From the NCBI GenBank assembly GCA_947650005.1, contig CANSTU010000024.1, forward strand, positions 1 to 41,004: DNA of 41,004 nucleotides. Direction: 5' to 3'. Positions 1-41,004 of this stretch are shown here, piece by piece. Below the pieces are notes generated by a model that searched no databases, was not told the DNA's origin, and saw only the letters and a list, made by a program, of their open reading frames with translations. The translations under genes and the position numbers were made by a program. Position 1 is the first letter of the stretch. Each line of letters begins with the position of its first letter. This DNA comes from an uncultured Lachnospiraceae bacterium. GTDB taxonomy: Bacteria; Bacillota; Clostridia; Lachnospirales; Lachnospiraceae.

Positions 1-130
1 TGAAAGCAGGATGCTTTCAACCTCCCTGATTGAAACGCCCGCAAAAGCGGGCAGACGGGAGCAAGGTTGAATTAAGAACCTTTCATCCACCCCGAGAATG
101 CCCGCTAAGGCGGACAGATAGGAGCTGACG
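1..130 (+). repeat. Hairpin repeat elements forming the fabF leader
   Basis: Two units of the window's hairpin repeat family lie back to back. The first has a hairpin TGAAAGcaggatGCTTTCA (1-19), a CTCCC box (22-26), a GC hairpin GCCCGCaaaaGCGGGC (37-52) and GGGAG (57-61). The second has an imperfect GC hairpin (100-114) followed by AGGAG at 120-124, six bases before the fabF ATG. The last unit therefore supplies the fabF ribosome binding site. The left edge may be cut by the window. Confidence 0.7.
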
Positions 131-1366
131 ATGAACAGACGGGTTGTTGTGACCGGGTTGGGGGCCATCACCCCCATCGGAAATGATGTGGATAGCTTTT
201 GGAAGAGTTTGAAAGAGAAAAAGGTTGGTATCGGGCCGATCACGCATTTTGATGCTGCGGGATATAAGGCGAAGCTGGCCGGAGAGGTAAAAGATTTTCA
301 GGCGAAGGAATATATGGATGGCAGGGCGGCCAGAAGGATGGAATTGTTCTCTCAGTATGCGGTGGCTGCGGCCAGGCAGGCCCTGGAGGACGCCGGAATA
401 GAGATGAGTATGGAGGATCCCTATCGGGTGGGGGTTTCAGTGGGTTCAGGTATCGGTTCCATGCAGGCTTTTGAACAGAATCACAGAGCGCTTCTGGAAA
501 AGGGGCCGGGCCGGGTAAGCCCTCTTATGGTGCCAATGATGATCAGCAATATGGCGGCAGGAAATGTGGGGATTGCTTTCGGACTGAAAGGAAAAAATAT
601 CAATGTGGTGACGGCCTGTGCCACGGGTACGAACAGCATTGGTGAGGCATTCCGCGCGATTCAATATGGAGAGGCGGACGTGATGGTGGCCGGGGGAACG
701 GAAAGCAGCATTTGCCCCATGGCGGTGGCAGGCTTTTCGGCTCTGCAGGCGCTTTCCACTTCGGATGACCCGTTGCGGGCAAGCCGTCCCTTTGACAGAG
801 ACCGGACCGGATTTGTGATGGGAGAGGGAGCAGGGGTCGTGGTGCTGGAATCTCTGGAACATGCGCTCTCACGGGGAGCGAAGATCTATGCACAGGTGGC
901 CGGATACGGAGCCACCTGTGACGCCTGGCATATCACTTCTCCAGTGGAGGACGGAAGCGGAGCTGCGCAGGCCATGCGTTTTGCCATAGAAGACGCAGGA
1001 CTTTCTCCGGAGGATATCGATTATGTGAATGCCCACGGGACTGGGACACATCAAAACGATGTATTTGAGACCAGGGCGATCAGGCTGGCATTGGGCGCCC
1101 ATGCTGACCGGGTGAAGGTGAGTTCCACCAAATCCATGACGGGCCACCTTCTGGGAGCTGCGGGCGGGGTGGAATTTATCGCCTGCGTCAAATCCATACA
1201 GGACGGCTTTGTCCATGCCACGGCAGGCCTATCCGAAGAAGGAGAGGGATGCGACCTAGATTATACCAAAGGGGACGGCGTATCCATGGATGTGGGCTGC
1301 GTCATCAGCAATTCCCTAGGATTTGGCGGGCATAACGCTAGTATTTTACTGAAGAAATATGTATGA
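131..1366 (+). CDS. fabF: Beta-ketoacyl-ACP synthase II
   Basis: Condenses acyl-ACP with malonyl-ACP in the elongation cycle of type II fatty acid synthesis (cytoplasm). The 411-residue length is normal for FabF. The thiolase-fold Cys-His-His triad is visible: the cysteine in VVTACATGTNSIGEAF, the first histidine in NAHGTGTHQND and the second in STKSMTGHLLGAAGG. The N-terminus MNRRVVVTGLGAITPIG is the usual FabF start, and AGGAG lies six bases upstream inside a repeat hairpin element. It is followed by accB, fabZ, accC and accDA on the same strand, so it is part of a fab-acc operon whose earlier genes probably lie before the window. FabB or another KAS is possible in principle, but length and neighbours favour FabF. 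Confidence 0.96.
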   Translation: MNRRVVVTGLGAITPIGNDVDSFWKSLKEKKVGIGPITHFDAAGYKAKLAGEVKDFQAKEYMDGRAARRMELFSQYAVAAARQALEDAGIEMSMEDPYRVGVSVGSGIGSMQAFEQNHRALLEKGPGRVSPLMVPMMISNMAAGNVGIAFGLKGKNINVVTACATGTNSIGEAFRAIQYGEADVMVAGGTESSICPMAVAGFSALQALSTSDDPLRASRPFDRDRTGFVMGEGAGVVVLESLEHALSRGAKIYAQVAGYGATCDAWHITSPVEDGSGAAQAMRFAIEDAGLSPEDIDYVNAHGTGTHQNDVFETRAIRLALGAHADRVKVSSTKSMTGHLLGAAGGVEFIACVKSIQDGFVHATAGLSEEGEGCDLDYTKGDGVSMDVGCVISNSLGFGGHNASILLKKYV

Positions 1367-1426
1367 ATTTGCTGTTTATATGATTTGGGGCGGGAGCAGG
1401 GATGAACGTGGGATTTTGAATGGATT

Positions 1427-1456
1427 GCCCGCCAAGGCGGGCAGACGGGAGTTAGC
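1427..1456 (+). promoter_or_regulatory. Hairpin plus ribosome binding site before accB
   Basis: A perfect hairpin GCCCGCCaaGGCGGGC (1427-1442) is followed by GGGAG at 1447-1451, five bases before the accB ATG. Same architecture as the units before fabF and several unrelated genes in this window. Confidence 0.65.
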
Positions 1457-1888
1457 ATGGACATACAGGAAATCACGAAACTGATCGAGGCGGTGAGTGA
1501 ACATGGCCTGACCAGCTTTGAATTGGAAGAGGGAAACATGCGGATCTGCCTGAAACGGGAAGGCGGACAGTTCCAGGCCGTGATGCCGGCACTGGCAGAG
1601 GCGGCTTCCGGGCATGCACAGGAATCGGAGGAAGGAACGGAGCCGGACGCAGGCCAGGTCGTGTCCTCCCCGCTGGTGGGCATCTTCTACGCAGCGGCCT
1701 CCCCGGAGGAAGAAGCCTATGTAAAGGTGGGAGACCGGGTGAAAAAAGGGCAGGTTTTGGGCCTCATCGAAGCGATGAAATTGATGAATGAGGTGGAATG
1801 CGAGTACGACGGCGTGGTGGAAGCCATTCTGGTGGGCAATGAGGATATGGTGGAATACGGGCAGCCTTTGTTCCGAATCCAGCCATGA
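1457..1888 (+). CDS. accB: Biotin carboxyl carrier protein of acetyl-CoA carboxylase
   Basis: Carries the biotin that is carboxylated by AccC and then used by the carboxyltransferase to make malonyl-CoA. It has 143 residues. The C-terminal biotinyl domain contains the attachment motif EAMKLMNEVE (biotinylated Lys in AMKLM), preceded by the SPLVGIFYAAASPEEEAYVKVGD segment type typical of BCCP. The N-terminal part (MDIQEITKLIEAVSEHGL) matches the usual AccB start, and the middle is a Glu/Ala-rich linker. The start is set by GGGAG five bases upstream, supplied by a hairpin element. It lies 90 bases after fabF in the fab-acc operon. Confidence 0.95.
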   Translation: MDIQEITKLIEAVSEHGLTSFELEEGNMRICLKREGGQFQAVMPALAEAASGHAQESEEGTEPDAGQVVSSPLVGIFYAAASPEEEAYVKVGDRVKKGQVLGLIEAMKLMNEVECEYDGVVEAILVGNEDMVEYGQPLFRIQP

Positions 1889-2029
1889 GCGCAGGAGGGG
1901 AACTGAAAGCGAATTGCCCTATCGGGCCTTCCGAGCTTTCTCAAAGCGATGTGCGGGTGAAAAGGAGTGGTTGGAAAATCCGTATTTGCTGATGCGGAAG
2001 GCTTGCATAGATAGGAACAGGAGACAATT

Positions 2030-2452
2030 ATGTTGGGAATTAAGGAAATCCAGGAAATTATTCCACACCGTCACCCTTTTTTGCTGATCGACGCAATTGA
2101 TGAGCTGGAGCCGGGGATTCGGGCAGTGGGATATAAGGCGGTGACCTACAACGAGCCGTTTTTTGCGGGACATTTTCCCGGGGAACCGGTGATGCCGGGG
2201 GTGTTGATCGTGGAAGCCCTGGCCCAGACCGGGGCGGTGGCGATCCTTTCCCGGGAAGAAAACCGGGGGAAGGTAGCCTATTTTGGAGCTGTGAACCATG
2301 CCCGGTTTCGGCAAAAGGTGATTCCCGGGAACCGTCTGCGGTTGGAGTGCCAGATCATCCGGCAAAAAGGGCCGATGGGTATAGGGCAGGCGACGGCTAC
2401 GGTGGACGGGAAAACGGCGGTGAGTGCGGAACTGACTTTTATGATCGGGTAA
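2030..2452 (+). CDS. fabZ: 3-hydroxyacyl-ACP dehydratase
   Basis: Dehydrates 3-hydroxyacyl-ACP to trans-2-enoyl-ACP in fatty acid elongation. The 140-residue hotdog-fold protein shows the FabZ signature: [11 protein letters not shown] near the N-terminus, and the catalytic His and Glu in [19 protein letters not shown]. Upstream ACAGGAGAC gives a clear ribosome binding site. The 141-base gap after accB contains no recognisable gene. FabA is unlikely given the length and the [10 protein letters not shown] motif. accC follows after 13 bases. Confidence 0.96.
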
Positions 2453-2465
2453 AGGAAAATTTGCC

Positions 2466-3833
2466 ATGTTTGACAAAATTTTGATCGCCAACCGGGGCGA
2501 GATTGCCGTCCGCATCATCCGGGCGTGCCGGGAAATGGGAATAAAGACGGCTGCGGTATATTCGCAGGCGGACAGGGATTGCCTGCATACCATGCTGGCG
2601 GATGAGGCCGTCTGTATTGGGCCTGCCCCATCCTCCCAAAGCTACCTGAATATGGAAAGAATCCTGTCAGCCTGTGCAGCGGTGGGAGCGGATGCCATTC
2701 ATCCGGGGTTCGGTTTTCTGTCGGAAAATGCCCGTTTTGCCAGGCTGTGTGAGAAATGCGGCATTGTATTTATCGGTCCTTCCGCGGATGTGATTTGCAG
2801 GATGGGAAATAAGGCGCAGGCGCGTAAGACGATGCGGGAGGCCGGAATACCGGTGGCTCCGGGCGGACTGGAACCAGTTCATACAACGCAGCAGGGTATG
2901 GAACTGGCTGAGAAAATCGGTTTTCCCGTGATGATCAAGGCTTCCTCAGGCGGCGGGGGAAAGGGAATGCGCATTGCGGAAGACAGAGAAGGTTTTTCGG
3001 AGGCATTTAAAAGCGCACAGCTGGAATCGGTGAAGGGTTTTTCCGACGATACCATGTATATCGAAAAGTATATGGAAAGGCCCAGGCATATCGAAGTCCA
3101 GATCTTGGCCGATAAGCTGGGAAATGTGATCCACTTGGGAGAACGGGACTGTTCCATCCAGAGACGCCACCAAAAAGTGCTGGAGGAAGCGCCCTGCTGC
3201 CGGATTTCGGAAGAGCTGCGCGGCCGGATGGGTGAGGTCGCGGTTCGGGCAGCCAAGGCGGTGGGTTATGAAAATGCGGGAACCGTCGAATTTCTGCTGG
3301 ATAGAGAGGGACGTTTCTATTTTATGGAAATGAATACCAGGATTCAGGTAGAACACCCGGTTACGGAATTGGTAACAGGATTGGATCTGGTCAAGGAGCA
3401 GATCCGCGTGGCTGCGGGAGAAGCGCTGAGTTTGAGTCAGGAGGAGGTTCAAATCTGCGGCCATGCCATTGAATGCAGAATTAATGCCGAAAACCCTGCT
3501 AGGGGATTTCTTCCCTCTCCCGGAAAAATTCAGGAACTTCATCTGCCGGGCGGAAACGGCATCCGGGTGGATACGCACATTTATCCGGGATATGCGATAC
3601 CGCCCGATTATGATTCCATGCTCTTAAAACTGATCGTCCATGGCAGAGACCGCCGGGAGGCGGTCTGCAAGATGAGAAGCGCCCTGGGAGAATTGATCGT
3701 GGAAGGGGTCGATACGAACCGGGATTTTCAGTATGAAGTGATCAGCCATCCGGCTTTCCGGGAGGCGCGGGCCGATACGCTTTTCATATCGGATCATTTC
3801 CCGCAGTATTGCGGGCAGAGGGAAAATTTGTAG
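2466..3833 (+). CDS. accC: Biotin carboxylase subunit of acetyl-CoA carboxylase
   Basis: ATP-dependent carboxylation of the biotin on AccB, using bicarbonate. The 455 residues cover the standard three domains: an N-terminal biotin carboxylase domain (FDKILIANRGEIAVRIIRA), an ATP-grasp domain with the glycine-rich loop KASSGGGGKGMRI and the active-site segment EMNTRIQVEHPVTE, and a C-terminal domain (INAENPARGFLPSPGKI). There is no fused carrier domain, so this is the stand-alone AccC type rather than pyruvate carboxylase. It sits between fabZ and the carboxyltransferase gene, so its role in malonyl-CoA synthesis is well supported by context. Confidence 0.96.
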   Translation: MFDKILIANRGEIAVRIIRACREMGIKTAAVYSQADRDCLHTMLADEAVCIGPAPSSQSYLNMERILSACAAVGADAIHPGFGFLSENARFARLCEKCGIVFIGPSADVICRMGNKAQARKTMREAGIPVAPGGLEPVHTTQQGMELAEKIGFPVMIKASSGGGGKGMRIAEDREGFSEAFKSAQLESVKGFSDDTMYIEKYMERPRHIEVQILADKLGNVIHLGERDCSIQRRHQKVLEEAPCCRISEELRGRMGEVAVRAAKAVGYENAGTVEFLLDREGRFYFMEMNTRIQVEHPVTELVTGLDLVKEQIRVAAGEALSLSQEEVQICGHAIECRINAENPARGFLPSPGKIQELHLPGGNGIRVDTHIYPGYAIPPDYDSMLLKLIVHGRDRREAVCKMRSALGELIVEGVDTNRDFQYEVISHPAFREARADTLFISDHFPQYCGQRENL

Positions 3834-3939
3834 AAGATAACGGTATGGACGGCGGCGGAACATTTCCGGCGCCGTCTGGAACATTCATGTAGAAGGTATG
3901 TTGTACTTCCATGTGTAGTAAGGCGGCAGAGAGGTTCCT

Positions 3940-5775
3940 ATGATCAGAAACATGTTTAAGAAAACGGATACGCAGATCGATGCGAAATATACCGCGCCGG
4001 GAAGGGGCTTTCGGAGAAAAGATCTTCCCCGAGGGCTTTGGAAAAAATGTAACAAATGCAGGCAGCCCGTCTATGTGGAGGACGTGGTGGAGGATTGCTA
4101 TATCTGTCCCAGATGCGGCGGTTATTTCAGGATGCCGGCCAGGCAGAGGATTGAAATGCTGGTGGAGGATGGGAGTTTTGAGGAGTGGAATCGGGAGATG
4201 GATCCCGTCGATCCCCTCGATTTTCCTGGATATGGCAGACAGCTTTGTGCGGCAAGGGAAAAGACGGCCCTGAACGAAGCGATTATCATCGGAAGGGGCA
4301 GGATCGAAGGGCAGGACGCGGTAATAGGCGTGTGTGATGCCAGGTTCCTCATGAGCAGTATGGGACGCGTGGTGGGGGAAAAGATTACGCAGGCGGTGGA
4401 ATGTGCTACCAGGGAGCATCTTCCCGTGATCCTTTTTGCCACGTCCGGCGGCGCCAGAATGCAAGAGGGGATCGTGTCTTTAATGCAGATGGCAAAGACG
4501 GCTGCGGCGCTGCGGCGCCACCATGAGGCGGGTGGGCTTTATATTAGTGTCCTGACGGATCCCACAACGGGAGGGGTAACGGCCAGTTTTGCCATGTTGG
4601 GAGATATCATCCTGGCGGAACCGGGCGCGCTGGTCGGGTTCGCCGGCCCAAGAGTCATCGAGCAGACGATTGGACAGAGGCTTCCTGAGGGGTTCCAAAG
4701 GGCGGAATTCCTCCTGGAACACGGCTTCGTTGACCGGGTGGTGGAGCGCAGGGATTTAAAGCGGGTGATCGGGCAGATCTTGAGGATGCACCGGAGAAAT
4801 ACGGGATTTTTCGCATCCGGCGTACAGGCGATGCAAAAGGCCCTCGTGGATGGAGTGCAGCGGGAGGGTAGAGCAGAAGAGTCGGCGAAGCAGGATCCAT
4901 CCGGAGGACCGGCGCCGGAAATGGTATCCGGCAGGCAGCAGGGAAAGGGCAAGGTTTTGGAGCAGAAGGGAAGACGGCTGCTCCAGCAGGAGGATGGGGA
5001 CGCCTGGACTGCCGTCCTCCTTTCCCGGCGGACGGATCGTCCCACGGCAGAAGATTATATCGTTGGGCTGTTCGAGGATTTTTTGGAACTCCATGGGGAT
5101 CGCTGCTTTGGGGATGACGGGGCAATCATGGGCGGTATCGCCTCCTTTCATGGGATGCCGGTGACGGTGATCGGCCAGGTGAAAGGAAAGAGTACCAAGG
5201 AGAATAAAAGAAGGAACTTCGGTATGCCTTCTCCGGAGGGCTATCGAAAGGCGCTGCGTCTGATGAAGCAGGCGGAAACTTTTGGAAGGCCTGTGATCTG
5301 TTTTGTGGATACGCCGGGCGCGTTCTGCGGCCCGCAGGCGGAAGAACGGGGACAGGGGGAAGCCATCGCCAGGAATCTTTTTGAGATGTCCGCCCTCAAG
5401 GTGCCGATACTTTCTGTTGTGATCGGGGAAGGCGGAAGCGGGGGTGCGCTGGCCATGGCCGTTGCCAATGAAGTATGGATGCTGGAGAATTCCACCTATG
5501 CCATTCTTTCTCCGGAGGGGTTTGCATCCATCCTGTGGAAGGATGGGAAAAAGGCGTCTGACGCGGCCAGGGTGATGAAGCTCACCGCGCCGGAACTGTA
5601 TCGGCTGGGGATGATCGAAAGGGTGATTCCGGAGCCGGAGAGGCTGAATCAGGAGACGCTGCCCGTCGTGCTTTCTGGGTTAAACCGGGCGATTGAGGAT
5701 TTTCTGGAAGGATTGGAAGGTACGGACGGCAAAGCGCTGGCGGAGAGCAGGTACGATAGGTTCCGTGCGATGTAG
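3940..5775 (+). CDS. accDA: Fused acetyl-CoA carboxylase carboxyltransferase, beta-alpha
   Basis: Transfers the carboxyl group from carboxybiotin-AccB to acetyl-CoA. One 611-residue frame holds both subunits that most bacteria make separately. Residues about 1-290 are AccD-like with a zinc ribbon at C37, C40, C56 and C59 and the crotonase-fold core ([20 protein letters not shown]). Residues about 290-345 are a polar, Gln/Gly/Lys-rich linker. Residues about 345-611 are AccA-like ([47 protein letters not shown]). No frameshift is needed, so the fusion looks genuine. The start could be M1 or M5 (MFKK, closer to the usual AccD start); GAGAGG before M1 favours M1. Last gene of the operon. Confidence 0.93.
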
Positions 5776-5851
5776 CGAGTGGAAGGAGGAGACGCCATAC
5801 AGGCAGCACTAGCCGATGAAGGATACGCGTGGACATTGTGCAGAGCCAGCT

Positions 5852-5960
5852 GACAGAGGATGTGTGACATCGGGCAGGCGCCTGCCGACAGAGGATGTGT
5901 GTGACATCAGGCAGGCGCCAACCAACAGAAGGTGTATGGCGTCAGGCAGCATAGGCTGCC
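5852..5960. repeat. Three degenerate tandem repeats of about 36 bp
   Basis: Copies begin at 5852, 5887 and 5924, each starting like GACAGAGGATGTGTG and containing ACATCRGGCAGGCGCC or a decayed version. They lie in the 266-base gap between the convergent accDA and racemase genes, where I see no gene and no clear terminator. Confidence 0.6.
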
Positions 5961-6041
5961 GAAGAGTGCAAATGGCGGCTGCGGCCGTCCGCAAATAGGT
6001 AGAGCAGAAAGCCGCATCCGCCCGTGCCCGGCTGATGTATA

Positions 6042-8378
6042 TCAGCGCAGGACGCGTTCCAGCCGGCTGCCCAGGCGGCTTAGGATTTCATTGGTGATGG
6101 TTCCATCCCCTTCCGCCAAGTCATAGGCGGTGATTTCAGCTGTTCCGTCTCTTCCGATGAGAACCGCAATATCCCCTGCTGTTACGCCCGGTATCCCGGT
6201 AATATCCACGAACAGCTGATCCATGCAGATGAGTCCCACGATGGGAGCCTTCCGCTGGCGGATCAGAACTTTGCCGCGGCCGCAGGAAAGGGAACGGGGG
6301 ATTCCATCTGCGTAGCCGATGGAGAGGACAGCGATCATTCCATCCTGTTTTGCCACATATTTAAGGCCATATCCCACCCCTTCGCCTGCACGGATTTCCT
6401 TGACCTGTGCGACCCGGGCTTTCAGGGAGAGCACCGGACGGAGGCGTATGGGACAGTTTTCCAGATCAGCCCGGCTGCTCAATACCCCATAGAGGGCGAT
6501 GCCGGCCCGCGCAAGATCGTTGGCCCATTTGGGATAACGGATCAGGCCGTGGCTGGCCAGAAGATGCAGCCTTCCGCAGTCGCAGCCCCGTTTTTCTAAG
6601 GAGAGGACGGCTTGACGGAAGGCTTTTTCCTGGCTGGCACATAAGGCGATATCCACAGGGGAATCGGAGTCGGCGGCACATAGATGGGTATAGGTTCCCG
6701 TAATCCTGAGATTATCATAATGAAAGATCCGGTATAATTCTTCCAGTTTTTCCGGACGTTCTCCCAGGCGGTGCATGCCTGTATCGATTTTCAGGTGGAC
6801 GTTCAGCTTTCTATTACAGGCGTTCAACTGCCTGGCATAGGACTCGTCTAGGACAGTCTGTGTGAGGCGGTATTTGGCGAGGGCAGGAAATTGATCCGGG
6901 TGGGTGTATCCCAGGATCAGGATTTCACCCCATATGCCGTTCCTGCGCAAACTGATCCCTTCCGAAAGGGTAGCTACACAGAAATCGTTTATTCCCAGGC
7001 GGTTAAGCAGTCTGGCAAGGAGGACGGCTCCGTGCCCGTAGGCATTGGCCTTTAGGACACACATCAGGGCACATCCCGGAGGAAGCAGGCTCTTCAAGGC
7101 GGCTAGATTATGGCGCAGATTTTCCGTATCCAGTTCTATCCAGGCCCGGGACTGCTGCGGGAAGATGCTTTTCCCAAAAACGGCAGGTGAGGGCAGCGGC
7201 TGTTCGGAATCATAGGTGCAGGGCAGATAACGGCGCTTTCCCAAGGCAGCGGGAAGGAGGCAGATAACAACGGCCGCAGCCCAGGAGATCAGGCAGACGG
7301 AAAAAAAGTGGATCAGGCTGTTTTCAATCAAAAGATGTTCTAGGTGAATCGCTTTACCTATGCCGCGCACCAGGAGGATCGCCAGGGGATGGATCAAATA
7401 AATCCAAGTGGACAGGTTCCTTAGATGTTTGGATGGGGGCCGGCGGACGGCCAGAAGCAGGGAAAACAGGAAAAACATACAAAAGGGCAGGGTCAGATAC
7501 ATGCTGTCATGTCTTTGCGCGTTCAGGCGATGGAGCGCAAGGCCCTCGGCCGTCATTCCTGCCAGGCAGCATAGGAAACCGGCCCAAAGCAGCGCATGTC
7601 TGCCCATCAGGCCCGATTTTACCTTTGGAACAATTCCTTCGAAGGGCGCATCCGGTACAGGCCGGGTGGAATTAGACTGTAAATGGGGGCTGTGAGAATG
7701 ATTGCTACGCTTTTCCCTCTCAACAGGGCGTTCCGAAAGCAGTCTGATTCCCATCCCTTCCGCGAGAAAAAGGGGAGCATAGAATAATCCGCCCCGTGTC
7801 TGATGGAATATATCTAGCATAAGATCATAGATCCCTTTTACCGCGCTGCCCTCCGGAAGGAAACCATAGTAGCTGTCGCCCGGCAGGCCCAAGAGATAGA
7901 GCAGGACGGTGACGGCAAAAAGGGCGCCGAAGGGTAGAAGGCGGCTTCCCAGAAACAGAAGGAGGACTCCGAGGATACAGGCGGGAAGATACCATAAATG
8001 ATAGAACGTGCCTTCAAACAGGAACATGCGCAGCAGAGGAAGAAGCGTCCTGCCCTGCAGATGGCCTGCATAAATGTTGACGGGAAAGTAGAGGAGGGTG
8101 GCAGCCAGATACAGGCAAAGCAGCTTTTTCATGTAAATCCATAGGGCTTTGGACGGCCCGGAACGTTTTAACAGGCAGGAAGGCAGAAGAAAATAGCCGG
8201 TAGCCATGAAAAAGAAGGGCACAGCGATCCGCGCGAAAATTCTGGTAAGGATGAAATCCGCCTCGCCGCCAAAGAAGCCAAGGGGGGAAGTATGGATGGA
8301 AACGACCAGGAGGGCGGCGGGGATCCGAAAGAGATCTGGCCCTCCGATTAGCGGATGATTCGTTTGGGTTGTCTGCAT
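6042..8378 (-). CDS. VanT-like membrane serine/alanine racemase (acyltransferase-racemase fusion)
   Basis: Predicted to racemise L-Ser (and probably L-Ala) to the D-form for peptidoglycan precursors. The 778 residues have two parts. Residues about 1-400 form a polytopic acyltransferase-3 type membrane domain (start NHPLIGGPDLFRIPAALLVV; many hydrophobic segments). Residues about 410-778 form a PLP-dependent alanine racemase fold: PLP lysine K443 in CVLKANAYGHG, and VGYGLKY and IGYADGIPR for the catalytic-tyrosine region. Near the C-terminus the sequence is TITNEIL (N763), where ordinary alanine racemases have TINYE. The corresponding Asn is a known determinant of serine racemisation in VanT enzymes. 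The ligase gene lies four bases upstream on the same strand, so they are one transcript. A plain housekeeping Alr is less likely because of the fusion and the Asn. Confidence 0.9.
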   Translation of the reverse strand: MQTTQTNHPLIGGPDLFRIPAALLVVSIHTSPLGFFGGEADFILTRIFARIAVPFFFMATGYFLLPSCLLKRSGPSKALWIYMKKLLCLYLAATLLYFPVNIYAGHLQGRTLLPLLRMFLFEGTFYHLWYLPACILGVLLLFLGSRLLPFGALFAVTVLLYLLGLPGDSYYGFLPEGSAVKGIYDLMLDIFHQTRGGLFYAPLFLAEGMGIRLLSERPVEREKRSNHSHSPHLQSNSTRPVPDAPFEGIVPKVKSGLMGRHALLWAGFLCCLAGMTAEGLALHRLNAQRHDSMYLTLPFCMFFLFSLLLAVRRPPSKHLRNLSTWIYLIHPLAILLVRGIGKAIHLEHLLIENSLIHFFSVCLISWAAAVVICLLPAALGKRRYLPCTYDSEQPLPSPAVFGKSIFPQQSRAWIELDTENLRHNLAALKSLLPPGCALMCVLKANAYGHGAVLLARLLNRLGINDFCVATLSEGISLRRNGIWGEILILGYTHPDQFPALAKYRLTQTVLDESYARQLNACNRKLNVHLKIDTGMHRLGERPEKLEELYRIFHYDNLRITGTYTHLCAADSDSPVDIALCASQEKAFRQAVLSLEKRGCDCGRLHLLASHGLIRYPKWANDLARAGIALYGVLSSRADLENCPIRLRPVLSLKARVAQVKEIRAGEGVGYGLKYVAKQDGMIAVLSIGYADGIPRSLSCGRGKVLIRQRKAPIVGLICMDQLFVDITGIPGVTAGDIAVLIGRDGTAEITAYDLAEGDGTITNEILSRLGSRLERVLR

Positions 8379-8381
8379 AAT

Positions 8382-9677
8382 TTAATTTCCCGCTTTCCTG
8401 TAAACGGCTGCATTTTCCAGGGATAATTCTATCGCTGTGGCGATGATCTGTGAAAGGGATTGGCCGGCTGCCGCCAGCATGCCCGGAAAACGGCTGTGGG
8501 CTGTAAATCCGGGAATGGTGTTGACTTCGTTAAAATAGATCTCGCCGGAGTCGGCCAGAAACATGTCTACCCGGGCAAATCCCTGACAGGAGAGCGCCCG
8601 GTAAATACGTATTCCGATCTGACGGATCCGTTCGGCCGTCCGTTCGTCGATTCTGGCAGGGACATGGATGGCGGAGGTTTTCAGGGTATATTTTTCCGTA
8701 AAATCAAAGAAACCTTCCGAAAGCTCGATTTCATCCACCGCTCCTATCGTCAACTTGTCGTTCCCCAGAATGGCGCATCCTACCTCAAATCCGGAAATGG
8801 ATTCCTCCAGTAGAATGGTATCGTCATAAGAAAAGGCCAGTTTTACGGCGTCGGAAAGCGCCTGCGGACAGGAAACCTTCGTAATTCCAAAGGAGGAGCC
8901 GGATTTGACAGGCTTGACGAACACAGGCCAGCCGATCGCTTCGGCCAGATCAAGGATCTGTTCCTGCGTCGTATGACGGCCGATGAGCTGGGAGCGGGGA
9001 ACCGGTATCCCAGCCGCCTGTACGAGCCTGTGCGCCCTGTCCTTATCCATGCAGAGGGCGGAAGAAAGGACGCCGCAGCCCACCACCGGGATTCCGGCCA
9101 GCTCCAGCACGCCCTGTACGGTGCCGTCCTCCCCGTTTATGCCGTGAAGGATGGGAAAGGCAGCGTCAATAGGAAGCTTTTCGGCCCGTCCTTTTCCGAG
9201 CAGAAGAAGAGCGTGGTCAGAGCGGTTTAGGGACAGAGACACCGGAATAAGGTTTTCGTCCTCTGACCAGGTATCGTCCTCGATTTTGCTTTCCTTTCCG
9301 CGATAAAGGAACCAGTCTCCCTGACGGGAGATGCCCACTAGAACCGGCTCATAGCGTTCTCGGTCCAGACAGCACGCCACTGCATGGGCCGAGTGGAGCG
9401 AGACACCATATTCCGGGGAACAGCCGCCGAAAAGCAGAGCGATCCTTTTCGTGCCGGAGGGGATGCCAGGCGGAATAGGGCTGTTAACGCACGGACTGTC
9501 CGAAGGAAGGGGATCCATGGTGACAAAAGAACAGCAGGTGAAAGGGGATCCCGTCTGTTTTCCATCCGGGAAGACGGAGGAAGAATTAAAATGTTCAATC
9601 TCCTGGCTTGCGTGTGTGCCTTGCACACGGATGGGAATAGGATTGAGATTTGAAATATGCTTGGGTTTCCTTTCCAT
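8382..9677 (-). CDS. D-Ala-D-Ser type ligase, VanG-like, with repeat-derived N-terminal extension
   Basis: ATP-grasp ligase that joins D-Ala to a second D-residue, probably D-Ser. The catalytic part starts near residue 77 with IALLFGGCSPEYGVSLHSA, matching the VanG/VanC/VanE group. The omega-loop region FFDFTEKYTL (E328-K329-Y330) is the EKY motif of D-Ala-D-Ser ligases. The metal site is FNEVNTIPGFT. The protein is about 80 residues longer than VanG at the N-terminus. M1 has AGGAG six bases upstream behind a hairpin, so I keep it; the alternative M54 (9518) has no ribosome binding site. Residues about 10-32 are encoded by an antisense copy of the window's repeat element. Its partner racemase follows directly. 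No VanXY, VanRS or VanW gene is present in this window. Confidence 0.88.
   Translation of the reverse strand: MERKPKHISNLNPIPIRVQGTHASQEIEHFNSSSVFPDGKQTGSPFTCCSFVTMDPLPSDSPCVNSPIPPGIPSGTKRIALLFGGCSPEYGVSLHSAHAVACCLDRERYEPVLVGISRQGDWFLYRGKESKIEDDTWSEDENLIPVSLSLNRSDHALLLLGKGRAEKLPIDAAFPILHGINGEDGTVQGVLELAGIPVVGCGVLSSALCMDKDRAHRLVQAAGIPVPRSQLIGRHTTQEQILDLAEAIGWPVFVKPVKSGSSFGITKVSCPQALSDAVKLAFSYDDTILLEESISGFEVGCAILGNDKLTIGAVDEIELSEGFFDFTEKYTLKTSAIHVPARIDERTAERIRQIGIRIYRALSCQGFARVDMFLADSGEIYFNEVNTIPGFTAHSRFPGMLAAAGQSLSQIIATAIELSLENAAVYRKAGN
9583..9650 (+). repeat. Hairpin repeat element inside the ligase reading frame
   Basis: On the + strand the segment reads as a full repeat unit: AT-rich ATTAAAATGTTCAATC, TCCTGGCTTG, a GC hairpin GTGTGCcttGCACAC (9614-9628), GGATGGGAATAG and GATTGAGAT. 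It aligns with the copies at 11150-11200 and 40660-40735. It runs antisense to the ligase gene and encodes about residues 10-32 of the extension. Confidence 0.65.
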
Positions 9678-9707
9678 ATGTGGCTCCTATCTGCCGCCCT
9701 GGGCGGC
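9678..9707 (-). promoter_or_regulatory. Hairpin plus ribosome binding site before the ligase
   Basis: On the - strand a hairpin GCCGCCC-A-GGGCGGC (9707-9693) is followed by AGATAGGAGCCACAT and the ATG. AGGAG sits six bases before the start. On the + strand the same hairpin is followed by TTTTTG and could also act as a terminator for transcripts running the other way. Confidence 0.6.
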
Positions 9708-9798
9708 TTTTTGTACGGATGTACGGAACGCGCGATTCCCTGTCTGGTTGATGTGGAGTACGATAACGCAGGCTTCTGTAGGAAATTTCTAAGGAATA

Positions 9799-9851
9799 AA
9801 ACAGCCCGCCTGCCTTTCGTATTTATCATACCAAAGGCGGATGGGCTGTTT
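9799..9851 (-). terminator. Bidirectional intrinsic terminator after the ECF gene
   Basis: Outer stem AAACAGCCC (9799-9807) with GGGCTGTTT (9843-9851), inner stem GCCTTT (9812-9817) with AAAGGC (9833-9838). On the - strand the hairpin is followed by TTTTATT. It separates the ECF gene from the downstream ligase-racemase operon. Confidence 0.8.
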
Positions 9852-9931
9852 CTTATCGAAAGCCTGTTTTTTTCTTGCAAATTTCTTACGTAAAAGGGAA
9901 GACTTTGGTTCATCGCACCCTGCAATGCTTG

Positions 9932-10528
9932 TCAGTTGCCGTTCTCATTCCCGATTCGGAAGAACAGCCCGGCTTTCTGCAGGGCAGGACGCAGCGCCAG
10001 ATAGACCGCCACGGATACGATGGTGGAGGTGACGGCATTGATGGAGGTAGAGGCCACATTCCATGCCAGCGTGAGTTCCGCAGCCGGTTTGCCCAGAAGG
10101 ATCAGTTTATAATAGTATCCCACCAGCGGATCGAAGATCACGTTGAAAAGCAGGCCGCCCACGGCTGCCAGAAGCGTCCAGAGAAAGATACGCTTCCGGT
10201 CCTGTATCTGGGTGATCCGTCCGAATTTATGGGCGATCAGCCCGGTGATCAGCCCAATACACAGCTTTAAGACAAAGGTTTTTGGGGCATACAATACGTA
10301 GACCGGATCGAAAAGATCGCCGATGGTCATACCGATAGCCCCGCCGGCCCCTCCGTAAAGGCCACCCAGGATCAATGCGCCCAGGACGCATACTGCGTTG
10401 CCCAAATGAATGGACGTGGCGTCGCCGCCGGGCAGGGTAATTTTAATCTGCAGGAAGGTGAAAACCACGTAGGACAGGGCAGCAAATACGCCCGTCATGA
10501 CCAGTTTCTGTACTTTCTCGTTTCGCAT
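9932..10528 (-). CDS. ECF transporter substrate-binding (S) component
   Basis: Small integral membrane protein (198 residues) that binds a vitamin or related micronutrient and works with a shared ECF energising module (EcfA/A'/T), not encoded here. Five or six hydrophobic segments are visible. The N-terminal MTGVFAALSYVVFTFL and the loop HLGNAVCVLGALILGG followed by GMTIGDLFDP are typical of the DUF1393-like ECF S-component family. The ligand cannot be read from the sequence; pyridoxine, pantothenate or another vitamin are all possible. The start has AGGAG (GATAGGAGAGATAATT) upstream. It is a single-gene unit with its own leader and terminator. Confidence 0.85.
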   Translation of the reverse strand: MRNEKVQKLVMTGVFAALSYVVFTFLQIKITLPGGDATSIHLGNAVCVLGALILGGLYGGAGGAIGMTIGDLFDPVYVLYAPKTFVLKLCIGLITGLIAHKFGRITQIQDRKRIFLWTLLAAVGGLLFNVIFDPLVGYYYKLILLGKPAAELTLAWNVASTSINAVTSTIVSVAVYLALRPALQKAGLFFRIGNENGN

Positions 10529-10629
10529 AATTATCTCTCCTATCTTTTCCGGCCGGATACCGGAGTTTCCCGTAACTATAGTTTGGCATGCCTGTATCCT
10601 ATTATATGCACGAGTGGTATGATTGAAAG
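10529..10629 (-). promoter_or_regulatory. Promoter and structured leader of the ECF gene
   Basis: On the - strand a TATAAT box (10606-10601) has a weak TTTCAA -35 (10628-10623, 16-base spacer). The leader that follows contains a closing stem GGATAC (10599-10594) with GTATCC (10560-10555), enclosing short self-complementary segments, then a CCGG-CCGG stretch and AGGAG. This compact fold lies between promoter and start codon, where vitamin riboswitches often sit, but I do not recognise a known class. Confidence 0.4.
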
Positions 10630-10924
10630 GGCCATTTTACAAAAAATTAACCATGCCACTCATGGAAAGGATGTTCCTGTATTTTCCGATTCCGTACATG
10701 AGGGGCATTCCGAGGGAGCCTGGACGCTTCCCTTGTTCTTTTTCCCGTCCTTGCCAGGATATCGATACCGCCCAAGGGGGAATGGCCCAGGAGAAAGCAT
10801 GACAAGGGGGAAAAGGGCCCTTCCCTTCTGAGAGATAATTTAAGAAATGATTTAGTAGGATGGGAGGGAGAGTTGTGGTAGAATCATAGAAAGATTGGCT
10901 GTGGTACATAGGAACAAGGCTGAA
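10630..10924. other. Intergenic segment with no supported gene
   Basis: Between the ECF promoter and the repeat array I see no convincing coding sequence. Open frames on either strand here lack ribosome binding sites and have compositions unlike proteins. The segment TTGTGGTAGAAT near 10873-10885 could be part of a + strand promoter for the repeat array and beta-lactamase, but the -35 is unclear. Confidence 0.4.
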
Positions 10925-11190
10925 GGAAAGACGCTTTCAACCTCTTTGATTTGAGCGCGTGATTTGCATGCGGATGGGAGCAAAGACAGAAAATTAAAAT
11001 TTTCTATCTCCCTGATTAGTATGCCCGCTAAAGCGGGCGGATGGGAGCAAAGATAGAAAATTAAAATTTTCTATCTCCCTGATTAGTATGCCCGCTAAAG
11101 CGGGCGGATGGGAGCAAAGATAGAAAATTAAAATTTTCTATCTCCCTGATTAGTATGCCCGCTAAAGCGGGCGGATAGGAGCAAGATTGA
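10925..11190 (+). repeat. Tandem 67-bp hairpin repeat array
   Basis: A divergent first unit (10925-10983: GAAAGacGCTTTC hairpin, CCTCTTTGATTTG, hairpin arms GCGCGTG and CATGCG, GGATGGGAGC) is followed by three near-identical units with 67-bp period (conserved CCTGATTAGT at 11011, 11078 and 11145). Each has an AT hairpin AGAAAATTaaAATTTTCT, a CTCCC box, a GC hairpin GCCCGCtaaaGCGGGC and GGATGGGAGCAA (GGATAGGAGCAA in the last). CTCCC can pair with GGGAG around the GC hairpin. Confidence 0.9.
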
Positions 11191-11287
11191 AAATTGACAT
11201 TTTCAATCTCGGACTTTGTGACGCTGCGCGTCCCAAAGTTTCCGCTGATTAAAATGCCGCTTGCGCGGCGGAATGAGAGGAAATATG
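11178..11287 (+). repeat. 110-bp element, copy A (inverted copy at 40559-40668)
   Basis: Runs from GGAGCAAGATTG to the beta-lactamase ATG. It holds an AT hairpin GATTGAAAATtgacATTTTCAATC-like fold, a long hairpin starting GGACTTTG and ending CAAAGTTTCC, and a GC hairpin GCCGCttgcGCGGC (11256-11269), then GAGAGG four bases before the ATG. The reverse complement of 40559-40668 is the same length and differs at only a few positions. Confidence 0.85.
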
Positions 11288-12364
11288 AAAAAATTGAATT
11301 GGATAAATCCTATCAAGGGGGCTCTTTTGGTGGGACTTCTTTTGAGTTTGACGGGCTGTGCCGGGCAGAATGCGGGTCCCACGGACGGGCGGCATGCGGG
11401 TGGGCCTCCGGCCGATTCCCAGGTCATGGAAGATCATTCACAGCAGGTACAGCCGTCAATAGAAGGAAGCGGACGGCGGGGAGGATCCAGGAGGAAAGAG
11501 CAGCAACGGCCGGCAGAGACGCCGCCATCGGCTGAATTGATGAATGGTGGAACCCTGTCCCGGGCGGAAGCTGCAGAGGAAACAAATGCAGAGCCCCTTT
11601 TCTTGCAGCAGACGGACTGGGCAAAACTTTTCCATGGGATAAATGGTTCAGCCGTCCTCTACGATCCGGCTGAAAACTGTTATAGAGTCTATAATCAGGA
11701 AGCGGCCATCATCCAGCGTTCTCCCTGTTCCACCTTTAAAATCATTTCTTCCCTGCTCGCCCTGGAGAATGGCATCGTGGATCCGGGTCAGTCCGTCCGG
11801 ACCTGGAGCGGTGAGATATTCTGGAACGGGGATTGGAATAGGGATATCGGCTTCGATGAGGCATTCCGTACCTCCTGCGTCTGGTATTTTCGGCAGGTGA
11901 TCGACGAAATCGGAAAGGACAGAATACAGGATGGGCTGGATCATCTTGCATACGGCAATCGGGACATTTCCGATTGGGATGGACGGCTGAATAGCAATAA
12001 CCAGAATCCTGCCCTGACCGGATTCTGGATCGAATCGTCGTTAAAAATTTCACCAAAAGAACAGACAGAGGTCATGGAACGCATTTTCGGCGTCCATTCC
12101 GATTATTCCAGGGAAACGATAGACCGGTTAATGCAGGTTATGTTGCTGCCAGAATCGGAAGAAACGGGGATTATGATTTACGGAAAAACCGGAATGGGCA
12201 AGGCAGCGGGCGTTGTCATCGATGCTTGGTACACTGGGTTTGCGGATCTGGCCGATGAGAGGATTTATTTCTGTGTGCACCTTGATGAGACAGCGAACGA
12301 GGAAGTATCCAGCTCGAAGGCGAGGGAAATCGCTGTGGAGATACTAGAGGGGTATTTTCGATAG
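11285..12364 (+). CDS. Lipoprotein class D beta-lactamase
   Basis: Secreted, membrane-anchored serine hydrolase predicted to open beta-lactams. The 359-residue protein starts with a lipoprotein signal ending LSLTGC (lipidated C25), then a low-complexity linker to about residue 110. The class D motifs follow in order: STFK (S149 acylated serine, K152), SCV (S197), YGN (223-225) and KTG (K301-G303). Trp-rich segments around ISDWDGR fit the OXA/clostridial CDD group. The start is chosen for GAGAGG four bases upstream; an upstream in-frame ATG at 11261 falls inside the hairpin. A BlaR1-type sensor domain is the alternative, but there is no attached regulatory domain. The linker shows no family match. 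Regulation may involve the hairpin array upstream. Confidence 0.88.
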   Translation: MKKLNWINPIKGALLVGLLLSLTGCAGQNAGPTDGRHAGGPPADSQVMEDHSQQVQPSIEGSGRRGGSRRKEQQRPAETPPSAELMNGGTLSRAEAAEETNAEPLFLQQTDWAKLFHGINGSAVLYDPAENCYRVYNQEAAIIQRSPCSTFKIISSLLALENGIVDPGQSVRTWSGEIFWNGDWNRDIGFDEAFRTSCVWYFRQVIDEIGKDRIQDGLDHLAYGNRDISDWDGRLNSNNQNPALTGFWIESSLKISPKEQTEVMERIFGVHSDYSRETIDRLMQVMLLPESEETGIMIYGKTGMGKAAGVVIDAWYTGFADLADERIYFCVHLDETANEEVSSSKAREIAVEILEGYFR

Positions 12365-12368
12365 AATC

Positions 12369-12455
12369 TTAGGCTTGCTTAGGCAATTCCTTGATAACTG
12401 GCATGAATTTTCCGAGGCTTTGAAAAATAGCTGGTAGTTTCCGGATGATGGGCAT
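12369..12455 (-). CDS. Possible 28-residue peptide
   Basis: A short frame on the - strand, MPIIRKLPAIFQSLGK at its N-terminus, ends KELPKQA. It is preceded by a strong AAGGGAGGAGCGC ribosome binding site. The peptide would be basic and amphipathic. It lies in the 274-base gap between the beta-lactamase stop and the TetR start and points towards the beta-lactamase. I see no promoter of its own and no family, so it may be chance or the remnant of a lost gene. Confidence 0.2.
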   Translation of the reverse strand: MPIIRKLPAIFQSLGKFMPVIKELPKQA

Positions 12456-12566
12456 GCGCTCCTCCCTTTTGGGGCCAGAGGGCGAAGCGCATAGGGCTAT
12501 TGCCGGAAGTATGCGAACGCTTCCAGGATGACGTCCTGTTTACCGGCCATGGTTTCCATTTTATGA

Positions 12567-12617
12567 TTGACAATACGGTATAGATTGTGTATTCTATAAA
12601 TGAACATGTTCATTTAT
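12567..12617 (+). promoter_or_regulatory. Promoter and TetR operator palindrome
   Basis: TTGACA (12567-12572) and TATTCT (12590-12595) are 17 bases apart. A perfect 22-bp palindrome with half-site ATAAATGAACA occupies 12596-12617, directly after the -10 and over the likely transcription start. It lies before the GTG start of the TetR gene, so it is a strong candidate for an autoregulatory operator. Confidence 0.8.
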
Positions 12618-12638
12618 GGAATGCGAAAGGAAAATCAT

Positions 12639-13193
12639 GTGCGAAGAAAAGATGATACCCTGCGCGATACGGTGTTGAAGGTTGCACGCAGCATTGCGGA
12701 TACGGATGGGATAGATGCTGTTAATATCCGTACGATCGCCCAAAGAGCCGGTATAGCGACTGGAACCATGTACAATTACTTCTCAAACAAAGACGAAATT
12801 CTGCTTGCACTGACAGAAGAATATTGGATGCAGACATTGCTTGAAATGCGAACTGTAATTACTGCTGATTCTTTTTGCGGCCAGCTGGAAGAAATATTTA
12901 TTTTTCTGAGGGAGCGAATTGACCAGTCCGCAGGAAAACTCATGAACAGCCTTGGAGGCCTGGAGGCATTGGGACAAACGCGAATGGCTTCCATGCAAGG
13001 CGTACTGGAAGCGGCTTTGCTCCAATGTATGGAACAGGATGCCAAGATAAGGGGGGATATTTGGAACGAGCAATTTTCCAAGCAACAATTCGCGCGATTT
13101 GTCATGGGAAATATGACTATGCTGTTGAAAGCAAAGGCGCCGATGCCGGATCTCTATTTTTTCATTTCAATCGTAAAGAGGACGCTTTATTAA
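12639..13193 (+). CDS. TetR-family transcriptional regulator
   Basis: Predicted ligand-responsive repressor of its own operon. It is 184 residues from a GTG start. The N-terminal helix-turn-helix is IDAVNIRTIAQRAGIATGTMYNYFSNKDEI, the classic TetR pattern split over about residues 20-50. The C-terminal ligand domain is divergent. An ATG at 12600 is in frame, but it lies inside the operator palindrome and has no ribosome binding site. The GTG has AAAGG about eight bases upstream, so it is preferred. Two small membrane proteins follow at 18 and 26 bases; they are the obvious targets along with the gene itself. Inducer unknown. Confidence 0.85.
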   Translation: MRRKDDTLRDTVLKVARSIADTDGIDAVNIRTIAQRAGIATGTMYNYFSNKDEILLALTEEYWMQTLLEMRTVITADSFCGQLEEIFIFLRERIDQSAGKLMNSLGGLEALGQTRMASMQGVLEAALLQCMEQDAKIRGDIWNEQFSKQQFARFVMGNMTMLLKAKAPMPDLYFFISIVKRTLY

Positions 13194-13211
13194 GCGATAA
13201 GGAGAAAAACT

Positions 13212-13880
13212 ATGCCACAGGCAATTGCAGAAACTGTTTTTGATATCTTTTATCTCGGCTTCGCAGTCATTGCGGGATTTACCATGCTGACCAAAGGAAA
13301 GGATCCATTGGTGCGAAAGGCCGGGATTATGGCTGTGCTGCTTGGTGCGGGGGATTCTTTTCATTTAATTCCGCGCGTTTATGCGCTTTGGACCACAGGT
13401 TTGGAAGCGCATGCGGCATCACTGGGGATTGGGAAATTTATCACATCCATTACTATGACTATTTTCTATCTGATCCTTTATTATATCTGGCGTGACCGTA
13501 ATCAGGTAAAAGATCAAAAAGGCCTTACAGGAATGATGTGGGGACTGTGCGTTATTCGGATTGCGCTTTGCCTGCTTCCGCAAAATCAGTGGCTTTTATA
13601 CAGGCAGCCGTTGTCGTATGGGATTTTACGCAATATTCCCTTTGCTTTCATGGGAATTATTATCATTGTTATCTTTTTACAGGAGACCCGGAAGACGAAT
13701 GACAAGGTATTTCGTTTCATGCCGCTTGCGGTGGCGCTGTCGTTTGGATTCTATCTTCCCGTCGTCATGTTCAGCGGGACATTTCCGCTTGTCGGCATAC
13801 TAATGATACCGAAAACGCTTGCCTATGTATGGATCGTTTTGATGTGCTGGCAGCTTTATAAATCGCCGCAAAACAAATGA
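13212..13880 (+). CDS. Seven-helix membrane protein of unknown function
   Basis: A 222-residue integral membrane protein with about seven hydrophobic segments and short loops. I do not recognise a named family. Notable residues are GDSFHLIPR (an Asp-Ser-Phe-His in the second hydrophobic region) and a conserved-looking WRDRNQVKDQKG loop on the likely cytoplasmic side. A good ribosome binding site (AAGGAGAAAAACT) precedes the ATG. It sits between TetR and the DUF2871-like gene in one operon, which suggests the two membrane proteins act together, for example in stress resistance or small-molecule export or sensing. This role is inference only. Confidence 0.75.
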   Translation: MPQAIAETVFDIFYLGFAVIAGFTMLTKGKDPLVRKAGIMAVLLGAGDSFHLIPRVYALWTTGLEAHAASLGIGKFITSITMTIFYLILYYIWRDRNQVKDQKGLTGMMWGLCVIRIALCLLPQNQWLLYRQPLSYGILRNIPFAFMGIIIIVIFLQETRKTNDKVFRFMPLAVALSFGFYLPVVMFSGTFPLVGILMIPKTLAYVWIVLMCWQLYKSPQNK

Positions 13881-13906
13881 AAATCACATAAAAGGAGGAA
13901 AATTAA

Positions 13907-14317
13907 ATGGTAAAGCGTTATGCAAATACGGCCTTGATCTACGCTGTCGTCGCCATGATTTTTGGAGTGTTTTACAGAGAGTTTACAAGGTTCAGCCATT
14001 TTCTGGGTAAGACAAACCTGTCCGTCATGCACACACATTATTTTTTATTGGGTATGCTTTTCTTCCTAGCGCTCATGCTTGCCGAAAAATCCTTTTCCTT
14101 TTCGGGGAAGAACACGGGGAAAATTTTGACGGTTTACCATCTGGGATTAAATATTACCGGCCTTGGTTTTCTCATGAGAGGATTGACGCAGGTATGGGGG
14201 ACGAAACTGAGCGCCGGAATGGATGCTTCTATTTCCGGAATAGCAGGAATCGGTCATATTTTCATGGGCATTGGTATTATTTTTTTGTTGCTGCAAATCA
14301 GGAAAAAGGCAGTTTAG
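13907..14317 (+). CDS. DUF2871-like small membrane protein
   Basis: A 136-residue protein with four hydrophobic segments. MVKRYANTALIYAVVAMIFGVFYREFTRF followed by HTHYFLLGMLFFLALMLAE and a late GHIFMGIGI segment resembles the uncharacterised DUF2871 family. Several histidines (H in VMHTHYF, YHLGLN and GIGHIF) lie at helix ends and could bind a metal or haem, but this is speculation. AAAGGAGG stands before the ATG. Last gene of the TetR operon. Confidence 0.75.
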   Translation: MVKRYANTALIYAVVAMIFGVFYREFTRFSHFLGKTNLSVMHTHYFLLGMLFFLALMLAEKSFSFSGKNTGKILTVYHLGLNITGLGFLMRGLTQVWGTKLSAGMDASISGIAGIGHIFMGIGIIFLLLQIRKKAV

Positions 14318-14446
14318 GGTTCTGCAATGCGTGAATGATTCCTCGTATGGCTTGTAGAGGGAGGAATCCGTGTATCTATTGGCGGAATTGTTGCTTTTCT
14401 TTTAAGGGATGGTTTTCATGGTTGCGCGAGGCACACAAGATTCCCC

Positions 14447-14505
14447 TTGACAGATAAAAAAGATGCTGATAGAATGGTTAACCAGATAATGATTAACTAA
14501 TTAAC
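14447..14505 (+). promoter_or_regulatory. Promoter and possible MarR operator
   Basis: TTGACA (14447-14452) and TAGAAT (14470-14475) are separated by exactly 17 bases. Just downstream, TTAAC occurs at 14478, 14493 and 14501 with GTTAAC at 14477, giving an AT-rich, partly inverted-repeat region over the transcription start. MarR proteins bind such sites, so self-regulation is likely. Confidence 0.65.
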
Positions 14506-14572
14506 TTAGACGGGCCCGTCATTCACCCATCCGGTGGGAGGAGAAGGGTGTGAGAAAGGAGACGAAAGCGGG

Positions 14573-15046
14573 ATGGAGATAGAAAGGAGTGAGCTTACCC
14601 GTCAGACAGCCGGCATGTTCCGCAGAGTCGATACCATGCTGCGCCGTTATATAGACAGGAAGGTATGCAATACAGGGGTTTACCCCTCGCAGCACCGGCT
14701 GTTGATGATCCTGAATCATCGGCCCAGCTGTTCCCAGGTGGAGCTGGCGGAAATATTCGACGTATCCGCAGCGGCGATTGCCGTTTCCTTAAAAAAGCTG
14801 GAAAAGGGGGGGTATATTACCAGAGAAGCCGCCCATTCGGACAATCGGATCAACCAGGTAAACATTACGGAGAAAGGAAAGGCCGTGATACAGGAAAGTA
14901 TCCGCGTTTTTCAGGAAGTTGACAAATGCTTTTTTGCCGGCTTCACCGATGAGGAAGTGGAGCGGTTTCGCCGGTATATGGAACGGGTCTATCGGAACAT
15001 GGAAAAGGAAAACGGCAGATTGGATAAGGAGGAAGGCAGGAATTGA
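14573..15046 (+). CDS. MarR-family transcriptional regulator
   Basis: Winged-helix repressor, 157 residues from ATG 14573. The core CSQVELAEIFDVSAAAIAVSLKKLEKGGYITREAAHSDNRINQVNITEKGK shows recognition helix and wing in the MarR order. A GTG at 14534 is in frame, but the ATG has AAAGGAG eleven bases upstream and gives the usual MarR length, so I choose it. The stop codon overlaps the TTG start of the first ABC exporter gene, so they are translationally coupled. It most likely controls the exporter operon in response to an exported compound. Confidence 0.9.
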   Translation: MEIERSELTRQTAGMFRRVDTMLRRYIDRKVCNTGVYPSQHRLLMILNHRPSCSQVELAEIFDVSAAAIAVSLKKLEKGGYITREAAHSDNRINQVNITEKGKAVIQESIRVFQEVDKCFFAGFTDEEVERFRRYMERVYRNMEKENGRLDKEEGRN

Positions 15047-16779
15047 AGCGATACTGGAAATACATCAAACCTTATTTATATGCATTTATTTTAGGGCCGC
15101 TTCTGATGATTACCGAAGTGGTGGGCGAGGTGCTGCTCCCGGCCTTTATGGCGCAGATCATCAATGTGGGAGCCGCGCAGCATAATGTACCCTACATCAT
15201 TGAAATGGGGATCATCATGATTCTCACGGCATTCGTGATGATGGGAGGAGGAATCGGCGGGGCGTGGTTCGCTTCCAAGGCTGCCATCAGCTTTGGCGCG
15301 GATCTGCGGAATGACTGTTTCCGAAAGGTACAGCAGTTCTCTTTCCACAATATCGACAGCTTTTCCACGGGCTCCCTGGTGACCAGGCTGACCAATGACA
15401 TTACGCAGGTCCAGAACCTGGTCATGATGGCCCTGCGGATGATGCTGCGCGCGCCGGGAATGCTAATCGGAGCCATTCTTATGGCAGTTTCTATGAGCCC
15501 GGAACTGGCTAGGGTATTCCTGGTGATCATGCCGGTGATGATTGTGACCATCGGCCTCATCATGCGGATCGCCTTTCCCCGGTTTAACGTGATGCAGAAG
15601 AAGCTGGACCGGGTGAATTCCAACATCCAGGAGACACTGCAGAATGTACGGGTGATTAAATCCTTTGTGCGCGGAGACTATGAAGAGGAACGTTTTGCCA
15701 AATCCAATGAGGATTTGAAGGATTCCAGCCTGCGGGCGTTTCGAATCGTCATCTTCCAGATGCCCTTAATGATGCTTTTCATGAATGTGACCACTCTGGC
15801 CGTGGTTTGGATGGGTGGAAAAGAAGTGCTGGTGGGAGATATGCCTGTGGGCAATCTGACGGCTTTCACCACCTATATCGTGCAGGTGCTCATGTCTTTG
15901 ATGATGCTGGCTATGGTATTCCTGATGAGTTCCAGGGCGATTGCCAGTGCGAAACGGATTAACGAGGTGCTGGATACACAGGTCGATCTGACGGACGAAG
16001 AGGCTGGGCAGAAGGAGAAAAAGGTGGAACAGGGCCGGATCGAATTTCAGAACGTGTCCTTCCGCTATTATAAAGAAAGCCAAGAAAAGGTGCTGGACGG
16101 CATCGATCTGACCATTGAACCTGGCCAGACCGTGGGTATCATCGGTTCTACCGGCTGCGGAAAAACCACCCTGGTTTCCATGATTCCCAGGCTGTATGAT
16201 GTGGATGAGGGCAGGATTCTGGTGGACGGCGTGGATGTGCGAGACTATTCCCTGCGAAATCTCAGGAACGGCGTGGGGATGGTGCTGCAGAAGAACGTGC
16301 TTTTCTCCGGAACCATAGAAGAAAACCTGATGTGGGGGGACGAAGAAGCTACGAGGGAGGAAATGCTAGCCTCCTCCAAGGCAGCCCAGGCGGATGCTTT
16401 CTTGCAGACCTTCCCGGAGGGATATGGCACCTTCTTAGGGCAGGGCGGCGTGAATGTTTCCGGCGGGCAGAAGCAGCGATTGTGTATCGCCCGGGCCCTG
16501 CTGAAGCGGCCTAGGATATTGATTCTGGACGACAGCACCAGTGCGGTGGATACTGCTACGGAGGCCCGGATTCGGGAAAGCTTTGCCGATACGTTGAGAG
16601 ATACCACGAAACTGATCATCGCGCAGCGAATCAGCTCCGTAATGGACGCGGACCGGATCGTGGTGATGGATGAGGGAAGGATCGTGGGCTCGGGCAGGCA
16701 CGAAGACTTGCTGATGTCCTGCCAGGCCTATCAGGAAATCTACTATTCCCAGATGGACAGGGAGGTGAGCGCATCATGA
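15043..16779 (+). CDS. ABC exporter half-transporter, degenerate-site subunit
   Basis: One half of a heterodimeric type IV ABC exporter. The 578 residues start at TTG 15043, with AAGGAGG about ten bases upstream and four bases overlapping the marR stop. Residues about 1-310 carry six membrane helices; residues about 340-570 are the nucleotide-binding domain with Walker A GSTGCGKTT, signature VSGGQKQR, Walker B ILILDDSTSAVD and IAQRISS. The catalytic Glu after Walker B is Asp, and the switch His is Gln. This is the pattern of the degenerate subunit (TM287-like). The next gene has the normal residues. Substrate unknown; drugs, peptides or lipids are possible. Confidence 0.93.
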   Translation: MKRYWKYIKPYLYAFILGPLLMITEVVGEVLLPAFMAQIINVGAAQHNVPYIIEMGIIMILTAFVMMGGGIGGAWFASKAAISFGADLRNDCFRKVQQFSFHNIDSFSTGSLVTRLTNDITQVQNLVMMALRMMLRAPGMLIGAILMAVSMSPELARVFLVIMPVMIVTIGLIMRIAFPRFNVMQKKLDRVNSNIQETLQNVRVIKSFVRGDYEEERFAKSNEDLKDSSLRAFRIVIFQMPLMMLFMNVTTLAVVWMGGKEVLVGDMPVGNLTAFTTYIVQVLMSLMMLAMVFLMSSRAIASAKRINEVLDTQVDLTDEEAGQKEKKVEQGRIEFQNVSFRYYKESQEKVLDGIDLTIEPGQTVGIIGSTGCGKTTLVSMIPRLYDVDEGRILVDGVDVRDYSLRNLRNGVGMVLQKNVLFSGTIEENLMWGDEEATREEMLASSKAAQADAFLQTFPEGYGTFLGQGGVNVSGGQKQRLCIARALLKRPRILILDDSTSAVDTATEARIRESFADTLRDTTKLIIAQRISSVMDADRIVVMDEGRIVGSGRHEDLLMSCQAYQEIYYSQMDREVSAS

Positions 16780-18653
16780 ATGAGACGAGAAAAGAAGCCC
16801 TGTTGCGTAAATATGCCCATGCTGCCGAGGCGGCCCAGGTTCAGGGCGGCCCGGGGCACGGCCCTGGCGGACATGGACCGGGCAGAGGGGGAAGGAACCG
16901 CATGGGGGGAAAACCCGGAAATGTGGGCAAGACCATAAAAAGGCTTTTATCCTATATTCAACAGGATACTCCTAAGCTGATTATCGTTCTGATCTGCGTG
17001 ATCTTCAATACCGCGGCCATGCTGGCAGGCTCCTATATGCTCCGGCCTATTATCAACAGTTTAACGTCCGCAGACGGGAGCGTGGAAAAGCTGCTTTCTT
17101 CCATTTTCCTCATGGCAGGTATCTATGGCGTGGGAATCGTGGCCCAGTATCTGCAGTCCCGTATTATGATCGGGATTTCTCAAAAGGCGATTTTCAGGAT
17201 CCGGAACGAACTGTTCGGAAAGATCCAGAAGCTTCCGGTTCGTTTTTATGACACCAACAACCACGGGGATATTATGAGCCGTTTTACAAACGATGTGGAT
17301 GCGGTGGGAGAGATGTTGAACAATACAGTGGTGCAGATCATTTCCAGCGCCATCAATGTAATCGGAACCTTCTGCCTCATGGTCTATACGAATGTATGGC
17401 TGACGCTGATCACGGTAGTGACCATCCCGTTGATGATGCAGGCGGCCCGTTTCGTCTCCATGCGAAGCCGTAAATATTATAAAGCGCAGCAGGCGGCCCT
17501 TGGAACGCTGAACGGATATATAGAAGAAACCGTGACAGGGCAAAAGGTGGTGAAAGTATTCTGCCATGAGCAGGTGGCGGAGGAAGAATTCAGCTTTCTG
17601 AACTATGACCTGCGGGATAAGCAGATTAAGGCCCAGTTCTTTGGAGGCATCATGGGGCCGGTAATGGGAAACCTAGGGCAGGTGAGCTACTCCTTCACCG
17701 CCTGTATCGGCGGCCTGTTGTGCGTGCTGAGGGGATTTGACATCGGCGGGCTCACTGTATTCGTGAATTATTCCAGGCAGTTTTCCAGGCCTATCAATGA
17801 GTTGTCCATGCAGATGAATACGATCTTTTCCGCACTGGCGGGCGCGGAACGGGTATTTGCGGTCATGGACGAAGCGCCGGAACAGGAGGATTCCAGAACG
17901 GCCGTTCGGCTCACAAATCCGAAGGGATATGTGAGGCTGGAGGATGTGACTTTCGGATATGAACCGGATAAGACCATTTTGAAGCACATTTCCCTGTATG
18001 CAAAGCCGGGACAGAAGATTGCTTTTGTGGGCTCCACCGGGGCGGGAAAAACCACCATCACGAACCTGATCAATCGGTTTTATGATATCGATGAAGGGAA
18101 GATTACCATAGATGGGGAGGATGTGCGGAATATCGCCAGGGACGACCTTCGGCGGAATATTGCGATGGTTCTCCAGGATACCCATCTTTTCACCGGAACC
18201 ATCAGGGAAAATATCCGATATGGCCGGCTGGATGCCACCGACGAAGAGGTGGAGCAGGCCGCCAGGACGGCCAGCGCCCATTCCTTTATCATGCGCCTGG
18301 AAAAAGGTTATGATACCCTGATAGAAGGCGATGGAGCGAACTTGAGCCAGGGGCAGAGACAGCTTTTGAACATCGCAAGGGCAGCCATTTCCAAAGCGCC
18401 CATTCTGATCCTGGATGAGGCGACCAGCTCCGTGGACACCAGGACGGAAAAACACATCGAACATGGAATGGATCGCCTCATGGCGGATCGTACCACACTG
18501 GTGATTGCCCACCGCCTTTCTACTGTGCGCAATGCCAACGCTATCATGGTGCTGGAGCACGGGGAAATCATGGAACGGGGCACCCACGAAGAACTGCTGG
18601 CCCAGCAGGGACGGTACTATGAATTGTATACCGGAAAGAGCGAACTGGAATAA
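16776..18653 (+). CDS. ABC exporter half-transporter, catalytic subunit
   Basis: Partner of the preceding subunit; its ATG overlaps that stop codon (ATGA). It is 625 residues. A Gly/Pro/His-rich cytoplasmic stretch (about residues 20-45, rich in HGPGG) precedes the six-helix membrane domain. The nucleotide-binding domain has Walker A GSTGAGKTT, signature LSQGQRQL, Walker B ILILDEATSSVD and IAHRLSTV, so the catalytic Glu and switch His are intact, while the signature is non-canonical. Together the two give one canonical and one degenerate ATP site. The Gly/His-rich N-terminus is unusual and might bind metal, which I cannot test here. Confidence 0.93.
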   Translation: MNETRKEALLRKYAHAAEAAQVQGGPGHGPGGHGPGRGGRNRMGGKPGNVGKTIKRLLSYIQQDTPKLIIVLICVIFNTAAMLAGSYMLRPIINSLTSADGSVEKLLSSIFLMAGIYGVGIVAQYLQSRIMIGISQKAIFRIRNELFGKIQKLPVRFYDTNNHGDIMSRFTNDVDAVGEMLNNTVVQIISSAINVIGTFCLMVYTNVWLTLITVVTIPLMMQAARFVSMRSRKYYKAQQAALGTLNGYIEETVTGQKVVKVFCHEQVAEEEFSFLNYDLRDKQIKAQFFGGIMGPVMGNLGQVSYSFTACIGGLLCVLRGFDIGGLTVFVNYSRQFSRPINELSMQMNTIFSALAGAERVFAVMDEAPEQEDSRTAVRLTNPKGYVRLEDVTFGYEPDKTILKHISLYAKPGQKIAFVGSTGAGKTTITNLINRFYDIDEGKITIDGEDVRNIARDDLRRNIAMVLQDTHLFTGTIRENIRYGRLDATDEEVEQAARTASAHSFIMRLEKGYDTLIEGDGANLSQGQRQLLNIARAAISKAPILILDEATSSVDTRTEKHIEHGMDRLMADRTTLVIAHRLSTVRNANAIMVLEHGEIMERGTHEELLAQQGRYYELYTGKSELE

Positions 18654-18671
18654 CGAGAAAGGAAAAGGAAG

Positions 18672-20345
18672 ATGGCGGGAAGGAAGATGGAAGGGCAGGA
18701 AGTTTCCAAAGAAGGAAAGGCGCCCTGGTATGAGAAAGGAATTTCATGGGTGAGAGGCAATGCGCCGTTTTCCGTTCTGTTTTCGTCTCTGGCGTGCTAT
18801 TATCTTTGGCGTCTTTTTGCCATGCCGCCCTGGTATGATGAATTATATACTTATGAAATGTTCATTGACAGGGGAGTGATCTATTCCATGATCCATTGGC
18901 CTCTCCCCAATAACCACGTATTCTTTTCCGCCCTGTCAGCGGTGGTGAACAAGCTTGGGAATCCCTGGTTAGGGCTGCGGGGCGTGTCCTTTGCGGCCTC
19001 CCTGGGAAGCCTGATCCTGTTATACCGTATTTTGAAGAAGGAGGCGGAGCCCGGCTGGGCAGTTCTGGGAACCGGGCTTTTCGCCGGAATGTATCATGTG
19101 ACCCAGCAGGCGGTACAGGGCCGCGGCTATGCCCTTTCCGGCTTTTTCCTGCTGGGGGCGGTGAATTTGCTGTATGAAATCTGCGTACCTGAAGGGGAAG
19201 CTCTTTCGTGGAAGGGCAGGATCGGACACTATCTCGGCTTTGCAGCTTGCTTAACGGGCGGGCTGTACACGATTCCGAGCAACCTGTATTGGGTGGTTCC
19301 CATCTGCCTGGCAGGCGGCGCTTTCCTGCTGATCTGTAGAGATTACAGACGGTTGCTTTCCTTGATTGCCGCCTCTGCGGGGGCTGCGGCCGTAACCTTC
19401 GGCCTCTATACGGTGATCTGGCTCGCCATCGGCTCCAATTTCCTGGTGAAGGAAGAGGGGAGCGTCTATTATGGAATGGGCCATGTGCAGATGATCCTGA
19501 GTTCCCCGGCAGCCGCGTTCCTGCGCGGGATGCGCGCAATGCTGTCGGACCCGAACATCCAGAGCGTGGAGCGCGGCCAATTTCTGAGCGGGATCGGTTC
19601 TTATCTGATGCAGGTATTGGATCAGGTATACCATGGCGGGGCAGGTGTGTTTGCAGTGTTGATCCTGGCCGCCCTGGCGGTGATGCTGATACGGGGCATT
19701 CGGGCTTTTCGGCAAAAGGAGCGTTCCTGCTTCTTCCTGATCTTGTATTGTTCGGGACTGACGATCATGGTTCCCGTCTTTTTATTCATACAGTGCGTAT
19801 TTCCCTATCTGCGCGTATTCACATATATGGGAAGCGTGTTCGCTATGATGTTCACATTGGCGGGATATTGGCTCTGCCTGGCTGTGGGACGGGGAGGTTT
19901 CAGCCTTTTTTCGGCCGCGTTGCCGAAAGGGAAATGGAAGGGAAGGGCAGGCGGCATCCTTCCGACGGCCGCGGTTTTCTGCTTTGTCCTGTGCAGCTGT
20001 ATAAGGCCCTCCTATCATATGGGCTATGACAGTCGGGATAACCACATTTATGCGGCCCTGCAGCAGCTGGACGAAACGAAGGTGGACACCGTTTTGGTGG
20101 GGGACGTATACGCCAGGCTGAATCTGTATTTCCATTTGGAAAAATGCAGGGGCAAGTCGCTCGTGATGACGGATGAAAAGCCGGATTATGTGTTGATGGA
20201 CAAGATCCAGACCGGCCCGGAGGGAAACGGGCTCATCTGGCCCTATGAAAGGAATACGGACGATTTTCCTTGGGAATGGATCGAGGAGAATATGGAAGTG
20301 GTCTTTGAGGATGACGCCTATATCGCCTACCAGATTCGCAGGTGA
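18672..20345 (+). CDS. GT-C type membrane glycosyltransferase
   Basis: A 557-residue polytopic protein, probably using a lipid-linked sugar donor to modify a cell-surface acceptor. After the first helix is MPPWYDELYTYEMF, with the Asp-Glu pair in the first extracytoplasmic loop that is typical of GT-C enzymes of the PMT/ArnT kind, and then LPNNHVFFSALSAVV. About ten more hydrophobic segments follow, then a soluble C-terminal domain of about 100 residues. AAAGGAAAAGGAAG precedes the ATG. It starts 18 bases after the exporter and so probably belongs to the same transcript, which hints that exporter and glycosyltransferase serve the cell envelope. Acceptor and sugar are unknown. Confidence 0.75.
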   Translation: MAGRKMEGQEVSKEGKAPWYEKGISWVRGNAPFSVLFSSLACYYLWRLFAMPPWYDELYTYEMFIDRGVIYSMIHWPLPNNHVFFSALSAVVNKLGNPWLGLRGVSFAASLGSLILLYRILKKEAEPGWAVLGTGLFAGMYHVTQQAVQGRGYALSGFFLLGAVNLLYEICVPEGEALSWKGRIGHYLGFAACLTGGLYTIPSNLYWVVPICLAGGAFLLICRDYRRLLSLIAASAGAAAVTFGLYTVIWLAIGSNFLVKEEGSVYYGMGHVQMILSSPAAAFLRGMRAMLSDPNIQSVERGQFLSGIGSYLMQVLDQVYHGGAGVFAVLILAALAVMLIRGIRAFRQKERSCFFLILYCSGLTIMVPVFLFIQCVFPYLRVFTYMGSVFAMMFTLAGYWLCLAVGRGGFSLFSAALPKGKWKGRAGGILPTAAVFCFVLCSCIRPSYHMGYDSRDNHIYAALQQLDETKVDTVLVGDVYARLNLYFHLEKCRGKSLVMTDEKPDYVLMDKIQTGPEGNGLIWPYERNTDDFPWEWIEENMEVVFEDDAYIAYQIRR

Positions 20346-20504
20346 CGGTTTGGCCGGCGTTTTGCTTTTGATGAGAAGCGGGCTGTGTTGGGTATTATGT
20401 TCTTTCTGACTGCCTTTAAAAGGGATTCTATTGGAAACGGGATTTTGCTTCATATCGAATGGAAATAGGCTATAAATTGATTATAAAATGATTGTAAAAA
20501 AGGG

Positions 20505-20534
20505 TTGCTTTTTGTCTGTCCTCTGTGCTATAAT
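20505..20534 (+). promoter_or_regulatory. Promoter of the tRNA-Trp gene
   Basis: TTGCTT (20505-20510), an 18-base spacer and a perfect TATAAT (20529-20534) stand 28 bases before the tRNA. Nothing else starts here. Between the glycosyltransferase stop (20345) and this promoter I see only AT-rich non-coding sequence. Confidence 0.75.
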
Positions 20535-20562
20535 ATGACTCGTCGGTTCGGTAAGAGCCTGT

Positions 20563-20633
20563 AGGAGCATAGTTCAAAGGTAGAACAGTGGTCTCCAAAA
20601 CCATCGATGTGGGTTCGATTCCTACTGCTCCTG
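20563..20633 (+). tRNA. tRNA-Trp (anticodon CCA)
   Basis: Full cloverleaf: acceptor arms AGGAGCA (20563-20569) and TGCTCCT (20626-20632), D-arm GTTC/GAAC, anticodon stem GTGGT/ACCAT with loop CTCCAAA (anticodon CCA), T-arm with loop TTCGATT, discriminator G. No CCA tail is encoded. The 71-nt form matches bacterial tRNA-Trp. Confidence 0.95.
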
Positions 20634-20639
20634 TAACGG

Positions 20640-20683
20640 AAAGCCTGAAATAACCGTGATAAACGGTTGTTTCAGGCTTTTTT
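20640..20683 (+). terminator. Intrinsic terminator after tRNA-Trp
   Basis: Stem AAGCCTGAAA with TTTCAGGCTT and inner AACCGT with ACGGTT around a short loop, followed by a run of T. It ends the tRNA transcript before the GH42 gene. Confidence 0.9.
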
Positions 20684-20730
20684 GGTTAAGTGTTGGAATA
20701 AAAATCCAAAAAGGCCTGATAAACGGGCGC

Positions 20731-20763
20731 GCCGCTGGAGGGCGGCAGAAAGAGAGGGAATTT
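20731..20763 (+). promoter_or_regulatory. Hairpin plus ribosome binding site before the GH42 gene
   Basis: GCCGC (20731-20735) and GCGGC (20742-20746) form a short hairpin. AGAGAGGG follows at 20751-20758, five bases before the ATG. Same arrangement as before carB and the beta-lactamase. Confidence 0.5.
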
Positions 20764-22794
20764 ATGAGGAAGGACGTGATCAGCAAGTATCCGAAGCTAT
20801 TGCACGGTGGGGATTATAATCCAGATCAGTGGCTGGATTACCCGGATGTCCTGAAGGAGGATATCCAACTGATGAAACAGGCGCACGTGAACTGCGTATC
20901 CTTGGGGATTTTTTCTTGGACGAAACTGGAGCCGTCAGAAGGGGAATTCAGGCTGGACTGGCTCGGGGAGATCATAGACAGGCTCTATGAAAACGGGGTT
21001 TACACCATTCTGGCTACGCCTACCGGCGCCGTCCCCCATTGGATGAGCGCGAAATACGAAGAGGTGAGGCAGGTGCTGCCCAACGGGGTTCGGAATCTTC
21101 CTGGAGAAAGGCACAATTTCTGCGCCACTTCCCCGGTGATGCGCCAAAAGATGAAAACAATCAACCAGAAGCTTTCCTCCAGATTCGGCAAGCATCCCGG
21201 CGTGATCCTATGGCATCTGTCCAATGAATACGGGGGGAATACGGGAGAAGGCGCCTGCTACTGCCCGTTGTGCCAGGAAGCGTTCCGGGAATGGCTGAAG
21301 GAGAAGTACAAGACGCTGGATGCTCTGAACCATGCGTGGTGGACTTCCTTCTGGAGCCATACCTATACGGATTGGTCTCAGATCCACAGTCCGATGGAAA
21401 ACGGAGAAAACAGCACCCATGGCCTTACGCTGGATTGGAAGCGGTTTTCGAGCCATCAGATGCAGGATTTCTGTATGGAGGAAATCAAAGCCTTACGGGA
21501 ATACAGCGATATTCCTGTAACCATTAATATGATGCTGGATTTCAAGCCCTATGATTACTTCCGTTTCGCTCCCCAGCTGGACATCATTTCCTGGGATTCC
21601 TATCCGGAGTGGCACAGCCAGGCGGACGAGACGCAGGTGGCCATGCATACGGCGGCTTGGCATACGCTGATGCGCAGCCTGAAAAAAGCCCCGTTCCTGC
21701 TGATGGAAAGCACGCCATCAATTGTGAACTGGAAGCCGTTAAATACCCAGAAACGGCCCGGGCTGCATGAACTTTCCTCCATGCAGGCCATTGCCTGCGG
21801 TTCCAACAGCGTGCAGTATTTCCAGTGGAGGAAGGGAAGGGGAAGCTCGGAAAAATTCCATGGCGCCGTTGTGGATCATAAGAACGGCGGAAATACCAGG
21901 GTCTTCCGTGAGGTTGCTGCACTGGGAGAGCGGATGGAACGCCTTTCCGACAGCGTATATTCCACCTGCAACGAGCCGAAGGCGGCGATCCTTTTTGACT
22001 GGGAAAACTGGTGGGCTGTGGAGGATATCCAGGGGCCGAGACGGGATATGGCCTATCTGGATACGGTGCTGGCCCATTTCAAAGCCTTCTGGGAGCTAGG
22101 AGTGGAAGTTGACTTCATCAGCGAAGATGATACCATGGAAGGCTATACGCTGGTGACGGCGCCTATGGCCTATCTGTATAAGGACGGCTATGTGCAGCGG
22201 GTGAAAGACTACGTGAAGCGGGGAGGCGCCTATGTATCCACCTGTTTTGGCGGCGTGGTGGATGAAACGGATCTATGTTTTATCGGAAAACATCCTTTGG
22301 AAGAAGTCTTGGGAATCAGGCCGGAAGAAATGGATGCCGCGTCCTGCTATCAGCCCAACAGCTTAACCTTTGACGGTAAAAGATGGGCCGTAGGCTGTCT
22401 GCGCGAGATCTCCAATCCGGTGGAAGAGGTGGAAGTGCTTGCGTCCTATGAAACGGATTATTATGAAGGGGTTCCAGCAGTGACCCGCAGGGAATATGGG
22501 GAAGGAAAGGCCTATTATCTTGCCTGCGAGACGGAAGACGGTTTCCTTTCCGCTTTCTATGGAAAACTGATCCAGGAGTTGGGGATTGCAGGAGAATTTA
22601 CCGGGAAGCTGCCTTATGGCGTGGCTGTTTCCAAAAGAGAAGGGAATGGGGAGTTTTGGTTTATCCAGAACTTCAACAGGGAAGAAACACAGTTGGAGCT
22701 TCCATTTGCGGCTGCGGTTGTGCCGGAGGGAACGCCGCTGGAAGGCAGCGTGACATTGAAGCCCTATGAATGTCTGGTCCTGAAACGGGCATAG
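20764..22794 (+). CDS. GH42 family beta-galactosidase
   Basis: Hydrolyses terminal beta-galactosides; no signal peptide, so cytoplasmic. It has 676 residues, normal for GH42. The N-terminus HGGDYNPDQWLDYPDVLKED starts the TIM barrel. The acid/base Glu is E155 in HLSNEYGG and the nucleophile is E315 in LLMESTPS. A cysteine cluster CYCPLCQEAF follows the first catalytic Glu, as in zinc-binding GH42 enzymes. The middle trimerisation domain (FDWENWWAVEDIQGPRRDMAY) and a small C-terminal beta domain (YECLVLKRA) are present. An upstream in-frame ATG (20656) overlaps the tRNA terminator and is rejected. No transporter or regulator of galactoside use adjoins it. Confidence 0.93.
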   Translation: MRKDVISKYPKLLHGGDYNPDQWLDYPDVLKEDIQLMKQAHVNCVSLGIFSWTKLEPSEGEFRLDWLGEIIDRLYENGVYTILATPTGAVPHWMSAKYEEVRQVLPNGVRNLPGERHNFCATSPVMRQKMKTINQKLSSRFGKHPGVILWHLSNEYGGNTGEGACYCPLCQEAFREWLKEKYKTLDALNHAWWTSFWSHTYTDWSQIHSPMENGENSTHGLTLDWKRFSSHQMQDFCMEEIKALREYSDIPVTINMMLDFKPYDYFRFAPQLDIISWDSYPEWHSQADETQVAMHTAAWHTLMRSLKKAPFLLMESTPSIVNWKPLNTQKRPGLHELSSMQAIACGSNSVQYFQWRKGRGSSEKFHGAVVDHKNGGNTRVFREVAALGERMERLSDSVYSTCNEPKAAILFDWENWWAVEDIQGPRRDMAYLDTVLAHFKAFWELGVEVDFISEDDTMEGYTLVTAPMAYLYKDGYVQRVKDYVKRGGAYVSTCFGGVVDETDLCFIGKHPLEEVLGIRPEEMDAASCYQPNSLTFDGKRWAVGCLREISNPVEEVEVLASYETDYYEGVPAVTRREYGEGKAYYLACETEDGFLSAFYGKLIQELGIAGEFTGKLPYGVAVSKREGNGEFWFIQNFNREETQLELPFAAAVVPEGTPLEGSVTLKPYECLVLKRA

Positions 22795-22803
22795 AGCGCC
22801 GGT

Positions 22804-23316
22804 TCAGCCAGGAGGGGAGGTTTTTTGGGAGAGAGGGCAAAAATGCGCCCTCTCTCTTAAAAAGCAGAGAAAACGCGTGACACAGACGCCGGCCAGACTC
22901 CCTGCAGAGTCGATGCATACATCCCGCAGGGAAGGGAAACGGCCCGGCACGAAGGACTGGTGATACTCGTCCAAACAGGCAAAGGCAGTACAGAAGATTG
23001 TGGTGGCGAGTATCAGACGCCATCCTCTCAGGCGGTACCCATATAATGGGAGGGCGACCGTGACTGCCAGGAGAAAATATTCTGCCATATGGGCGGTTTT
23101 CCGAACTGCATGCTCCAGCATGAGGGCATATTCAAAAATCTGCAGGTCGCTCCATCCTTTGGCAAAGACGGATTCGCAGGCTTCCACCAGTTTTACGGTG
23201 ACTTGATTGCTGAGCTGTCCGGAGGCCTGGGCATCCTGGGCAGAAAAGCCGAAAATCAGACACATCATGAAAACAGCAGGAAGGAAAGAAAGCGGCTTTA
23301 AACAGGTTCGTATCAT
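22804..23316 (-). CDS. VanZ-like membrane protein
   Basis: A 170-residue VanZ-family protein. The family includes the teicoplanin-resistance protein VanZ, but most members have no known role. The motifs RKTAHMAEYFLLA, DEYHQSFVPGR and SLRDVCIDSAG are clear, with four hydrophobic segments. I start at ATG 23316 because GGGAG lies five bases upstream, inside a hairpin repeat unit. The in-frame ATG at 23328 and one further up fall in the repeats. The last ten codons overlap a 10-bp hairpin at 22829-22856 (GAGAGAGGGC arms). Its occurrence in the same window as the VanG/VanT-like pair is probably coincidence: it is 13 kb away and on its own. Confidence 0.85.
   Translation of the reverse strand: MIRTCLKPLSFLPAVFMMCLIFGFSAQDAQASGQLSNQVTVKLVEACESVFAKGWSDLQIFEYALMLEHAVRKTAHMAEYFLLAVTVALPLYGYRLRGWRLILATTIFCTAFACLDEYHQSFVPGRFPSLRDVCIDSAGSLAGVCVTRFLCFLRERAHFCPLSQKTSPPG
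22829..22856. terminator. Hairpin between convergent GH42 and VanZ genes
   Basis: Perfect 10-bp stem GAGAGAGGGC / GCCCTCTCTC with an 8-base loop. The T-run on either side is poor (CTTAAAA on +, none on -), so termination is plausible but not certain. It overlaps the end of the VanZ-like frame. Confidence 0.45.
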
Positions 23317-23445
23317 TTTGGCTCCCATCTGCGCGCATTGGCGCGCACTCAAATCAAGGTGATCCCGTCTGCGCGTATTGGCGCGCACTCAAATCAAGGT
23401 GATCTCATCTGCGCGTATTAGCACGCGCTCAAATCAGGAGGGATG
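23317..23445 (-). repeat. Tandem hairpin repeats before the VanZ-like gene
   Basis: On the - strand three units follow each other: ...CTGATTTGAGCGCGTGctaatACGCGC, CCTTGATTTGAGTGCGCGCcaatACGCGC and CCTTGATTTGAGTGCGCGCcaatGCGCGC, each followed by AGATGAGATCA, AGACGGGATCA or AGATGGGAGCC. Period is about 40 bp. The last GGGAG is the ribosome binding site of the VanZ gene. Flanks match the 67-bp array at 10925-11190, while the hairpin stems differ. Confidence 0.85.
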
Positions 23446-23854
23446 AAAGCGCTGAAACATCTTTCAGATTCCTCACTGTGGGTTTGTAATCCTTCTTTCA
23501 ATCCCCTGTTTCTTGTGGGACTGGCAGGAACCTACCCATCATATCATAGCTTTGAACCATTTACAAATATTCCGTTCGTCTGAGCATACCAACCGCATGA
23601 ATGGCCCGGCGGCCGCCTATGCAGCTGCCACAGCCTCATTCATGCGGTTGATATGGGTTCAGGAAAGCGCAAGAATGATGAAAAAATATTTTTAAGAGTT
23701 TGCTATCATGTTAGTGAAAGGATGGTTGAAAGAAAGGAACTTTTGACCTCATTGATTCGGGTGCCCAGTAAAGCGGGCAGATGGGAACACGCAACTTTGT
23801 GCCTGTGGCAGAGCGTACTACATACGCAATGAAGTTTGCAGGTTATGGAAAGGC
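23446..23854. other. Intergenic region with a long-stem hairpin and a decayed repeat
   Basis: No gene is supported. A 13-bp stem (CAACCGCATGAAT near 23590 with ATTCATGCGGTTG near 23640) encloses a GC-rich loop and lacks a T-run. A decayed copy of the hairpin repeat occurs near 23740-23790 (CTCATTGATTCGG, GTGCCCAGTAAAGCGGGC, AGATGGGAAC). The promoter of the AraC gene is probably in between (TTGCTATCATG near 23700), but boxes are weak. Confidence 0.5.
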
Positions 23855-24793
23855 ATGGTTATTGATATGGGGCAAAGTAAGGTTGAAAATATCAGCGCCG
23901 TGATCGCATATGTGGAAACGCATCTGGATGAAAGGCTGGACTTGGAAAAGGTTGCAAAAGGGGTACATTATTCCAAATATCATCTGCATCGTATGTTCAA
24001 GGATACGGTCGGAGTGACGCTGCACGATTATATTCGGCGAAGGCAGCTGACCGAAGCGGCAAGGCTGCTGGTATTTTCTCCTAAATCGATCCTTGAGATT
24101 GCGCAGGATGCGGGGTATGAGAGCCAACAGGCTTTTACAGGAATTTTCAAAGACATGTATAAACACCCACCTTTGGAATACAGGGGGAGGGGAAAATATT
24201 ATCCTTTGCAGCTTGCGTTTACCCTGAACAAGAACCCGACCGCTCCCAACGAGATGGCAACCCAGATTACCTATGCCAAATTGGAGGACCTTCCGGCGTG
24301 GATGGATTTTGCTTCGCTCGTCATCGACGGTTTTCCCTGTTTTGATGCACAAGAGCACCTGAAACGTCTCAATTATTCTATCAGGCAAAGGCAGATATTG
24401 GTGATACGGGACAAAAGTATTGTGGTTGGCGGCGCGGCCTTTTCCCGTGCGGCCGGCCGGATTGAGTTTTTAGGGGTTCATCCGCAGTACCGCCAATATG
24501 GGATAGGAGAAGCATTTCTGGATTTCATTCGGGATCGCATATTTACGGATCGGGAAATTAGTATCACAACGTTTCGGGAGGGTGATAGGGCTGATACAGG
24601 GCAGCGTGCGGCATATCGACAGCTCGGATTTGTGGAATCAGAGCTTCTGATGGAATTTGGATATCCTGTCCAGCGGATGATTTTGCCGAAAAAGCGTGTA
24701 CTTCATACACATTTTAATTTACAGGTTAGAACAGAGCGGGAAGGCTCCTTTGATGCTGCCCATCGGCGGCGGAATGGCGGTTATGATGAATGA
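23855..24793 (+). CDS. AraC-type regulator fused to a GNAT acetyltransferase domain
   Basis: A 312-residue two-domain protein. Residues about 10-115 are an AraC/XylS double helix-turn-helix (LDLEKVAKGVHYSKYHLHRMFKDTVG; ILEIAQDAGYESQQAFTGIFK). Residues about 190-285 are a GNAT fold with the acetyl-CoA loop VHPQYRQYGIGEAFLDFI and a following beta strand pattern, plus YRQLGFVES. It overlaps the start of the MATE gene, so the two are coupled. The simplest reading is a regulator of the pump whose GNAT domain may sense or acetylate a small molecule. The effector is unknown. The frame starts at ATG 23855; ATG 23867 is an alternative. Confidence 0.85.
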   Translation: MVIDMGQSKVENISAVIAYVETHLDERLDLEKVAKGVHYSKYHLHRMFKDTVGVTLHDYIRRRQLTEAARLLVFSPKSILEIAQDAGYESQQAFTGIFKDMYKHPPLEYRGRGKYYPLQLAFTLNKNPTAPNEMATQITYAKLEDLPAWMDFASLVIDGFPCFDAQEHLKRLNYSIRQRQILVIRDKSIVVGGAAFSRAAGRIEFLGVHPQYRQYGIGEAFLDFIRDRIFTDREISITTFREGDRADTGQRAAYRQLGFVESELLMEFGYPVQRMILPKKRVLHTHFNLQVRTEREGSFDAAHRRRNGGYDE

Positions 24794-26114
24794 AAACGTT
24801 TTGGCCCGGGATTGGAATGCGCGTTCATTGATGCGCTTTGCGTTTCCTACCATTGTCATGATGATATTTATGGGATTGTACACCGTTGTGGATACAGTTT
24901 TTGTGGCCCGGTTTGTCAACACGGATGCGCTCTCTGCTATCAATATCGTGTGTCCTGTCATCAACATCGCTGTGGGGCTCGGAACAATGGTCGCTGCAGG
25001 AGGAAATGCGATTATTTCCAGAAAAATGGGCGCCGGACAAATCCAAGAGGCCAAGGAAGATTTTACGGTACTTATCCTTTTGGCCGGAGGGATGGGCCTG
25101 ATACTCCTTGCGGCCGGAACCATATGGATAGATCAACTTGTATATGCGCTTGGCGCGAGCGATTTGCTTTTCCCTTACTGTAAAGGTTATTTAGGGATTC
25201 TGTTCCTGTTTTTTCCGGCAAATATGATGCAAACCGTATTTTCCAATTTATTTGTGACCGCAGGAAAACCGGGGATGGGATTTGGGCTGTCTGTTATAGC
25301 GGGTCTGACGAATCTGATTTTGGATTACGTCTTTATCGTACTCTGCGGCCTTGGTATCAGAGGGGCGGCATTGGGGACAGGCTGTGGATATCTCATTCCG
25401 GCGGTCGTAGGAGTTATCTTTTTCATCCGAAGCAATGGCGCTCTTTCTTTGACGAAACCGAAGTGGAAATGGGGAGTGGTTAAGGAAAGTTGTTTAAACG
25501 GTTCGTCTGAAATGGTGGGCCAATTGGCAGCTGCCGTCACCACCTTTTTATTCAATATTACGATGATGGATATGTTAGGAGAAAATGGGGTTGCGGCTAT
25601 TACGATCCTGATTTATGCACAGTTTCTTCTGAATACTCTGTATATCGGTTTTTCCATGGGCGTTTCGCCGTTGATCGGTTTCAACTACGGGAATCAAAAT
25701 ACTGTGCGGCAAAAGAAAGTGCTCCGGATCTGCATCGGTTTTGTCACAGCGGCATCTTTGGCGGTATTCGTGATTTCCCTGCTGGGAGGCCCTTATATCG
25801 TACAACTGTTTGCGCCCGATACATCGGAAGTCTATCGGATTGCGGTCAGCGGATTCCGGATTTTTGCCTATAGTTTTTTGTTCTGCGGCCTGAACATCTT
25901 TATTTCCGCCATGTTTACGGCTCTGTCGAATGGGAAGATATCTGCGTTCCTTTCCTTTTTACGGACGTTCGGCCTGCTGTCCGGCGGCATCCTTTTATTG
26001 CCGCGTTTCTGGGGGATAACCGGCGTATGGCTGGCAGTGCCGGTTGCGGAGGGAATCATGTTTTGGGTCTCCATCTTTATGCTGCTTTATCATAGAAAAA
26101 GATATGGATACTGA
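24783..26114 (+). CDS. MATE-family efflux transporter
   Basis: A twelve-helix multidrug and toxin extrusion pump, driven by a sodium or proton gradient. It has 443 residues from ATG 24783. The start MRFAFPTIVMMIFMGLYTVVDTVFVARFV is typical, as are the two internally repeated six-helix halves (second: LNGSSEMVGQLAAAVTTFLFN). It overlaps the AraC-GNAT stop by eleven bases. No strong ribosome binding site precedes the start, which fits translational coupling. Upstream in-frame ATGs would add about 30 residues inside the AraC frame and are rejected. Substrates cannot be read from the sequence. Confidence 0.9.
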   Translation: MMNENVLARDWNARSLMRFAFPTIVMMIFMGLYTVVDTVFVARFVNTDALSAINIVCPVINIAVGLGTMVAAGGNAIISRKMGAGQIQEAKEDFTVLILLAGGMGLILLAAGTIWIDQLVYALGASDLLFPYCKGYLGILFLFFPANMMQTVFSNLFVTAGKPGMGFGLSVIAGLTNLILDYVFIVLCGLGIRGAALGTGCGYLIPAVVGVIFFIRSNGALSLTKPKWKWGVVKESCLNGSSEMVGQLAAAVTTFLFNITMMDMLGENGVAAITILIYAQFLLNTLYIGFSMGVSPLIGFNYGNQNTVRQKKVLRICIGFVTAASLAVFVISLLGGPYIVQLFAPDTSEVYRIAVSGFRIFAYSFLFCGLNIFISAMFTALSNGKISAFLSFLRTFGLLSGGILLLPRFWGITGVWLAVPVAEGIMFWVSIFMLLYHRKRYGY

Positions 26115-26223
26115 TATTGAAAATCCCGGCCTTCCTGTATCCGGTTGGACGGATGCTCTTTCCATGCAGCCTTGGAAGTAGGAACTGTTTTGAGAGCATC
26201 CTCCTGAAAGCATCCATGGCCAC

Positions 26224-26307
26224 GATAAACGCAGGAATGTCCCGTCCGGCGCCGAAACAGAAGTGTTTCAGGAATCAGGCGCCGGCCGGGACATTCCTGC
26301 GTTTATC
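26224..26307. repeat. Inverted repeat with 30-bp arms
   Basis: Arms 26224-26253 and 26278-26307 match at 29 of 30 positions (outer bases GATAAACGCAGGAATG); the loop holds a small GAAAC/GTTTC hairpin. It lies in the 297-base gap between the MATE and TetR genes, with no T-run after it, so it is not a typical intrinsic terminator. Confidence 0.85.
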
Positions 26308-26411
26308 TGCCTTCACAGTGTATTTGACTTCCAGCATCATTTATAATAAGATAGATAGGGCGCGGCGGAACATAGATTCGTTGCCCGAAACTGGAATGAA
26401 GGAGCCTTGGC

Positions 26412-26996
26412 ATGGGGGAGAAATCAGTTCAGAAAAAACAGTTCATTGTGGAGACAGCCCGTCAGGTTTTTGTGGAGAAGGGATTCAAAAACGTGACGAT
26501 GAAGGATATCGTGGATGCATGCGGCATCAGTAGGGGCGGCCTGTACCTGTACTTTGACAGCACCGAGGCGCTGTTCCGAGAAGTGCTGGAGACGGAGAGA
26601 ATGGAAAACTATGATCCGCTTCCGGACGGATTTCCGGATAACGCTGGGGCAGCGGACATGCTGCTGTTTTTCCTGCGGGAGCAGAAGCGGGATATCCTGC
26701 GGAGGAAAAACTGCCTGGCTGTGGCAACCTATGAATACTTTTTTGAAGCCAAACTGCCTAAACGGGAAAATCCCATGTGCACCCGATTTTCGGAAATGGT
26801 GGATATGCTTACCGGGCTGCTTTGCGCCGGAGTGGAGAGCGGAGAATTCTGCTGCGTGGATCCGGAGGGAGCGGCCAGAAACCTATTCTATGTGCTGGAA
26901 GGACTTAGGGTCAGCGCTCAGACCATGGGACTCTCGGAGAGCATGGTGGACAGGGAGTTAATGTACGTCCTGCAGGGACTGGTGTATGAGGAGTAA
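26412..26996 (+). CDS. TetR-family transcriptional regulator
   Basis: A 194-residue regulator. The N-terminal DNA-binding domain shows ETARQVFVEKGFKNVTMKDIVDACGISRGGLYLYFDSTEALF, a full TetR helix-turn-helix. The C-terminal domain is divergent with a Cys-rich stretch (GEFCCVD). AGGAG lies seven bases before the ATG. Its own promoter is probably TTGACT (26324) with TAAGAT (26347). It stands alone between a MATE gene and purL; the target is not evident, and the MATE pump upstream is a candidate. Ligand unknown. Confidence 0.88.
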   Translation: MGEKSVQKKQFIVETARQVFVEKGFKNVTMKDIVDACGISRGGLYLYFDSTEALFREVLETERMENYDPLPDGFPDNAGAADMLLFFLREQKRDILRRKNCLAVATYEYFFEAKLPKRENPMCTRFSEMVDMLTGLLCAGVESGEFCCVDPEGAARNLFYVLEGLRVSAQTMGLSESMVDRELMYVLQGLVYEE

Positions 26997-27047
26997 AGCG
27001 AAGACGCAGGCTTCATGTGTTTTGCGCGAAAATTGGCGGAATGCCGA

Positions 27048-27075
27048 TTGAAAAAACTGTTGAAACCTGTATAAT
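27048..27075 (+). promoter_or_regulatory. Promoter of purL
   Basis: TTGAAA (27048-27053), 16-base spacer, TATAAT (27070-27075). It lies 89 bases before the purL start. I see no PurR-box or purine riboswitch in the short leader. Confidence 0.7.
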
Positions 27076-27163
27076 TAAGAATGAGCATACCACCCGGAAG
27101 ATCTGGGAAGAAAATGCGTGGCAGCACTGACGATACCGGTACAAGGATGGAGGAAAAGCGTTG

Positions 27164-30100
27164 ATGGGAAACGTAAGGCGTATCTATGTGGAAAAGAAAG
27201 CTCCTTTCGCCGGAAAGGCGAGGGAACTGAAGAGCGATCTGAAGAATTACTTGAACTTAAAGTCGATAGAGGACGTAAGGATCTTCATCCGTTATGATGT
27301 GGAACGCATCAGCGACGGCGTGTTTGAAGCGGCCTGCAAAACGGTTTTCTCAGAGCCGCCGGTGGATGTGCTCTATGCGGAGGAGATTGGGATTCCTGAG
27401 AACGGGCGTGTTTTCAGCGTGGAATATCTTCCCGGGCAGTTTGACCAGAGAGCCGATTCCGCGGTTCAGTGCGTGAAGTTCCTGAATGAGGAAGAGGAGC
27501 CCATCATACGCACGGCGGTGACCTATCTGATCACTGGTTCGCTGACGGACGAGGAATTTGGCCGAATTAAGGCTTACTGCATCAACCCGGTGGATTCCAG
27601 GGAAACGGGCCTGGAGAAGCCAGAAACGCTGGAAACCGCATACGAGGAGCCGGCGGATGTGAAGGTTTTGGACGGTTTTATTCGGATGCGTCCAAAAGAG
27701 CTGGAAGAATTGTACGCTTCCCTGGGACTGGCCATGACGTTCCGGGATTTTGAACATATACAGGGTTATTTTAACAAAGAGGAGAAGCGCGATCCATCCA
27801 TGACGGAGATTCGGGTGCTGGATACCTACTGGTCAGACCATTGCCGTCATACCACCTTTTCCACGGAATTGAAGCATGTGGAGTTTGGCGAAGGCTATTA
27901 CCGCACGCCTATCGAAGGGACATATCAGAGTTATCTGGATACAAGGGAAGAGATTTTTAAAGGACGGGAGGACAAGTTCGTCTGCCTGATGGATCTTGCG
28001 CTGATGGGGATGCGCAAACTGAAAAAAGAGGGAAAGCTTGCGGATATGGAGGAATCCGACGAGATCAATGCCTGCTCCGTGATCGTCCCTGTGGAAATGG
28101 ATTACGGAAATGGGCCCAAGACGGAGGAATGGCTTGTTTTCTTCAAAAACGAGACCCATAACCATCCCACGGAGATCGAGCCTTTCGGCGGAGCTGCCAC
28201 CTGTCTTGGAGGCGCCATCCGCGATCCGCTTTCCGGACGGGGGTATGTATATCAGGCGATGCGCGTCACGGGCGCGGCGGATCCCACGGTGCCCGTGGCC
28301 GATACGCTCAAGGGCAAACTTTCCCAGAAGAAGCTGGTACGCGGCGCGGCGGACGGCTATTCTTCCTATGGCAACCAGATTGGGCTTGCGACGGGCTATG
28401 TGAAGGAGATCTACCATCCCGACTATGTGGCGAAGCGGATGGAGATCGGCGCGGTGATGGGGGCGGCTCCCCGGAAAAACGTGATCCGGGAAACCTCCGA
28501 TCCGGGAGATATCATCATTCTTCTGGGCGGACGAACTGGCCGGGACGGCTGCGGCGGCGCCACTGGTTCCTCTAAGGTACACACGGAGGCGAGTATTGAG
28601 ACCTGTGGGGCCGAGGTGCAGAAGGGAAACGCGCCTACGGAGCGTAAAATCCAGCGACTGTTCCGGAGGGCGGAGGTCAGCAGGCTGATCAAAAAATGCA
28701 ATGATTTCGGCGCGGGCGGCGTGTCCGTAGCCATCGGAGAGCTGGCGGACGGGCTTCGGGTGGATCTGGATCAGGTGCCGAAGAAGTATGCGGGCTTGGA
28801 TGGAACGGAACTGGCGATCTCCGAATCCCAAGAACGGATGGCCGTGGTGGTTTCCCCTGGGGATGTGGAACGGTTCCTATCTTATGCGAAAGAAGAAAAT
28901 TTGGAAGCGGTGAGCGTGGCCGTGGTGACAGAGGAACCCCGCCTGGTGCTTAGCTGGAGGGGGAAAGAGATCGTGAATATTTCCCGCGCTTTCCTGGATA
29001 CCAACGGCGCACATCAGGAGACGGATGTATACGTGGATATCCCGGCGGAAGGAACCAGCTATTTTGACAAATATGCCGTTCCTGCCGCAGGGCAGGCGCT
29101 GGAAGCGGGAGAGGTGAAGAAGGCATGGCTCGCCCTGCTTTCCGACCTGAATGTGTGTTCCCAGAAGGGACTGGTGGAAAAATTCGACTCCTCCATCGGC
29201 GCCGGCAGCGTGCTCATGCCATACGGAGGAAAATATCAGCTCACCGAGGCGCAGGCCATGATCGCCAAACTTCCCGTTCTGGATGGAAAGACGGATACGG
29301 TAACCATGATGAGCTATGGTTTCGATCCCTATCTGTCCTCCTGGAGCCCTTACCATGGGGCGATCTATGCGGTGACGGAATCCATGGCCAGGATCGTGGC
29401 TTCGGGCGGAGACTATCGTGGGATTCGGTTTACCTTTCAGGAATATTTCAGAAGGATGACGGAGGAACCGTCCAGATGGAGTCAGCCCTTCGCGGCGCTT
29501 CTGGGCGCGTTCGACGCCCAGGTAGGATACGGGCTGCCCTCCATCGGCGGCAAGGATTCCATGTCGGGCACGTTCAATGAAATCGACGTGCCGCCCACAT
29601 TGGTATCCTTTGCCGTGGATGTGGCAAAAGCAGGGGATGTGATCACCCCGGAACTGAAAAAGCCTGGAAACCAAGTGATCCGTTTCTGTATCCAGCGGGA
29701 CGATTACGACATACCGGTATATGAGGAAGTCTGTGCCCTGTACGATAAGGTTAGGGAGCTGGAACGCAAAGGAGTGATCGTATCCGCCTATGCCCCGGAC
29801 AGCAAGGGCGTGGCTGCGGCCCTGTCCAAGATGGCTTTCGGTAATCGTCTGGGCGTTGCCCTGGCAGAGGACATTGACATCGAAGATCTGTTTGAGAATT
29901 CTCTGGGCGATATCCTGGTGGAGGTTCCTGCGGACAGGCTGGCCGAAGTGGATTTTGCCCACGAACGCATCGGAACCGTCACCGAAGAACCGATTTTCGT
30001 CTGCGGAAAGGAGACGGTCTCCCTGGACGAAATGCTGGATGCCTGGAAGGCGCCTTTGGAAAAGGTGTTCCCCAGCGTAGCCGCGCCGGAAGGCGGGCTT

Positions 30101-30976
30101 TCCCCTGAAGGTATGGACCTTTCTGGCGACAGGCTCTATCGGGCAGGGCAGATTCATGTCTGTAAGGAAAAGGTGGCGCGCCCTAGGGTGTTCATCCCCG
30201 TGTTCCCGGGAACCAACTGCGAATACGACAGCGCGAAGGCATTTGAACGCGCGGGCGCCGAGGTGGTGACCAAGGTATTCCGTAACCTGACGGCAGAGGA
30301 TATCAGGCAGTCGGTGGAAGAATTTGAAAAGGCCATCGGACAGGCACAGATCATCATGCTCCCCGGCGGCTTTTCAGCCGGAGACGAACCGGACGGAAGC
30401 GCCAAATTCTTTGCCACAGCCTTCCAGAATGCCAAGATCAAAGAAGCCGTAAGGAAGTTAACGGATCAGCGGGACGGTCTGTGCCTGGGGATCTGTAATG
30501 GCTTCCAGGCCCTGATTAAGCTGGGACTGGTTCCCTATGGCAGGATCGTGGGACAGACCGAGGACTCCCCCACGCTCACCTTCAATACCATCAACAGGCA
30601 TATTTCCAAGATGGTGTATACAAAGGTGGTATCCAACGTTTCGCCCTGGCTGGCCGGCGCGAAACTCGGAGAAACCTACTGTACTCCCGCATCCCATGGA
30701 GAGGGACGCTTTGTGGCTGGAGACGAACAGCTTCGTAAACTCTTTGAAAACGGTCAGGTGGCAACCCGCTATGCGGATCCCGAGGGAAATGTGTCCATGG
30801 ACGGCGAGTGGAATGTGAACGGTTCCTATGCCGCCATAGAGGGTATCACTTCTCCGGACGGCAGGATCCTGGGAAAGATGGCTCATGTGGAGCGGCGCGG
30901 CGAATCCGTGGCCGTGAACATCTACGGCGAGCAGGACATGAAGATCTTCGAATCCGGAGTTGCCTATTTCAGATAG
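27164..30976 (+). CDS. purL: Phosphoribosylformylglycinamidine synthase, single chain
   Basis: Fourth step of purine synthesis: FGAR, glutamine and ATP to FGAM. The 1270 residues carry all three parts that are split (PurL, PurQ, PurS) in many Gram-positives. The N-terminal region (residues about 1-170) is followed by the synthase with FKNETHNHPTEIEPFGGAATCLGG and GGRTGRDGCGGATGSS. The C-terminal glutaminase starts near residue 1005 with PVFPGTNCEYDSAKAFERAG, has the nucleophilic Cys in CLGICNGFQAL and the His in ASHGEGRF. ATG 27164 is chosen over the TTG directly before it; GGAGG lies ten bases upstream. It is a one-gene unit ended by an intrinsic terminator. Confidence 0.96.
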   Translation: MGNVRRIYVEKKAPFAGKARELKSDLKNYLNLKSIEDVRIFIRYDVERISDGVFEAACKTVFSEPPVDVLYAEEIGIPENGRVFSVEYLPGQFDQRADSAVQCVKFLNEEEEPIIRTAVTYLITGSLTDEEFGRIKAYCINPVDSRETGLEKPETLETAYEEPADVKVLDGFIRMRPKELEELYASLGLAMTFRDFEHIQGYFNKEEKRDPSMTEIRVLDTYWSDHCRHTTFSTELKHVEFGEGYYRTPIEGTYQSYLDTREEIFKGREDKFVCLMDLALMGMRKLKKEGKLADMEESDEINACSVIVPVEMDYGNGPKTEEWLVFFKNETHNHPTEIEPFGGAATCLGGAIRDPLSGRGYVYQAMRVTGAADPTVPVADTLKGKLSQKKLVRGAADGYSSYGNQIGLATGYVKEIYHPDYVAKRMEIGAVMGAAPRKNVIRETSDPGDIIILLGGRTGRDGCGGATGSSKVHTEASIETCGAEVQKGNAPTERKIQRLFRRAEVSRLIKKCNDFGAGGVSVAIGELADGLRVDLDQVPKKYAGLDGTELAISESQERMAVVVSPGDVERFLSYAKEENLEAVSVAVVTEEPRLVLSWRGKEIVNISRAFLDTNGAHQETDVYVDIPAEGTSYFDKYAVPAAGQALEAGEVKKAWLALLSDLNVCSQKGLVEKFDSSIGAGSVLMPYGGKYQLTEAQAMIAKLPVLDGKTDTVTMMSYGFDPYLSSWSPYHGAIYAVTESMARIVASGGDYRGIRFTFQEYFRRMTEEPSRWSQPFAALLGAFDAQVGYGLPSIGGKDSMSGTFNEIDVPPTLVSFAVDVAKAGDVITPELKKPGNQVIRFCIQRDDYDIPVYEEVCALYDKVRELERKGVIVSAYAPDSKGVAAALSKMAFGNRLGVALAEDIDIEDLFENSLGDILVEVPADRLAEVDFAHERIGTVTEEPIFVCGKETVSLDEMLDAWKAPLEKVFPSVAAPEGGLSPEGMDLSGDRLYRAGQIHVCKEKVARPRVFIPVFPGTNCEYDSAKAFERAGAEVVTKVFRNLTAEDIRQSVEEFEKAIGQAQIIMLPGGFSAGDEPDGSAKFFATAFQNAKIKEAVRKLTDQRDGLCLGICNGFQALIKLGLVPYGRIVGQTEDSPTLTFNTINRHISKMVYTKVVSNVSPWLAGAKLGETYCTPASHGEGRFVAGDEQLRKLFENGQVATRYADPEGNVSMDGEWNVNGSYAAIEGITSPDGRILGKMAHVERRGESVAVNIYGEQDMKIFESGVAYFR

Positions 30977-31033
30977 ACGGGAGCGCGTCGTCTGAGGCGG
31001 CTGGGAACAAACGAATAGAGGGAAACTGCGAAG

Positions 31034-31062
31034 AAGCATCCGAGAGGGTGCTTTTTCCTTTT
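31034..31062 (+). terminator. Intrinsic terminator after purL
   Basis: Stem AAGCATCC (31034-31041), loop GAGA, GGGTGCTT (31046-31053), then TTTCCTTTT. It lies 58 bases after the purL stop and just before the giant palindrome. Confidence 0.85.
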
Positions 31063-31071
31063 GGGGCGGAC

Positions 31072-31383
31072 GCCGTGGAAGCCACGATGGGGGCGCATAC
31101 GGCGGAGGCCGGGCTTTCCCGGGCAGGGGCGGGGATGTTTCCTGTCAGGAAGCCGCTGGCGCTTTGGGCTGTCTCTAAAGCCGCCGGGCTCGGCTTCGGA
31201 CCTTGCGAGAGCGGCTAAACTCCTCGCTTCGCTCGTCAGACAACGCCGCCTTCGCAAGGAAGCCGTGCCCGGCAGCTTAAGAGGCAGCCCAAAGCGCCAG
31301 ATGCTTCCTGGCAGGAAATATCCCCACCCCTGCCCGGGAAAGCCCGGCCCCGCCGTATGCGCCCCCATCGTGGCTTCCACGGC
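31072..31383. repeat. Giant imperfect palindrome, 312 bp
   Basis: The left arm (31072-31215, starting GCCGTGGAAGCCACGATGG) is the reverse complement of the right arm (31245-31383, ending CCATCGTGGCTTCCACGGC) at about 90 percent of positions by eye, around a loop of about 29 bases. The arms are very GC-rich. Open frames across it on both strands mirror each other and have no ribosome binding site, so I call no gene. Flanking target-site duplication is not evident. Confidence 0.9.
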
Positions 31384-31556
31384 TGGCTGTCATCCCTGTA
31401 ACATATATGTTTTATTGCGGGGGATGGGGAGGATAGGAGCTTTGTTTCTTGGGAAGGGCGAAGCGTGTAGGGATAGCCCATTCTGCCTCGGATAGCCGGC
31501 CGTTGAATCCCTTCCTGCGCTCTGGGGTCGCTTTGCTGCCGTCCTGTTGAAATAAT
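31384..31556. other. Intergenic segment before the carA promoter
   Basis: No coding sequence is supported. It runs from the palindrome to the promoter and includes AT-rich ACATATATG and mixed sequence. I see no riboswitch or attenuator for pyrimidine control here. Confidence 0.4.
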
Positions 31557-31585
31557 TTGAACCTGTAGGAATTTTGTGGTACAAT
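31557..31585 (+). promoter_or_regulatory. Promoter of carAB
   Basis: TTGAAC (31557-31562), 17-base spacer, TACAAT (31580-31585). The transcript would have a leader of about 65 bases before carA. Confidence 0.75.
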
Positions 31586-31659
31586 GAAGCGATTATGGAA
31601 AAAGAGGTTGAAAGCATAGCCCGCTCCGGCATTTTCAATGAGAAAGGGATGAAAACCAT

Positions 31660-32862
31660 ATGAAGGCATACTTGATTCTGGAGGACGGCACCGTATTTGA
31701 AGGGACGCATATAGGAGCCGATAGGAATGTGATCAGCGAAATCGTCTTTAATACATCCATGGCCGGTTATCTGGAGGTGCTCACGGATCCCTCCTATGCG
31801 GGCCAGGCCGTGTGCATGACCTATCCGCTGATCGGTAATTATGGCGTATGTCGGGAGGATATGGAGTCGGAAAGGTTGTGGCCGGATGGATTTATCGTGA
31901 GGGAGCTGTCCAGGCGCCCCAGCAATTTCCGCTGTGACTGTACGCTCCAGGAGGTGCTGGAGGAGTACGGCATACCCGGGATCGCCGGCATTGATACCAG
32001 GGCTTTGACCAGGCTTTTACGAGAAAAGGGGACCATGAACGGTATGATCACTGCCGACGGCGGCTACTGCCTGGAGGAAATCCTTCCTAAGCTGGCCGCA
32101 TATACCCCTAAAGGGGTGGTGGAAAAGGTGACCTGCCGGGAAAAATATCGGATACGGGGCAGCAGGGCCCTTTCGGAAAACGGTCCGCTATCGGGCAGCA
32201 GCGTTTTTTGTGAGGAGGACTGGCAGGCAAGGCGGCGGGGAGAAGATGTGCCGCCGGAGAGACGCCCTTCCCTGGTAAAAGAGTTGAACGGGGCGGGAAA
32301 GCGCGTTGCGCTCCTGGATCTGGGTGCAAAGGGGAATATTGCCCGCTGTCTGGCCATGCGGGGGTGCGATGTGACCGTCTATCCGGCGCAGACTTTGGCT
32401 GAGGAGATCCTTGCGGACGGCCCGGACGGCGTCATGCTATCTAACGGGCCAGGGGATCCCAAGGAATGCGTGGACGTCATTCGAAAGATCCGGGCGCTTT
32501 ACGAGACGGATATCCCGATATTTGCCATCTGTCTGGGGCATCAGCTCATGGCCCTGGCCACCGGAGCGGATACTTTTAAGATGAAATACGGCCATCGGGG
32601 CGGTAACCACCCCGTGAAGGATCTGGCCACCGGGCGGGTCTATATTTCTTCCCAAAATCACGGCTATGTGGTGGACACGGACAGGCTGGATCCCAAGATC
32701 GCCGTGCCGTCCTTTGTAAATGTGAACGACGGCACCAATGAAGGGCTTACGTATGTGGGAAAGAATATTTTTACGGTACAATTCCATCCGGAAGCGTGCC
32801 CGGGACCGCAGGATTCTGGGTATCTGTTTGATCGGTTTATCGAGATGATGGAGCGGGGATGA
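31660..32862 (+). CDS. carA: Carbamoyl-phosphate synthase small subunit
   Basis: Glutamine amidotransferase subunit that supplies ammonia to CarB for carbamoyl phosphate, feeding arginine and pyrimidine synthesis. The 400 residues show the N-terminal CarA domain (ILEDGTVFEGTHIG; FNTSMAGYLEVLTDPSYAGQ) and a class I glutaminase with the nucleophilic Cys in FAICLGHQLMALA and the His-Glu pair in VQFHPEACPGP. An insertion around residues 165-205 (rich in Ser, Arg and Glu) is a little longer than in many homologues. GAAAGGGATG stands before the ATG. carB follows after 123 bases. Confidence 0.96.
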   Translation: MKAYLILEDGTVFEGTHIGADRNVISEIVFNTSMAGYLEVLTDPSYAGQAVCMTYPLIGNYGVCREDMESERLWPDGFIVRELSRRPSNFRCDCTLQEVLEEYGIPGIAGIDTRALTRLLREKGTMNGMITADGGYCLEEILPKLAAYTPKGVVEKVTCREKYRIRGSRALSENGPLSGSSVFCEEDWQARRRGEDVPPERRPSLVKELNGAGKRVALLDLGAKGNIARCLAMRGCDVTVYPAQTLAEEILADGPDGVMLSNGPGDPKECVDVIRKIRALYETDIPIFAICLGHQLMALATGADTFKMKYGHRGGNHPVKDLATGRVYISSQNHGYVVDTDRLDPKIAVPSFVNVNDGTNEGLTYVGKNIFTVQFHPEACPGPQDSGYLFDRFIEMMERG

Positions 32863-32953
32863 TAGCCGTGTTTCCAAACAGGATGATGCGTCCGTTTGCA
32901 TACAGCCCTGCGGCGGTACTGAAATAAATGATTCTCCCCTTTTTATATGGTTT

Positions 32954-32985
32954 GCCGCCCTGCGGCGGCGGAATGTGAGGAAGAA
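32954..32985 (+). promoter_or_regulatory. Hairpin plus ribosome binding site before carB
   Basis: A perfect hairpin GCCGCCctgcGGCGGC (32954-32969) is followed by GGAATGTGAGGAAGAA and the ATG. GTGAGG ends five bases before the start. The same GGAATG-GAGG context occurs before the beta-lactamase and, inverted, at 40559-40590. Confidence 0.65.
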
Positions 32986-35900
32986 ATGCCGAAGAATCCG
33001 GATGTGAGAAAAGTACTGGTCATCGGTTCCGGTCCCATTGTGATCGGGCAGGCGGCGGAATTCGATTATGCGGGCACACAGGCGTGCCGTTCCCTGAGGG
33101 AGGAAGGGGTGGAAGTGGTGCTGGTGAATTCCAATCCCGCCACCATCATGACGGATCGGGAGATTGCGGACAAGGTATATATTGAGCCGCTCACGGTGAA
33201 AGTCCTGGAGCAGCTGATTGAAAAAGAGAAGCCGGACAGCATCCTTCCCACCTTGGGAGGGCAGGCGGGACTGAACCTGGGGATGGAGCTAGATGAATCT
33301 GGCTTCCTGGCCGCTCACGGGGTACGCCTGCTGGGAACTTCCTCCCGAACGATCCGTAAGGCAGAGGACCGGCAGGAATTCAAGGACACCATGGAAAAGA
33401 TCGGAGAGCCCTGCGCCCCTTCCCTGGTGGTGACCAATGTGGAGGACGGAGTCGCCTTTGCCAGGAAGATCGGTTATCCTGTGGTGCTGCGGCCTGCCTA
33501 TACGCTTGGGGGAAGCGGCGGGGGGATCGCCCATGACCAGGCGGAGCTGGAAGAGATCCTGAAAAACGGCCTCCGCTTGTCACGGGTGGGGGAGGTATTG
33601 GTGGAGCGGTGCATCTCCGGCTGGAAGGAAATCGAGTACGAGGTGATGCGCGACGGCGCGGGAAACTGCATTACCGTCTGCAACATGGAAAATATCGATC
33701 CGGTGGGCGTGCATACCGGGGACAGCATCGTGGTGGCTCCATCCCAGACTCTGGGGGACAAGGAATACCAGATGCTGCGCAGCGCGGCCCTGAATATCAT
33801 CGACGAGCTGGAAATCACCGGGGGCTGTAACGTACAGTTTGCCCTGCATCCTGTCAGTTTTGAATACTGCGTCATCGAAGTGAATCCCCGGGTCAGCCGT
33901 TCTTCGGCGCTGGCCAGCAAAGCTACCGGCTATCCCATCGCGCGGGTAGCCGCCAAGATCGCCCTGGGCTACACCTTGGATGAGATCAAAAATGCGATTA
34001 CGGGAAAAACCTATGCCAGTTTTGAACCCGCCTTGGACTATTGCGTGGTCAAGCTGCCCCGACTTCCTTTTGACAAGTTCATTACTGCTAAGCGGACACT
34101 CACCACCCAGATGAAGGCGACTGGGGAGGTGATGAGCATTCACACCAGCTTTGAAGGCGCGTTGATGAAAGCGATCCGCTCCTTAGAACAGCATGTGGAT
34201 TGCCTGCGAAGTTATGATTTCAGCCGCCTTTGCGCAGAAGAACTCATAAGCCGCTTGAAAAAGGTGGACGATCAGCGGATCTATGTGATCGCGGAAGCCC
34301 TTCGGAAGGGCGTTGATTCGGATGTGATTCACGAGATTACCATGGTAGATCTGTGGTTCATCGATAAGATCGCCGTCTTGGTGGAAATGGAAGATGCGCT
34401 GGAAAAGGGGCCTCTTACGCCGGCTCTTCTGCGGGAGGCCAAGCGGATGGAATTCCCGGACGACGTGATCGCCCGTCTCACCGGAAGGACGGAGGCGCAG
34501 ATCCGGCAGATGCGTTTGGATCAGGGAATCCGCGCTTCCTATAAGATGGTGGATACCTGTGCGGCGGAGTTTGAAGCGGCAACTCCCTATTATTATTCGG
34601 TCTATGAGGGAGAGAATGAGGCAGTACAGGCAAAAAGCGGAGAAGGAGAAAATGCGCCGAAGAAGATCCTGGTGCTGGGCAGCGGCCCTATCCGGATCGG
34701 ACAGGGAATCGAATTCGACTATTGCTCCGTCCATGCCACCTGGGCCTTTTCCAGGGAGGGCTATGAGACGGTGATCATCAACAATAACCCGGAGACGGTG
34801 AGTACGGATTTCGATATCGCGGATAAGCTGTATTTTGAACCGCTCACCCCGGAGGATGTGGAAAACGTGGTGAACATGGAGCATCCTGACGGGGCGGTAG
34901 TGCAGTTCGGCGGACAAACCGCCATCAAGTTGACGGAAAGCCTGATGCGTATGGGCGTGCCCATCCTTGGAACCAGCGCCCGCGACGTGGACGCCGCGGA
35001 GGATCGGGAGTTGTTCGACAAAATCCTGGAGGAATGCGAAATCCCTAGGCCCAGCGGCGGGACGGTCTATACCGCGCAGGAGGCGAAGGAGGTGGCAAAT
35101 CGTCTGGGTTACCCGGTCCTGGTGCGCCCCTCCTATGTACTGGGAGGCCAGGGGATGCAGATCGCCCTTTCCGACGGGGAGATCGAGGAATTCATGGCGA
35201 TCATCAACCGCATCGCACAGGACCATCCCATCTTGGTGGACAAATATCTCCAGGGAAAAGAACTGGAGGTGGACGCGGTCTGCGACGGCACGGACATTCT
35301 GATTCCCGGTATCATGGAGCATATCGAACGGGCAGGCGTACATTCCGGGGACAGTATTTCCGTCTATCCGGCGCAGACCGTGAGCGGGCATGTGAAGGCT
35401 GCCATCGCAGAGTACACCAGGAGGCTCGCCAGATCGTTGCATGTGATCGGGCTAATCAATATTCAGTTCATTGCGGTGGGGGAAGAGGTCTATGTAATAG
35501 AGGTCAACCCCCGCTCCTCCAGGACGGTTCCCTATATCAGCAAAGTGACCGGCATTCCCATCGTGGATCTGGCCACCCAGGTCATTGTGGGAAAGAAGCT
35601 GCGGGAACTGGGATACGAACCGGGCCTTCAGCCGGAGGCGGGATATGTGGCGGTTAAAATGCCCGTCTTTTCCTTTGAAAAAATCCGCGGCGCGGAAATC
35701 AGCCTGGGCCCTGAGATGAAATCTACGGGAGAGTGCCTGGGCTTGGCCAAGACTTTTCACGAAGCGCTGTATAAGGCATTTCTCGGGGCCGGAGTGGATC
35801 TGCCCAAACACAGGCAGATGATCATTACGGTGAAGGATGCGGACAAGGGAGAAGCCATCGAGATCGCCCGAAGATATGAAAAGCTGGGTTACATCATCTA

Positions 35901-36201
35901 TGCCACCAGAAGCACTGCGGCTGCCCTGCGGGAGGCGGGCGTGAAAGCCCGCAAGGTCAACAAGATCAGCCAGGAATCCCCAACGGTGATGGACCTGATC
36001 TTGGGGCATCGGATCGATCTGGTCATAGACACCCCCACCCAGGGCAGGGACAAATCCAGGGACGGATTCCTCATCCGGCGTACCGCCATTGAAACCGGCG
36101 TCAACTGTTTGACCAGCCTGGACACTGCCAGGGCCCTTGTGGGAAGCCTGGAGAGCAAAAGCGGAGAATTGACCCTGATCGACGTCGCTTCTTTAGGATG
36201 A
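32986..36201 (+). CDS. carB: Carbamoyl-phosphate synthase large subunit
   Basis: Makes carbamoyl phosphate from bicarbonate, ATP and ammonia channelled from CarA. It has 1071 residues with the two tandem ATP-grasp halves of the family: first half [22 protein letters not shown] and [21 protein letters not shown]; second half [21 protein letters not shown] and [17 protein letters not shown]. The C-terminal allosteric domain covers about residues 935-1071. The start is ATG 32986 ([16 protein letters not shown]) with a GAGG site; an ATG at 32947 would begin inside the hairpin. queH begins eleven bases after the stop. Confidence 0.96.
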
Positions 36202-36212
36202 GGGAGGATGCC

Positions 36213-36884
36213 ATGAACAGGGTGAACTATCAAAAGGAATTGGAAAAGATTCTGAAAGGTCTTCCCGGGAAGGATGGGGAGAGGGACGGGCAGGAAGATT
36301 CCCCCAGACGGCTGCTGCTGCACAGCTGCTGCGCTCCCTGCAGCAGTTATGTGCTGGAATATCTCAGGAGCTATTTGCAGATTACCGTGTTATATTATAA
36401 TCCCAACATCACGGATCGGGAAGAATATGGGAAGCGGGTGGAGGAACAGCGTCGTTTGATCGGGAGGATGAACGAGGAACGCGGCCCCTGCGATCATTCC
36501 ATTTTCATGGAAGAGGGGGATTATGCGCCGGAATGCTTCTTTGCGGCCGTGCGAGGAGCGGAACACATCCCGGAGGGCGGGGAGAGATGCCGCAGATGCT
36601 TTGAACTGCGGCTTCGCGAGACGGCCAGGAGAGCGGTTGAGGAAGGCTTCGACTTTTTTACCACCACGCTGACCATCAGCCCGTTAAAGAATGCGGAATG
36701 GCTCAACGAGATCGGAGAACGCCTGGGAAGGGAATACGGCGTGGCGTTTCTGCCCTCTGATTTCAAGAAGCGGGACGGCTATAAGCGTTCCGTGGAGCTG
36801 TCGGAACAATACAAGCTATACCGGCAGGATTACTGTGGCTGCATCTTTTCACGAAGAGAACGGGAAGGCGGCGTGAAGCCTTAA
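36213..36884 (+). CDS. queH: Epoxyqueuosine reductase QueH
   Basis: Last step of queuosine tRNA modification: reduces epoxyqueuosine to queuosine. It is the iron-sulfur QueH type (DUF208), unrelated to cobalamin-dependent QueG. The 223 residues contain LLLHSCCAPCSSYVLEYL near the N-terminus, ERCRRCFELRLRETA in the middle and QDYCGCIFSRRER at the end, giving the cysteine pairs that bind the cluster. GGGAGG is five bases before ATG 36213; an ATG at 36198 overlapping the carB stop is less likely. It is co-transcribed with carAB by position only, with no pathway link. Confidence 0.92.
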   Translation: MNRVNYQKELEKILKGLPGKDGERDGQEDSPRRLLLHSCCAPCSSYVLEYLRSYLQITVLYYNPNITDREEYGKRVEEQRRLIGRMNEERGPCDHSIFMEEGDYAPECFFAAVRGAEHIPEGGERCRRCFELRLRETARRAVEEGFDFFTTTLTISPLKNAEWLNEIGERLGREYGVAFLPSDFKKRDGYKRSVELSEQYKLYRQDYCGCIFSRREREGGVKP

Positions 36885-36899
36885 AGCGCTTCACCCGGA

Positions 36900-37134
36900 T
36901 TTGAGCCGCAAGCGGCTCAAATTAAATCACAGATGAGAAATCGCATGCGCGATTTCTCATCGCGTTGCCGCACAGGACGCGGCATGAAAGGGTCAATATG
37001 AAAAATAAGCCTGATGGCTCATTTTTCATACGTAATTTGAGCCCGCAAGCGGCCCAAATTGAATCACAGATGAGAAATCGCATGCGCGATTTCTCATCGC
37101 GTTGCCGCACAGGACGCGGCATGAAAGGGTTAAT
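36900..37134 (+). repeat. Duplicated multi-hairpin leader of argS
   Basis: Two copies about 136 bp apart (36900-37000 and 37036-37137). Each holds a hairpin TTTGAGCCGCaaGCGGCTCAAA-like stem, a hairpin with arms GATGAGAAATCGC and GCGATTTCTCATC, a hairpin TGCCGCacaggacGCGGCA, then TGAAAGGGT(C/T)AAT and an ATG. The first copy's ATG (36998) is followed by AAAAATAAG and a hairpin with ATTTTTCA. Only the second copy leads into argS. I see no T-box motif. Confidence 0.85.
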
Positions 37135-38904
37135 ATGAAAAAGATTCTGGATTTGATCTCACAGGAGATGAAAAGAGGGTTTGAGGAAGCCGGATATGAT
37201 GGGGAATTGGGACGCGTGACCCTTTCCAACCGGCCGGATCTGTGTGAATATCAGTGCAACGGCGCCATGGCCGGAGCAAAGAAATACCATAAGGCTCCGC
37301 TCATGGTTGCGAACGATGTGGCGGAAAAACTGGCGGGCAGCCAGATCTTTTCAGAGGTAGCGGCTGCTGCCCCGGGATTTTTGAATCTGAAATTGTCGGA
37401 GGATTTTCTATCCAATCATCTCAAGGAGATGGCCTCGGCAGAGAAGTTCGGGATGGAAGCGCCGGAGAAAAGGGAAAGGATCATTCTGGATTACGGCGGC
37501 CCGAACGTGGCGAAGCCCCTGCATGTGGGACACCTGCGCACGGCTGTCATCGGGGAGAGCCTGAAGAGGATCGCCCGGTTTGCGGGCCATGAGGTGATCG
37601 GAGATATCCACCTGGGAGACTGGGGGCTCCAGATGGGACAGATCATCACGGAGTTGGAGGAGCGGCAGCCGGATCTTCCCTATTTTGACGAAAACTTCAC
37701 CGGAGCCTACCCGGAGGAGGCGCCTTTTTCCATATCGGAGCTGGAGGAGATCTATCCTGCGGCCAGCGCGAGGTGTAAGGAGGACGCGGACTACCGAGAA
37801 CGGGCTATGGCGCATACCTTCAAGCTCCAGAACGCATCCAGGGGCCATCGGGCGTTGTGGGAGCATATCATCCGGGTATCCGTGGAGGATATGAAGAAAA
37901 ATTATGAGAAGCTCAACGTGGAATTCGATCTGTGGAACGGGGAATCCACGGTGCAGTATCTGATCCCCGGTATGGTGGAGGAATTAAAAGCGGCGGGCTA
38001 TGCCCATGAAAGCGACGGCGCGCTGGTGGTGGACGTGAAGGAGGAGACGGACGCAAAGGAAATCCCCCCCTGTATCATCCTGAAATCCGACGGGGCCGCG
38101 CTCTATAGCACCACGGATCTGGCCACCATCAAGGAGCGCATGGCAAAATACCATCCGGATACCATGATCTACGTGACGGACAAACGCCAGGCCATGCATT
38201 TCGAACAGATCTTTCGCTGTGTCCGCAAAACAGGGATGGTGGACGAAGATACCCGCCTGGTGCACATCGGCTACGGGACGGTGAACGGCAGCAACGGGAA
38301 GCCCTTCAAGACCAGGCAGGGAGGCGTGCCCCGGTTGGAAAATCTGATCGGGGAGATCAACGGGGAAATGTGCCGTAAGATGAAGGAGAGCGGCAAGGGG
38401 CTGTCCGGAGAAGAGGCGGAGGAGATCGCCCGGGTCGTGGGACTGGCCGCCATCAAATACGGCGATCTTTCCAACCAGGCGGCAAAGGATTACGCGTTCG
38501 ACGTGGATCGCTTCACCTCCTTTGAAGGGGATACGGGCCCGTATATTCTCTACACCATTGTACGCATTAAGTCCATCCTGGCAAAGTATCGGGAACAGGG
38601 CGGAAATCTTGAGGGCGTGTGCCTTCGCCCTGCCCAGAGCGCGGATGAAAAAGCGCTGATGATGGAGATTGCCAATTTCCACGCCACAATGGATGCAGCT
38701 TACAGAGAGCTCGCCCCGAATAAGATCTGTTCCTATATTTACGATCTTGCCAATGCGTTCAACCGTTTTTATCATGAGACGAAGATCATCGCGGAGGAAA
38801 ATGAGGAGAAGAAGGCCGGTCTGATCGCGCTTCTGCTCCTCACCAGGGATATTCTGGAGAACTGCATTGACTTGCTGGGATTTTCAGCGCCGGAACGGAT
38901 GTAA
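37135..38904 (+). CDS. argS: Arginyl-tRNA synthetase
   Basis: Charges tRNA-Arg with arginine (class I). It has 589 residues. The Rossmann-fold signature is PNVAKPLHVGHLRTAVIG (HVGH in place of HIGH). The KMSKS position reads NGKPFKTRQGG, the degenerate form common in ArgS. The additional N-terminal domain and the C-terminal DALR anticodon-binding domain (YIYDLANAFNRFYHE) are present. ATG 37135 is chosen, with AAAGGG eight bases upstream; an earlier in-frame ATG (37102) lies inside a hairpin. The long repeated leader suggests control of translation or mRNA stability, but there is no T-box. Confidence 0.95.
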   Translation: MKKILDLISQEMKRGFEEAGYDGELGRVTLSNRPDLCEYQCNGAMAGAKKYHKAPLMVANDVAEKLAGSQIFSEVAAAAPGFLNLKLSEDFLSNHLKEMASAEKFGMEAPEKRERIILDYGGPNVAKPLHVGHLRTAVIGESLKRIARFAGHEVIGDIHLGDWGLQMGQIITELEERQPDLPYFDENFTGAYPEEAPFSISELEEIYPAASARCKEDADYRERAMAHTFKLQNASRGHRALWEHIIRVSVEDMKKNYEKLNVEFDLWNGESTVQYLIPGMVEELKAAGYAHESDGALVVDVKEETDAKEIPPCIILKSDGAALYSTTDLATIKERMAKYHPDTMIYVTDKRQAMHFEQIFRCVRKTGMVDEDTRLVHIGYGTVNGSNGKPFKTRQGGVPRLENLIGEINGEMCRKMKESGKGLSGEEAEEIARVVGLAAIKYGDLSNQAAKDYAFDVDRFTSFEGDTGPYILYTIVRIKSILAKYREQGGNLEGVCLRPAQSADEKALMMEIANFHATMDAAYRELAPNKICSYIYDLANAFNRFYHETKIIAEENEEKKAGLIALLLLTRDILENCIDLLGFSAPERM

Positions 38905-39096
38905 ACGGGCATCCTGCGCGGGCAGGGGCGGAAGAGATGGGAAAAGAGGACCCCAGCCGGCGCGGCGGAACGGATGAGAGGGCTTTGCGCCTTGTCTTGG
39001 CGTGTTGGAACGGATGGGAAGGCTTTCTGCCTCAGCCGGCGCGGATCGGAGAAGTTTTCTGCGGTCGGCAATGAGCGGCCAAAAGGGAGGATGGCA

Positions 39097-40440
39097 ATGG
39101 CATCAGCGAGTAAGACCAGGGATATGACCACGGGGACGATCTGGAAGCACATCCTTTTGTTTGCGCTCCCTCTTTTGGCCGGCAACTTTTTTCAACAGCT
39201 CTATAATGCCGTGGACAGCGTGGTGGTGGGAAATTTCGTCAGCAGCCAGGCTTTGGCGGCAGTGGGGTCCACTGGGCCGGTGATCAACACGTTGGTGGGG
39301 TTTTTCATGGGCATGTCCTCCGGCGCCGGGGTGGTGATCTCCAATTATTTCGGAGGCAAGGATGAGAAAAGACTGCACGATGCGGTGCATACCACGGTAT
39401 TCATGACCTTCCTGTTCTGCATCGCGTTCACGATCATCGGTATTCTGATGGTGCCCTTTATGATCCGGTTCATGAAGACGCCCGGAGATGTGGTGGGGGA
39501 ATCCGTCCGATATCTGCGTATCTATTTTGCAGGAATAACGGGGTTGATGGTCTATAACATGGGATCCGGTATCCTGCGCGCCGTCGGGGATTCCAAGAGA
39601 CCCCTGTATTTTTTGTGTGTCTCCTCCCTCATCAACATCGCGCTGGATCTTCTATTTGTGGTAGGCTTTCACATGGGGATTGCGGGAGTGGCCTATGCGA
39701 CCGTAATCGCCCAATTCATTTCCGCAGGCATGGTGCTGTGGGTGCTGACCAGATCGCAGGAGAGTTATCGGCTGATCTGGAGGGATCTGCGCCTGTCCAA
39801 GGGAATGCTGAAGAAAATCTGCATCATTGGAATCCCGGCCGGACTTCAGACAGCTGTCACTTCCTTTTCCAATGTATTCGTGCAATCCTATATTAATCGG
39901 TTCGGCTCAGCCTGCATGGCTGGGTGGACGTCCTACACCAAGGTGGATCAATTTGTGATCCTGCCGATGCAGAGCCTGTCCCTGGCTGCCACCACCTTTG
40001 TGGGACAAAACGTGGGGGCCCAGCACAAGGAACGGGCGTTGGAGGGAAGAAAAACGGCGCTATCCATGTCCCTTGCCACCACGCTGGCGCTCACGGTCGG
40101 CATGATTCTGGCTGCCACGCCGATTATCCGGCTTTTCACCCAGGAAGAGGCGGTGCTTTCCTATGGAAGGATTTTCCTGCAGTTCATGTCCCCTTTTTAT
40201 GTATGCTGCTGTTTTAACCAGATTACGGCCGGGGCGCTGCGCGGATTCGGGGATTCCAAAGGCCCCATGGTGATCATGTTGGGAAGCTTTGTGGCGTTCC
40301 GACAGCTCTATCTGGCAATCTCATCGATGCTGTTCGGCTCGATCTATGCGGTGGCGTTCGCCTATCCCTCCGGCTGGATCCTGTGCAGCCTCTGGATGGG
40401 GATTTATTTTCACTTTTCGGTGAAAAAGGGAAGGCTGTGA
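39097..40440 (+). CDS. MATE-family efflux transporter
   Basis: Second MATE pump of the window, 447 residues and twelve predicted helices. HILLFALPLLAGNFFQQLYNAVDSVVVGNFV is the typical first helix pair, and the second half starts near GIPAGLQTAVTSFSNVFVQSY. GGGAGG lies six bases before ATG 39097; upstream in-frame starts would add up to 41 residues of non-membrane sequence in the 192-base gap after argS and are rejected. It resembles the DinF/NorM-like MATE proteins common in Clostridia. It is different enough in sequence from the pump at 24783 not to be a recent duplicate. Substrate unknown. Confidence 0.9.
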   Translation: MASASKTRDMTTGTIWKHILLFALPLLAGNFFQQLYNAVDSVVVGNFVSSQALAAVGSTGPVINTLVGFFMGMSSGAGVVISNYFGGKDEKRLHDAVHTTVFMTFLFCIAFTIIGILMVPFMIRFMKTPGDVVGESVRYLRIYFAGITGLMVYNMGSGILRAVGDSKRPLYFLCVSSLINIALDLLFVVGFHMGIAGVAYATVIAQFISAGMVLWVLTRSQESYRLIWRDLRLSKGMLKKICIIGIPAGLQTAVTSFSNVFVQSYINRFGSACMAGWTSYTKVDQFVILPMQSLSLAATTFVGQNVGAQHKERALEGRKTALSMSLATTLALTVGMILAATPIIRLFTQEEAVLSYGRIFLQFMSPFYVCCCFNQITAGALRGFGDSKGPMVIMLGSFVAFRQLYLAISSMLFGSIYAVAFAYPSGWILCSLWMGIYFHFSVKKGRL

Positions 40441-40504
40441 AAGGTCTAAAGAAAGTAGATGGAGTGGACAAATCGAATGCAGGACGGACAGCATAAAAAA
40501 CGCG

Positions 40505-40542
40505 GGTCGGGAATCTTTATACAGGTTCCCGTCCTTTTTATT
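40505..40542 (+). terminator. Intrinsic terminator after the second MATE gene
   Basis: A stem of about 12 pairs (GGTCGGGAATCT with AGGTTCCCGTCC, one mismatch) around TTATAC, followed by TTTTTATT. A run of A before the stem lets it work in both directions. Confidence 0.88.
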
Positions 40543-40558
40543 AATTTTTTCTGATTTG

Positions 40559-40668
40559 CATTTTTCCTCCCATTCCGCCGCGCAAGCGGCATTTTAATCA
40601 GCAGGAACTTTGGGACGCGCAGCGTCACAAAGTCCGAGATTGAAAATGTCAATTTTCAATCTTGCTCC
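40559..40668 (-). repeat. 110-bp element, copy B (inverted relative to 11178-11287)
   Basis: On the - strand it shows the same parts in order: GGAGCAAGATTG, AT hairpin, the GGACTTTG hairpin, GCCGCttgcGCGGC, GGAATGGGAGG and an ATG (40561). It differs from copy A at about four positions. Beyond it (40669-40735, - strand) another unit follows with AT hairpin, TCCTTGATTTG, GCCCGCtaaaGCAGGC and ATATGGGAGC. Here the ATG opens only a 6-codon frame that runs into the MATE terminator, so the element leads no gene. Confidence 0.85.
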
Positions 40669-40735
40669 CATATGCCTGCTTTAGCGGGCATACAAATCAA
40701 GGAGATTCAATATTTTAATTTTCAATCTTAACCTC

Positions 40736-41004
40736 GCTTATCCTTGCGCTATCCTGCAGGAACACTGGGTTGCGCATCTTCGCATTTCCTTTATCGGGAA
40801 TCGCTGATAGATGACATTTCAGTACAATTCACCTGTCTTTACGGTTGTAAAAAATAACCAAAAAGTTGCCTGAAACTCGGGGAAAATAAATCGGTGTGAT
40901 GAGGGAGAAAGTCAAATAAATAATACTTTTTAGAAAGAAATATAAAAATAGGGGACTGACATGGTGAATTCATACTAAATTTAGTATATATTTCATATGG
41001 TCCT
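40736..41004. other. AT-rich intergenic region with a 16-bp palindrome
   Basis: No gene is supported. ATACTAAATTTAGTAT (40972-40987) is a perfect palindrome in AT-rich sequence and could be an operator for a gene past the window edge. The region from 40860 on has low GC content compared with the genes before it. Confidence 0.4.

Follow-up and report, generated by a model that had tools for sequence, protein, structure and literature searches.

Hairpin modules in the window

The window analysed here, a 41,004-nt stretch of a Lachnospiraceae draft genome (G000), contains fabF, accB, a D-Ala-D-Ala ligase gene, a transpeptidase-domain gene, a GH42 gene, a VanZ-family gene and carB, and the preliminary description had reported a hairpin, a Shine-Dalgarno (SD) sequence and a start codon at each of these seven genes. 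All seven were indeed found, at or within a few bases of where it had placed them. The units were scored with two covariance models, R1 matching type A and R2 matching type B, and a copy marked as a model row was scored by a model built partly from that same copy:

23..61, + strand: type A unit, array-internal, 5' of fabF (R1 52.2 bits, model row)
86..124, + strand: type A terminal unit with SD GGAG, fabF ATG 131 (R1 34.6 bits, model row; sequence; PF00109)
1413..1451, + strand: type A terminal unit, accB ATG 1457 (R1 46.9 bits, model row; PF00364)
9684..9721, - strand: hybrid terminal module, stem GCCGCC/GGCGGC, tail AGATAGGAG, D-Ala-D-Ala ligase ATG 9677 (sequence; R2 partial 15.5 bits, R1 11.1 bits; PF07478/PF01820)
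10943..11181, + strand: four type A units in tandem, at 10943, 11009, 11076 and 11143, period 66-67 bp (R1 32.9-57.3 bits, the last three model rows)
11256..11280, + strand: type B terminal module 3' of the type A array, ATG 11285 of the transpeptidase-domain protein (R2 35.6 bits, model row; PF00905)
20731..20757, + strand: type B terminal module, GH42 ATG 20764 (R2 32 bits, model row; PF02449)
23322..23360, - strand: type A terminal module, VanZ-family gene ATG 23316 (R1 53.1 bits, model row; PF04892)
23362..23440, - strand: two more type A units 5' of the VanZ module, period 40-42 bp, with tails GACGGGAT and GATGAGAT replacing an intact SD (R1 31.2 and 24.8 bits; sequence)
23749..23787, + strand: degenerate type A unit without a start codon directly 3' (R1 25 bits; sequence)
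24755..24783, + strand: probable (weak) type B module, GCTGCC-CAT-CGGCGGC-GGAATGGCGGTT, ATG 24783 (R2 17.7 bits; sequence)
32954..32980, + strand: type B terminal module, carB ATG 32986 (R2 40.8 bits, model row; PF02786)
36932..36984, + strand: family E unit 1, a long hairpin and a TGCCGC hairpin, ahead of argS (hairpin scan; sequence)
37069..37121, + strand: family E unit 2, followed by TGAAAGGG and argS ATG 37135 (sequence; PF00750)
40566..40703, - strand: type A unit (40703-40665) followed 3' by a type B module (40590-40566), ahead of ATG 40561 (R1 41.6 bits, R2 33.7 bits; translation)

The seven copies had been described as one recurring structured module; copying of such a module is supported, but the seven belong to two families plus one hybrid. 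The copies at fabF, accB and the VanZ-family gene are type A, the transpeptidase-domain gene, GH42 and carB each carry a type B copy, and the ligase copy combines a B-like stem with an A-like tail. The fabF stem, given earlier as GCCCGC/GCGGGC, actually has the arms GCCCGC/GCGGAC, so that five of the six pairs are kept and a strict perfect-stem test is failed. Beyond the original seven, the window holds extra type A units, the A+B pair, whose ATG 40561 opens, on translation, a frame of just 6 codons, a degenerate A, a weak B and the two family E units. In the sister species (G002), the carB hairpin is identical, and the GH42 module is present with an altered loop. A comparison of the window with 4227 Rfam families at E ≤ 1 gave no match at any module. 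Elsewhere in the window, Rfam matched a tRNA (20563-20633) and, below gathering, an RRE (31117-31339).

Unit architecture and abundance

Two main families, A and B, plus minor families were distinguished in the source genome. The core layout consists of a GC hairpin (HP1), a purine-rich tail holding the SD, 4-6 nt and the start codon, and the full unit reads, from 5' to 3', an AT-richer hairpin (HP2), an AT-rich linker of 10-13 nt, HP1 and the SD-bearing purine-rich tail. Units measure 35-85 nt and carry one to three hairpins; entire 65-85-nt units with the second hairpin recur, also in tandem, and many copies are reduced to linker, HP1 and tail. Type A is marked by the linker TGATTTGTAT, the flanks TGATTTGTAT and AGATGGGAG and the signature stem-AGAYNGGAG, and type B by the signature stem-RGAAN3GAGG. 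Most type B copies, judged by eye, share little common 5' flank, so type B may be a maintained motif, not a copied unit.

We then measured abundance in a 441-kb sample of G000, using genes with an SD start. A GC hairpin of at least 5 bp lies at -47 to -9 in 63 of the 223 SD-start genes; ten letter shuffles gave 5 on average, and seven other 38-nt windows gave 4-14. Hairpins most often end 14-15 nt from the start codon, and a repeated leader is common to 79 of 221 genes in the same sample. Genome-wide, the pattern GCAGANNGGAG occurs 436 times, versus 31 for the reversed control. The hairpin before the SD is thus a genuine phenomenon, larger than first described. The 63 leaders, chosen by hairpin only, are by eye purine-rich with an SD 3' of the hairpin and lack the T run that follows the GC hairpin of an intrinsic terminator.

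Position and orientation

Among 52 type B sites, 50 have a start codon 2-9 nt after GAGG, 38 of them at exactly 4. The 155 type A sites comprise 98 terminal and 30 array-internal copies, 19 others whose next gene lies on the same strand, and a remainder of 8. Self-comparison of upstream-100 regions gave 579 sense versus 4 inverted matches in G000, and 802 versus 41 in G002. If only a preference for GGAG/GAGG were at work, some 14% of the intergenic copies in G000 would be expected at SDs (216 sites at SDs versus 1331 elsewhere; 452 versus 3163 in G002), which is a low estimate because SDs of genes missed by the gene caller count as elsewhere. In the low-copy genomes G001, G003, G005, G011, G012 and G036, the best copy lies 5-6 nt from a start codon, and 34 sites from other genera divide into 23 terminal, 4 array-internal and 7 other; a "terminal" site in L114 and an "other" site in L194 (+) are probably false. 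Enrichment of operon-internal placement, between co-directional genes, was not significant (Fisher 0.21 and 0.23).

Stem pairing and compensatory changes

The fairest pairing test is provided by 64 copies picked by their flanks from fetched stretches, which keep 5.44 of 6 pairs, versus 4.87 when re-dealt; 44 are fully paired, 10 have 5/6 and 10 have 4 or fewer. Set g1, whose rows were preselected for pairing, showed 41 two-sided stem changes versus 14.5 shuffled, and ten genomes outside the genus, at loci found with the structure-aware R1, showed 29 versus 10.5. In both of these tests, cell counts and the covariation score were exceptional (reached by 0/500 shuffles), and counts of pairs or pair types with a two-sided change were unexceptional (reached by 37, 17, 56 and 284 of 500 shuffles). 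The earlier observation that pairing is kept while stem letters vary is therefore borne out in three sets, by pairing above the re-dealt level in the first and by two-sided changes above shuffled levels in the other two. Compensatory changes in palindromes can also come from template switching. HP1 pairing was no better in terminal (43/53) than in other copies (29/38; p=0.61), without overall decay in the non-terminal ones, although pair 173 (below) offers a single example. As part of the explanation preferred below, we propose that selection maintains the pairing of HP1 through changes in its sequence.

Alignment A1 derives from 65 four-base-loop matches, of which five judged outside the family were dropped, and its rows needed at least 5/6 pairs and the tail. 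The rows of A2 were chosen by flanks, but the loci behind them came from an R1 search, and R1 takes pairing into account. A3 contains 46 type B copies: of the 52 sites, 49 carry GC at the ends of both arms, and those among them whose loops measure 4-6 were taken. Since flanks or tails served to pick rows, the constancy seen in A1-A3 is partly by construction; linker and tail letters nevertheless recur repeatedly in leaders selected solely for the hairpin.

Filled and empty sites in the sister species

Hairpin presence in 86 G000/G002 orthologue pairs is correlated (both 20, one only 25, neither 41; Fisher p=0.0005). We inspected 11 pairs: three (13, 83 and 218) were unclear or due to chance, three (80, 153 and 154) reflected copy-number changes, and five of the 86 (36, 38, 39, 79 and 173) were filled/empty, with the unit placed 3' of an older SD and 5' of the start codon. 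In pair 79, the unit is flanked by two copies of AGGAGGC, a 7-bp copy of the native SD, and G002 has one; this is the one apparent target-site duplication among the five, the other four showing none clearly. In pair 173, G000 has a broken older hairpin with a new type A unit 3' of it; in G002 that hairpin is intact and adjoins the ATG. An SD-like tetramer lies within 18 nt upstream of 18 of 29 single full units; a background window gave 51 of 158.

The comparison suggests that units settle 3' of an SD already in place and 5' of the start codon; the repeat family thereby appears to rewrite the translation start of many genes. Repeated leaders, tandem arrays, filled/empty sites and the covariance-model searches argue for one idea raised in the preliminary description, the copying of a structured module with an SD of its own. 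Neither of the two outcomes named there as speaking against it, a lack of enrichment at start codons or hairpins missing from orthologues without trace of insertion or loss, was obtained.

Arrays and distribution across genomes

The covariance models, searched across the genome and its relatives, recovered copies in both: type B occurs genus-wide, in 13 of 13 members tested, and type A is patchy, with high copy number in scattered different genera. Units form tandem and mixed A/B arrays, and the arrays observed are head-to-tail. Copy number differs between G000 and G002 orthologues (4 versus 2, 4 versus 1, and 4 versus 1 or 2) and in other species (4 versus 1 and 2 versus 1). One covariance-model search concerned eight loci, of which six from other genera were examined. 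Across 80 named fabF-neighbour loci, R1 gave 0 matches and a generic hairpin test no enrichment (53/1034), and R2 gave 8 matches at E ≤ 0.05; L033 (Clostridium sp. MCC353) accounts for five, each of which stands at a start codon. Spread on phages was considered and rejected, a single exact pattern giving 0 matches in viral contigs, and the element was not found described in the open-access literature searched.

Proposed mechanism and alternatives

We consider it probable that the element is a hairpin cassette with its own SD, mobile or copied, which inserts 3' of existing SDs and takes their place in initiation, any host benefit being a guess. The hairpins would form the 3' portions of small dispersed leader cassettes that together make up a superfamily. 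Judging from the sequence states of the five pairs, a unit would arrive just after a gene's SD, nearly always in sense orientation, and the incoming 3' SD would become the working one, the older SD being left upstream. Since each unit ends in an SD, tandem and mixed A/B arrays could form by the same process or by slippage between units. Quite possibly, though we would not call it probable, this is a mobile class that targets the SD itself by sense insertion between SD and start and now provides the functional leader for about a quarter to a third of genes; sense insertion there, together with the new terminal SD, would allow spread through initiation regions and stacking on its own copies. The gene for a Y1 transposase (PF01797) was tried as a RAYT-type mobiliser and rejected: among ten element-bearing draft genomes, it is absent in seven (G000, G002, G009, G123, G335, G349 and G384) and present in G162, G299 and G380, and no mobilising gene was found.

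As for a benefit, our preferred guess, modelled on 5' stem-loops in some other leaders, assigns HP1 a protective function: lying immediately 5' of the SD, it would guard the mRNA 3' of it against 5' decay once the linker has been cleaved, which might buffer expression. An RNase Y gene is present, and a stem-loop upstream of a reporter is reported to have raised half-life from 5.3 to 45.3 min in R. cellulolyticum (PMC10311766, in the part cited). Against a 5' role, the portion cited of PMC4423207 ascribes the main protection in C. cellulolyticum to 3' ends. Direct support for stabilisation was not found: the linker is predicted to be no more open than its flanks (unpaired probability 0.46 versus 0.45-0.47), and, as given above, operon-internal placement is not enriched.

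The recurrence of the same linker and tail letters in leaders chosen by hairpin only, the scarcity of common flank beyond the type B motif with its almost fixed 4-nt spacing, and the correlation between orthologues would also fit a non-mobile regulatory RNA motif, recognised through linker, hairpin and tail by a trans-acting protein or the 30S subunit, which arises and is kept by selection. We regard this as rather unlikely, since entire units of 65-85 nt, second hairpin included, recur and stand in tandem, orthologous sites are filled and empty, type A is patchy at high copy in different genera, and the targets are unrelated genes. A purely selfish palindromic repeat of the REP, MITE or BOX kind, without any role and surviving only where the SD is restored, would likewise be dispersed, tandem, variable in copy number and patchily abundant. 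This reading is unlikely in our judgment: few copies lie at harmless places, only 8 of 155 type A copies being neither terminal, array-internal nor before a same-strand gene; pneumococcal repeats, in the part of PMC3049150 cited, are over-represented between convergent genes, unlike here; and the pairing of stems survives double changes. The position of HP1 directly 5' of the SD at a nearly fixed distance could also make it a folding insulator that stops upstream sequence from pairing with the SD; however, when the hairpin letters of 158 modules were shuffled, the predicted accessibility of the SD region stayed practically the same (0.511 versus 0.512, p=0.94), and this role is highly improbable.

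Significance

Dispersed palindromic repeats are usually regarded as neutral or as gene-end structures. A study of pneumococcal repeats argues for this view in the part cited (PMC3049150). Here, a repeat family in register with starts appears to supply the ribosome-binding site for a substantial fraction of genes, including the housekeeping genes fabF, accB, carB and argS. If the SD-carrying cassette is confirmed, 5' leaders are being swapped by a spreading element, its copies offer natural replicate sets for testing the effect of a hairpin beside the SD, and comparison of upstream regulatory regions in these gut bacteria faces fast non-homologous replacement.

Comparison with known systems

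As described in the sections cited of each source, several known systems share part of these features. The REP/BIME elements of the GTAG and CGTC type are likewise small palindromes with variable complementary stems, high copy number and clusters (PMC3733652, whose main text holds no word beginning with Clostridi or Firmicutes), whereas the present units lack a GTAG/CGTC tag and a Y1 transposase in the genome, form head-to-tail arrays and stand in register with start codons. The pneumococcal BOX, RUP and SPRITE elements are modular small interspersed repeats with variable module number (PMC3049150), BOX being likened here by its modular logic only; they are over-represented between convergent genes, whereas nearly all units here face a start codon and supply its SD. 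In Clostridium cellulolyticum, also a member of the Clostridia, the stem-loops of selective RNA processing and stabilisation are likewise intergenic and alter mRNA half-life within operons (PMC4423207, PMC10311766), but they are presented as operon structures, with most cleavage downstream of the loop, and are not described in those sections as repeats or as tied to SDs. Stable leaders of the aprE type combine a 5' stem-loop with ribosome binding (PMC7509114), as the leader of one gene and not as a repeat family. The TAACTGA direct repeats of marine Beggiatoaceae (PMC4679880) are similarly patchy over distant lineages, with a proposed translational role and no known mover; they are heptamers with no predicted structure and little SD character, in contrast to the 35-85-nt SD-carrying hairpin units found here after an existing SD.

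Hairpin-led genes of the window

The preliminary description had placed a GC hairpin (HP1) directly before the ribosome binding site of seven genes, and when we re-inspected the sequence all seven hairpins were indeed in place. By Pfam, the genes encode a ketoacyl synthase (fabF), a biotin carrier protein (accB), a D-Ala-D-Ala ligase, a transpeptidase-domain protein, a GH42 protein, a VanZ family member and the carbamoyl-phosphate synthase large chain (carB). The window forms contig 24 in a draft genome (G000) of 138 contigs and 3.59 Mb, and the nearest named relatives of its fabF, among the matches listed, in which very near genomes may be absent, are Lachnospiraceae at 82% identity.

11285-12364: previously called a beta-lactamase; the match is PF00905, a penicillin-binding transpeptidase domain, and Pfam alone is insufficient for the earlier name
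6042-9677, minus strand: after the D-Ala-D-Ala ligase, an acyltransferase-alanine racemase fusion (PF01757 with PF01168/PF00842, Pfam), whose domain order is reminiscent of VanT-type racemases
31109-31347: GC-rich inverted repeat with a sub-gathering Rfam match to the HIV RRE (27.3 bits; gathering threshold 104), probably a palindrome artefact
40440-40703, minus strand: leader of types A and B (below), close to that at 11143-11285; it precedes a 6-codon open frame, is apparently geneless, and would be an orphan cassette or the relic of a lost gene

Hairpins and repeated leaders before start codons

We called genes by our own simple codon-score method in 441 kb, made up of the window and twenty 20-kb genome stretches. 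The 223 genes with a Shine-Dalgarno (SD) sequence before the start were then tested for a perfectly paired stem (5 bp or longer, with 4 or more GC pairs) within -47..-9. As a result, 63 of the 223 carried the hairpin, versus 4-14 in seven other 38-nt intervals and a mean of 5 in ten letter shuffles, so that its placement directly before the ribosome binding site is above chance. Stems of at least 6 bp were found in 39 of the 223, and the commonest distance from hairpin end to start was 14-15 nt. The same stem test on 1034 genes in 80 named Lachnospiraceae loci gave 53 hairpins, not above other intervals (28-55), so the leader hairpin is not a habit of the whole family.

In all-versus-all comparison of upstream 100-mers, a repeated leader was common to 79 of 221 G000 genes (77 in a single cluster) and to 116 of 433 genes of the sister species G002 (112 in a single cluster). 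Sense and inverted matches numbered 579 versus 4 in G000 and 802 versus 41 in G002, and the matches ended mostly 0-8 nt before the start. The strict hairpin test was passed by 47 of the 79 and 79 of the 116 genes, while 16 and 32 more, respectively, had a hairpin without a repeat match.

Families, unit anatomy and position

Two main families were distinguished. Type A consists of CTGATTTGTAT, a GCNNGC stem with a loop such as TAAA, AGATGGGAG, 5-6 nt and the start; type B of GCCGC/GCGGC with a loop of 3-7, RGAAN3GAGG, 4 nt and the start; minor families are built on the same plan. Leaders selected for the hairpin only show recurring flank and tail letters, whose constancy within alignments is partly by construction. 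Full units add a second, AT-richer hairpin (HP2) 5' of HP1, present in 25 of 29 type A copies placed after another copy and in 29 of 124 other copies (shuffles, 0 and 2). Tandem arrays have a period of mostly 65-90 nt, or 40-42 nt at VanZ, and one relative (G009) has, by eye, three hairpins in one unit. A further family, D, shares the plan with a longer HP1: an HP2 such as TTTGAAAC..GTTTCAAA, then TATCGCA..TGCGATA and TGCAGRGG. It lies before starts at five loci:

L096, 713, minus strand
L100, 13819, minus strand
L101, 6794, minus strand
L178, 1493, plus strand
L190, 10492, minus strand

In array-internal units (for example at window 11143-11200 and loci L212 and L218), the SD stands about 5-10 nt ahead of a TTG or ATG, from which a short frame runs through HP2; judged from this arrangement, the arrays might encode mini-ORFs.

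Counting as terminal a type A copy that ends 3-10 nt before a start codon whose frame stays open for 50 codons or more, we found that the 155 copies of G000 and G002 comprised 98 terminal, 30 array-internal, 19 facing a same-strand gene and 8 elsewhere. In other genera, 23 of 34 were terminal, 4 array-internal and 7 other, of which one terminal and one other seem spurious. For type B, the start codon lay 2-9 nt past GAGG at 50 of 52 sites, and exactly 4 nt at 38. In relatives, 30 of 44 sites were terminal and 14 array-internal; these came from stretches around model matches in seven genus relatives and genome G015, and from other stretches of G009, G003, G011, G005 and G036, with none in G003 or G011 by the pattern used. 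All six type B loci examined in other genera were terminal.

Conservation of pairing

The claim that stem letters differ while pairing is kept held for 64 type A copies picked by flanks alone, in which a mean of 5.44 of 6 pairs formed, versus 4.87 ± 0.06 with arms re-dealt (highest of 1000, 5.11). In 60 copies (58 distinct) preselected for pairing, 4 of 6 pairs had two-sided change, with 41 such cells versus 14.5 shuffled. In ten genomes outside the genus, 28 copies (27 distinct), located with a pairing-scoring model, had 98.8% of cells paired and 29 two-sided changes versus 10.5, and their pair-type counts were not above shuffled.

Turnover between orthologues

Comparison of G000 with 1.30 Mb of G002 gave 86 orthologue pairs, with the hairpin in both members of 20, in one of 25 and in neither of 41 (odds ratio 5.5, p=0.0005), some of the one-only cases being, by eye, near-misses of the strict stem test (pairs 10, 21 and 24). 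Across 79 pairs compared earlier, median identity over 60 nt upstream was 87% if neither had a hairpin and 55-69% if either had; in several pairs the hairpin was kept and its family changed (by eye). When the leader of the species with the shorter one was sought 5' of the unit in the other species, five filled/empty pairs emerged:

Pair 38: A unit after AAAGGAG
Pair 39: two units after GCAGGAG
Pair 79: unit flanked by two copies of AGGAGGC
Pair 36: other-family unit after a type B SD
Pair 173: older module, its stem intact in the species that still uses it but broken in the one where a new A unit follows and supersedes it

Their scores were 16-31.5 (null 99th percentile 11, maximum 17); pairs 36 (16) and 79 (17) thus rest also on matching flanks. 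Unit number differed in three more pairs (4 against 2; 4, some of them degenerate, against 1; and 4 against 1 with a possible remnant), and in other species at 96% protein identity (4 versus 1) and 98-99% (2 versus 1). Among 31 named loci listed, fabF leaders and the stretches 3' of fabF were module-free by eye, except for a B-like module at fabF in L033.

The elements are repeat cassettes, mostly start-facing and in register, with a paired HP1; in the filled/empty pairs they lie behind an older SD and ahead of the start codon. The proximal SD would be the one in use, and units would move or be copied into SDs. With a GGAG/GAGG preference alone, about 14% of G000 copies and 12.5% of G002 copies would be expected at SDs; both values are low estimates, since the SDs of genes that were not called count as elsewhere. 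Since this preference predicts few copies there, the mover would read SDs, or strong selection would purge other insertions.

By analogy, HP1 may shield the mRNA against 5' decay. In R. cellulolyticum, half-life rose from 5.3 to 45.3 min when a stem-loop preceded a reporter (PMC10311766), and a cited title links the 5' stem-loop of the aprE leader with ribosome binding (PMC7509114); RNase Y is encoded in the genome. Against this, protection in C. cellulolyticum is mostly ascribed to 3' ends in another study (PMC4423207). Predicted SD accessibility with the hairpin shuffled, linker openness, co-directional placement and pairing of terminal versus other copies gave no support for this protective role.

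Distribution and nearest known systems

Covariance models were used to search the genome and its relatives, as initially suggested. With the type A model, strict filters and up to 109 candidates scored per genome, a survey of 61 genomes gave at least 114 matches in G000 and at least 109 in G002; of the other genus members among the 13 surveyed, five had 1-14 and six had 0. Two of the 24 further genera within the family gave matches, whereas the 24 genomes from outside the family gave none. Among 397 family genomes (up to 16 candidates scored each), at least 22, in at least 19 of 334 genera, had type A matches, six of them at the ceiling of 16. The type B model matched 13 of 13 genus members (9 to 143 matches) and, at E<=0.001, at least 69 of the 397, where single matches may be chance; ten had nine or more (up to 19 scored each). 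In one named genome, Clostridium sp. MCC353, five starts each have a type B module.

No Rfam family matched any window module, and literature searches in an open-access library, from which most subscription journals are absent, turned up nothing on the element. The nearest published systems found are the TAACTGA repeats at Beggiatoaceae starts (PMC4679880), REPs (PMC3733652) and the pneumococcal repeats, which favour convergent gaps (PMC3049150).
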